NCBI GenBank assembly: GCA_026874595.1
Contig: CM049320.1
Span: 3,661,464 to 3,725,463 of the forward strand
Length of the DNA stretch: 64,000 nt
Direction of reading: 5' to 3'
Origin: Sipunculus nudus
Lineage: Eukaryota; Annelida; Sipuncula; Golfingiida; Sipunculidae
Under the pieces are notes generated by a model. The model ran no database searches and was not told where the DNA came from. It was given only the letters and a program-made list of their open reading frames with translations. Made by a program: the position numbers and the translations under genes. Positions 1 through 64,000 of the stretch are shown piece after piece (the stretch's first letter is position 1; each line of letters begins with the position of its first letter).

Positions 1-427
1 CATGAAAAATAGAAATTTTCATAACAAATGCATATATACTGATTTTTTTCCTCAGTGCCTGCAGATACCACCCTGATTTTTTATGTGTAGGCAGATAATT
101 ACAGTTACAGATCGAGTTCGCGTTTCATCCCGGTTGACCTACTTTTGATTGTTTTACGGCTCCTTAACATAGAAAATTTCATGAAAGACAGAAATTTTTA
201 TGGAAAATGCACATGTATGGACTTTTTTTCACAATGCCTGCATAAACTGGCATGATTTTTGGTGTGTTGCTTGATAATGACCCGTTACAGATCGAGTTTG
301 CATTTTGCCCTTGTTGACCTACTTTTGACCATACGACACCTCCTGAACTTAAAAAATTTTTCAAAATTTTACATATGTTTCTAATTTGCCCCAGGCGGGG
401 GCATTCGTGTCGTTCCGACACATCTAG
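1..427 (+). mobile_element. Helitron-like non-autonomous element with tandem-repeat core (partial, candidate)
   Basis: Two diverged tandem copies of a ~180-bp unit lie at about 1-175 and 180-352. Both contain the run ACAGATCGAGTT followed by GTTGACCTACTTTTGA. They are followed by a GC-rich stretch and a perfect hairpin (arms GTGTCG 407-412 and CGACAC 416-421, 3-nt loop), then AT and CTAG at 424-427, with a T next. A short hairpin just before CTRR is the 3' signature of Helitrons, and tandem-repeat cores are known in oyster pearl/HINE-type elements; those are family facts. Assigning this copy to that group is inference. The left end lies outside the window. Homology between the next block and its copy at 3742 begins directly after CTAG, which supports 427 as the true element end. 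Small ORFs here show no coding signal. Confidence 0.5.
407..427 (+). other. Terminal hairpin plus CTAG
   Basis: The arms GTGTCG and CGACAC enclose TTC. CTAG follows two bases after the stem. This is read as the 3' terminus of the Helitron-like element. The stem is shorter, and closer to CTRR, than in typical Helitrons, so a Helentron/HINE variant or another rolling-circle relative is possible. Confidence 0.5.
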
Positions 428-557
428 TTTAAGAAAATACCTCATGATCATTTACCCTTATATTGGCCTAAAGGAGATATCTATGGGACATATCTTTATA
501 GTTAGAAATCTAGCCGGCCGGTGGGGCTCTCAGTTTGTACTTTTATATTAAGTATCA

Positions 558-623
558 CATAAATATATTTAAGAAATATTTATGATCATGTACTTTTATA
601 GGAAATACTTATAAGAAGTATTT
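558..623 (+). repeat. Pair of AT-rich hairpins in block A
   Basis: The first inverted repeat has arms CATAAATAT (558-566) and ATATTTATG (576-584). The second has arms AAATACTT (603-610) and AAGTATTT (616-623) around the loop ATAAG. In the second copy of block A the first stem is longer: 11 bp perfect, at 3871-3881 and 3887-3897. The second stem there is identical (3916-3923 and 3929-3936). A weaker related segment precedes each pair, suggesting local tandem duplication of the hairpin unit. Confidence 0.7.
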
Positions 624-671
624 TTATATAAGTGCAGACTGAGAGAAACGGGGGCGGGGGTAGTTGAGGCT

Positions 672-729
672 AGTGGCGGCATCAGTTTCCATCCACTTGC
701 TAGTGGCCGGCTTCAGTTTCCATGCCACT
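672..729 (+). repeat. Tandem pair of AGTGG hairpins
   Basis: Two adjacent related hairpins share the loop run CAGTTTCCAT. The first has arms AGTGG (672-676) and CCACT (693-697). The second has arms AGTGGC (702-707) and GCCACT (724-729). Both are kept in the second block copy at 3985-4010 and 4015-4042. Function unknown. Confidence 0.65.
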
Positions 730-1120
730 GGTCTGCCGGAAATGCTGTAATTACTAGTAAAATCTATAATTATATCTTATATATGAGCGTCGGATAACCA
801 GATATTGCGTCGATATTGTGAAAAATACAAAAACAAAAGGGTGAAAAACCGGTAAAAATCGTAAAAACGTGGGTTAGTGTGCTTGAAAAACGATGAGTGA
901 AGCGGTGTATTTACATGAATTATGCCTTTTTTTTTATTGTTAAAGGTTGATGGTGTATAAAACAGTATGGTGCATTTTATATACATAGGTTTAGTATGGT
1001 TCTATTCTAATTGAGGGTGTATTAGTAGTGGTTAGTGGTGTGGTGTTCTGTCGGTGGATATGTATGTCTCAGAGTTTGTATGTTTGTCTAGAATGTTTGT
1101 CTTATATGTTTTAGATGTTG

Positions 1121-2090
1121 GTGAGAAGGTAACTCGCGACCCGACCGGGCCTGCAGGTTACTCATCCCGTATATAGTTGTGTTTTTAATTAAAGATGTTT
1201 GTGTATGGGCATTATTTTTATAAATCTCCGACAATAATAGTGTCCCGGTTTGGGCACTTTGTCTTCGATTTAGGTTATTGTGGGTTTTAATAAACTATTG
1301 TATATTTCTGAGTATTGCTGTTTTATATTCCTTGTAGTTTTTGTTTTATTATTTTAGATATTTGTGGGAAGGTAGCTCGCGAACCGACCGAGCCTGCGAG
1401 TTACTCAATCCGTGTCCTGTTAATTAAATCTCCGACAATAATAGTGCCCCGGTTTGGGCACTTTGTCTTCGATTTATGTTATTGTGGATTTTATTAAACT
1501 ATTGTATACTTTTTGAGTATTGTTGTTCTAAATTCCTTGTAGTTTCTGTTTTTATATTGTTTGTTTTATATTCGTGGGGAGGTAGCTCGCGACCCGACCG
1601 AGCCTGTGAGGTACTCATCCCATGTCTGGTAATGTTATGTGTGTGGTTTAATTGAAGATGATTATGTTTTAAATAAATCTCAGACAATAATAGTGTCAAG
1701 GTTTGGGCACTTTGTCTTTGATTTATGTTGTTTTGGGAATTTAATAAACTGTTGTATTGTTTGGTTGGTGGTTTGTTTTTATTTTATTGTATATTTGAGG
1801 GAAGGTAACCCGCGACCCGTCCGAGCCTGCGAGTTACTCATCCAGATATATAGTTTTTTGTTTTAGGTTTTAGTTAAGGAAGTTGATGTGTCGGTTTTTT
1901 ATATAGATCTCAGACAATAACAGTGTTCCGGTTTGGACACTTTGTCTTTGATTTATGTTGTTTATGGATTTCGAATAAACTATTTACGCTGTTTTTTTTA
2001 TAAATCTTAGACAATAATAGTGTCCAGGTTTGAACACTTTGTCTTCGATTTGTGTTGTTTTGTTTTTAATAAAGTTTTGTTTGATATGAG
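1121..2090 (+). repeat. Tandem array of ~210-245-bp units with two hairpins each
   Basis: Four to five diverged head-to-tail units. Hairpin type 2 has arms like GTAGCTCGC and GCGAGTTAC around a GACCCGACCG-containing loop. It occurs at 1129-1161, 1372-1404, 1582-1614 and 1805-1837. Hairpin type 3 has arms like AGTGTCC and GGGCACT around CGGTTT. It occurs at 1239-1258, 1443-1462, 1692-1711, 1922-1941 and 2019-2038, and is followed by TTTGTCTTCGATTT and then usually an AATAAA-like run about 40-50 bases on. In some units ACAATAA upstream and TTATTGT downstream form an outer stem. Spacing of type 2 hairpins is 243, 210 and 223 bp. Some stems carry mismatches. The repeat of hairpin then AATAAA could mean transcript 3' ends, but that is inference. 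Confidence 0.7.
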
Positions 2091-2433
2091 GATGTTGTTT
2101 TGTTGTTTTTAAGGTGTTTGGGAGGTTTTAATTTACTAGAGTTATAAGTGATCGGTTTCGGGCGGGAGCGGTTTGCGCTCTTTTATGGGACCTCTAATTT
2201 TGTGTTTGATATTTTGGGGGGGACGAGTGGAGTGAGGTTTGTTTTTTGTGCGAGTTCCTTTATTGTATTATTTGTTCGTGTGTAGTTTTTATTCTTTGTC
2301 ATGTCGGGGCGAGTGCTTTATTTTATTTTTAAGTGTGAGTTTTATTATCGTTTTGTTAGGAAATGGGTGGTTTTGTGGTTTATTTTTATTGTTATGTTGT
2401 TTGGGAGTCGGTTTGGCCGGGGGGCGGGGCGAA
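2091..2433. other. T/G-rich spacer, nothing recognised
   Basis: T- and G-rich on the plus strand. It holds a 68-codon open frame rich in Phe, Leu and Val. I see no motif, start context or repeat supporting a gene, and the hydrophobic composition follows simply from the T-rich strand. Confidence 0.5.
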
Positions 2434-2760
2434 TATGCTAATTAGGGGATGCCAGCTGCAGAGGAGTACAGGTACTGTGTTCCTCTGCAGCTGGGATCCG
2501 ATGATTGATTGATGGTCGGGGTGTTTTTGCTGTTTTTCTAGGCCTAATATTTCTTATGATTTTTATTATTTTTCGGCAAAATTTCGTAAGTTTGTAGTCT
2601 GGATAAAGTTCTGTTAATTTTGAGTTTCTATTACTATTTCAAGTGTGTTTATTTTGTTCCTAAAGTTTGTACGGGCCGCTTTTTGGTTACTAATTTGTGT
2701 AATAGGATGGGGTGGATTGGGGGTCGTGGGTCATTGAATGCAGGTCGCGGCCCCGACCTA
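2434..2760 (+). repeat. CAGCTGCAG hairpin module, copy 1
   Basis: The module opens with TATGCTAATTAGGGGATG. A perfect 14-bp hairpin follows, CCAGCTGCAGAGGA (2452-2465) pairing with TCCTCTGCAGCTGG (2481-2494), and then GGATCCGATG. Shared downstream landmarks are GGTCGGGGTG, GGCCTAATATTTC, GATTTTTATTATTT, GGGCCGC and a closing small hairpin AGGTCG/CGACCT at 2742-2759. Related modules start at 4922, 5286 and 5775. The conserved order of landmarks over ~330 bp shows a real repeat family. I do not recognise it as a known RNA or transposon. Confidence 0.7.
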
Positions 2761-3202
2761 GTGCCTTTGCCTGACTAGACTAGACTAGATCTAGTATTTT
2801 GAGTCACTAGACAGACACGGTTGAGGTGGTCTGGGACCACCGCCCTGGCCTGTCTCTTTAGACTATAATTTTGATGCCGAAAATTGCCACACAAGCCAAG
2901 CCCAGGAGCCGCGAAGAGCCACCAGCATGCACCCGCATCGGTGACCGTGAAAGCTACATCATCCACACCCACAAAGCCCCGAGCGGGCCACTCACCGCAC
3001 GGATACCAGCAGCAAAGCCGCTGCCCCCACGAACCCGGTCGCGAGCGACATCCCCGAGCAGAATGCGCACCACAACAGAGAGACCCCAACACAAGCAGGG
3101 AAACCCAGACCGCCGACAGAACAACTCCTACCGCGAAGAGCCGGACTTCCTGTGACTTGGATCGGGCGGCTGTCTTGGCTTGGTCTTCAGCTGGTCCCCG
3201 AG
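2761..3202. other. GC-richer spacer, no supported gene
   Basis: It starts with a GACTA triplication that merges into the 12-bp palindrome ACTAGATCTAGT (2784-2795). It then becomes C- and A-rich on the plus strand. Overlapping open frames of 94-127 codons exist on both strands, but they are Pro/Arg/Ser-rich, have no recognisable domain, and are the expected product of this base composition. A non-coding spacer or an unidentified transposon interior are both possible. Confidence 0.4.
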
Positions 3203-3414
3203 CAGTGGGCCTAAAGTTGTCTGTTTGCCCACTGTCAGGGATTCTTGACTTGTCTTGCTTGTCTTGACTTGGGTTCCGGCTGTCGGGGTTGTCTTGTCTT
3301 CTCTTGGCTTGTCCCAGGGCTACCAGTCTTGACTTGTCTTGAGGCTTGGTCTTGGGTCTTGAGGTCTTGGTCTTGTGGCAGGCAGCGGACCTAAAGTTGT
3401 CTGTCTGTCCGCTG
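3203..3414 (+). repeat. Two copies of a CTAAAGTTGTCTG-loop hairpin
   Basis: Copy 1 has arms CAGTGGGC (3203-3210) and GCCCACTG (3227-3234). Copy 2 has arms CAGCGGAC (3383-3390) and GTCCGCTG (3407-3414), extendable to 10 bp by GG/CC. Both enclose a 16-nt loop beginning CTAAAGTTGTCTG. The two stems differ at two positions and both differences are matched on the opposite arm (T-A to C-G, G-C to A-T). Function unknown; the pairing is direct observation. Confidence 0.7.
3243..3378 (+). repeat. Degenerate CTTG/TCTTG simple repeat
   Basis: A low-complexity run of imperfect CTTG, TCTTG and ACTTG words lies between the two hairpin copies at 3203 and 3383. It probably expanded by slippage. There is no coding evidence. 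Confidence 0.6.
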
Positions 3415-3436
3415 CCAGGTCGATGAGTGATTGATT

Positions 3437-3489
3437 AGTCCTGAATAGGACTGTTGGGGGGGGGGGGGGGGGTAGTCCTAAGAAGGACT
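3437..3489 (+). repeat. Tandem AGTCCT hairpins with a G17 run
   Basis: Two hairpins with identical AGTCCT/AGGACT arms but different loops (GAAT, AAGA) lie at 3437-3452 and 3474-3489. Each is followed by TGTTGGGG. After the first, the G-run has expanded to 17 Gs (3456-3472), so length at this position may be unreliable. Confidence 0.6.
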
Positions 3490-3741
3490 GTTGGGGAGCT
3501 GTCCCGGTGTAGGTCTGGGTAGTCGTCTTGGAAGTTGCTGTCAGTGGGTGGATGGGGTGTGCGCTCGTCTGGGTGCCCTCTAATCTTCCGCTGGTGGTGT
3601 AGGGGGGCTGCCGCTGGACTTGCGCGTCGGTGTCGGATGCTGTTGGTGGTGGTTGTCAGGGGTAGTTGTTGTTCGTGGTGGGGGTGGGGGGGGGGGGGGG
3701 CGTAGATTTCTTTATAATTTTTTAAGTATCACATGGGATTT
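3490..3741. other. G/T-rich spacer with G-run
   Basis: No gene seen. It includes a G4-T-G15 run at 3681-3700, and ends with TTAAGTATCACATGGGATTT, which leads into block A copy 2. The final ~30 bases look like the sequence that is interrupted by the Helitron-like element at copy 1. Confidence 0.45.
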
Positions 3742-4237
3742 TTTAAGAAAATGATTATGATCATTTACCCTTATATTGGCCTAAAGGAGATATCTATAGG
3801 AGATATCTTTATAGTTAGAAATCTAGCCGGCCGGTTGGGCTCTCGGTTTGTACTTTTATATTAAGTATCACATAAATATTTATAAGAAATATTTATGATC
3901 ATGTACTTTTATAGGAAATACTTATAAGAAGTATTTTTATATATAAGCGCAGACTGAGAGGGAGGGGCGGGGGTAGTTGAGGCTAGTGGCGGCATCAGTT
4001 TCCATCCACTTGCTAGTGGCCGGCTTCAGTTTCCATGCCACTGGTCTGCCGGAAATGCTGTAATTACTAATAAAATCTATAATTATATCTTATATATGAG
4101 CGTCGGATAACCAGATATTGCGTCGATATTGTGAAAAATACAAAAACAAAAGGGTGAAAAACCGGTAAAAATCGTAAAAAACGTGGGTTAGTGTGCATGA
4201 AAAATGATGAGTGAGGTGGTGTATTTACATGAATTGT

Positions 4238-4269
<32 letters not shown>

Positions 4270-4417
4270 GTTAAAAGTTAATGGTGTGTAAAACAGAATG
4301 GTGCATTTTTTGTACATGGGTTTAGTATGGTTCTATTCTAATTGGGGGTGTATTAGTATTGGTTAGTGGAGCGGTGTTGTGTCGGTGAATATGTGTTTCC
4401 CAGAGTTGTGTTTTGAT
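3742..4417 (+). repeat. Block A, AT-rich hairpin block (copy 2)
   Basis: Second copy of the 428-1120 block, in the same orientation and same internal order. Differences are mostly substitutions and small indels. The largest is a 28-T run at 4242-4269 where copy 1 has nine T. The AT hairpins at 3871-3936 and the AGTGG hairpins at 3985-4042 are intact, the first AT stem being longer here than in copy 1. Confidence 0.75.
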
Positions 4418-4893
4418 TTAATCTCCGACAATAATAGTGTCCCGGTTTGGGCACTTTGTCTTCGATTTTAGTTATTATTGTTCTTTAATAAAATATTGTG
4501 TATTGCTCAGTATTAGTTGTTTTATGTTCCTTGTAGTTTCTGCTTTTATTTTGTTTGGTTTTTATTTTGTGGGGAGGTAAAACGCGTCCCGACCGGGCCT
4601 GCGAATTACTCATCCCTTATCTGTGTATGGGCATTATTTTAATAAATCTCCGACAATAATAGTGTCCCGGTTTGGGCACTTTGTCTTCGATTTATGTTAT
4701 TGTGGGTTTTAATAAACTATTGTATATTCCTGAGTATTGCTGTTTTATATTCCTTGTATTTTTTATTTTGTTATTTTATATATATGTGGGGAGGTAGCTC
4801 GCGACCCGACTGGGCCTGCGAGTTACTCATCCCGTGTCCTGTTAATTAAATCTCCGACAATAATAGTGTCCCGGTTTGGGCACTTTGTCTGAC
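4418..4893 (+). repeat. Second hairpin tandem array (shorter copy)
   Basis: The same unit type as the 1121-2090 array but only about two to three units. Type 3 hairpins are at 4436-4455, 4661-4680 and 4865-4884. Type 2 hairpins are at 4577-4609 (degenerate stem) and 4794-4826 (good stem). The last unit breaks off directly after the type 3 hairpin. The different unit number between the two cassettes indicates expansion or contraction after duplication. Confidence 0.7.
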
Positions 4894-4921
4894 CTGTTAG
4901 TTTAATTATTGAGTTATGTTG

Positions 4922-5243
4922 TATGCTAAACAGGGGATGCCAGCTGCAGCGGGGTAAGTTGTGTTCCCGCCGCAGCTAGGATCCGATGTTTAATTGATGG
5001 TCGGGGTGTTTTTGCAGGTTTTCTGGGCCTAATATTTCGTATGATTTTTATTATTTCTCGACGTTATTTCGTAAAACTAGAGATTGGATAAAGTTTTGTG
5101 TGTTATTTTTGAGTTTCTATTACTATTTTAAGTATGTTTATTTTGCTCCTAAAAATTGTGCGGGCCGCTGTTTAGTTACTAATGTGTGTGGAGGGATGGG
5201 GTGTCTTAGGGGTCATTTGAATGTAGGTCGCGGCCTCGACCTA
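4922..5243 (+). repeat. CAGCTGCAG hairpin module, copy 2
   Basis: Opens with TATGCTAAACAGGGGATG. The hairpin has arm CCAGCTGCAGCGGG (4940-4953) against CCCGCCGCAGCTAGG (4966-4980), with one bulge and one mismatch. Downstream landmarks follow as in copy 1, ending with the TAGGTCG/CGACCTA hairpin at 5225-5242. Compared with copy 1, the distal stem has changed on both arms. Confidence 0.7.
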
Positions 5244-5285
5244 GTGTCTTGATCTGACCTGACATTTAATGTTTAAGGGATTTTG

Positions 5286-5575
5286 TATGCTAAACAGGGG
5301 ATGCCAGCTGCAGCGGGATAAGCAGTGTTCCCGCCGCAACTGGGATCCGATGTTTTAATTTGATGGTCGGGGTGGTTTTTTTACGTTTTTCTGGCCTAAA
5401 TATTTTCTAAGATTTCTATTTTTATTCACTGAAACTTCGTAATATTTAAGTCTAGGTAGGGTTCTGTGGGTTCTGAGGATTTTGGGGGTATATTTTTATT
5501 TCAAGTGTGTTAATTCGATTACTAAAGTTGGTACGGGGCGTTGTTTTGCCTATTAGACTTGGAGGGCCGGGAGTG
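5286..5575 (+). repeat. CAGCTGCAG hairpin module, copy 3
   Basis: Opens with TATGCTAAACAGGGGATG. The hairpin has arm CCAGCTGCAGCGGG (5304-5317) against CCCGCCGCAACTGG (5330-5343), with two mismatches. GGTCGGGGTG and later landmarks are recognisable but more diverged, and the closing GGTCG/CGACC hairpin is missing. It lies immediately after copy 2, so the module itself is tandemly duplicated here. The following ~200 bp (5576-5774) hold nothing I recognise. Confidence 0.6.
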
Positions 5576-5774
5576 ATTTTTCCCTAGTTTTGATCTTTGT
5601 ATAAAATCGTTAATATTTGGTTATTTTCTTTGCAATTTAGGGGATTGGAAAATCTTAAAACGTTCTTTTGGTCTTTATATTATTTTGGGATTTGGGGAAG
5701 TATAAGTTGATTAATTTTGGGGTTGAAATTGATACGGACCTTAATTATGTGATATTTGGGTTGCGTGGACCTAG

Positions 5775-5903
5775 TATGCAAATTAGGGGATGCCAGCTGC
5801 AGGGGTCTAAATTACCTCTGCAGATTCGATCACCCTATTGCTCGAAGGTCGGGGTATGATAAATGGAGGTCAGGTCGGTTTACAGGTGCGGGGTCGCGAC
5901 CTA
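5775..5903 (+). repeat. CAGCTGCAG hairpin module, copy 4 (shortened)
   Basis: Opens with TATGCAAATTAGGGGATG, which contains a perfect octamer ATGCAAAT. The hairpin stem is CTGCAGGGG (5797-5805) with CCTCTGCAG (5815-5823), one wobble. GGTCGGGGT follows at once, then the palindrome GGTCGCGACC (5892-5901). Most of the middle of the module is absent. The short stretch 5904-5990 holds nothing recognisable. Confidence 0.55.
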
Positions 5904-5990
5904 TATCGCTGACCTCTTGTTTTTGTGAGTGTTGGGTACTGTATTGTGGGCTTTCGTTGGGGAGGCTTGTGTGTGCGGTTTTTGATGTTT

Positions 5991-6011
5991 TATATATATA
6001 TATATATATAT
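5991..6011. repeat. (TA)n microsatellite
   Basis: About ten TA units. It lies about 20 bp beyond the stop codon of the minus-strand reverse-transcriptase fragment, where a non-LTR element's simple-repeat 3' tail would be. The tail interpretation is inference. Confidence 0.7.
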
Positions 6012-6031
6012 TTTATTAATTATTTATTTTG

Positions 6032-6505
6032 TTATTGTTGATTTTTTCCCTCTAGGATGAAATCTAGAGGGGATTTTATTTTTATGTTGTTTTTAGGTTG
6101 TGTGTAATCGTGTTGATATTTAAGAAGTTTTATTGTGTCCAGGTCTTTTATTCTTTCATAGGAGTTTGTTGCTTGTTCTTTTAGATATTCAGTGATTTTG
6201 GGGGTGTTTGTTTTTTCTCTTAGTTCGTCTGTTTTTGTTAGTTTGTGTGTTCTGAGGATGGCTCTCAGTGCTTTATTTTGTGTGATTTCTAATTTATTTA
6301 ACATTGTTTTCCCTGCGCCTAGAAACGCAATGGACCCATATGTGCCTATAGGGCGGATCCATTGCTTGTACAGGTAACTGGCCGTTTCTGCTTTCGGTCA
6401 GTCATGTTTGTAGCACAGAGCTTTTAAAATATTTACTCTGTTCCACATTCTCTGGATTATGTTCTCGATGTGCGGTTTCCAAGTGGCTCTTGAGTCGAAT
6501 GTTAC
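6032..6505 (-). pseudogene. 5'-truncated non-LTR retrotransposon reverse transcriptase, C-terminal fragment
   Basis: On the minus strand the sequence reads as the thumb/C-terminal end of a Jockey/CR1/I-like ORF2 protein. Visible in order are VTFDS, TWKPHIENI and ILKAL, then an in-frame TGA at 6398-6400, then LYKQWIRPI, TYGS, LNKLEITQNKALRAILR and KITEYLKEQA, ending at TAA 6032-6034. These match the usual pattern of that region: a tW..Hi segment, then LYK..irPil.YGs, then LqriQNkaLR. The catalytic palm (the YADD-type box and everything upstream), the endonuclease and ORF1 are absent. Homology stops at about 6505 where the satellite begins. The element is dead through truncation and the stop. 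The precise clade cannot be assigned from this tail alone. Confidence 0.8.
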
Positions 6506-6915
6506 AGTGCACGCTAACCGAAACCACACTGACCCCTTGGAAGGCATTTTTCTTTTTTGTGGTATGCACAAGTTTCCTTCTCGTAAGATCAGACGCTTTC
6601 AATGCAGAACAGCAACATTGGCACATGCTTTGGTAGCTTTTCACGTATTTTCTGTAATTTAACAAATATGTTTTCAAAACTCGCGTAGGTACTACGCCAT
6701 ATACTATAACACGTTTCCGTTACACTGACACAAATCCATGCAGTCAAAGGAAAGTAAAGTGTATAGTCATTTTTTGCATCTCGTAGCCTGTTGTGTACCA
6801 GTTGATTACATTTATTTGACAGAAACTATTCTGTTTAGGTTTCCTGCAATGTGGAGCCTGTCTAGACAAGTTTCGATCCTGTTAAGGCCACAAGAAGCCT
6901 TATATCGTTCCCGTG
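6506..6915 (+). repeat. Partial edge monomer at the array boundary
   Basis: The array begins inside a monomer at AGTGCACGCTAACC, about 534 bases from the phase mark, directly joined to the truncated reverse-transcriptase piece. This monomer has private changes (for example ACACTGACC and GGCACATGC) not seen in interior copies, as expected of an array edge that escapes homogenisation. Confidence 0.8.
6683..6697 (+). repeat. Monomer hairpin GCGTAG/CTACGC (first copy)
   Basis: Six-base arms around a 3-base loop. It is present in both long and short monomers. Variants keep the pairing: the loop is CTA or GTA, and in the 19.1-kb type copies the element shrinks to GCGTGGCTTACGC with four Watson-Crick pairs and one wobble. 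Confidence 0.6.
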
Positions 6916-6929
6916 TCGCCCTCTAGCGG
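6916..6929 (-). promoter_or_regulatory. CTCF-like site (first of ~50 in the array)
   Basis: On the minus strand it reads CCGCTAGAGGGCGA. The conserved bilaterian CTCF core is approximately CC-A/G-C-C/T-AG-A/G-G/T-GGC-G/A, and every core position matches. Further canonical copies begin at 7861, 9108, 10054, 10996, 12231, 13467, 14716, 15952, 17188, 18425, 19368, 20311, 21560, 23738, 24681, 24986, 27138, 28081, 29025, 30870, 32107, 33342, 34285, 35229, 37074, 38311, 39547, 40783, 41726, 42656, 43603, 44550, 45496, 46733, 47964, 49199, 50143, 51087, 52932, 54168, 55404, 56347, 57278, 58225, 59172, 60409, 61640, 62875 and 63818. All have the same orientation. Binding is inferred from motif only. 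Confidence 0.5.
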
Positions 6930-9900
6930 ACAAAAGGTACGTTACGATTTTATACCTTTCCGATTCGCACAAGCCAACATTATATCTGAAAACAAGACAA
7001 ATCGACGAAAAAGAAGGAAGCCTATCAATGCAGGACGACCGAATAAAAAGCGCGCGTTCTTTGATTTCAGATTATTTCCCAGTTTTAGAAATGTGCATCT
7101 AACGGATGCCTTTGTCAGTTGATACATAGAAACACTGTCCAATCAGAAAAGAATGACCTCTGCAAAATAATTAAATTCCACGGCCAACCTAGATGCATGA
7201 GATACAATACAACACGGCAATGTACAGGGAGAGATTTCAAGGCTGAAAGAAAACAGAAGAGTCTATTTGTTTTTCTGCGGCCTAAATGTACTTTCTGCTA
7301 TTGAGGGAAAGGGATCGCTGATTTTGAAATGTTTATTACCCTGTCGATGCAGGGCTTCAGAAATTATTCACAGACTCATTGTAGTTTTCCACTCCACGGA
7401 AATCTTTAGTAAAAGGCGAAAGATTTGTACGTGGCTGAAGAGAAACCAGAGTGCACGCTAACCGAAACCACACCGACCCCTTGGAAGTCATTTTTCTTTT
7501 TTGTGGTATGCACAAGTTTCCTTCTCGTAAGATCAGACGCTTTCAATGCAGAACAGCAACATTGGCATATGCTTTGGTAGCTTTTCACGTATTTTCTGTA
7601 ATTTAACAAATATTTTTCCACAACTCGCGTAGCTACTACGCCATATACTATAACACGTTTCCGTTACACTGAAACAAATCCATGCAGTCAAAGGAAAGTA
7701 AAGGTACATAATCTTTTTTTTTTCAACCCGTAGCCTGTTGTGTACGAATTGATAAAATTTATTTGACAGAAACTTTTGTTTACGTTTCCTGCAATGTGGA
7801 GCCTGTCTAGACAAGTTTCGATCCTGTTAAGGCCTGAAAAAGCCTTATATCGTTCCCGTGTCGCCCTCTAGCGGACTAATGGTACGTTGCGATTTCATAC
7901 CTTTTCGATTCACACAAGCCAACATTGTATCTGAAAACAAGACAAATCGACGAAAAAGAAGAAGCCTATCAATGCAGGACGACCGAATAAAAAGCGCGCG
8001 TTCTTTGATTCCAGATTATTTCCGAGTTTTAGAAATGTGCATCTAACGGATGCCTTTGTCAGTTGATACATAGAAACACTGTCCAATCAGAAAAGAATGA
8101 CCTCTGCAAAATAATTAAATTTCACGGCCAACCTAGATGCATGAGATATAATACAACACGGCAATGTACAGGGAGAGATTTCAAGGCTGAAAGAAAACAG
8201 AAGAGTCTATTTGTTTTTCTGCGGCTTAGATGTACTTTCTGCTATTGAGGGAAAGGGATCGCTGATTTTGGAATGTTTATTACCATGCCGATGCAGGGCT
8301 TCAGAAATTAATCATAGACTCATTGTAGTGTTCCTCTCCACGGAAATCTTTAGTAAAAGGCGAAAGATTTGTACGTGGCTGAAGAGAAACCAGAGTGCAC
8401 GCTAACCGAAACCACACCGACCCCTTGGAAGGCATTTTTCTTCTTTGTGTTATGCACAAGTTTCCTTCTCGTAAGATCAAACGCTTTCAATGCAGAACAG
8501 TAACATTGGCATATGCTTTGGTAGCTTTTCACGTATTTTCTGTAATTTAACAAATATTTTTCCACAACTCGCGTAGCTACTACGCCATATACTATAACAC
8601 GTTTCTGTTACACTGAAACAAATCCATGCAGTCAAAGGAAAGTAAAGGTACATAATCTTTTTTTTTCAACCCGTAGCCTGTTGTGTACGAATTGATTAAA
8701 TTTATTTGACAGAAACTTTTGTTTACGTTTCCTGCAATGTGGAGCCTGTCTAGACAAGTTTCGATCCTGTTAAGGCCACAAGAAGCCTTTTATCGTTCCC
8801 GTGTCGCCCTCCGGCGGACAAAAGGTACGTTACGATTTGACAACTTGTAATTTAACAAATTTTTTTCACAACTCGCGTAGCTACTACGCCATATACTATA
8901 ACACGTTTCCGTTACACTGAAACAAATCCATGCAGTCAAAGGAAAGTAAAGTGTATAGTCATTTTTTGCATCTCGTAGCCTGTTGTGTACCAGTTGATTA
9001 CATTTATTTGACAGAAACTATTGTGGTTAGGTTTCCTGCAATGTGGAGCCTGTCTAGACAAGTTTCGATCCTGTTAAGGCTACAAGAAGCCTTATATCGT
9101 TCCCGTGTCGCCCTCTAGCGGACGAAAGGTACGTTGCGATTTCATACCTTTTCGATTCGCACAAGCCATTATTGTATCTGAAAACAAGACAAATCGACGA
9201 AAAAGAAGGAAGTCTGTAAATGCGGGAAGACCGAATAAAAAGCGCGCGTTCTTTGATTCCAGATTATTTCCCAGTTTTAGTAATGTGCATCTAACGGATG
9301 CGTTTGTCAGTTGATTCATAGAAACAGTGTCCAATCAAAAAAGGATGACCTCTGCAAAATAATTAATTTCCCACGGCCACCCTAGATGCATGAGACACAA
9401 TACAACACGGCAATGTACAGGGAGAGATTTCAAGGCTGAAAGAAAACAGAAGAGTCTATTTTTTCCTGCGGCTTAAATGTACTTTCTGCTATTGAGGGAA
9501 AGGGATCGCTGATTTTGGAATGTTTATTACCCTGCCGATGCAGGGCTTCAGAAATTAATCATAGACTCATTGTTGTGTTCCTCTCCACGGAAATCTTTAG
9601 TAAAAGGCGAAAGATTTGTACGTGGCTGAAGAGAAACCAGAGTGCACGCTAACCGAAACCACTCCGACCCCTTGGAAGGCATTTTTCTTTTTTGTGGTAT
9701 GCACAAATTACCTTCTCGTAAGATCAGACGCTTTCAATGCAGAACAGCAACATTGGCATATGCTTAGCTAGCTTTTATCGTATTTTCTGTAATTTAACCA
9801 ATATGTTTTCACACCTCGCTTAGCTACTACGCCATATTCTATAACACGTTTCCCTTACACTAAAACAAATCAATGCAGTCAAATGAAAGTAAAGGTGTAT

Positions 9901-12230
9901 AGTCATTTTTTTTGCATCTCGTAGCCTCTTGTGTACGAATTGATTAAATGTATTTGACAGAAATTATTCTGTTTAGGTTCCCTGCAATGTGGAGCCTGTC
10001 TAGACAAGTTTCGATCCTGTTAAGGCCACAAGAAGCCTTATATCGTTCCCGTGTCGCCCTCTAGCGGACAAAAGGTACGTTACGATTTTATATCTTTTCG
10101 ATTCGCACAAGCCAACATTATATCTGAAAACAAGACAAATCGACGAAAAAGAAGGAAGCTTATCAATGCAGGACGACCGAATAAAAAGCGCGCGTTCTTT
10201 GATTCCAGATTATTTCCCAGTTTTAGAAATGTGCATCTAACGGATGCCTTTGTCAGTTGATACATAGAAACACTGTCCAATCAGAAAAGAATGACCTCTG
10301 CAAAATAATTAAATTCCACGGCCAACCTGGATGCATGAGATACAATAAAACACGGCAATGTACAGGGAGAGATTTCAAGGCTGAAAGAAAACAGAAGAGT
10401 ATTTGTTTTTCTGCGGCTTAAATGTACTTTCTGCTATTGAGGGGAAGGGATCGCTGATTTTGAAATGTTTATTACCCTGCCGATGCAGGGCTTCAGAAAT
10501 TATTCATAGACTCATTGTAGTGTTCCTCTCCACGGAAATCTTTAGTAAAAGGCGAAAGATTTGTACGTGGCTGAAGAGAAACCAGAGTGCACGCTAACCG
10601 AAACCACACCGACCCCTTGGAAGGCATTTTTCTTTTTTGTGGTATGCACAAGTTTCCTTCTCGTAAGATCAGACGCTTTCAATGCAGAACAGTAACATTG
10701 GCATATGCTTTGGTAGCTTTTCATGTATTTTCTGTAATTTAACAAATATGTTTCCACAACTCGCGTAGCTACTACGCCATATACTATAACACGTTTCCGT
10801 TACACTGAAACAAATCCATGCAGTCAAAGGAAAGTAAAGTGTATAGTCATTTTTTGCATCTCGTAGCCTGTTGTGTACCAGTTGATTACATTTATTTGAC
10901 AGAAACTATTGTGGTTAGGTTTCCTGCAATGTGGAGCCTGTCTAGACAAGTTTCGATCCTGTTAAGGCCTCAAGAAGCCTTATATCGTTCCCGTGTCGCC
11001 CTCTAGCGGACGAAAGGTACGTTGCGATTTCATACCTTTTCGATTCGCACAAGCCAACATTGTATCTGAAAACAAGACAAATCGACGAAAAAGAAGAAGC
11101 CTATCAATGCAGGACGACCGAATAAAAAGCGCGCGTTCTTTGATTCCAGATTAATACCCAGTTTTAGAAATGTGCATCTAACGGATGCCTTTGTCAGTTG
11201 ATACATAGAAGCACTGTCCAATCAGAAAAGAATGACCTCTGCAAAATAATTAAATTCCACGGCCAACCTAGATGCATGAGATACAATACAACACGGCAAT
11301 GTACAGGGAGAGATTTCAAGGCTGAAAGAAAACAGAAGAGTCTATTTGTTTTTCTGCGGCTTAAATGTACTTTCTGCTATTGAGGGGAAGGGATCGCTGA
11401 TTTTGAAATGTTTATTACCCTGCCGATGCAGGGCTTCAGAAATTAATCATAGACTCATTGTTGTGTTCCTCTCCACGGAAATCTTTAGTAAAAGGCGAAA
11501 GATTTGTACGTGGCTGAAGAGAAACCAGAGTGCACGCCAACCGAAACCACACCGACCCCTTGGAAGGCATTTTTCTTTTTTGTGGTATGCACAAGTTTCC
11601 TTCTCGTAAGATCAGACGCTTTCAATGCAGAACAGTAACATTGGCATATGCTTTGGTAGCTTTTCACGTATTTTCTGTAATTTAACAAATATTTTTCCAC
11701 AACTCGCGTAGCTACTACGCCATATACTATAACACCTTTTTGTTCCATGCAGTCAAAGGAAAGTAAAGTGTATAGTCATTTTTTTGCATCTCGTAGCCTG
11801 TTGTGTACCAGTTGATTACATTTACTTGACAAAAACTATTGTGGTTAGGTTTCCTGCAATGTGGAGCCTGTCTAGACAAGTTTCGATCCTGTTAAGGCCA
11901 CAAGAAGCCTTTTATCGTTCCCGTGTCGCCCTCCGGCGGACAAAAGGTACGTTACGATTTGACAACTTGTAATTTAACATATATTTTTTCACAACTCGCG
12001 TAGCTACTACGCCATATACTATAACACGTTTCCGTTACACTGAAACAAATCCATGCAGTCAAAGGAAAGTAAAGTGTATAGTCATTTTTTGCATCTCGTA
12101 GCCTGTTGTGTACCAGTTGATTACATTTATTTGACAGAAACTATTGTGGTTAGGTTTCCTGCAATGTGGAGCCTGTCTAGACAAGTTTCGATCCTGTTAA
12201 GGCTACAAGAAGCCTTATATCGTTCCCGTG
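6916..12230 (+). repeat. Proximal satellite section, irregular long/short order
   Basis: Long monomers start at 6916, 7861, 9108, 10054 and 10996. Short monomers start at 8804 and 11926. The long/short order is irregular and the copies are more varied. The monomer from 9108 has several private changes, such as a different base run at 9366-9380 and a shortened T-run near 9460. No higher-order period is evident in this section. Confidence 0.8.
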
Positions 12231-15200
12231 TCGCCCTCTAGCGGACGAAAGGTACGTTGCGATTTCATACCTTTTCGATTCGCACAAGCCAACATTGTAT
12301 CTGAAAACAAGACAAATCGAGGAAAAAGAAGGAAGTCTGTAAATGCAGGACGACCGAATAAAAAGCGCGCGTTCTTTGATTCCAGATTATTTCCCAGTTT
12401 TAGAAATGTGCATCTAACGGATGCCTTTGTCAGTTGATACATAGAAACACTGTCCAATCAGAAAAGAATGACCTCTGCAAAATAATTAAATTCCACGGCC
12501 AACCTAGATGCATGAGATACAATACAACACGGCAATGTACAGGGAGAGATTTCAAGGCTGAAAGAAAACAGAAGAGTCTATTTGTTTTTCTGCGGCCTAA
12601 ATGTACTTTCTGCTATTGAGGGAAAGGGATCGCTGATTTTGAAATGTTTATTACCATGCCGATGCAGGGCTTCAGAAATTAATCATAGACTCATTGTAGT
12701 GTTCCTCTCCACGGAAATCTTTAGTAAAAGGCGAAAGATTTGGACGTGGCTGAAGAGAAACCAGAGTGCACGCTAACCGAAACCACACCGACCCCTTGGA
12801 AGGCATTTTTCTTTTTTGTGGTATGCACAAGTTTCCTTCTCGTAAGATCAGACGCTTTCAATGCAGAACAGTAACATTGGCATATGCTTTGGTAGCTTTT
12901 CACGTATTTTCTGTAATTTAACAAATATTTTTCCACAACTCGCGTAGCTACTACGCCATATACTATAACACGTTTTTGTTCCATGCAGTCAAAGGAAAGT
13001 AAAGTGTATAGTCATTTTTTTGCATCTCGTAGCCTGTTGTGTACCAGTTGATTACATTTACTTGACAGAAACTATTGTGGTTAGGTTTCCTGCAATGTGG
13101 AGCCTGTCTAGACAAGTTTCGATCCTGTTAAGGCCACAAGAAGCCTTTTATCGTTCCCGTGTCGCCCTCCGGCCGACAAAAGGTACGTTACGATTTGACA
13201 ACTTGTAATTTAACAAATATTTTTTCACAACTCGCGTTGCTACTACGCCATATACTATAACACGTTTCCGTTACACTGAAACAAATCCATGCAGTCAAAG
13301 GAAAGTAAAGTGTATAGTCATTTTTTGCATCTCGTAGCCTGTTGTGTACCAGTTGATTACATTTATTTGACAGAAACTATTGTGGTTAGGTTTCCTGCAA
13401 TGTGGAGCCTGTCTAGACAAGTTTCGATCCTGTTAAGGCTACAAGAAGCCTTATATCGTTCCCGTGTCGCCCTCTAGCGGACGAAAGGTACGTTGCGATT
13501 TCATACCTTTTCGATTCGCACAAGCCAACATTGTATCTGAAAACAAGACAAATCGACGAAAAAGAAGGAAGTCTGTAAATGCAGGACGACCGAATAAAAA
13601 GCGCGCGTTCTTTGATTCCAGATTATTTCCCAGTTTTAGAAATGTGCATCTAACGGATGCCTTTGTCAGTTGATACATAGAAACACTGTCCAATCAGAAA
13701 AGAATGACCTCTGCAAAATAATTAAATTCCACGGCCAACCTAGATGCATGAGATACAATACAACACGGCAATGTACAGGGAGAGATTTCAAGGCTGAAAG
13801 AAAACAGAAGAGTCTATTTGTTTTTCTGCGGCCTAAATGTACTTTCTGCTATTGAGGGAAAGGGATCGCTGATTTTGAAATGTTTATTACCCTGCCGATG
13901 CAGGGCTTCAGAAATTAATCATAGACTCATTGTAGTGTTCCTCTCCACGGAAATCTTTAGTAAAAGGCGAAAGATTTGTACGTGGCTGAAGAGAAACCAG
14001 AGTGCACGCTAACCGAAACCACACCGACCCCTTGGAAGGCATTTTTCTTTTTTGTGGTATGCACAAGTTTCCTTCTCGTAAGATCAGACGCTTTCAATGC
14101 AGAACAGCAACATTTCCATATGCTTAGCTAGCTTTTAACGTATTTTCTGTAATTTAACAAATATGTTTTCACATTTCGCGTAGCTACTACGCCATATACT
14201 ATAACACGTTTCCGTTACACTGAAAGAAATCCATGCAGTCAAAGGAAAGTAAAGGTACATAATCTTTTTTTTTCAACCCGTAGCCTGTTGTGTACGAATT
14301 GATTAAATTTATTTGACAGAAACTTTTGTTTACGTTTCCTGCAATGTGGAGCCTGTCTAGACAAGTTTCGATCCTGTTAAGGCCACAAGAAGCCTTTTAT
14401 CGTTCCCGTGTCGCCCTCCGGCGGACAAAAGGTACGTTACGATTTGACAACTTGTAATTTAACAAATATTTTTTCACAACTCGCGTAGCTACTACGCCAT
14501 ATACTATAACACGTTTCCGTTACACTGAAACAAATCCATGCAGTCAAAGGAAAGTAAAGTGTATAGTCATTTTTTGCATCTCGTAGCCTGTTGTGTACCA
14601 GTTGATTACATTTATTTGACAGAAACTATTGTGGTTAGGTTTCCTGCAATGTGGAGCCTGTCTAGACAAGTTTCGATCCTGTTAAGGCCTCAAGAAGCCT
14701 TATATCGTTCCCGTGTCGCCCTCTAGCGGACAAAAGGTACGTTACGATTTCATATCTTTTCGATTCGCACAAGCCAACATTATATCTGAAAACAAGACAA
14801 ATCGACGAAAAAGAAGGAAGCCTATCAATGCAGGACGACCGAATAAAAAGCGCGCGTTCTTTGATTCCAGATTATTTCCCAGTTTTAGAAATGTGCATCT
14901 AACGGATGCCTTTGTCAGTTGATACATAGAAACACTGTCCAATCAGAAAAGAATGACCTCTGCAAAATAATTAAATTCCACGGCCAACCTAGATGCATGA
15001 GATACAATACAACACGGCAATGTACAGGGAGAGATTTCAAGGCTGAAAGAAAACAGAAGAGTCTATTTGTTTTTCTGCGGCTTAAATGTACTTTCTGCTA
15101 TTGAGGGAAAGGGATCGCTGATTTTGGAATGTTTATTACCATGCCGATGCAGGGCTTCAGAAATTAATCATAGACTCATTGTAGTGTTCCTCTCCACGGA

Positions 15201-18200
15201 AATCTTTAGTAAAAGGCGAAAGATTTGTACGTGGCTGAAGAGAAACCAGAGTGCACGCTAACCGAAACCACACCGACCCCTTGGAAGGCATTTTTCTTTT
15301 TTGTGGTATGCACAAGTTTCCTTCTCGTAAGATCAGACGCTTTCAATGCAGAACAGTAACATTGGCATATGCTTTGGTAGCTTTTCACGTATTTTCTGTA
15401 ATTTAACAAATATTTTTCCACAACTCGCGTAGCTACTACGCCATATACTATAACACGTTTTTGTTCCATGCAGTCAAAGGAAAGTAAAGTGTATAGTCAT
15501 TTTTTTGCATCTCGTAGCCTGTTGTGTACCAGTTGATTACATTTACTTGACAAAAACTATTGTGGTTAGGTTTCCTGCAATGTGGAGCCTGTCTAGACAA
15601 GTTTCGATCCTGTTAAGGCCACAAGAAGCCTTTTATCGTTCCCGTGTCGCCCTCCGGCCGACAAAAGGTACGTTACGATTTGACAACTTGTAATTTAACA
15701 TATATTTTTTCACAACTCGCGTAGCTACTACGCCATATACTATAACACGTTTCCGTTACACTGAAACAAATCCATGCAGTCAAAGGAAAGTAAAGTGTAT
15801 AGTCATTTTTTGCATCTCGTAGCCTGTTGTGTACCAGTTGATTACATTTATTTGACAGAAACTATTGTGGTTAGGTTTCCTGCAATGTGGAGCCTGTCTA
15901 GACAAGTTTCGATCCTGTTAAGGCTACAAGAAGCCTTATATCGTTCCGGTGTCGCCCTCTAGCGGACGAAAGGTACGTTGCGATTTCATACCTTTTCGAT
16001 TCGCACAAGCCAACATTTTATCTGAAAACAAGACAAATCGAAGAAAAAGAAGGAAGTCTGTAAATGCAGGACGACCGAATAAAAAGCGCGCGTTCTTTGA
16101 TTCCAGATTATTTCCCAGTTTTAGAAATGTGCATCTAACGGATGCCTTTGTCAGTTGATACATAGAAACACTGTCCAATCAGAAAAGAATGACCTCTGCA
16201 AAATAATTAAATTCCACGGCCAACCTAGATGCATGAGATACAATACAACACGGCAATGTACAGGGAGAGATTTCAAGGCTGAAAGAAAACAGAAGAGTCT
16301 ATTTGTTTTTCTGCGGCCTAAATGTACTTTCTGCTATTGAGGGAAAGGGATCGCTGATTTTGAAATGTTTATTACCATGCCGATGCAGGGCTTCAGAAAT
16401 TAATCATAGACTCATTGTAGTGTTCCTCTCCACGGAAATCTTTAGTAAAAGGCGAAAGATTTGTACGTGGCTGAAGAGAAACCAGAGTGCACGCTAACCG
16501 AAACCACACCGACCCCTTGGAAGGCATTTTTCTTTTTTGTGGTATGCACAAGTTTCCTTCTCGTAAGATCAGACGCTTTCAATGCAGAACAGTAACATTG
16601 GCATATGCTTTGGTAGCTTTTCACGTATTTTCTGTAATTTAACAAATATTTTTCCACAACTCGCGTAGCTACTACGCCATATACTATAACACGTTTTTGT
16701 TCCATGCAGTCAAAGGAAAGTAAAGTGTATAGTCATTTTTTTGCATCTCGTAGCCTGTTGTGTACCAGTTGATTACATTTACTTGACAGAAACTATTGTG
16801 GTTAGGTTTCCTGCATTGTGGAGCCTGTCTAGACAAGTTTCGATCCTGTTAAGGCCACAAGAAGCCTTTTATCGTTCCCGTGTCGCCCTCCGGCCGACAA
16901 AAGGTACGTTACGATTTGACAACTTGTAATTTAACAAATATTTTTTCACAACTCGCGTAGCTACTACGCCATATACTATAACACGTTTCCGTTACACTGA
17001 AACAAATCCATGCAGTCAAAGGAAAGTAAAGTGTATAGTCATTTTTTGCATCTCGTAGCCTGTTGTGTACCAGTTGATTACATTTATTTGACAGAAACTA
17101 TTGTGGTTAGGTTTCCTGCAATGTGGAGCCTGTCTAGACAAGTTTCGATCCTGTTAAGGCTACAAGAAGCCTTATATCGTTCCCGTGTCGCCCTCTAGCG
17201 GACGAAAGGTACGTTGCGATTTCATACCTTTTCGATTCGCACAAGCCAACATTGTATCTGAAAACAAGACAAATCGACGAAAAAGAAGGAAGTCTGTAAA
17301 TGCAGGACGACCGAATAAAAAGCGCGCGTTCTTTGATTCCAGATTATTTCCCAGTTTTAGAAATGTGCATCTAACGGATGCCTTTTTCAGTTGATACATA
17401 GAAACACTGTCCAATCAGAAAAGAATGACCTCTGCAAAATAATTAAATTCCACGGCCAACCTAGATGCATGAGATACAATACAACACGGCAATGTACAGG
17501 GAGAGATTTCAAGGCTGAAAGAAAACAGAAGAGTCTATTTGTTTGTCTGCGGCCTAAATGTACTTTCTGCTATTGAGGGAAAGGGATCGCTGATTTTGAA
17601 ATGTTTATTACCCTTCCGATGCAGGGCTTCAGAAATTAATCATAGACTCATTGTAGTGTTCCTCTACACGGAAATCTTTAGTAAAAGGCGAAAGATTTGT
17701 ACGTGGCTGAAGAGAAACCAGAGTGCACGCTAACCGAAACCACACCGACCCCTTGGAAGGCATTTTTCTTTTTTTTTGGTATGCACAAGTTTCCTTCTCG
17801 TAAGATCAGACGCTTTCAATGCAGAACAGTGACATTGGCATATGCTTTGGTAGCTTTTCACGTATTTTCTGTAATTTAACAAATATTTTTCCACAACTCG
17901 CGTAGCTACTACGCCATATACTATAACACGTTTTTGTTCCATGCAGTCAAAGGAAAGTAAAGTGTATAGTCATTTATTTGCATCTCGTAGCCTGTTGTGT
18001 ACCAGTTGATTACATTTACTTGACAGAAACTATTGTGGTTAGGTTTCCTGCAATGTGGAGCCTGTCTAGACAAGTTTCGATCCTGTTAAGGCCACAAGAA
18101 GCCTTTTATCGTTACCGTGTCGCCCTCCGGCGGACAAAAGGTACGTTACGATTTGACAACTTGTAATTTAACAAATATTTTTTCACAACTCGCGTAGCTA

Positions 18201-18424
18201 CTACGCCATATACTATAACACGTTTCCGTTACACTGAAACAAATCCATGCAGTCAAAGGAAAGTAAAGTGTATAGTCATTTTTTGCATCTCGTAGCCTGT
18301 TGTGTACCAGTTGATTACATTTATTTGACAGAAACTATTGTGGTTAGGTTTCCTGCAATGTGGAGCATGTCTAGACAAGTTTCGATCCTGTTAAGGCTAC
18401 AAGAAGCCTTATATCGTTCCCGTG
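12231..18424 (+). repeat. Five successive long+short dimers
   Basis: Regular dimers start at 12231, 13467, 14716, 15952 and 17188, with lengths 1236, 1249, 1236, 1236 and 1237 bp. Their short halves start at 13162, 14411, 15647, 16883 and 18120. The 1236/1249 difference comes from a 12-13-bp deletion in the long half, where the TCCGTTACACTGAAACAAAT part is shortened to TTTGT before TCCATGCAGTC. The simple alternation shows the dimer itself was the unit of amplification here. Confidence 0.85.
13162..13466 (+). repeat. Reference short monomer (~305 bp)
   Basis: It begins with the diverged mark TCGCCCTCCGGCCG and AAAAGGTACGTTACGATTT. A unique GACAACTT joins it directly to GTAATTTAACAAAT and the rest of the long-monomer 3' part. 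It is therefore a long monomer lacking about 640 bp of its middle (from CATACCTTTT to TATTTTCT). It keeps the GCGTAG hairpin and TGTCTAGACA. It loses AATAAA, GCGCGC and the CCCTGC hairpin. All 24 short copies share this one junction, so it arose once and then amplified together with an adjacent long copy. Confidence 0.85.
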
Positions 18425-20310
18425 TCGCCCTCTAGCGGACGAAAGATACGTTGCGATTTCATACCTTTTCGATTCGCACAAGCCAACATTGTATCTGAAA
18501 ACAAGACAAATCGACGAAAAAGAAGGAAGTCTGTAAATGCAGGACGACCGAATAAAAAGCGCGCGTTCTTTGATTCCAGATTATTTCCCAGTTTTAGAAA
18601 TGTGCATCTAACGGATGCCTTTGTCAGTTGATACATAGAAACACTGTCCAATCAGAAAAGAATGACCTCTGCAAAATAATTAAATTCCACGGCCAACCTA
18701 GATGCATGAGATACAATACAACACGGCAATGTACAGGGAGAGATTTCAAGGCTGAAAGAAAACAGAAGAGTCTATTTGTTTTTCTGCGGCTTATATGTAC
18801 TTTCTGCTATTGAGGTAAATGGATCGCTGATTTTGAAATGTTTATTACCCTGCCGATGCAGGGCTTCAGAAATTAATCATAGACTCATTGTAGTGTTCCT
18901 CTCCACGGAAATCTTTAGTAAAAGGCGAAAGATTTGTACGTGGCTGAAGAGAAACCGGAGTGCACGCTAACCGAAACCACACCGACCCCTTGGAAGTCAT
19001 TTTTCTTTTTTGTGGTATGCACAAGTTTCCTTCTCGTAAGATCAGACGCTTTCAATGCAGAACAGCAACATTGGCATATGCTTTGGTAGCTTTTCACGTA
19101 TTTTCTGTAATTTAACAAATATGTTTTCACAACTCGCGTGGCTTACGCCATATTCTTTAAAACGTTTCCGTTACACTGACACAAAGCAATGCAGTCAAAG
19201 GAAAGTAAAGGTGTATAGTCATTTTTTTCATCTTGTAGCCTGATATGTACGAATTGATTAAATGTATTTGACAGAAATTATTGTGTTTAGGTGTCCTCTA
19301 ATGTGGAGCCTGTCTAGACAAGTTTCGATCCTGTAAAGGCCACAAGAAGTCTTTTATCGTTCCCGTGTCGCCCTCTAGCGGACGAAAGGTACGTTACGAT
19401 TTCATACCTTTTCGATTCGCACAAGCCAACATTGTATCTGAAAACAAGACAAATCGACGAAAAAGAAGGAAGTCTGTAAATGCAGGACGACCGAATAAAA
19501 AGCGCGCGTTCTTTGATTCCAGATTATTTCCCAGTTTTAGAAATGTGCATCTAACGGATGCCTTTGTCAGTTGATACATAGAAACACTGTCCAATCAGAA
19601 AAGAATGACCTCTGCAAAATAATTAAATTCCACGGCCAACCTAGATGCATGAGATACAATACAACACGGCAATGTACAGGGAGAGATTTCAAGGCTGAAA
19701 GAAAACAGAAGAGTCTATTTGTTTTTCTGCGGCTTATATGTACTTTCTGCTATTGAGGTAAATGGATCGCTGATTTTGAAATGTTTATTACCCTGCCGAT
19801 GCAGGGCTTCAGAAATTAATCATAGACTCATTGTAGTGTTCCTCTCCACGGAAATCTTTAGTAAAAGGCGAAAGATTTGTACGTGGCTGAAGAGAAACCG
19901 GAGTGCACGCTAACCGAAACCACACCGACCCCTTGGAAGTCATTTTTCTTTTTTGTGGTATGCACAAGTTTCCTTCTCGTAAGATCAGACGCTTTCAATG
20001 CAGAACAGCAACATTGGCATATGCTTTGGTAGCTTTTCACGTATTTTCTGTAATTTAACAAATATGTTTTCACAACTCGCGTGGCTTACGCCATATTCTT
20101 TAAAACGTTTCCGTTACACTGACACAAAGCAATGCAGTCAAAGGAAAGTAAAGGTGTATAGTCATTTTTTTCATCTTGTAGCCTGATATGTACGAATTGA
20201 TTAAATGTATTTGACAGAAATTATTGTGTTTAGGTGTCCTCTAATGTGGAGCCTGTCTAGACAAGTTTCGATCCTGTAAAGGCCACAAGAAGTCTTTTAT
20301 CGTTCCCGTG
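18425..20310 (+). repeat. Two near-identical 943-bp long monomers
   Basis: Consecutive long monomers with phase marks exactly 943 bp apart (18425, 19368, then 20311). They share a private pair of changes in TTGAGGTAAATGG (near 18811 and 19754) and AACCGGAGTGC, which other copies lack. This indicates a very recent 943-bp tandem duplication, roughly 18.7-19.7 kb against 19.7-20.6 kb. Both also carry the shortened GCGTGGCTTACGC hairpin. Confidence 0.85.
19368..20310 (+). repeat. Reference long monomer (943 bp)
   Basis: Landmarks in order: TCGCCCTCTAGCGG; AAAACAAGACAAATCGACG; CGAATAAAAAGCGCGCG, containing AATAAA and GCGCGC; CATCTAACGGATGCC; CAATGTACAGGGAGAG; in most copies the hairpin CCCTGC-CGAT-GCAGGG; AAAGGCGAAAGATTTGTACG; GAGTGCACGCTAACC; TTCCTTCTCGTAAGATC; TTCTGTAATTTAAC; the hairpin GCGTAG-CTA-CTACGC (here the shortened GCGTGGCTTACGC form); TTGACAGAAA; the palindrome TGTCTAGACA; and TTTCGATCCTGT. 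No tRNA- or 5S-like domain is convincing. I do not recognise the family. Confidence 0.85.
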
Positions 20311-23300
20311 TCGCCCTCTAGCGGACGAAAGGTACGTTACGATTTCATACCTTTTCGATTCGCACAAGCCAACATTGTATCTGAAAACAAGACAAATCGA
20401 CGAAAAAGAAGGAAGTCTGTAAATGCAGGACGACCGAATAAAAAGCGCGCGTTCTTTGATTCCAGATTATTTCCCAGTTTTAGAAATGTGCATCTAACGG
20501 ATGCCTTTGTCAGTTGATACATAGAAACACTGTCCAATCAGAAAAGAATGACCTCTGCAAAATAATTAAATTCCACGGCCAACCTAGATGCATGAGATAC
20601 AATACAACACGGCAATGTACAGGGAGAGATTTCAAGGCTGAAAGAAAACAGAAGAGTCTATTTGTTTTTCTGCGGCCTAAATGTACTTTCTGCTATTGAG
20701 GGAAAGGGATCGCTGATTTTGAAATGTTTATTACCCTGTCGATGCAGGGCTTCAGAAATTATTCATAGACTTATTGTAGTGTTCCTCTCCACGGAAATCT
20801 TTAGTAAAAGGCGAAAGATTTGTACGTGGCTGAAGAGAAACCAGAGTGCACGCTAACCGAAACCACACCGACCCCTTGGAAGTCATTTTTCTTTTTTGTG
20901 GTATGCACAAGTTTCCTTCTCGTAAGATCAGACGCTTTCAATGCAGAACAGCAACATTGGCATATGCTTTGGTAGCTTTTCACGTATTTTCTGTAATTTA
21001 ACAAATATGTTTCCACAACTCGCGTAGGTACTACGTCATATACTATAACACGTTTCCGTTACACTGAAAGAAATCCATGCAGTCAAAGGAAAGTAAAGGT
21101 ACATAATCTTTTTTTTTCAACCCGTAGCCTGTTGTGTACGAATTGATTAAATTTATTTGACAAAAACTTTTGTTTACGTTTCCTGCAATGTGGAGCCTGT
21201 CTAGACAAGTTTCGATCCTGTTAAGGCCACAAGAATCCTTTTATCGTTCCCATGTCGCCCTCCGGCGGACAAAAGGTACGTTACGATTTGACAACTTGTA
21301 ATTTAACAAATATTTTTTCACAACTCGCGTAGCTACTACGCCATATACTATAACACGTTTCCGTTACACTGAAACAAATTCATACAGTCAAAGGAAAGTA
21401 AAGTGTATAGTCATTTTTTGCATCTCGTAGCCTGTTGTGTACCAGTTGATTACATTTATTTGACATAAACTATTGTGGTTAGGTTTCCTGCAATGTGGAG
21501 CCTGTCTAGACAAGTTTCGATCCTGTTAAGGCCTCAAGAAGCCTAATATCGTTCCCGTGTCGCCCTCTAGCGGACAAAAGGTACGTTACGATTTCATATC
21601 TTTTCGATTCGCACAAGCCAACATTATATCTGAAAACAAGACAAATCGACGAAAAAGAAGGAAGCCTATCAATGCAGGACGACCGAATAAAAAGCGCGCG
21701 TTCTTTGATTCCAGCTTATTTCCCAGTTTTAGAAATGTGCATCTAACGGATGCCTTTGTCAGTTGATACATAGAAACACTGTGTAATCAGAAAAGAATGA
21801 CCTCTGCAAAATAATTAAATTCCACGGCCAACCTAGATGCATGAGAAACAATACAACATGGCAATGTACAGGGAGAGATTTCAAGGCTGAAAGAAAACAG
21901 AAGAGTATTTGTTTTTCTGCGGCTTAAATGTACTTTCTGCTATTGAGGGGAAGGGATCGCTGATTTTGAAATGTTTATTACCCTGCCGATGCAGGGCTTC
22001 AGAAATTATTCATAGACTCATTGTAGTGTTCCTCTCCACGGAAATCTTTAGTAAAAGGCGAAAGATTTGTACGTGGCTGAAGAGAAACCAGAGTGCACGC
22101 TAACCGAAACCACACCGACCCCTTGGAAGGCATTTTTCTTTTTTTGTGGTATGCACAAGTTTCCTTCTCGTAAGATCAGACGCTTTCAATGCAGAACAGC
22201 AACATTGGCATATGCTTAGCTAGCTTTTAACGTATTTTCTGTAATTTAACAAATATGTTTTCACACCTCGCGTAGCTACTACGCCATATTCTATAACACG
22301 TTTCCCTTACACTGAAACAAATCCATGCAGTCAAAGGAAAGTAAAGTGTACAGTCATTTTTCGCATCTCGTAGCCTGTTGTGTACCAATTAATTACATTT
22401 ATTTGACAGAAACTATTGTGGTTAGGTTTCCTGCAATGTGGAGCCTGTCTAGTCAAGTTTCGATCCTGTTAAGGCCTCAAGAAGCCTTATATCGTTCCCG
22501 TGTCGCTCTCTAGCGGACAAATGGTACGTTGCGATTTCATACCTTTTCGATTCGCACAAGCCAACATTGTATCTGAAAACAAGACAAATCGACGAAAAAG
22601 TAGAAGCCTATCAATGCAGGACGACCGAATAAAAAGCGCGCGTTCTTTGATTCCAGATCATTTCCCAGTTTTAGAAATGTGCATCTTACGGATGCCTTTG
22701 TCAGTTGATACATAGAAACACTGTCCAATCAGAAAAGAATGACCTCTGCAAAATAATTAAATTCCACGGCCAACCTAGATGCATGAGATACAATACAACA
22801 CGGCAATGTACAGGGAGAGATTTCAAGGCTGAAAGAAAACAGAAGAGTCTATTTGTTTTTCTGCGGCCTAAATGTACTTTCTGCTATTGAGGGAAAGGGA
22901 TCGCTGATTTTGAAATGTTTATTACCATGCCGATGCAGGGCTTCAGAAATTAATCATAGACTCATTGTAGTGTTCCTCTCCACGGAAATCTTTAATAAAA
23001 GGCGAAAGATTTGTACGTGGCTGAAGAGAAACCAGAGTGCACTCTAACCGAAACCACACCGACCCCTTGGAAGGCATTTTTCTTTTTTGTGGTATGCACA
23101 AGTTTCCTTCTCGTAAGATCAGACGCTTTCAATGCAGAACAGTAACATTGGCATATGCTTTGGTAGCTTTTCACGTATTTTCTGTAATTTAACAAATATT
23201 TTTCCACAACTCGCGTAGCTACTACGCCATATACTATAACACGTTTTTGTTCCATGCAGTCAAAGGAAAGTAAAGTGTATAGTCATTTTTTTGCATCTCG

Positions 23301-26300
23301 TAGCCTGTTGTGTACCAGTTGATTACATTTACTTGACAGAAACTATTGTGGTTAGGTTTCCTGCAATGTGGAGCCTGTCTAGACAAGTTTCGATCCTGTT
23401 AAGGCCACAAGAAGCCTTTTATCGTTCCCGTGTCGCCCTCCGGCGGACAAAAGGTACGTTACGATTTGACAACTTGTAATTTAACAAATATTTTTTCACA
23501 ACTCGCGTAGCTACTACGCCATATACTATAACACGTTTCCGTTACACTGAAACAAATCCATGCAGTCAAAGGAAAGTAAAGTGTATAGTCATTTTTTGCA
23601 TCTCGTAGCCTGTTGTGTACCAGTTGATTACATTTATTTGACAGAAACTATTGTGTTTAGGTGTCCTCTAATGTGGAGCCTGTCTAGACAAGTTTCGATC
23701 CTGTAAAGGCCACAAGAAGCCTTTTATCGTTCCCGTGTCGCCCTCTAGCGGACGAAAGGTACGTTACGATTTCATACCTTTTCGATTCGCACAAGCCAAC
23801 ATTGTATCTGAAAACAAGACAAATCGACGAAAAAGAAGGAAGTCTGTAAATGCAGGACGACCGAATAAAAAGCGCGCGTTCTTTGATTCCAGATTATTTC
23901 CCAGTTTTAGAAATGTGCATCTAACGGATGCCTTTGTCAGTTGATACATAGAAACACTGTCCAATCAGAAAAGAATGACCTCTGCAAAATAATTAAATTC
24001 CACGGCCAACCTAGATGCATGAGATACAATACAACACGGCAATGTACAGGGAGAGATTTCAAGGCTGAAAGAAGCAGAAGAGTCTATTTGTTTTTCTGCG
24101 GCCTAAATGTACTTTCTGCTATTGAGGGAAAGGGATCGCTGATTTTGAAATGTTTATTACCCTGTCGATGCAGGGCTTCAGAAATTATTCATAGACTCAT
24201 TGTAGTGTTCCTCTCCACGGAAATCTTTAGTAAAAGGCGAAAGATTTGTACGTTGCTGAAGAGAAACCAGAGTGCACGCTAACCGAAACCACACCGACCC
24301 CTTGGAAGTCATTTTTCTTTTTTGTGGTATGCACGAGTTTCCTTCTCGTAAGATCAGACGCTTTCAATGCAGAACAGCAACATTGGCATATGCTTTGGTA
24401 GCTTTTCACGTATTTTCTGTAATTTAACAAATATGTTTCCACAACTCGCGTAGGTACTACGCCATATACTATAACACGTTTCCGTTAGACTGAAAGAAAT
24501 CCATGCAGTCAAAGGAAAGAAAAGGTACATAATCTTTTTTTTTCAACCCGTAGCCTGTTGTGTACGAATTGATTAAATTTATTTGACAGAAACTTTTGTT
24601 TACGTTTCCTGCAATGTGGAGCCTGTCTAGACAAGTTTCGATCCTGTTGAGGCCACAAGAAGCCTTTTATCGTTCCCGTGTCGCCCTCTAGCGGACGAAA
24701 GGTACGTTACGATTTGACAACTTGTAATTTAACAAATATTTTTTCACCACTCGCGTAGCTACTACGCCATATACTATAACACGTTTCCGTTATACTGAAA
24801 CAAATCCATGCAGTCAAAGTAAAGTAAAGTGTATAGTCATTTTTTGCATCTCGTAGCCTGTTGTGTACCAGTTGATTACATTTATTTGACAGAAACTATT
24901 GTGGTTAGGTTTCCTGCAATGTGGAGCCTGTCTAGACAAGTTTCGATCCTGTTAAGGCCTCAAGAAGCCTTATATCGTTCCCGTGTCGCCCTCTAGCGGA
25001 CAAAAGGTACGTTACGAATTCATATCTTTTCGATTCGCACAAGCCCACATTATTTCTGAAAACAAGACAAATCGACGAAAAAGAAGGAAGCCTATCAATG
25101 CAGGACGACCGAATAAAAAGCGCGCGTTCTTTGATTCCAGATTATTTCCCAGTTTTAGAAATGTGCATCTTACGGATGCCTTTGTCAGTTGATACATAGA
25201 AACACTGTCCAATCAGAAAAGAATGACCTCTGCAAAATAATTAAATTCCACGGCCAACCTAGATGCATGAGATACAATACAACACGGCAATGTACAGGGA
25301 GAGATTTCAAGGCTGAAAGAAAACAGAAGAGTCTATTTGTTGTTCTGCGGCCTAAATGTACTTTCTGCTATTGAGGGAAAGGGATCGCTGATTTTGAAAT
25401 GTTTTTTACCCTGTCGATGCAGGGCTTCAGAAATTATTCATAGACTCATTGTAGTGTTCCTCTCCACGGAAATCTTTAGTAAAAGGCGAAAGATTTGTAC
25501 GTGGCTGAAGAGAAACCAGAGTGCACGCTAACCGAAACCACACCGACCCCTTGGAAGTCATTTTTCTTTTTTGTGGTATGCACAAGTTTCCTTCTCGTAA
25601 GATCAGACGCTTTCAATGCAGAACAGCAACATTGGCATATGCTTTGGTAGCTTTTCACGTATTTTCTGTAATTTAACAAATATGTTTCCACAACTCGCGT
25701 AGCTACTACGCCATATACTATAACACGTTTCCGTTACACTGAAAGAAATCCATGCAGTCAAAGGAAAGTAAAGGTACATAATCTTTTTTTTTCAACCCGT
25801 AGCCTGTTGTGTACGAATTGATTAAATTTATTTGACAGAAACTTTTGTTTACGTTTCCTGCAATGTGGAGCCTGTCTAGACAAGTTTCGATCCTGTTAAG
25901 GCCACAAGAAGCCTTTTATCGTTCCCGTGTCGCCCTCCGGCGGACAAAAGGTACGTTACGATTTGACAACTTGTAATTTAACAAATATTTTTTCACAACT
26001 CGCGTAGCTACTACGCCATATACTATAACACGTTTCCGTTACACTGAAACAAATCCATGCAGTCAAAGGAAAGTAAAGTGTATAGTCATATTTTGCATCT
26101 CGTAGCCTGTTGTGTACCAGTTGATTACATTTATTTGACAGAAACTATTGTGGTTAGGTTTTCTGCAATGTGGAGCCTGTCTAGACATGTTTCCATCCTG
26201 TTAAGGCTACAAGAAGCCTTATATCGTTATACCTTTTCGATTCGCACAAGCCAACATTGTATCTGAAAACAAGACAAATCGACGAAAAAGAAGGAAGTCT

Positions 26301-27137
26301 GTAAATGCAGGACGACCGAATAAAAAGCGCGCGTTCTTTGATTCCAGATTATTTCCCAGTTTTAGAAATGTGCATCTAACGGATGCCTTTGTCAGTTGAT
26401 ACATAGAAACACTGTCCAATCAGAAAAGAATGACCTCTGCAAAATAATTAAATTCCACGGCCAACCTAGATGCATGAGATACAATACAACACGGCAATGT
26501 ACAGGGAGAGATTTCAAGGCTGAAAGAAAACAGAAGAGTCTATTTGTTTTTCTGCGGCCTAAATGAACTTTCTGCTATTGAGGGAAAGGGATCGCTGATT
26601 TTGAAATGTTTATTACCCTGTCGATGCAGGGCTTCAGAAATTATTCATAGACTCATTGTAGTGTTCCTCTCCACGGAAATCTTTAGTAAAAGGCGAAAGA
26701 TTTGTACGTGGCTGAAGAGAAACCAGAGTGCACGCTAACCGAAACCACACCGACCCCTTGGAAGGCATTTTTCTTTTTTGTGGTATGCACAAGTTTCCTT
26801 CTCGTAAGATCAGACGCTTTCAATGTAGAACAGCAACATTGGCATATGCTTAGCTAGCTTTTAACGTATTTTCTGTAATTTAACAAATATGTTTTCACAC
26901 CTCGCGTAGCTACTATGCCATATTCTCTAACACGTTTCCCTTACACTGAAACAAATCCATGCAGTCAAAGGAAAGTAAAGGTGTATAGTCATTTTTTTCA
27001 TCTCGTAGCCTGTTGTGTACCATTTGATTACATTTATTTGACTGAAACTATTGTGGTTAGGTTTCCTGCAATGTGGAGCCTGTCTAGACATGTTTCGATC
27101 CTGTTAAGGCTACAAGAAGCCTTATATCGTTCCCGTG
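20311..27137 (+). repeat. Mixed satellite section before the higher-order repeats
   Basis: Long starts are 20311, 21560, 22503, 23738, 24986 and 26229 (motif deleted). Short starts are 21255, 23433, 24681 and 25930. The 22503 copy has one change in the core of the phase motif (GCTCTCT). The short monomer at 24681 is exceptional in carrying the canonical CTCTAGCGG motif rather than the diverged CTCCGGCGG, which suggests gene conversion from a long monomer. Confidence 0.8.
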
Positions 27138-30100
27138 TCGCCCTCTAGCGGACGAAAGGTACGTTGCGATTTCATACCTTTTCGATTCGCACAAGCCAAC
27201 ATTGTATCTGAAAACAAGACAAATCGACGAAAAAGAAGGAAGTCTGTAAATGCAGGACGACCGAATAAAAAGCGCGCGTTCTTTGATTCCAGATTATTTC
27301 CCAGTTTTAGAAATGTGCATCTAGCGGATGCCTTTGTCAGTTGATACATAGAAACACTGTCCAATCATGAAAGAATGACCTCTGCAAAATAATTAAATTC
27401 CACGGCCAACCTAGATGCATGAGACACAATACAACACGGCAATGTACAGGGAGAGATTTCAAGGCTGAAAGAAAACAGAAGAGTCTATTTGTTTTTCTGC
27501 GGCTTATATGTACTTTCTGCTATTGAGGGAAATGGATCGCTGATTTTGGAATGTTTATTACCCTGCCGATGCAGGGCTTCAGAAATTAATCATAGACTCA
27601 TTGTAGTGTTCCTCTCCACGGAAATCTTTAGTAAAAGGCGAAAGATTTGTACGTGGCTGAAGAGAAACCAGAGTGCACGTTAACCGAAACCACACCGACC
27701 CCTTGGAAGTCATTTTTCTTTTTTGTGGTATGCACAAGTTTCCTTCTCGTAAGATCAGACGCTTTCAATGCAGAACAGCAACATTGGCATATGCTTTGGT
27801 AGCTTTTCACGTATTTTCTGTAATTTAACAAATATGTTTTCACAACTCGCGTGGCTTACGCCATATTCTTTAAAACGTTTCCGTTACACTGACACAAATC
27901 AATGCAGTCAAAGGAAAGTAAAGGTGTATAGTCATTTTTTTCATCTTGTAGCCTGATATGTACGAATTGATTAAATGTATTTGACAGAAATTATTGTGTT
28001 TAGGTGTCCTCTAATGTGAAGCCTGTCTAGACAAGTTTCGATCCTGTAAAGGCCACAAGAAGCCTTTTATCGTTCAAGTGTCGCCCTCTAGCGGACGAAA
28101 GGTACGTTACGATTTCATACTTTTTCGATTCGCACAAGCCAACATTGTATCTGAAAACAAGACAAATCGACGAAAAAGAAGGAAGTCTGTAAATGCAGGA
28201 CGACCGAATAAAAATCGCGCGTTGTTTGATTCCAGATTATTTCCCAGTTTTAGAAATGTGCATCTAACGGATGCCTTTGTCAGTTGATACATAGAAACAC
28301 TGTCCAATCAGAAAAGAATGACCTCTGCAAAATAATTAAATTCCACGGCCAACCTAGATGCAAGAGATACAATACAACACGGCAATGTACAGGGAGAGAT
28401 TTCAAGGCTGAAAGAAAACAGAAGAGTCTATTTGTTTTTCTGCGGCCTAAATGTACTTTCTGCTATTGAGGGAAAGGGATCGCTGATTTTGAAATGTTTA
28501 TTACCCTGTCGATGCAGGGCTTCAGAAATTATTCATAGACTCATTGTAGTGTTCCTCTCCACGGAAATCTTTAGTAAAAGGCGAAAGATTTGTACGTGGC
28601 TGAAGAGAAACCAGAGTGCACGCTAACCGAAACCACACCGACCCCTTGGAAGTCATTTTTCTTTTTTGTGGTATGCACAAGTTTCCTTCTCGTAAGATCA
28701 GACGCTTTCAATGCAGAACAGCAACATTGGCATATGCTTTGGTAGCTTTTCACGTATTTTCTGTAATTTAACAAATATGTTTCCACAACTCGCGTAGGTA
28801 CTACGCCATATACTATAACACGTTTCCGTTACACTGAAACAAATCCATGCAGTAAAAGGAAAGTAAAGTGTATAGTCATTTTTTGCATCTCGTAGCCTGT
28901 TGTGTACCAGCTGATTACATTTATTTGACGGAAACTATTGTGGTTAGGTTTCCTGCAATGTGGAGCCTGTCTAGACAAGTTTCGATCCTGTTAAGGCCTC
29001 AAGAAGCCTTATATCGTTCCCGTGTCGCCCTCTAGCGGACGAAAGGTACGTTGCGATTTCATATCTTTTCGATTCGCACAAGCAAACATTATATCTGAAA
29101 ACAAGACAAATCGACGAAAAAGAAGGAAGCCTATCAATGCAGGACGACCGAATAAAAAGCGCGCGTTCTTTGATTCCAGATTATTTCCCAGTTTTAGAAA
29201 TGTGCATCTAACGGATGCCTTTGTCAGTTGATACATAGAAACACTGTCTAATCAGAAAAGAATGACCTCTGCAAAATAATTAAATTCCACGGCCAACCTA
29301 GATGCATGAGATACAATACAACATGGCAATGTACAGGGAGAGATTTCAAGGCTGAAAGAAAACAGAAGAGTATTTGTTTTTCTGCGGCTTAAATGTACTT
29401 TCTGCTATTGAGGGGAAGGGATCGCTGATTTTGAAATGTTTATTACCCTGCCGATGCAGGGCTTCAGAAATAATTCATAGACTCATTGTAGTGTTTCTCT
29501 CCACGGAAATCTTTAGTAAAAGGCGAAAGATTTGTACGTGGCTGAAGAGAAACCAGAGTGCACGCTAACCGAAACCACACCGACCCCTTGGAAGGCATTT
29601 TTCTTTTTTGTGGTATGCACAAGATTCCTTCTCGTAAGATCAGACGCTTTCAATGCAGAACAGTAACATTGGCATATCCTTTGGTAGCTTTTCATGTATT
29701 TTCTGTAATTTAACAAATATGTTTCCACAACTCGCGTAGCTACTACGCCATATACTATAACACGTTTCCGTTACACTGAAACAAATCCATGCAGTCAAAG
29801 GAAAGTAAAGTGTATAGTCATTTTTTGCATCTCGTAGCCTGTTGTGTACCAGTTGATTACATTTATTTGACAGAAACTATTGTGGTTAGGTTTCCTGCAA
29901 TGTGGAGCCTGTCTAGACATGTTTCGATCCTGTTAAGGCTGCAAGAAGCCTTATATCGTTATACCTTTTCGATTCGCACAAGCCAACATTGTATCTGAAA
30001 ACAAGACAAATCGACGAAAAAGAAGGAAGTCTGTAAATGCAGGACGACCGAATAAAAAGCGCGCGTTCTTTGATTCCAGATTATTTCCCAGTTTTAGAAA

Positions 30101-33100
30101 TGTGCATCTAACGGATGCGTTTGTCAGTTGATTCATAGAAACACTGTCCAATCAGAAAAGAATGACCTCTGCAAAATAATTAATTTCCCACGGCCACCCT
30201 AGATGCATGAGACACAATACAACACGGCAATGTACAGGGAGAGATTTCAAGGCTGAAAGAAAACAGAAGAGTCTATTTTTTCCTGCGGCTTAAATGTACT
30301 TTCTGCTATTGAGGGAAAGGGATTGCTGATTTTGGAATGTTTATTACCCTGCCGATGCAGGGCTTCAGAAATTAATCATAGACTCATTGTAGTGTTCCTC
30401 TCCACGGAAATCTTTAGTAAAAGGCGAAAGATTTGTACGTGGCTGAAGAGAAACCAGAGTGCACGATATCCGAAAGCACACCGACCCCTTGGAAGGCATT
30501 TTTCTTTTTTGTGGTATGCACAAATTACCTTCTCGTAAGATCAGACGCTTTCAATGCAGAACAGCAACATTGGCATATGCTTAGCTAGCTTTTAACGTAT
30601 TTTCTGTAATTTAACAAATATGTTTCACACCTCGCGTAGCTACTACGCCATATTCTATAACACGTTTCCGTTACACTAAAACAAATCAAAGCAGTCAAAG
30701 GAAAGTAAAGGTGTATAGTCATTTTTTTTGCATCTCGTAGCCTGTTGTGTACGAATTGATTAAATGTATTTGACAGAAATTATTCTGTTTAGGTTTCCTG
30801 CAATGTGGAGCCTGTCTAGACAAGTTTTGATCCTGTTAAGGCTACAAGAAGCCTTATATCGTTCCCGTGTCGCCCTCTAGCGGACGAAAGGTACGTAACG
30901 ATTTCATATCTTTTCGATTCGCACAAGCCAACATTATATCTGAAAACAAGACAAATCGACGAAAATGAAGGAAGCCTATCAATGCAGGACGACCGAATAA
31001 AAAGCGCGCGTTCTTTGATTCCAAATTATTTCCCAGTTTTAGAAATGTGCATCTAACGGATGCCTTTGTCAGTTGATACATAGAAACACTGTCCAATCAG
31101 AAAAGAATGACCTCTGCAAAATAATTCAATTCCACGGCCAACCTAGATGCATGAGATACAATACAACACGGCAATGTACAGGGAGAGATTTCAAGGCTGA
31201 AAGAAAACAGAAGAGTCTATTTGTTTTTCTGCGGCTTAAATGTACTTTCTGCTATTGAGGGGAAGGGATCGCGGATTTTGAAATGTTTATTACCCTGCCA
31301 ATGCAGGGCTTCAGAAATTAATCATAGACTCATTGTTGTGTTCCTCTCCACGGAAATCTTTAGTAAAAGGCGAAAGATTTGTACGTGACTGAAGAGAAAC
31401 CAGAGTGCACGCTAACCGAAACCACACCGACCCTTTGGAAGGTATTTTTCTTTTTTGTGGTATGCACAAGTTTCCTTCTCGTAAGATCAGACGCTTTCAA
31501 TGCAGAACAGTAACATTGGCATATGCTTTGGTAGCTTTTCACGTATTTTCTGTAATTTAACAAATATTTTTCCACAACTCGCGTAGCTACTACGCCATAT
31601 ACCATAACACGTTTTAGTTCCATGCAGTCAAAGGAAAGTAAAGTGTATAGTCATTTTTTTTGCATCTCGTAGCCTTTTGTGTACCAGTTGATTACATTGA
31701 CTTGACTGAAACTATCGTGGTTAGGTTTCCTGCAATGTGGAGCCTGTCTAGACAAGTTTCGATCCTGTTAAGGCCACAAGAAGCCTTTTATCGTTCCCGT
31801 GTCGCCCTCCGGCGGACAAAAGGTACGTTACGATTTGACAACTTGTAATTTAACAAATATTTTTTCACAACTCGCGTAGCTACTACGCCATATTCTATAA
31901 CACGTTTCGGTTACACTAAAACAAATCAAAGCAGTCAAAGGAAAGCAAAGTGTATAGTCATTTTTTGCATCTCGTAGCCTGTTGTGTACCAGTTAATTAC
32001 ATTTATTTGACAGAAACTATTGTGGTTAGGTTTCCTGCAATGTGGAGCCTGTCTAGACAAGTTTCGATCCTGTTAAGGCTACAAGAAGCCATATATCGTT
32101 CCCGTGTCGCCCTCTAGCGGACGAAAGGTACGTTGCGATTTCATACCTTTTCGATTCGCACAAGCCAACATTGTATCTGAAAACAAGACAAATCGACGAA
32201 AAAGAAGGAAGCCTGTAAATGCAGGACGACCGAATAAAAAGCGCGCGTTCTTTGATTCCAGATTATTTCCCAGTTTTAGAAATGTGCATCTAACGGATGC
32301 CTTTGTCAGTTGATACATAGAAACACTGTCCAATCAGAAAAGAATGACCTCTGCAAAATAATTCAATTCCACGGCCAACCTAGATGCATGAGATACAATA
32401 CAACACGGCAATGTACAGGGAGAGATTTCAAGGCTGAAAGAAAACAGAAGAGTCTATTTGTTTTTCTGCGGCTTATATGTACTTTCTGCTATTGAGGGGA
32501 AGGGATCGCTGATTTTGAAATGTTTATTACCCTGCCGATGCAGGGCTTCAGAAATTAATCATAGACTCATTGTTGTGTTCCTCTCCACGGAAATCTTTAG
32601 TAAAAGGCGAAAGATTTGTACGTGACTGAAGAAAAACCAGAGTGCACGCTAACCGAAACCACACCGACCCTTTGGAAGGTATTTTTCTTTTTTGTGGTAT
32701 GCACAAGTTTCCTTCTCGTAAGATCAGACGCTTTCAATGCAGAACAGTAACATTGGCATATGCTTTGGTAGCTTTTCACGTATTTTCTGTAATTTAACAA
32801 ATATTTTTACACAACTCGCGTAGCTACTACGCCATATACCATAACACGTTTTCAGTCCATGCAGTCAAAGGAAAGTAAAGTGTATAGTCATTTTTTTGCA
32901 TCTCGTAGCCTGTTGTGTACCAGTTGATACATTTACTTGACAGAAACTATTGTGGTTAGGTTTCCTGCAATGTGGAGCCTGTCTAGACAAGTTTCGATCC
33001 TGTTAAGGCCACAAGAAGCCTTTTATCGTTCCCGTGTCGCCCTCCGGCAGACAAAAGGTACATTACGATTTGACAACTTGTAATTTAACAAATATTTTTT

Positions 33101-33341
33101 CACAACTCGCGTAGCTACTACGCCATATTCTATAACACGTTTCGGTTACACTAAAACAAATCAAAGCAGTCAAAGGAAAGTAAAGTGTATAGTCATTTTT
33201 TGCATCTCGTAGCCTGTTGTGTACCAGTTGATTACATTTATTTGACAGAAACTATTGTGGTTAGGTTTCCTGCAATGTGGAGCCTGTCTAGACAAGTTTC
33301 GATCCTGTTAAGGCTACAAGAAGCCTTATATCGTTCCCGTG
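27138..33341 (+). repeat. Higher-order segment S, copy 1 (6,204 bp)
   Basis: Order of units: long at 27138, 28081, 29025, long without motif at 29961, long 30870 plus short 31802, long 32107 plus short 33037. The same order and spacing recur at 33342 and 49199. Shared oddities include the 42-bp motif deletion in the fourth unit, AAGCAAACATT or close variants in the third, and GGAAGTC in the first. Copy 1 directly abuts copy 2. Its last two dimers resemble the tail of segment L. Confidence 0.85.
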
Positions 33342-36300
33342 TCGCCCTCTAGCGGACGAAAGGTACGTTGCGATTTCATACCTTTTCGATTCGCACAAGC
33401 CAACATTGTATCTGAAAACAAGACAAATCGACGAAAAAGAAGGAAGTCTGTAAATGCAGGACGACCGAATAAAAAGCGCGCGTTCTTTGATTCCAGATTA
33501 TTTCCCAGTTTTAGAAATGTGCATCTAACGGATGCCTTTGTCAGTTGATACATAGAAACACTGTCCAATCAGAAAAGAATGACCTCTGCAAAATAATTAA
33601 ATTCCACGGCCAACCTAGATGCATGAGACACAATACAACACGGCAATGTACAGGGAGAGATTTCAAGGCTGAAAGAAAACAGAAGAGTCTATTTGTTTTT
33701 CTGCGGCTTATATGTACTTTCTGCTATTAAGGGAAATGGATCGCTGATTTTGGAATGTTTATTACCCTGCCGATGCAGGGCTTCAGAAATTAATCATAGA
33801 CTCATTGTAGTGTTCCTCTCCACGGAAATCTTTAGTAAAAGGCGAAAGATTTGTACGTGGCTGAAGAGAAACCAGAGTGCACGCTAACCGAAACCACACC
33901 GACCCCTTGGAAGTCATTTTTCTTTTTTGTGGTATGCACAAGTTTCCTTCTCGTAAGATCAGACGCTTTCAATGCAGAACAGCAACATTGGCATACGCTT
34001 TGGTAGCTTTTCACGTATTTTCTGTAATTTAACAAATATGTTTTCACAACTCGCGTGGCTTACGCCATATTCTTTAAAACGTTTCCGTTACACTGACACA
34101 AATCAATGCAGTCAAAGGAAAGTAAAGGTGTATAGTCATTTTTTTCATCTTGTAGCCTGATATGTACGAATTGATTAAATGTATTTGACAGAAATTATTG
34201 TGTTTAGGTGTCCTCTAATGTGAAGCCTGTCTAGACAAGTTTCGATCCTGTAAAGGCCACAAGAAGCCTTTTATCGTTCAAGTGTCGCCCTCTAGCGGAC
34301 GAAAGGTACGTTACGATTTCATACCTTTTCGATTCGCACAAGCCAACATTGTATCTGAAAACAAGACAAATCGACGAAAAAGAAGGAAGTCTGTAAATGC
34401 TGGACGACCGAATAAAAAGCGCGCGTTCTTTGATTCCAGATTATTTCCCAGTTTTAGAAATGTGCATCTAACGGATGCCTTTGTCAGTTTATACATAGAA
34501 ACACTGTCCAATCAGAAAAGAATGACCTCTGCAAAATAATTAAATTCCACGGCCAACCTAGATCCAAGAGATACAATACAACACGGCAATGTACAGGGAG
34601 AGATTTCAAGGCTGAAAGAAAACAGAAGAGTCTATTTGTTTTTCTGCGGCCTAAATGTACTTTCTGCTATTGAGGGAAAGGGATCGCTGATTTTGAAATG
34701 TTTATTACCCTGTCGATGCAGGGCTTCAGAAATTATTCATAGACTCATTGTAGTGTTCCTCTCCACGGAAATCTTTAGTAAAAGGCGAAAGATTTGTACG
34801 TGGCTGAAGAGAAACCAGAGTGCATGCTAACCGAAACCACACCGACCCCTTGGAAGTCATTTTTCTTTTTTGTGGTATGCACAAGTTTCCTTCTCGTAAG
34901 ATCAGACGCTTTCAATGCAGAACAGCAACATTGGCATATGCTTTGGTAGCTTTTCACGTATTTTCTATAATTTAACAAATATGTTTCCACAACTCGCGTA
35001 GGTACTACGCCATATACTATAACACGTTTCCGTTACACTGAAACAAATCCATGCAGTCAAAGGAAAGTTAAGTGTATAGTCATTTTTTGCATCTCGTAGC
35101 CTGTTGTGTACCAGCTGATTACATTTATTTGACGGAAACTATTGTGGTTAGGTTTCCTGCAATGTGGAGCCTGTCTAGACAAGTTTCGATCCTGTTAAGG
35201 CCTCAAGAAGCCTTATATCGTTCCCGTGTCGCCCTCTAGCGGACAAAAGGTACGTTGCGATTTCATATCTTTTCGATTCGCACAAGCCAACATTATATCT
35301 GAAAACAAGACAAATCGACGAAAAAGAAGGAAGCCTATCAATGCAGGACGACCGAATAAAAAGCGCGCGTTCTTTGATTCCAGATTATTTCCCAGTTTTA
35401 GAAATGTGCATCTAACGGATGCCTTTGTCAGTTGATACATAGAAACACTGTCTAATCAGATAAGAATGACCTCTGCAAAATAATTAAATTCCACGGCCAA
35501 CCTAGATGCATGAGATACAATACAACATGGCAATGTACAGGGAGAGAATTCAAGGCTGAAAGAAAACAGAAGAGTATTTGTTTTTCTGCGGCTTAAATGT
35601 ACTTTCTGCTATTGAGGGGAAAGGATCGCTGATTTTGAAATGTTTATTACCCTGCCGATGCAGGGCTTCAGAAATAATTCATAGACTCATTGTAGTGTTT
35701 CTCTCCACGGAAATCTTTAGTAAAAGGCGAAAGATTTGTACGTGGCTGAAGAGAAACCAGAGTGCACGCTAACCGAAACCACACCGACCGCTTGGAAGGC
35801 ATTTTTCTTTTTTGTGGTATGCACAAGTTTCCTTCTCGTAAGATCAGACGCTTTCATTGCAGAACAGTAACATTGGCATATCCTTTGGTAGCTTTTCATG
35901 TATTTTCTGTAATTTAACAAATATGTTTCCACAACTCGCGTAGCTACTACGCCATATACTATAACACGTTTCCGTTACACTGAAACAAATCCATGCAGTC
36001 AAAGGAAAGTAAAGTGTATAGTCATTTTTTGCATCTCGTAGCCTGTTGTGTACCAGTTGATTACATTTATTTGACAGAAACTATTGTGGTTAGGTTTCCT
36101 GCAATGTGGAGCCTGTCTAGACATGTTTCGATCCTGTTAAGGCTGCAAGAAGCCTTATATCGTTATACCTTTTCGATTCGCACAAGCCAACATTGTATCT
36201 GAAAACAAGACAAATCGACGAAAAAGAAGGAAGTCTGTAAATGCAGGACGACCGAATAAAAAGCGCGCGTTCTTTGATTCCAGATTATTTCCCAGTTGTA

Positions 36301-39300
36301 GAAATGTGCATCTAACGGATGCGTTTGTCAGTTGATTCATAGAAACACTGTCCAATCAGAAAAGAATCACCTCTGCAAAATAATTAATTTCCCACGGCCA
36401 CCCTAGATGCATGAGACACAATACAACACGGCAATGTACAGGGAGAGATTTCAAGGCTGAAAGAAAACAGAAGAGTCTATTTTTTCCTGCGGCTTAAATG
36501 TACTTTCTGCTATTGAGGGAAAGGGATTGCTGATTTTGGAATGTTTATTACCCTGCCGATGCAGGGCTTCAGAAATTAATCATAGACTCATTGTAGTGTT
36601 CCTCTCCACGGAAATCTTTAGTAAAAGGCGAAAGATTTGTACGTGGCTGAAGAGAAACCAGAGTGCACGCTATCCGAAAGCACACCGACCCCTTGGAAGG
36701 CATTTTTCTTTTTTGTGGTATGCACAAATTACCTTCTCGTAAGATCAGACGCTTTCAATTCAGAACAGCAACATTGGCATATGCTTAGCTAGCTTTTAAC
36801 GTATTTTCTGTAATTTAACAAATATGTTTCACACCTCGCGTAGCTACTACGCCATATTCTATAACACGTTTCCGTTACACTAAAACAAATCAAAGCAGTC
36901 AAAGGAAAGTAAAGGTGTATAGTCATTTTTTTTGCATCTCGTAGCCTGTTGTGTACGAATTGATTAAATGTATTTGACAGAAATTATTCTGTTTAGGTTT
37001 CCTGCAATGTGGAGCCTGTCTAGACAAGTTTCGATCCTGTTAAGGCCACAAGAAGCCTTATATCGTTCCCGTGTCGCCCTCTAGCGGACGAAAGGTACGT
37101 AACTATTTCATATCTTTTCGATTCGCACAAGCCAACATTATATCTGAAAACAAGACAAATCGACGAAAATGAAGGAAGCCTATCAATGCAGGACGACCGA
37201 ATAAAAAGCGCGCGTTCTTTGATTCCAAATTATTTCCCAGTTTTAGAAATGTGCATCTAACGGATGCCTTTGTCAGTTGATACATAGAAACACTGTCCAA
37301 TCAGAAAAGAATGACCTCTGCAAAATAATTAAATTCCACGGCCAACCTAGATGCATGAGATACAATACAACACGGCAATGTACAGGGAGAGATTTCAAGG
37401 CTGAAAGAAAACAGAAGAGTCTATTTGTTTTTCTGCGGCTTAAATGTACTTTCTGCTATTGAGGGGAAGGGATCGCGGATTTTGAAATGTTTATTACCCT
37501 GCCGATGCAGGGCTTCAGAAATTAATCATAGACTCATTGTTGTGTTCCTCTCCACGGAAATCTTTAGTAAAAGGCGAAAGATTTGTACGTGACTGAAGAG
37601 AAACCAGAGTGCACGCTAACCGAAACCACACCGACCCTTTGGAAGGTATTTTTCTTTTTTGTGGTATGCACAAGTTTCCTTCTCGTAAGATCAGACGCTT
37701 TCAATGCAGAACAGTAACATTGGCATATGCTTTGGTAGCTTTTCACGTATTTTCTGTAATTTAACAAATATTTTTCCACAACTCGCGTAGCTACTACGCC
37801 ATATACCATAACACGTTTTAGTTCCATGCAGTCAAAGGAAAGTAAAGTGTATAGTCATTTTTTTTGCATCTCGTAGCCTTTTGTGTACCAGTTGATTACA
37901 TTGACTTGACTGAAACTATCGTGGTTAGGTTTCCTGCAATGTGGAGCCTGTCTAGACAAGTTTCGATCCTGTTAAGGCCACAAGAAGCCTTTTATCGTTC
38001 CCGTGTCGCCCTCCGGCGGACAAAAGGTACGTTACGATTTGACAACTTGTAATTGAACAAATATTTTTTCACAACTCGCGTAGCTACTACGCCATATTCT
38101 ATAACACGTTTCGGTTACACTAAAACAAATCAAAGCAGTCAAAGGAAAGTAAAGTGTATAGTCATTTTTTGCATCTCGTAGCCTGTTGTGTACCAGTTAA
38201 TTACATTTATTTGACAGAAACTATTGTGGTTAGGTTTCCTGCAATGTGGAGCCTGTCTAGACAAGTTTCGATCCTGTTAAGGCTACAAGAAGCCTTATAT
38301 CGTTCCCGTGTCGCCCTCTAGCGGACGAAAGGTACGTTGCGATTTCATACCTTTTCGATTCGCACAAGCCAACATTGTATCTGAAAACAAGACAAATCGA
38401 CGAAAAAGAAGGAAGTCTGTAAATGCAGGACGACCGAATAAAAAGCGCGCGTTCTTTGATTCCAGATTATTTCCCAGTTTTAGAAATGTGCATCTAACGG
38501 ATGCCTTTGTCAGTTGATACATAGAAACACTGTCCAATCAGAAAAGAATGACCTCTGCAAAATAATTCAATTCCACGGCCAACCTAGATGCATGAGATAC
38601 AATACAACACGGCAATGTACAGGGAGAGATTTCAAGGCTGAAAGAAAACAGAAGAGTCTATTTGTTTTTCTGCGGATTATATGTACTTTCTGCTATTGAG
38701 GGGAAGGGATCGCTGATTTTGAAATGTTTATTACCCTGCCGATGCAGGGCTTCAGAAATTAATCATAGACTCATTGTTGTGTTCCTCTCCACGGAAATCT
38801 TTAGTAAAAGGCGAAAGATTTGTACGTGACTGAAGAGAAACCAGAGTGCACGCTAACCGAAACCACACCGACCCTTTGGAAGGTATTTTTCTTTTTTGTG
38901 GTATGCACAAGTTTCCTTCTCGTAAGATCAGACGCTTTCAATGCAGAACAGTAACATTGGCATATGCTTTGGTAGCTTTTCACGTATTTTCTGTAATTTA
39001 ACAAATATTTTTCCACAACTCGCGTAGCTACTACGCCATATACCATAACACGTTTTCGTTCCATGCAGTCAAAGGAAAGTAAAGTGTATAGTCATTTTTT
39101 TGCATCTCGTAGCCTGTTGTGTACCAGTTGATTACATTTACTTGACAGAAACTATTGTGGTTAGGTTTCCTGCAATGTGGAGCCTGTCTAGACAAGTTTC
39201 GATCCTGTTAAGGCCACAAGAAGCCTTTTATCGTTCCCGTGTCGCCCTCCGGCAGACAAAAGGTACGTTACGATTTGACAACTTGTAATTTAACAAATAT

Positions 39301-39546
39301 TTTTTCACAACTCGCGTAGCTACTACGCCATATTCTATAACACGTTTCGGTTACACTAAAACAAATCAAAGCAGTCAAAGGAAAGTAAAGTGTATAGTCA
39401 TTTTTTGCATCTCGTAGCCTGTTGTGTACCAGTTGATTACATTTATTTGACAGAAACTATTGTGGTTAGGTTTCCTGCAATGTGGAGCCTGTCTAGACAA
39501 GTTTCGATCCTGTTAAGGCTACAAGAAGCCTTATATCGTTCCCGTG
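33342..39546 (+). repeat. Higher-order segment S, copy 2 (6,205 bp)
   Basis: Units start at 33342, 34285, 35229, 36165 (motif-less), 37074 with short 38006, and 38311 with short 39242. This is the same layout as copy 1 at a constant offset of about 6,204 bp and copy 3 at about 15,857 bp. It starts the 15,857-bp larger frame (S plus L). Private changes such as GATCCAAGAG near 34561 and GTGCATGC near 34821 separate it from copy 3. Confidence 0.85.
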
Positions 39547-42500
39547 TCGCCCTCTAGCGGACGAAAGGTACGTTGCGATTTCATACCTTTTCGATTCGCA
39601 CAAGCCAACATTGTATCTGAAAACAAGACAAATCGACGAAAAAGAAGGAAGTCTGTAAATGCAGGACGACCGAATAAAAAGCGCGCGTTCTTTGATTCCA
39701 GATTATTTCCCAGTTTTAGAAATGTGCATCTAACGGATGCCTTTGTCAGTTGATACATAGAAACACTGTCCAATCAGAAAAGAATGACCTCTGCAAAATA
39801 ATTCAATTCCACGGCCAACCTTGATGCATGAGATACAATACAACACGGCAATGTACAGGGAGAGATTTCAAGGCTGAAAGAAAACAGAAGAGTCTATTTG
39901 TTTTTCTGCGGATTATATGTACTTTCTGCTATTGAGGGGAAGGGATCGCTGATTTTGAAATGTTTATTACCCTGCCGATGCAGGGCTTCAGAAATTAATC
40001 ATAGACTCATTGTTGTGTTCCTCTCCACGGAAATCTTTAGTAAAAGGCGAAAGATTTGTACGTGACTGAAGAGAAACCAGAGTGCACGCTAACCGAAACC
40101 ACACCGACCCTTTGGAAGGTATTTTTCTTTTTTGTGGTATGCACAAGTTTCCTTCTCGTAAGATCAGACGCTTTCAATGCAGAACAGTAACATTGGCATA
40201 TGCTTTGGTAGCTTTTCACGTATTTTCTGTAATTTAACAAATATTTTTCCATAACTCGCGTAGCTACTACGCCATATACCATAACACGTTTTCGTTCCAT
40301 GCAGTCAAAGGAAAGTAAAGTGTATAGTCATTTTTTTGCATGTCGTAGCCTGTTGTGTACCAGTTGATTACATTTACTTGACAGAAACTATTGTGGTTAG
40401 GTTTCCTGCAATGTGGAGCCTGTCTAGACGAGTTTCGATCCTGTTAAGGCCACAAGAAGCCTTTTATCGTTCCCGTGTCGCCCTCCGGCAGACAAAAGGT
40501 ACGTTACGATTTGACAACTTGTAATTTAACAAATATTTTTTCACAACTCGCGTAGCTACTACGCCATATTCTATAACACGTTTCGGTTACACTAAAACAA
40601 ATCAAAGCAGTCAAAGGAAAGTAAAGTGTATAGTCATTTTTTGCATCTCGTAGCCTGTTGTGTACCAGTTGATTACATTTATTTGACAGAAACTATTGTG
40701 GTTAGGTTTCCTGCAATGTGGAGCCTGTCTAGACAAGTTTCGATCCTGTTAAGGCTACAAGAAGCCTTATATCGTTCCCGTGTCGCCCTCTAGCGGACGA
40801 AAGGTACGTTGCGATTTCACACCTTTTCGATTCGCACAAGCCAACATTGTATCTGAAAACAAGACAAATCGACGAAAAAGAAGGAAGTCTGTAAATGCAG
40901 GACGACCGAATAAAAAGCGCGCGTTCTTTGATTCCAGATTATTTCCCAGTTTTAGAAATGTGCATCTAACGGATGCCTTTGTCAGTTGATACATAGAAAC
41001 ACTGTCCAATCAGAAAAGAATGACCTCTGCAAAATAATTAAATTCCACGGCCAACCTAGATGCATGAGACACAATACAACACGGCAATGTACAGGGAGAG
41101 ATTTCAAGGCTGAAAGAAAACAGAAGAGTCTATTTGTTTTTCTGCGGCTTATATGTACTTTCTGCTATTGAGGGAAATGGATCGCTGATTTTGGAATGTT
41201 TATTACCCTGCCGATGCAGGGCTTCAGAAATTAATCATAGACTCATTGTAGTGTTCCTCTCCACGGAAATCTTTAGTAAAAGGCGAAAGATTTGTACGTG
41301 GCTGAAGAGAAACCAGAGTGCACGCTATCCGAAACCACACCGACCCCTTGGAAGTCATTTTTCTTTTTTGTGGTATGCACAAGTTTCCTTCTCGTAAGAT
41401 CAGACGCTTTCAATGCAGAACAGCAACATTGGCATATGCTTTGGTAGCTTTTCACGTATTTTCTGTAATTTAACAAATATGTTTTCACAACTCGCGTGGC
41501 TTACGCCATATTCTTTAAAACGTTTCCGTTACACTGACACAAATCAATGCAGTCAAAGGAAAGTAAAGGTGTATAGTCATTTTTTTCATCTTGTAGCCTG
41601 ATATGTACGAATTGATTAAATGTATTTGACAAAAATTATTGTGTTTAGGTGTCCTCTAATGTGAAGCCTGTCTAGACAAGTTTCGATCCTGTAAAGATCA
41701 CAAGAAGCCTTTTATCGTTCAAGTGTCGCCCTCTAGCGGACAAATGGTACGTTGCGATTTCATACCTTTTCGATTCGCACAAGCCAACATTGTATCTGAA
41801 AACAAGACAAATCGACGAAAAAGAAGAAGCCTATCAATGCAGGACGACCGAAAAAAAAGCGCGCGTTCTTTGATTCCAAATTATTTCCCAGTTTTAGAAA
41901 TGTGCATCTAACGGATGCCTTTGTCAGTTGATACATAGAAACACTGTCCAATCAGAAAAGAATGACCTCTGCAAAATAATTAAATTCCACGGCCAACCTA
42001 GATGCATGAGATACAATACAACACGGCAATGTACAGGGAGAGATTTCAAGGCTGAAAGAAAACAGTAGAGTCTATTTGTTTTTCTGCGGCTTATATGTTC
42101 TTTCTTCTATTGAGGGAAAGGGATCGCTGATTTTGAAATGTTTATTACCATGCCGATGCAGGGCTTCAGAAATTAATCATAGACTCATTGTAGTGTTCCT
42201 CTCCACGGAAATCTTTAGTAAAAGGCGAAAGATTTGTACGTGGCTGAAGAAAAACCAGAGTGCACGCTAACCGAAACCACACCGACCCCTTGGAAGGCAT
42301 TTTTCTTTTTTTGTGGTATGCAGAAGTTTCCTTCTCGTAAGATCAGACGCTTTCAATGCAGAACAGTAACATTGGCATATGCTTTGGTAGCTTTTCACGT
42401 ATTTTCTGTAATTTAACAAATATTTTTCCACAACTCGCGTAGCTACTACGCCATATACTATAACACGTTTTTGTTCCATGCAGTCAAAGGAAAGTAAAGG

Positions 42501-45500
42501 TGTATAGTCATTTTTTTATCTTGTAGCCTGATATGTACGAATTGATTAAATGTATTTGACAGAAATTATTGTGTTTAGGTGTCCTCTAATGTGAAGCCTG
42601 TCTAGACAAGTTTCGATCCTGTAAAGGCCACAAGAAGCCTTTTATCGTTCAAGTGTCGCCCTCTAGCGGACGAAAGGTACGTTACGATTTCATACCTTTT
42701 CGATTCGCACAAGCCAACATTGTATCTGAAAACAAGACAAATCGACGAAAAAGAAGGAAGTCTGTAAATGCAGGACGACCGAATAAAAATCGCGCGTTCT
42801 TTGATTCCAGATTATTTCCCAGTTTTAGAAATGTGCATCTAACGGATGCCTTTGTCAGTTGATACATAGAAACACTGTCCAATCAGAAAAGAATGACCTC
42901 TGCAAAATAATTAAATTCCACGGCCAACCTAGATGCAAGAGATACAATACAACACGGCAATGTACAGGGAGAGATTTCAAGGCTGAAAGAAAACAGAAGA
43001 GTCTATTTGTTTTTCTGCGGCCTAAATGTACTTTCTGCTATTGAGGGGAAGGGATCGCTGATTTTGAAATGTTTATTACCCTGCCGATGCAGGGCTTCAG
43101 AAATTATTCATAGACTCATTGTAGTGTTCCTCTCCACGGAAATCTTTAGTAAAAGGCGAAAGATTTGTACGTGGCTGAAGAGAAACCAGAGTGCACGCTA
43201 ACCGAAACCACACCGACCCCTTGGAAGTCATTTTTCTTTTTTGTGGTATGCACAAGTTTCCTTCTCGTAAGATCAGACGCTTTCAATGCAGAACAGTAAC
43301 ATTGGCATATGCTTTGGTAGCTTTTCACGTATTTTCTGTAATTTAACAAATATGTTTCCACAACTCGCGTAGGTACTACGCCATATACTATAACACGTTT
43401 CCGTTACACTGAAACAAATCCATGCAGTCAAAGGAAAGTAAAGTGTATAGTCATTTTTTTTTGCATCTCGTAGCCTGTTGTGTACGAATTTATCAAATGT
43501 ATTTGACAGAAATTATTCTGTTTAGGTTTCCTGCAATGTGGAGCCTGTCTAGACAAGTTTCGATCCTGTTAAGGCCACAAGAAGCCTTATATCGTTCCCG
43601 TGTCGCCCTCTAGCGGACGAAAGGTACGTTACGATTTCATACCTTTTCGATTCGCACAAGCCAACATTATATCTGAAAACAAGACAAATCGACGAAAAAG
43701 AAGGAAGCCTATCAATGCAGGACGACCGAATAAAAAGCGCGCGTTCTTTGATTCCAGATTATTTCCCAGTTTTAGAAATGTGCATCTAACGGATGCCTTT
43801 GTCAGTTGATTCATAGAAACACTGTCCAATCAGAAAAGAATAACCTCTGCAAAATAATTAATTTCCCACGGCCACCCTAGATGCATGAGACACAATACAA
43901 CACGGCAATGTACAGGGAGAGATTTCAAGGCTGAAAGAAAACAGAAGAGTCTATTTGTTTTTCTGCGGCTTAAATGTACTTTCTGCTATTGAGGGGAAGG
44001 GATCGCTGATTTTGAAATGTTTATTACCCTGCCGATACAGGGCTTCAGAAATTAATCATAGACTCATTGTAGTGTTCCTCTCCACGGAAATCTTTAGTAA
44101 AAGGCGAAAGATTTGTACGTGGCTGAAGAGAAACCAGAGTGCACGCTAACCGAAACCACACCGACCCCTTGGAAGGCATTTTTCTTTTTTGTGGTATGCA
44201 CAAGTTTCCTTCTCGTAAGATCAGACGCTTTCAATGCAGAACAGCAACATTGGCATATGCTTAGCTAGCTTTTAACGTATTTTCTGTAATTTAACAAATA
44301 TGTTTCACACCTCGCGTAGCTACTACGCCATATTCTATAACACGTTTCCGTTACACTAAAACAAATCAAAGCAGTCAAAGGAAAGTAAAGGTGTATAGTC
44401 ATTTTTTTTGCATCTCGTAGCCTGTTGTGTACGAATTGATTAAATGTAATTCACAGAAATTATTCTGTTTAGGTTTCCTGCAATGTGGAGCCTGTCTAGA
44501 CAAGTTTTGATCCTGTTAAGGCCACAAGAAGCCTTATATCGTTCCCGTGTCGCCCTCTAGCGGACGAAAGGTACGTAACGATTTCATATCTTTTCGATTC
44601 GCACAAGCCAACATTATATCTGAAAACAAGACAAATCGACGAAAATGAAGGAAGCCTATCAATGCAGGACGACCGAATAAAAAGCGCGCGTTCTTTGATT
44701 CCAAATTATTTCCCAGTTTTAGAAATGTGCATCTAACGGATGCCTTTGTCAGTTGATACATAGAAACACTGTCCAATCAGAAAAGAATGACCTCTGCAAA
44801 ATAATTCAATTCCACGGCCAACCTAGATGCATGAGATACAATACAACACGGCAATGTACAGGGAGAGATTTCAAGGCTGAAAGAAAACAGAAGAGTCTAT
44901 TTGTTTTTCTGCGGCTTAAATGTACTTTCTGCTATTGAGGGGAAGGGATCGCGGATTTTGAAATGTTTATTACCCTGCCGATGCAGGGCTTCAGAAATTA
45001 ATCATAGACTCATTGTTGTGTTCCTCTCCACGGAAATCTTTAGTAAAAGGCGAAAGATTTGTACGTGACTGAAGAAAAACCAGAGTGCACGCTAACCGAA
45101 ACCACACCGACCCTTTGGAAGGTATTTTTCTTTTTTGTGGTATGCACAAGTTTCCTTCTCGTAAGATCAGACGCTTTCAATGCAGAACAGCAACATTGGC
45201 ATATGCTTAGCTAGCTTTTAACGTATTTTCTGTAATTTAACAAATATGTTTCACACCTCGCGTAGCTACTACGCCATATTCTATAACACGTTTCCGTTAC
45301 ACTAAAACAAATCAAAGCAGTCAAAGGAAAGTAAAGGTGTATAGTCATTTTTTTTGCATCTCGTAGCCTGTTGTGTACGAATTGATTAAATGTAATTCAC
45401 AGAAATTATTCTGTTTAGGTTTCCTGCAATGTGGAGCCTGTCTAGACAAGTTTTGATCCTGTTAAGGCCACAAGAAGCCTTATATCGTTCCCGTGTCGCC

Positions 45501-48500
45501 CTCTAGCGGACGAAAGGTACGTAACGATTTCATATCTTTTCGATTCGCACAAGCCAACATTATATCTGAAAACAAGACAAATCGACGAAAATGAAGGAAG
45601 CCTATCAATGCAGGACGACCGAATAAAAAGCGCGCGTTCTTTGATTCCAAATTATTTCCCAGTTTTAGAAATGTGCATCTAACGGATGCCTTTGTCAGTT
45701 GATACATAGAAACACTGTCCAATCAGAAAAGAATGACCTCTGCAAAATAATTCAATTCCACGGCCAACCTAGATGCATGAGATACAATACAACACGGCAA
45801 TGTACAGGGAGAGATTTCAAGGCTGAAAGAAAACAGAAGAGTCTATTTGTTTTTCTGCGGCTTAAATGTACTTTCTGCTATTGAGGGGAAGGGATCGCGG
45901 ATTTTGAAATGTTTATTACCCTGCCGATGCAGGGCTTCAGAAATTAATCATAGACTCATTGTTGTGTTCCTCTCCACGGAAATCTTTAGTAAAAGGCGAA
46001 AGATTTGTACGTGACTGAAGAAAAACCAGAGTGCACGCTAACCGAAACCACACCGACCCTTTGGAAGGTATTTTTCTTTTTTGTGGTATGCACAAGTTTC
46101 CTTCTCGTAAGATCAGACGCTTTCAATGCAGAACAGTAACATTGGCATATGCTTTGGTAGCTTTTCACGTATTTTCTGTAATTTAACAAATATTTTTCCA
46201 CAACTCGCGTAGCTACTACGCCATATACCATAACACGTTTTAGTTCCATGCAGTCAAAGGAAAGTAAAGTGTATAGTCATTTTTTTTGCATCTCGTAGCC
46301 TTTTGTGTACCAGTTGATTACATTGACTTGACTGAAACTATCGTGGTTAGGTTTCCTGCAATGTGGAGCCTGTCTAGACAAGTTTCGATCCTGTTAAGGC
46401 CACAAGAAGCCTTTTATCGTTCCCGTGTCGCCCTCCGGCGGACAAAAGGCACGTTACGATTTGACAACTTGTAATTTAACAAATATTTTTTCACAACTCG
46501 CGTAGCTACTACGCCATATTCTATAACACGTTTCGGTTACACTAAAACAAATCAAAGCAGTCAAAGGAAAGTAAAGTGTATAGTCATTTTTTGCATCTCG
46601 TAGCCTGTTGTGTACCAGTTGATTACATTTATTTGACAGAAACTATTGTGGTTAGGTTTCCTGCAATGTGGAGCCTGTCTAGACAAGTTTCGATCCTGTT
46701 AAGGCTACAAGCAGCCTTATATCGTTCCCGTGTCGCCCTCTAGCGGACGAAAGGTACGTTGCGATTTCATACCTTTTCGATTCGCACAAGCCAACATTGT
46801 ATCTGAAAACAAGACAAATCGACGAAAAAGAAGGAAGTCTGTAAATGCAGGACGACCGAATAAAAAGCGCGCGTTCTTTGATTCCAGATTATTTCCCAGT
46901 TTTAGAAATGTGCATCTAACGGATGCCTTTGTCAGTTGATACATAGAAACACTGTCCAATCAGAAAAGAATGACCTCTGCAAAATAATTCAATTCCACGG
47001 CCAACCTAGATGCATGAGATACAATACAACACGGCAATGTACAGGGAGAGATTTCAAGGCTGAAAGAAAACAGAAGAGTCTATTTGTTTTTCTGCGGATT
47101 ATATGTACTTTCTGCTATTGAGGGGAAGGGATCGCTGATTTTGAAATGTTTATTACCCTGCCGATGCAGGGCTTCAGAAATTAATCATAGACTCATTGTT
47201 GTGTTCCTCTCCACGGAAATCTTTAGTAAAAGGCGAAAGATTTGTACGTGACTGAAGAGAAACCAGAGTGCACGCTAACCGAAACCACACCGACCCTTTG
47301 GAAGGTATTTTTCTTTTTTGTGGTATGCACAAGTTTCCTTCTCGTAAGATCAGACGCTTTCAATGCAGAACAGTAACATTGGCATATGCTTTGGTAGCTT
47401 TTCACGTATTTTCTGTAATTTAACAAATATTTTTCCACAACTCGCGTAGCTACTACGCCATATACTATAACACGTTTTCGTTCCATGCAGTCAAAGGAAA
47501 GTGTATAGTCATTTTTTTGCATCTCGTAGCCTGTTGTGTACCAGTTGATTACATTTACTTGACAGAAACTATTGTGGTTAGGTTTCCTGCAATGTGGAGC
47601 CTGTCTAGACAAGTTTCGATCCTGTTAAGGCCACAAGAAGCCTATTATCGTTCCCGTGTCGCCCTCCGGCAGACAAAAGGTACGTTACGATTTGACAACT
47701 TGTAATTTAACAAATATTTTTTCACAACTCGCGTAGCTACTACGCCATATTCTATAACACGTTTCGGTTACACTAAAACAAATCAAAGCAGTCAAAGGAG
47801 AGCAAAGTGTATAGTCATTTTTTGCATCTCGTAGCCTGTTGTGTACCAGTTAATTACATTTATTTGACAGAAACTATTGTGGTTAGGTTTCCTGCAATGT
47901 GGAGCCTGTCTAGACAAGTTTCGATCCTGTTAAGGCTACAAGAAGCCATATATCGTTCCCGTGTCGCCCTCTAGCGGACGAAAGGTACGTTGCGATTTCA
48001 TACCTTTTCGATTCGCACAAGCCAACATTGTATCTGAAAACAAGACAAATCGACGAAAAAGAAGGAAGTCTGTAAATGCAGGACGACCGAATAAAAAGCG
48101 CGCGTTCTTTGATTCCAGATTATTTCCCAGTTTTAGAAATGTGCATCTAACGGATGCCTTTGTCAGTTGATACATAGAAACACTGTCCAATCAGAAAAGA
48201 ATGACCTCTGCAAAATAATTCAATTCCACGGCCAACCTAGATGCATGAGATACAATACAACACGGCAATGTACAGGGAGAGATTTCAAGGCTGAAAGAAA
48301 ACAGAAGAGTCTATTTGTTTTTCTGCGGCTTATATGTACTTTCTGCTATTGAGGGGAAGGGATCGCTGATTTTGAAATGTTTATTACCCTGCCGATGCAG
48401 GGCTTCAGAAATTAATCATAGACTCATTGTTGTGTTCCTCTCCACGGAAATCTTTAGTAAAAGGCGAAAGATTTGTACGTGACTGAAGAGAAACCAGAGT

Positions 48501-49198
48501 GCACGCTAACCGAAACCACACCGACCCTTTGGAAGGTATTTTTCTTTTTTGTGGTATGCACAAGTTTCCTTCTCGTAAGATCAGACGCTTTCAATGCAGA
48601 ACAGTAACATTGGCATATGCTTTGGTAGCTTTTCACGTATTTTCTGTAATTTAACAAATATTTTTACACAACTCGCGTAGCTACTACGCCATATACCATA
48701 ACACGTTTTCAGTCCATGCAGTCAAAGGAAAGTAAAGTGTATAGTCATTTTTTTGCATCTCGTAGCCTGTTGTGTACCAGTTGATACATTTACTTGACAG
48801 AAACTATTGTGGTTAGGTTTCCTGCAATGTGGAGCCTGTCTAGACAAGTTTCGATCCTGTTAAGGCCACAAGAAGCCTTTTATCGTTCCCGTGTCGCCCT
48901 CCGGCAGACAAAAGGTACATTACGATTTGACAACTTGTAATTTAACAAATATTTTTTCACAACTCGCGTAGCTACTACGCCATATTCTATAACACGTTTC
49001 GGTTACACTAAAACAAATCAAAGCAGTCAAAGGAAAGTAAAGTGTATAGTCATTTTTTGCATCTCGTAGCCTGTTGTGTACCAGTTGATTACATTTATTT
49101 GACAGAAACTATTGTGGTTAGGTTTCCTGCAATGTGGAGCCTGTCTAGACAAGTTTCGATCCTGTTAAGGCTACAAGAAGCCTTATATCGTTCCCGTG
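39547..49198 (+). repeat. Higher-order segment L, copy 1 (9,652 bp)
   Basis: Units: 39547 with short 40478; long 40783, 41726, 42656, 43603, 44550, 45496 with short 46428; 46733 with short 47659; and 47964 with short 48894. Compared with copy 2 it has one additional 1236-bp dimer (39547-40782) and one additional ~946-bp monomer. Monomers 44550 and 45496 share the private change TGTAATTCACAG at about 44446 and 45392, so the extra monomer is a local duplication. Confidence 0.85.
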
Positions 49199-52100
49199 TC
49201 GCCCTCTAGCGGACGAAAGGTACGTTGCGATTTCATACCTTTTCGATTCGCACAAGCCAACATTGTATCTGAAAACAAGACAAATCGACGAAAAAGAAGG
49301 AAGTCTGTAAATGCAGGACGACCGAATAAAAAGCGCGCGTTCTTTGATTCCAGATTATTTCCCAGTTTTAGAAATGTGCATCTAACGGATGCCTTTGTCA
49401 GTTGATACATAGAAACACTGTCCAATCAGAAAAGAATGACCTCTGCAAAATAATTCAATTCCACGGCCAACCTAGATGCATGAGACACAATACAACACGG
49501 CAATGTACAGGGAGAGATTTCAAGGCTGAAAGAAAACAGAAGAGTCTATTTGTTTTTCTGCGGCTTATATGTACTTTCTGCTATTAAGGGAAATGGATCG
49601 CTGATTTTGGAATGTTTATTACCCTGCCGATGCAGGGCTTCAGAAATTAATCATAGACTCATTGTAGTGTTCCTCTCCACGGAAATCTTTAGTAAAAGGC
49701 GAAAGATTTGTACGTGGCTGAAGAGAAACCAGAGTGCACGCTAACCGAAACCACACCGACCCCTTGGAAGTCATTTTTCTTTTTTTGTGGTATGCACAAG
49801 TTTCCTTCTCGTAAGATCAGACGCTTTCAATGCAGAACAGCAACATTGGCATACGCTTTGGTAGCTTTTCACGTATTTTCTGTAATTTAACAAATATGTT
49901 TTCACAACTCGCGTGGCTTACGCCATATTCTTTAAAACGTTTCCGTTACACTGACACAAATCAATGCAGTCAAAGGAAAGTAAAGGTGTATAGTCATTTT
50001 TTTCATCTTGTAGCCTGATATGTACGAATTGATTAAATGTATTTGACAGAAATTATTGTGTTTAGGTGTCCTCTAATGTGAAGCCTGTCTAGACAAGTTT
50101 CGATCCTGTAAAGGCCACAAGAAGCCTTTTATCGTTCAAGTGTCGCCCTCTAGCGGACGAAAGGTACGTTACGATTTCATACCTTTTCGATTCGCACAAG
50201 CCAACATTGTATCTGAAAACAAGACAAATCGACGAAAAAGAAGGAAGTCTGTAAATGCAGGACGACCGAATAAAAAGCGCGCGTTCTTTGATTCCAGATT
50301 ATTTCCCAGTTTTAGAAATGTGCATCTAACGGATGCCTTTGTCAGTTTATACATAGAAACACTGTCCAATCAGAAAAGAATGACCTCTGCAAAATAATTA
50401 AATTCCACGGCCAACCTAGATGCAAGAGATACAATACAACACGGCAATGTACAGGGAGAGATTTCAAGGCTGAAAGAAAACAGAAGAGTCTATTTGTTTT
50501 TCTGCGGCCTAAATGTACTTTCTGCTATTGAGGGAAAGGGATCGCTGATTTTGAAATGTTTATTACCCTGTCGATGCAGGGCTTCAGAAATTATTCATAG
50601 ACTCATTGTAGTGTTCCTCTCCACGGAAATCTTTAGTAAAAGGCGAAAGATTTGTACGTGGCTGAAGAGAAACCAGAGTGCACGCTAACCGAAACCACAC
50701 CGACCCCTTGGAAGTCATTTTTCTTTTTTGTGGTATGCACAAGTTTCCTTCTCGTAAGATCAGACGCTTTCAATGCAGAACAGCAACATTGGCATATGCT
50801 TTGGTAGCTTTTCACGTATTTTCTATAATTTAACAAATATGTTTCCACAACTCGCGTAGGTACTACGCCATATACTATAACACGTTTCCGTTACACTGAA
50901 ACAAATCCATGCAGTCAAAGGAAAGTAAAGTGTATAGTCATTTTTTGCATCTCGTAGCCTGTTGTGTACCAGCTGATTACATTTATTTGACGGAAACTAT
51001 TGTGGTTAGGTTTCCTGCAATGTGGAGCCTGTCTAGACAAGTTTCGATCCTGTTAAGGCCTCAAGAAGCCTTATATCGTTCCCGTGTCGCCCTCTAGCGG
51101 ACAAAAGGTACGTTGCGATTTCATATCTTTTCGATTCGCACAAGCCAACATTATATCTGAAAACAAGACAAATCGACGAAAAAGAAGGAAGCCTATCAAT
51201 GCAGGACGACCGAATAAAAAGCGCGCGTTCTTTGATTCCAGATTATTTCCCAGTTTTAGAAATGTGCATCTAACGGATGCCTTTGTCAGTTGATACATAG
51301 AAACACTGTCTAATCAGATAAGAATGACCTCTGCAAAATAATTAAATTCCACGGCCAACCTAGATGCATGAGATACAATACAACATGGCAATGTACAGGG
51401 AGAGAATTCAAGGCTGAAAGAAAACAGAAGAGTATTTGTTTTTCTGCGGCTTAAATGTACTTTCTGCTATTGAGGGGAAGGGATCGCTGATTTTGAAATG
51501 TTTATTACCCTGCCGATGCAGGGCTTCAGAAATAATTCATAGACTCATTGTAGTGTTTCTCTCCACGGAAATCTTTAGTAAAAGGCGAAAGATTTGTACG
51601 TGGCTGAAGAGAAACCAGAGTGCACGCTAACCGAAACCACACCGACCCCTTGGAAGGCATTTTTCTTTTTTGTGGTATGCACAAGTTTCCTTCTCGTAAG
51701 ATCAGACGCTTTCATTGCAGAACAGTAACATTGGCATATCCTTTGGTAGCTTTTCATGTATTTTCTGTAATTTAACAAATATGTTTCCACAACTCGCGTA
51801 GCTACTACGCCATATACTATAACACGTTTCCGTTACACTGAAACAAATCCATGCAGTCAAAGGAAAGTAAAGTGTATAGTCATTTTTTGCATCTCGTAGC
51901 CTGTTGTGTACCAGTTGATTACATTTATTTGACAGAAACTATTGTGGTTAGGTTTCCTGCAATGTGGAGCCTGTCTAGACATGTTTCGATCCTGTTAAGG
52001 CTGCAAGAAGCCTTATATCGTTATACCTTTTCGATTCGCACAAGCCAACATTGTATCTGAAAACAAGACAAATCGACGAAAAAGAAGGAAGTCTGTAAAT

Positions 52101-55100
52101 GCAGGACGACCGAATAAAAAGCGCGCGTTCTTTGATTCCAGATTATTTCCCAGTTTTAGAAATGTGCATCTAACGGATGCGTTTGTCAGTTGATTCATAG
52201 AAACACTGTCCAATCAGAAAAGAATCACCTCTGCAAAATAATTAATTTCCCACGGCCACCCTAGATGCATGAGACACAATACAACACGGCAATGTACAGG
52301 GAGAGATTTCAAGGCTGAAAGAAAACAGAAGAGTCTATTTTTTCCTGCGGCTTAAATGTACTTTCTGCTATTGAGGGAAAGGGATTGCTGATTTTGGAAT
52401 GTTTATTACCCTGCCGATGGAGGGCTTCAGAAATTAATCATAGACTCATTGTAGTGTTCCTCTCCACGGAAATCTTTAGTAAAAGGCGAAAGATTTGTAC
52501 GTGGCTGAAGAGAAACCAGAGTGCACGCTATCCGAAAGCACACCGACCCCTTGGAAGGCATTTTTCTTTTTTGTGGTATGCACAAATTACCTTCTCGTAA
52601 GATCAGACGCTTTCAATGCAGAACAGCAACATTGGCATATGCTTAGCTAGCTTTTAACGTATTTTCTGTAATTTAACAAATATGTTTCACACCTCGCGTA
52701 GCTACTACGCCATATTCTATAACACGTTTCCGTTACACTAAAACAAATCAAAGCAGTCAAAGGAAAGTAAAGGTGTATAGTCATTTTTTTTGCATCTCGT
52801 AGCCTGTTGTGTACGAATTGATTAAATGTATTTGACAGAAATTATTCTGTTTAGGTTTCCTGCAATGTGGAGCCTGTCTAGACAAGTTTCGATCCTGTTA
52901 AGGCCACAAGAAGCCTTATATCGTTCCCGTGTCGCCCTCTAGCGGACGAAAGGTACGTAACTATTTCATATCTTTTCGATTCGCACAAGCCAACATTGTA
53001 TCTGAAAACAAGACAAATCGACGAAAATGAAGGAAGCCTATCAATGCAGGACGACCGAATAAAAAGCGCGCGTTCTTTGATTCCAAATTATTTCCCAGTT
53101 TTAGAAATGTGCATCTAACGGATGCCTTTGTCAGTTGATACATAGAAACACTGTCCAATCAGAAAAGAATGACCTCTGCAAAATAATTAAATTCCACGGC
53201 CAACCTAGATGCATGAGATACAATACAACACGGCAATGTACAGGGAGAGATTTCAAGGCTGAAAGAAAACAGAAGAGTCTATTTGTTTTTCTGCGGCTTA
53301 AATGTACTTTCTGCTATTGAGGGGAAGGGATCGCGGATTTTGAAATGTTTATTACCCTGCCGATGCAGGGCTTCAGAAATTAATCATAGACTCATTGTTG
53401 TGTTCCTCTCCACGGAAATCTTTAGTAAAAGGCGAAAGATTTGTACGTGACTGAAGAGAAACCAGAGTGCACGCTAACCGAAACCACACCGACCCTTTGG
53501 AAGGTATTTTTCTTTTTTGTGGTATGCACAAGTTTCCTTCTCGTAAGATCAGACGCTTTCAATGCAGAACAGTAACATTGGCATATGCTTTGGTAGCTTT
53601 TCACGTATTTTCTGTAATTTAACAAATATTTTTCCACAACTCGCGTAGCTACTACGCCATATACCATAACACGTTTTAGTTCCATGCAGTCAAAGGAAAG
53701 TAAAGTGTATAGTCATTTTTTTGCATCTCGTAGCCTTTTGTGTACCAGTTGATTACATTGACTTGACTGAAACTATCGTGGTTAGGTTTCCTGCAATGTG
53801 GAGCCTGTCTAGACAAGTTTCGATCCTGTTAAGGCCACAAGAAGCCTTTTATCGTTCCCGTGTCGCCCTCCGGCGGACAAAAGGTACGTTACGATTTGAC
53901 AACTTGTAATTTAACAAATATTTTTTCACAACTCGCGTAGCTACTACGCCATATTCTATAACACGTTTCGGTTACACTAAAACAAATCAAAGCAGTCAAA
54001 GGAAAGTAAAGTGTATAGTCATTTTTTGCATCTCGTAGCCCGTTGTGTACCAGTTGATTACATTTATTTGACAGAAACTATTGTGGTTAGGTTTCCTGCA
54101 ATGTGGAGCCTGTCTAGACAAGTTTCGATCCTGTTAAGGCTACAAGAAGCCTTATATCGTTCCCGTGTCGCCCTCTAGCGGACGAAAGGTACGTTGCGAT
54201 TTCATACCTTTTCGATTCGCACAAGCCAACATTGTATCTGAAAACAAGACAAATCGACGAAAAAGAAGGAAGTCTGTAAATGCAGGACGACCGAATAAAA
54301 AGCGCGCGTTCTTTGATTCCAGATTATTTCCCAGTTTTAGAAATGTGCATCTAACGGATGCCTTTGTCAGTTGATACATAGAAACACTGTCCAATCAGAA
54401 AAGAATGACCTCTGCAAAATAATTCAATTCCACGGCCAACCTAGATGCATGAGATACAATACAACACGGCAATGTACAGGGAGAGATTTCAAGGCTGAAA
54501 GAAAACAGAAGAGTCTATTTGTTTTTCTGCGGATTATATGTACTTTCTGCTATTGAGGGGAAGGGATCGCTGATTTTGAAATGTTTATTACCCTGCCGAT
54601 GCAGGGCTTCAGAAATTAATCATAGACTCATTGTTGTGTTCCTCTCCACGGAAATCTTTAGTAAAAGGCGAAAGATTTGTACGTGACTGAAGAGAAACCA
54701 GAGTGCACGCTAACCGAAACCACACCGACCCTTTGGAAGGTATTTTTCTTTTTTGTGGTATGCACAAGTTTCCTTCTCGTAAGATCAGACGCTTTCAATG
54801 CAGAACAGTAACATTGGCATATGCTTTGGTAGCTTTTCACGTATTTTCTGTAATTTAACAAATATTTTTCCACAACTCGCGTAGCTACTACGCCATATAC
54901 CATAACACGTTTTCGTTCCATGCAGTCAAAGGAAAGTAAAGTGTATAGTCATTTTTTTGCATCTCGTAGCCTGTTGTGTACCAGTTGATTACATTTACTT
55001 GACAGAAACTATTGTGGTTAGGTTTCCTGCAATGTGGAGCCTGTCTAGACAAGTTTCGATCCTGTTAAGGCCACAAGAAGCCTTTTATCGTTCCCATGTT

Positions 55101-55403
55101 GCCCTCCGGCAGACAAAAGGTACGTTACGATTTGACAACTTGTAATTTAACAAATATTTTTTCACAACTCGCGTAGCTACTACGCCATATTCTATAACAC
55201 GTTTCGGTTACACTAAAACAAATCAAAGCAGTCAAAGGAAAGTAAAGTGTATAGTCATTTTTTGCATCTCGTAGCCTGTTGTGTACCAGTTGATTACATT
55301 TATTTGACAGAAACTATTGTGGTTAGGTTTCCTGCAATGTGGAGCCTGTCTAGACAAGTTTCGATCCTGTTAAGGCTACAAGAAGCCTTATATCGTTCCC
55401 GTG
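49199..55403 (+). repeat. Higher-order segment S, copy 3 (6,205 bp)
   Basis: Units start at 49199, 50143, 51087, 52023 (motif-less), 52932 with short 53863, and 54168 with short 55099. The layout equals copies 1 and 2, and bases agree closely with copy 2 at an offset of 15,857-15,858. The short monomer at 55099 has further decay of its motif (CATGTTGCCC). Confidence 0.85.
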
Positions 55404-58400
55404 TCGCCCTCTAGCGGACGAAAGGTACGTTGCGATTTCATACCTTTTCGATTCGCACAAGCCAACATTGTATCTGAAAACAAGACAAATCGACGAAAAA
55501 GAAGGAAGTCTGTAAATGCAGGACGACCGAATAAAAAGCGCGCGTTCTTTGATTCCAGATTATTTCCCAGTTTTAGAAATGTGCATCTAACGGATGCCTT
55601 TGTCAGTTGATACATAGAAACACTGTCCAATCAGAAAAGAATGACCTCTGCAAAATAATTCAATTCCACGGCCAACCTTGATGCATGAGATACAATACAA
55701 CACGGCAATGTACAGGGAGAGATTTCAAGGCTGAAAGAAAACAGAAGAGTCTATTTGTTTTTCTGCGGATTATATGTACTTTCTGCTATTGAGGGGAAGG
55801 GATCGCTGATTTTGAAATGTTTATTACCCTGCCGATGCAGGGCTTCAGAAATTATTTATAGACTCATTGTTGTGTTCCTCTCCACGGAAATCTTTAGTAA
55901 AAGGCGAAAGATTTGTACGTGACTGAAGAGAAACCAGAGTGCACGCTAACCGAAACCACACCGACCCTTTGGAAGGTATTTTTCTTTTTTGTGGTATCCA
56001 CAAGTTTCCTTCTCGTAAGATCAGACGCTTTCAATGCAGAACAGTAACATTGGCATATGCTTTGGTAGCTTTTCACGTATTTTCTGTAATTTAACAAATA
56101 TGTTTTCACAACTCGCGTGGCTTACGCCATATTCTTTAAAACGTTTCCGTTACACTGACACAAATCAATGCAGTCAAAGGAAAGTAAAGGTGTATAGTCA
56201 TTTTTTTCATCTTGTAGCCTGATATGTACGAATTGATTAAATGTATTTGACAAAAATTATTGTGTTTAGGTGTCCTCTAATGTGAAGCCTGTCTAGACAA
56301 GTTTCGATCCTGTAAAGATCACAAGAAGCCTTTTATCGTTCAAGTGTCGCCCTCTAGCGGACAAATGGTACGTTGCGATTTCATACCTTTTCGATTCGCA
56401 CAAGCCAACATTGTATCTGAAAACAAGACAAATCGACGAAAAAGAAGAACCCTATCAATGCAGGACGACCGAAAAAAAAGCGCGCGTTCTTTGATTCCAG
56501 ATTATTTCCCAGTTTTAGAAATGTGCATCTAACGGATGCCTTTGTCAGTTGATACATAGAAACACTGTCCAATCAGAAAAGAATGACCTCTGCAAAATAA
56601 TTAAATTCCACGGCCAACCTAGATGCATGAGATACAATACAACACGGCAATGTACAGGGAGAGATTTCAAGGCTGAAAGAAAACAGAAGAGTCTATTTGT
56701 TTTTCTGCGGCTTATATGTACTTTCTTCTATTGAGGGAAAGGGATCGCTGATTTTGAAATGTTTATTACCATGCCGATGCATGGCTTCAGAAATTAATCT
56801 TAGACTCATTGTAGTGTTCCTCTCCACGGAAATCTTTAGTAAAAGGCGAAAGATTTGTACGTGGCTGAAGAAAAACCAGAGTGCACGCTAACCGAAACCA
56901 CACCGACCCCTTGGAAGGCATTTTTCTTTTTTTGTGGTATGCACAAGTTTCCTTCTCGTAAGATCAGACGCTTTCAATGCAGAACAGTAACATTGGCATA
57001 TGCTTTGGTAGCTTTTCACGTATTTTCTGTAATTTAACAAATATTTTTCCACAACTCGCGTAGCTACTACGCCATATACTATAACACGTTTTTGTTCCAT
57101 GCAGTCAAAGGAAAGTAAAGGTGTATAGTCATTTTTTTTATCTTGTAGCCTGATATGTACGAATTGATTAAATGTATTTGACAGAAATTATTGTGTTTAG
57201 GTGTCCTCTAATGTGAAGCCTGTCTAGACAAGTTTCGATCCTGTAAAGGCCACAAGAAGCCTTTTATCGTTCAAGTGTCGCCCTCTAGCGGACGAAAGGT
57301 ACGTTACGATTTCATACCTTTTCGATTCGCACAAGCCAACATTGTATCTGAAAACAAGACAAATCGACGAAAAAGAAGGAAGTCTGTAAATGCAGGTCGA
57401 CCGAATAAAAATCGCGCGTTCTTTGATTCCAGATTATTTCCCAGTTTTAGAAATGTGCATCTAACGGATGCCTTTGTCAGTTGATACATAGAAACACTGT
57501 CCAATCAGAAAAGAATGACCTCTGCAAAATAATTAAATTCCACGGCCAACCTAGATGCAAGAGATACAATACAACACGGCAATGTACAGGGAGAGATTTC
57601 AAGGCTGAAAGAAAACAGAAGAGTCTATTTGTTTTTCTGCGGCCTAAATGTACTTTCTGCTATTGAGGGGAAGGGATCGCTGATTTTGAAATGTTTATTA
57701 CCCTGCCGATGCAGGGCTTCAGAAATTATTCATAGACTCATTGTAGTGTTCCTCTCCACGGAAATCTTTAGTAAAAGGCGAAAGATTTGTACGTGGCTGA
57801 AGAGAAACCAGAGTGCACGCTAACCGAAACCACACCGACCCCTTGGAAGTCATTTTTCTTTTTTGTGGTATGCACAAGTTTCCTTCTCGTAAGATCAGAC
57901 GCTTTCAATGCAGAACAGTAACATTGGCATATGCTTTGGTAGCTTTTCACGTATTTTCTGTAATTTAACAAATATGTTTCCACAACTCGCGTAGGTACTA
58001 CGCCATATACTATAACACGTTTCCGTTACACTGAAACAAATCCATGCAGTCAAAGGAAAGTAAAGTGTATAGTCATTTTTTTTTGCATCTCGTAGCCTGT
58101 TGTGTACGAATTTATCAAATGTATTTGACAGAAATTATTCTGTTTAGGTTTCCTGCAATGTGGAGCCTGTCTAGACAAGTTTCGATCCTGTTAAGGCCAC
58201 AAGAAGCCTTATATCGTTCCCGTGTCGCCCTCTAGCGGACGAAAGGTACGTTACGATTTCATACCTTTTCGATTCGCACAAGCCAACATTATATCTGAAA
58301 ACAAGACAAATCGACGAAAAAGAAGGAAGCCTATCAATGCAGGACGACCGAATAAAAAGCGCGCGTTCTTTGATTCCAGATTATTTCCCAGTTTTAGAAA

Positions 58401-61400
58401 TGTGCATCTAACGGATGCCTTTGTCAGTTGATTCATAGAAACACTGTCCAATCAGAAAAGAATAACCTCTGCAAAATAATTAATTTCCCACGGCCACCCT
58501 AGATGCATGAGACACAATACAACACGGCAATGTACAGGGAGAGATTTCAAGGCTGAAAGAAAACAGAAGAGTCTATTTGTTTTTCTGCGGCTTAAATGTA
58601 CTTTCTGCTATTGAGGGGAAGGGATCGCTGATTTTGAAATGTTTATTACCCTGCCGATACAGGGCTTCAGAAATTAATCATAGACTCATTGTAGTGTTCC
58701 TCTCCACGGAAATCTTTAGTAAAAGGCGAAAGATTTGTACGTGGCTGAAGAGAAACCAGAGTGCACGCTAACCGAAACCACACCGACCCCTTGGAAGGCA
58801 TTTTTCTTTTTTGTGGTATGCACAAGTTTCCTTCTCGTAAGATCAGACGCTTTCAATGCAGAACAGCAACATTGGCATATGCTTAGCTAGCTTTTAACGT
58901 ATTTTCTGTAATTTAACAAATATGTTTCACACCTCGCGTAGCTACTACGCCATATTCTATAACACGTTTCCGTTACACTAAAACAAATCAAAGCAGTCAA
59001 AGGAAAGTAAAGGTGTATAGTCATTTTTTTTGCATCTCGTAGCCTGTTGTGTACGAATTGATTAAATGTATTTGACAGAAATTATTCTGTTTAGGTTTCC
59101 TGCAATGTGGAGCCTGTCTAGACAAGTTTTGATCCTGTTAAGGCCACAAGAAGCCTTATATCGTTCCCGTGTCGCCCTCTAGCGGACGAAAGGTACGTAA
59201 CGATTTCATATCTTTTCGATTCGCACAAGCCAACATTATATCTGAAAACAAGACAAATCGACGAAAATGAAGGAAGCCTATCAATGCAGGACGACCGAAT
59301 AAAAAGCGCGCGTTCTTTGATTCCAAATTATTTCCCAGTTTTAGAAATGTGCATCTAACGGATGCCTTTGTCAGTTGATACATAGAAACACTGTCCAATC
59401 AGAAAAGAATGACCTCTGCAAAATAATTCAATTCCACGGCCAACCTAGATGCATGAGATACAATACAACACGGCAATGTACAGGGAGAGATTTCAAGGCT
59501 GAAAGAAAACAGAAGAGTCTATTTGTTTTTCTGCGGCTTAAATGTACTTTCTGCTATTGAGGGGAAGGGATCGCGGATTTTGAAATGTTTATTACCCTGC
59601 CGATGCAGGGCTTCAGAAATTAATCATAGACTCATTGTTGTGTTCCTCTCCACGGAAATCTTTAGTAAAAGGCGAAAGATTTGTACGTGACTGAAGAAAA
59701 ACCAGAGTGCACGCTAACCGAAACCACACCGACCCTTTGGAAGGTATTTTTCTTTTTTGTGGTATGCACAAGTTTCCTTCTCGTAAGATCAGACGCTTTC
59801 AATGCAGAACAGTAACATTGGCATATGCTTTGGTAGCTTTTCACGTATTTTCTGTAATTTAACAAATATTTTTCCACAACTCGCGTAGCTACTACGCCAT
59901 ATACCATAACACGTTTTAGTTCCATGCAGTCAAAGGAAAGTAAAGTGTATAGTCATTTTTTTTGCATCTCGTAGCCTTTTGTGTACCAGTTGATTACATT
60001 GACTTGACTGAAACTATCGTGGTTAGGTTTCCTGCAATGTGGAGCCTGTCTAGACAAGTTTCGATCCTGTTAAGGCCACAAGAAGCCTTTTATCGTTCCC
60101 GTGTCGCCCTCCGGCGGACAAAAGGCACGTTACGATTTGACAACTTGTAATTTAACAAATATTTTTTCACAACTCGCGTAGCTACTACGCCATATTCTAT
60201 AACACGTTTCGGTTACACTAAAACAAATCAAAGCAGTCAAAGGAAAGTAAAGTGTATAGTCATTTTTTGCATCTCGTAGCCTGTTGTGTACCAGTTGATT
60301 ACATTTATTTGACAGAAACTATTGTGGTTAGGTTTCCTGCAATGTGGAGCCTGTCTAGACAAGTTTCGATCCTGTTAAGGCTACAAGAAGCCTTATATCG
60401 TTCCCGTGTCGCCCTCTAGCGGACGAAAGGTACGTTGCGATTTCATACCTTTTCGATTCGCACAAGCCAACATTGTATCTGAAAACAAGACAAATCGACG
60501 AAAAAGAAGGAAGTCTGTAAATGCAGGACGACCGAATAAAAAGCGCGCGTTCTTTGATTCCAGATTATTTCCCAGTTTTAGAAATGTGCATCTAACGGAT
60601 GCCTTTGTCAGTTGATACATAGAAACACTGTCCAATCAGAAAAGAATGACCTCTGCAAAATAATTCAATTCCACGGCCAACCTAGATGCATGAGATACAA
60701 TACAACACGGCAATGTACAGGGAGAGATTTCAAGGCTGAAAGAAAACAGAAGAGTCTATTTGTTTTTCTGCGGATTATATGTACTTTCTGCTATTGAGGG
60801 GAAGGGATCGCTGATTTTGAAATGTTTATTACCCTGCCGATGCAGGGCTTCAGAAATTAATCATAGACTCATTGTTGTGTTCCTCTCCACGGAAATCTTT
60901 AGTAAAAGGCGAAAGATTTGTACGTGACTGAAGAGAAACCAGAGTGCACGCTAACCGAAACCACACCGACCCTTTGGAAGGTATTTTTCTTTTTTGTGGT
61001 ATGCACAAGTTTCCTTCTCGTAAGATCAGACGCTTTCAATGCAGAACAGTAACATTGGCATATGCTTTGGTAGCTTTTCACGTATTTTCTGTAATTTAAC
61101 AAATATTTTTCCACAACTCGCGTAGCTACTACGCCATATACTATAACACGTTTTCGTTCCATGCAGTCAAAGGAAAGTGTATAGTCATTTTTTTGCATCT
61201 CGTAGCCTGTTGTGTACCAGTTGATTACATTTACTTGACAGAAACTATTGTGGTTAGGTTTCCTGCAATGTGGAGCCTGTCTAGACAAGTTTCGATCCTG
61301 TTAAGGCCACAAGAAGCCTATTATCGTTCCCGTGTCGCCCTCCGGCAGACAAAAGGTACGTTACGATTTGACAACTTGTAATTTAACAAATATTTTTTCA

Positions 61401-62874
61401 CAACTCGCGTAGCTACTACGCCATATTCTATAACACGTTTCGGTTACACTAAAACAAATCAAAGCAGTCAAAGGAGAGCAAAGTGTATAGTCATTTTTTG
61501 CATCTCGTAGCCTGTTGTGTACCAGTTAATTACATTTATTTGACAGAAACTATTGTGGTTAGGTTTCCTGCAATGTGGAGCCTGTCTAGACAAGTTTCGA
61601 TCCTGTTAAGGCTACAAGAAGCCATATATCGTTCCCGTGTCGCCCTCTAGCGGACGAAAGGTACGTTGCGATTTCATACCTTTTCGATTCGCACAAGCCA
61701 ACATTGTATCTGAAAACAAGACAAATCGACGAAAAAGAAGGAAGTCTGTAAATGCAGGACGACCGAATAAAAAGCGCGCGTTCTTTGATTCCAGATTATT
61801 TCCCAGTTTTAGAAATGTGCATCTAACGGATGCCTTTGTCAGTTGATACATAGAAACACTGTCCAATCAGAAAAGAATGACCTCTGCAAAATAATTCAAT
61901 TCCACGGCCAACCTAGATGCATGAGATACAATACAACACGGCAATGTACAGGGAGAGATTTCAAGGCTGAAAGAAAACAGAAGAGTCTATTTGTTTTTCT
62001 GCGGCTTATATGTACTTTCTGCTATTGAGGGGAAGGGATCGCTGATTTTGAAATGTTTATTACCCTGCCGATGCAGGGCTTCAGAAATTAATCATAGACT
62101 CATTGTTGTGTTCCTCTCCACGGAAATCTTTAGTAAAAGGCGAAAGATTTGTACGTGACTGAAGAGAAACCAGAGTGCACGCTAACCGAAACCACACCGA
62201 CCCTTTGGAAGGTATTTTTCTTTTTTGTGGTATGCACAAGTTTCCTTCTCGTAAGATCAGACGCTTTCAATGCAGAACAGTAACATTGGCATATGCTTTG
62301 GTAGCTTTTCACGTATTTTCTGTAATTTAACAAATATTTTTACACAACTCGCGTAGCTACTACGCCATATACCATAACACGTTTTCAGTCCATGCAGTCA
62401 AAGGAAAGTAAAGTGTATAGTCATTTTTTTGCATCTCGTAGCCTGTTGTGTACCAGTTGATACATTTACTTGACAGAAACTATTGTGGTTAGGTTTCCTG
62501 CAATGTGGAGCCTGTCTAGACAAGTTTCGATCCTGTTAAGGCCACAAGAAGCCTTTTATCGTTCCCGTGTCGCCCTCCGGCAGACAAAAGGTACATTACG
62601 ATTTGACAACTTGTAATTTAACAAATATTTTTTCACAACTCGCGTAGCTACTACGCCATATTCTATAACACGTTTCGGTTACACTAAAACAAATCAAAGC
62701 AGTCAAAGGAAAGTAAAGTGTATAGTCATTTTTTGCATCTCGTAGCCTGTTGTGTACCAGTTGATTACATTTATTTGACAGAAACTATTGTGGTTAGGTT
62801 TCCTGCAATGTGGAGCCTGTCTAGACAAGTTTCGATCCTGTTAAGGCTACAAGAAGCCTTATATCGTTCCCGTG
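55404..62874 (+). repeat. Higher-order segment L, copy 2 (7,471 bp)
   Basis: Units: 55404 (chimeric long), 56347, 57278, 58225, 59172 with short 60104, 60409 with short 61335, and 61640 with short 62570. It matches segment L copy 1 in order but is 2,181 bp shorter. The first unit joins the 5' part of the 39547-type monomer to the 3' part of the 40783-type monomer. Shared rarities with copy 1 include GAAGCCATATATCG (near 47942 and 61618) and the 5-bp deletion giving GGAAAGTGTATAG. Confidence 0.85.
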
Positions 62875-64000
62875 TCGCCCTCTAGCGGACGAAAGGTACG
62901 TTGCGATTTCATACCTTTTCGATTCGCACAAGCCAACATTGTATCTGAAAACAAGACAAATCGACGAAAAAGAAGGAAGTCTGTAAATGCAGGACGACCG
63001 AATAAAAAGCGCGCGTTCTTTGATTCCAGATTATTTCCCAGTTTTAGAAATGTGCATCTAACGGATGCCTTTGTCAGTTGATACATAGAAACACTGTCCA
63101 ATCAGAAAAGAATGACCTCTGCAAAATAATTCAATTCCACGGCCAACCTAGATGCATGAGACACAATACAACACGGCAATGTACAGGGAGAGATTTCAAG
63201 GCTGAAAGAAAACAGAAGAGTCTATTTGTTTTTCTGCGGCTTATATGTACTTTCTGCTATTAAGGGAAATGGATCGCTGATTTTGGAATGTTTATTACCC
63301 TGCCGATGCAGGGCTTCAGAAATTAATCATAGACTCATTGTAGTGTTCCTCTCCACGGAAATCTTTAGTAAAAGGCGAAAGATTTGTACGTGGCTGAAGA
63401 GAAACCAGAGTGCACGCTAACCGAAACCACACCGACCCCTTGGAAGTCATTTTTCTTTTTTTGTGGTATGCACAAGTTTCCTTCTCGTAAGATCAGACGC
63501 TTTCAATGCAGAACAGCAACATTGGCATACGCTTTGGTAGCTTTTCACGTATTTTCTGTAATTTAACAAATATGTTTTCACAACTCGCGTGGCTTACGCC
63601 ATATTCTTTAAAACGTTTCCGTTACACTGACACAAATCAATGCAGTCAAAGGAAAGTAAAGGTGTATAGTCATTTTTTTCATCTTGTAGCCTGATATGTA
63701 CGAATTGATTAAATGTATTTGACAGAAATTATTGTGTTTAGGTGTCCTCTAATGTGAAGCCTGTCTAGACAAGTTTCGATCCTGTAAAGGCCACAAGAAG
63801 CCTTTTATCGTTCAAGTGTCGCCCTCTAGCGGACGAAAGGTACGTTACGATTTCATACCTTTTCGATTCGCACAAGCCAACATTGTATCTGAAAACAAGA
63901 CAAATCGACGAAAAAGAAGGAAGTCTGTAAATGCAGGACGACCGAATAAAAAGCGCGCGTTCTTTGATTCCAGATTATTTCCCAGTTTTAGAAATGTGCA
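62875..64000 (+). repeat. Start of higher-order segment S, copy 4 (cut by window edge)
   Basis: Long monomer at 62875 and the start of another at 63818, matching 49199 and 50143 at an offset of 13,676. It shows that the higher-order pattern continues beyond the window. Confidence 0.8.

What the first reader, a model, noticed from the sequence alone, without database searches (positions are those of the whole stretch)
27138..64000. Nested higher-order repeat structure in the satellite
Phase-mark spacing shows a 6.2-kb segment at 27138, 33342, 49199 and (start) 62875, and a larger S+L frame of 15,857 bp (33342-49198) and 13,676 bp (49199-62874). Shared rare variants confirm this: GAAGCCATATATCG sits just before the phase mark at 32107, 47964 and 61640, and a motif-deleted monomer is the fourth unit of each complete S segment. 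Well-resolved higher-order repeats with dimers nested inside them are best known in primate alpha satellite.
Basis: seen in the sequence. Interest (0 to 1): 0.75.

Follow-up and report, generated by a model that had tools for sequence, protein, structure and literature searches.

The report
Nested tandem array of U5 genes
What looked like a non-coding satellite with nested repeats is a long row of at least 53 copies of the gene for U5, an RNA that cells need for splicing, and part of the row has been copied in blocks of 6 to 15 genes, most likely by unequal recombination.

Summary
The higher-order repeat (HOR) is real. Units in the same slot of S1/S2/S3 are at least 98.8% identical (mean 99.45); units in different slots average 95.8%, at most 98.6%. 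S2/S3 are 99.74% identical, L1/L2 99.84%, the two long frames 99.80%.

The interpretation needs correcting: this is not an anonymous satellite. Each of the 53 complete units (about 900-950 or 1,207-1,249 bp) carries one full-length U5 spliceosomal snRNA gene on the minus strand, 83-97 bits against a gathering score of 40. The "dimer" is a unit with a second copy of a ~300-bp upstream block that holds no U5 (24 of 53 units).

The frames have 6, 15 and 13 units. The long ones differ by two one-unit steps (1,236 and 946 bp). S1 is best read as a collapsed long frame. This fits unequal crossing over in a gene array under concerted evolution, as in human RNU2.

U5 copies left of the HOR look more decayed: 11 of 18 have a broken pair, against 5 of 35 from S1 on (p 0.001 on copies, 0.10 on distinct sequences). 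Species, expression and assembly correctness could not be tested.

The parts
6506..64000 (-). Tandem array of U5 snRNA gene units; left edge at 6506, right end beyond the window
   Evidence: Edge compared with a normal unit; 53 complete units; 53 Rfam U5 hits
7338..7454 (-). First (leftmost) U5 gene of the 53; lowest score, three broken pairs
   Evidence: Rfam RF00020, 83.2 bits
63297..63413 (-). Last U5 gene of the 53 in the window
   Evidence: Rfam RF00020, 94.4 bits
6955..27176 (-). 18 units left of the HOR (units 0-17), no long frame; 11 of 18 U5 copies have a broken pair
27138..33341 (-). S1: 6-unit frame, best read as a long frame with an internal deletion
   Evidence: Alignments; mosaic unit 22
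30909..32145 (-). Mosaic unit 22 of S1: E-type up to 31943, penultimate-type at 31946 and 32091
   Evidence: Diagnostic sites against units 28, 36, 37, 49, 50
33342..49198 (-). Frame 1: 15 units, 15,857 bp (S2 + L1)
49199..62874 (-). Frame 2: 13 units, 13,676 bp (S3 + L2); 99.80% identical to frame 1 with two one-unit gaps
55443..56385 (-). Fusion unit 45 of frame 2: unit-30-like to 56045, unit-31-like from 56102
62875..64000 (-). Start of the next frame, identical to the start of frame 2
   Evidence: 0 mismatches in 1,126 bp
33340..33358 (-). Example of the phase mark, a CTCF-like motif (49 minus-strand copies in the array)
   Evidence: consensus recalled from memory

Best explanation
The region is a tandem array of U5 spliceosomal snRNA genes, probably of an animal, all on the minus strand, one gene per unit. 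Shown by sequence: 53 full-length U5 genes, two unit types, frames of 6, 15 and 13 genes, and mosaic units at joints between frames. Inferred: misaligned homologous recombination (unequal crossing over, with gene conversion) added and removed whole units, and exchanges many units long spread one block, which made the HOR. The array is probably kept because cells need much U5 RNA; homogenisation renews the interior while copies near the left edge decay. The CTCF-like motif upstream of most genes is probably a regulatory or boundary element (weakest step).
For: 53 of 53 complete units carry a full-length U5 hit, the only family above gathering score in the window. 52 of 53 copies keep the loop GCCUUUUAC; 97.8% of helix pair cells in the 21 distinct sequences are standard pairs. 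Frames differ by one-unit steps and have mosaic units at the joints. Best-match identity is 98.2-99.3% in the three unit groups left of the HOR and 99.5-99.8% in the five from S1 on. Weak support for a real gene end: a 3'-box-like match with 2 mismatches just downstream of U5 (4.5% of core windows and 2.2% of shuffles do as well, consensus recalled).
Against: U5 diversity between copies (pi 0.0246) is hardly lower than in the adjoining spacer (0.0264 downstream, 0.0314 upstream), and its 3' hairpin is very variable. Covariation does not exceed shuffles (190/500). The edge-interior contrast is not significant on distinct sequences (p 0.10). No PSE was identified. No expression, read or second-genome data.
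Confidence: 0.8

Rival explanations
1. Assembly artefact: true repeats of U5 units exist, but the order and length of the frames were made by misassembly of near-identical repeats.
For: Stretches of 100% identity between frames (units 37-39 against 50-52; 1,126 bp) are as long as, or longer than, short-read lengths.
Against: Frames 1 and 2 differ by 28 substitutions and two unit-sized gaps, S1 by 41-43 substitutions, and a fusion unit has its own breakpoint; simple duplication of one contig would not give these.
Confidence: 0.1
2. A U5-derived satellite: an array that began as a U5 gene but is now mostly inert, with the functional U5 genes elsewhere.
For: Between-copy diversity in U5 is close to that of the adjoining spacer; 16 of 53 copies have a broken pair.
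Against: Full-length, high-scoring U5 in 53 of 53 units; loop intact in 52 of 53; apical stem-loop has 1 variable site in 29 nt, as few as in 2.1% of windows; fewer broken copies in the recently copied frames (5 of 35 against 11 of 18).
Confidence: 0.15
3. The frames were made by replication-based or rolling-circle (extrachromosomal circle) amplification and reinsertion rather than unequal crossing over.
For: Block copying of 6-15 units in the same orientation is also what a reinserted circle would give.
Against: Mosaic units with joints in homologous positions and one-unit steps are the plainest mark of homologous exchange; but the two processes leave similar traces and were not separated here.
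Confidence: 0.15
4. A centromeric satellite of the alpha-satellite kind with HORs.
For: Same formal pattern: frames of divergent monomers, more alike inside than at the edge.
Against: The unit is a known gene of ~1 kb, and the array edge lies in the window. Centromeric location could not be tested.
Confidence: 0.03

Closest known systems
Human/primate RNU2 array (PMC3795722, passages)
   Same: Tandem units each with one Pol II spliceosomal snRNA gene; 6-82 copies of a 6.1-kb unit; cited work there describes concerted evolution and remodelled junctions
   Different: U2, not U5; [quoted passage not shown]
Fish U2-U5 snDNA clusters (PMC3464664, passages)
   Same: Tandemly repeated U5 genes with spacers; linkage of U5 arrays to chromosomes by FISH
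   Different: U2 and U5 alternate in one ~1-kb unit; here no other RNA family reaches gathering score. U5 pi there 0.009, here 0.0246
U snRNA tandem families in morabine grasshoppers (PMC7754599, passages)
   Same: U5 counted among tandem multigene families
   Different: Unit order not resolved in the passages seen; HORs there are reported for satellites
NBPF 3mer HORs (PMC10475015, passages)
   Same: Higher-order repeats built of functional units, with variant frames lacking units
   Different: Protein-domain repeats within genes, ~1.6-kb units, 3-mers
Primate alpha-satellite HORs (named as HOR prototype in PMC10475015; details recalled)
   Same: Frames of divergent monomers; frame variants differ by whole monomers
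   Different: 171-bp centromeric monomers without a gene

Membership tests
U5 spliceosomal snRNA genes | Match to the Rfam U5 covariance model over its length | tested here: met
   53 hits, model 1-117/117, 83.2-96.5 bits, gathering 40
U5 spliceosomal snRNA genes | Conserved loop GCCUUUUAC | tested here: met
   52 of 53 copies; copy at 22924 has C46U
U5 spliceosomal snRNA genes | snRNA promoter (PSE) and 3' box | tested here: inconclusive
   3'-box-like match with 2 mismatches (consensus recalled); no PSE assigned
U5 spliceosomal snRNA genes | Transcription and assembly into snRNP | not testable with these tools
   No RNA data
Tandem snRNA array under concerted evolution | Head-to-tail units, each with a gene, more alike than independent evolution allows | tested here: inconclusive
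   Head-to-tail units and recent copying shown; concerted evolution needs a second species, not available
Higher-order repeat | Same-slot units more alike than neighbouring units | tested here: met
   99.45% against 95.78%
Alpha-satellite-like centromeric HOR | Non-coding monomers of ~171 bp | tested here: not met
   Units of 900-1,249 bp with a U5 gene
Alpha-satellite-like centromeric HOR | Centromere location | not testable with these tools
   No chromosome context
CTCF binding site | Match to the core consensus and binding by CTCF | tested here: inconclusive
   16 of 19 positions of a recalled consensus; 50 matches against 3.96 expected, but 49 of these are tandem copies of one motif; binding not testable

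The most novel reading that the evidence does not exclude
The higher-order frame is a maintained cassette of different U5 RNAs. Its slots carry 8 (frame 1) and 10 (frame 2) distinct U5 sequences, the same in 10 of 13 matched slots, with one compensatory change (103-114), and most genes are paired with a CTCF-like motif that is conserved in the distal block while its duplicated proximal copy has decayed. Recombination in frame-sized steps would then copy a set of splicing-RNA isoforms as one block.
Probability: 0.12. Interest if true: 0.65.

Novelty: new variant of a known kind. Interest (0 to 1): 0.45.

Why it matters
Long arrays of near-identical snRNA genes are hard to assemble, so how unequal exchange acts on an essential RNA gene array can seldom be read unit by unit. 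Here joints of single exchanges can be placed within a few to some tens of bases. Slot-specific U5 variants allow a test of which copies are expressed, and the contrast between edge and interior allows a test of whether homogenisation clears damaged genes. It also warns that a 'satellite with HOR' can be an RNA gene array: an RNA-family search should come before a satellite call.

Tried and rejected
Non-coding satellite: rejected after the Rfam scan.

Selection on U5 as a whole, from diversity between copies: not clear. Pi is 0.0246 in the gene, 0.0264 downstream and 0.0314 in the 142 nt upstream, but 0.0586 in the single/distal upstream blocks and 0.0395 in the proximal ones. Only the 29-nt apical stem-loop is unusually invariant; the 3' hairpin has 7 variable sites in 18 nt, and 99.2% of equal windows have no more. 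Covariation: within shuffles.

PSE: the stretch -92 to -68 varies little, as do some downstream spacer stretches; not assigned.

Phase mark: CCGCTAGAGGGCGACAC is exact in 48 of 53 single/distal blocks and only 1% of equal windows are as invariant; the proximal copies read CCGCCGGAGGGCGACAC, exact in 11 of 24.

Site-specific transposon at the edge: the array's left edge falls at U5 nt 1-5, beside an ORF that looks to me, from memory, like the C-terminus of a non-LTR reverse transcriptase. Pfam gives no hit to its two open pieces; there is one junction; no U5 remainder was found left of 7338 at E up to 1. Not claimed. PMC4640811 (2015; passages) says only Keno and Utopia (U2), Dada-U1 and Dada-U6 had been reported to target snRNA genes.

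Species: two exact-pattern scans of viral contigs and one of genome contigs gave 0 matches; the genome search did not complete.

Literature: nine searches listed no paper that I recognised as a HOR-structured snRNA array. I opened passages of nine papers; some searches showed capped lists. This is no proof of absence.

Full report
WHAT WAS CLAIMED.

I split the array at CCTTTTCGATTCGCACAAGCC (54 sites, so 53 complete units) and compared all units pairwise (identity over aligned bases, gaps not counted). From unit 18 on, the best match of a unit is usually the unit in the same slot of another frame. Same-slot identity across S1/S2/S3 is at least 98.83% (mean 99.45%); different slots average 95.78%, at most 98.62%. 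Alignments give S1/S2 99.31%, S1/S3 99.34%, S2/S3 99.74%, L1/L2 99.84% and frame1/frame2 99.80% (28 mismatches in 13,674 aligned bases). The last 1,126 bases of the window equal the start of frame 2. There are 24 collinear best-hit steps, against a mean of 1.0 and a maximum of 9 in 5,000 shuffles of unit order.

WHAT THE UNIT IS. At gathering thresholds Rfam finds only U5 spliceosomal RNA in the window: 53 full-length hits, all on the minus strand, one per complete unit, 83.2-96.5 bits. The 53 copies make 21 distinct sequences. The three copies that I folded form the expected stem-loops; two of them fold better than most shuffles (z -2.6 and -2.7), the leftmost copy does not stand out (z -1.4). 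In the 21 distinct sequences 97.8% of pair cells are standard pairs, and 52 of 53 copies keep the loop GCCUUUUAC. The 'satellite' is an array of U5 snRNA genes.

UNIT ANATOMY. On the coding strand the order is upstream block, U5 (117 nt), downstream spacer. 29 of 53 units have one upstream block (301-305 bp in 24 of the 29); 24 have two, the proximal copy being 287-305 bp. The blocks hold no U5 hit. The phase mark lies in the block. In single and distal blocks CCGCTAGAGGGCGACAC is exact in 48 of 53, and 1% of 17-base windows are as invariant; in proximal blocks it has become CCGCCGGAGGGCGACAC, exact in 11 of 24. It fits 16 of 19 positions of the CTCF consensus as I recall it: 50 matches in the window against 3.96 expected, 49 of them tandem copies of this one motif. 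One and the same 42-bp deletion removes it from 4 units: the third unit of S1, S2 and S3, and unit 16 outside the HOR.

HOW THE FRAMES RELATE. S1 has 6 units, frame 1 has 15, frame 2 has 13. Frame 2 lacks 1,236 bp and 946 bp of frame 1, each one unit long. Unit 45 of frame 2 matches unit 30 at 14 of 14 sites up to 56045 and unit 31 from 56102 on (as far as the listing, cut at 140 columns, shows); unit 48 matches unit 34, not 35, at 17 of 17 sites. Unit 22 of S1 matches the E-type units up to 31943 and the penultimate units (37, 50) at 31946 and 32091. Against units 28 and 37 alone, 25 of 29 sites are 28-like and 4 are 37-like; two of these four (31127, 31851) are places where unit 28 departs from the other E-type units. 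Unit 23 then matches the last unit (38) rather than unit 29 at 6 of 6 sites. S1 is thus best read as a long frame that lost 7 or 9 units in one exchange. The joint rests on two sites plus unit 23, and conversion could mimic it. For the one-unit differences the direction (gain or loss) is open.

EDGE AND INTERIOR. Mean best identity is 98.34, 99.29 and 98.17% in the three unit groups left of the HOR and 99.48-99.84% in the five groups from S1 on; units 10 and 11 on the left are identical, so the left part is not free of recent copying. U5 copies with at least one broken pair: 11 of 18 left, 1 of 6 in S1, 2 of 15 in frame 1, 2 of 13 in frame 2, 0 of 1 in frame 3. Fisher p is 0.001 on copies and 0.10 on distinct sequences (8 of 12 against 3 of 12). 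The only loop change, C46U, is on the left. This fits homogenisation renewing the interior while edge copies decay; it is suggestive, not proof.

RESULTS AGAINST A STRONG SELECTION STORY. U5 diversity between copies (pi 0.0246) is close to that of the adjoining spacer (0.0264 downstream, 0.0314 upstream), though lower than in the upstream blocks (0.0586 and 0.0395). The 3' hairpin is among the most variable windows. Covariation is within shuffles (190 of 500), with one compensatory case (pair 103-114, copy at 56768). The 29-nt apical stem-loop has 1 variable site; 2.1% of windows have as few.

MECHANISM AND COMPARISON. Best explanation: unequal crossing over and conversion in a tandem RNA gene array. 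Unit gain or loss and frame copying are shown by sequence; the process and the need for much U5 RNA are inferred. Parallels: human RNU2 (6.1-kb unit, 6-82 copies; PMC3795722, passages); fish U2-U5 clusters (PMC3464664, passages); U5 among tandem families in grasshoppers (PMC7754599, passages); Drosophila has seven distinguishable U5 genes (PMC4291461, passages). PMC12400953 (passages) says HORs sometimes arise by unequal exchange. HORs of functional units exist in NBPF genes (PMC10475015, passages). Nine searches in one open-access library listed no paper that I recognised as a HOR-structured snRNA array.

LIMITS. The species is unknown; 'probably an animal' is inference. The genome search did not complete. 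There were no reads, no expression data and no right-hand continuation. The CTCF and 3'-box consensuses are recalled.

VERDICT. Real and well resolved, but a gene array rather than a centromere-like satellite: a HOR-organised U5 array, a new variant of a known kind.

Noticed in passing
6032-6510: The array's left edge falls at U5 nt 1-5 (6506-6510), directly beside a minus-strand ORF that resembles, from memory, the C-terminus of a non-LTR reverse transcriptase; Pfam gave no hit.
   Followed up: partly
25025-26231: Unit 16 has the same 42-bp phase-mark deletion as the third unit of each S segment, although its nearest relative is unit 12 (97.8%); hints at local gene conversion.
   Followed up: partly
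444-743 and 3757-4056: Direct repeat pairs about 3.3 kb apart left of the array (94% over 300 nt, more pairs nearby), with families of 90-94-nt motifs in 6 to 8 copies; looks like a separate repetitive element.
   Followed up: no
18464-20349: Two neighbouring units (10 and 11) with 100% identity in the otherwise less homogeneous left part: a recent one-unit duplication.
   Followed up: no
22924-23040: The only U5 copy with a change in the invariant loop (C46U).
   Followed up: no
1-328: Two tandem copies of a ~179-bp unit at the window's left end, 75% matches.
   Followed up: no
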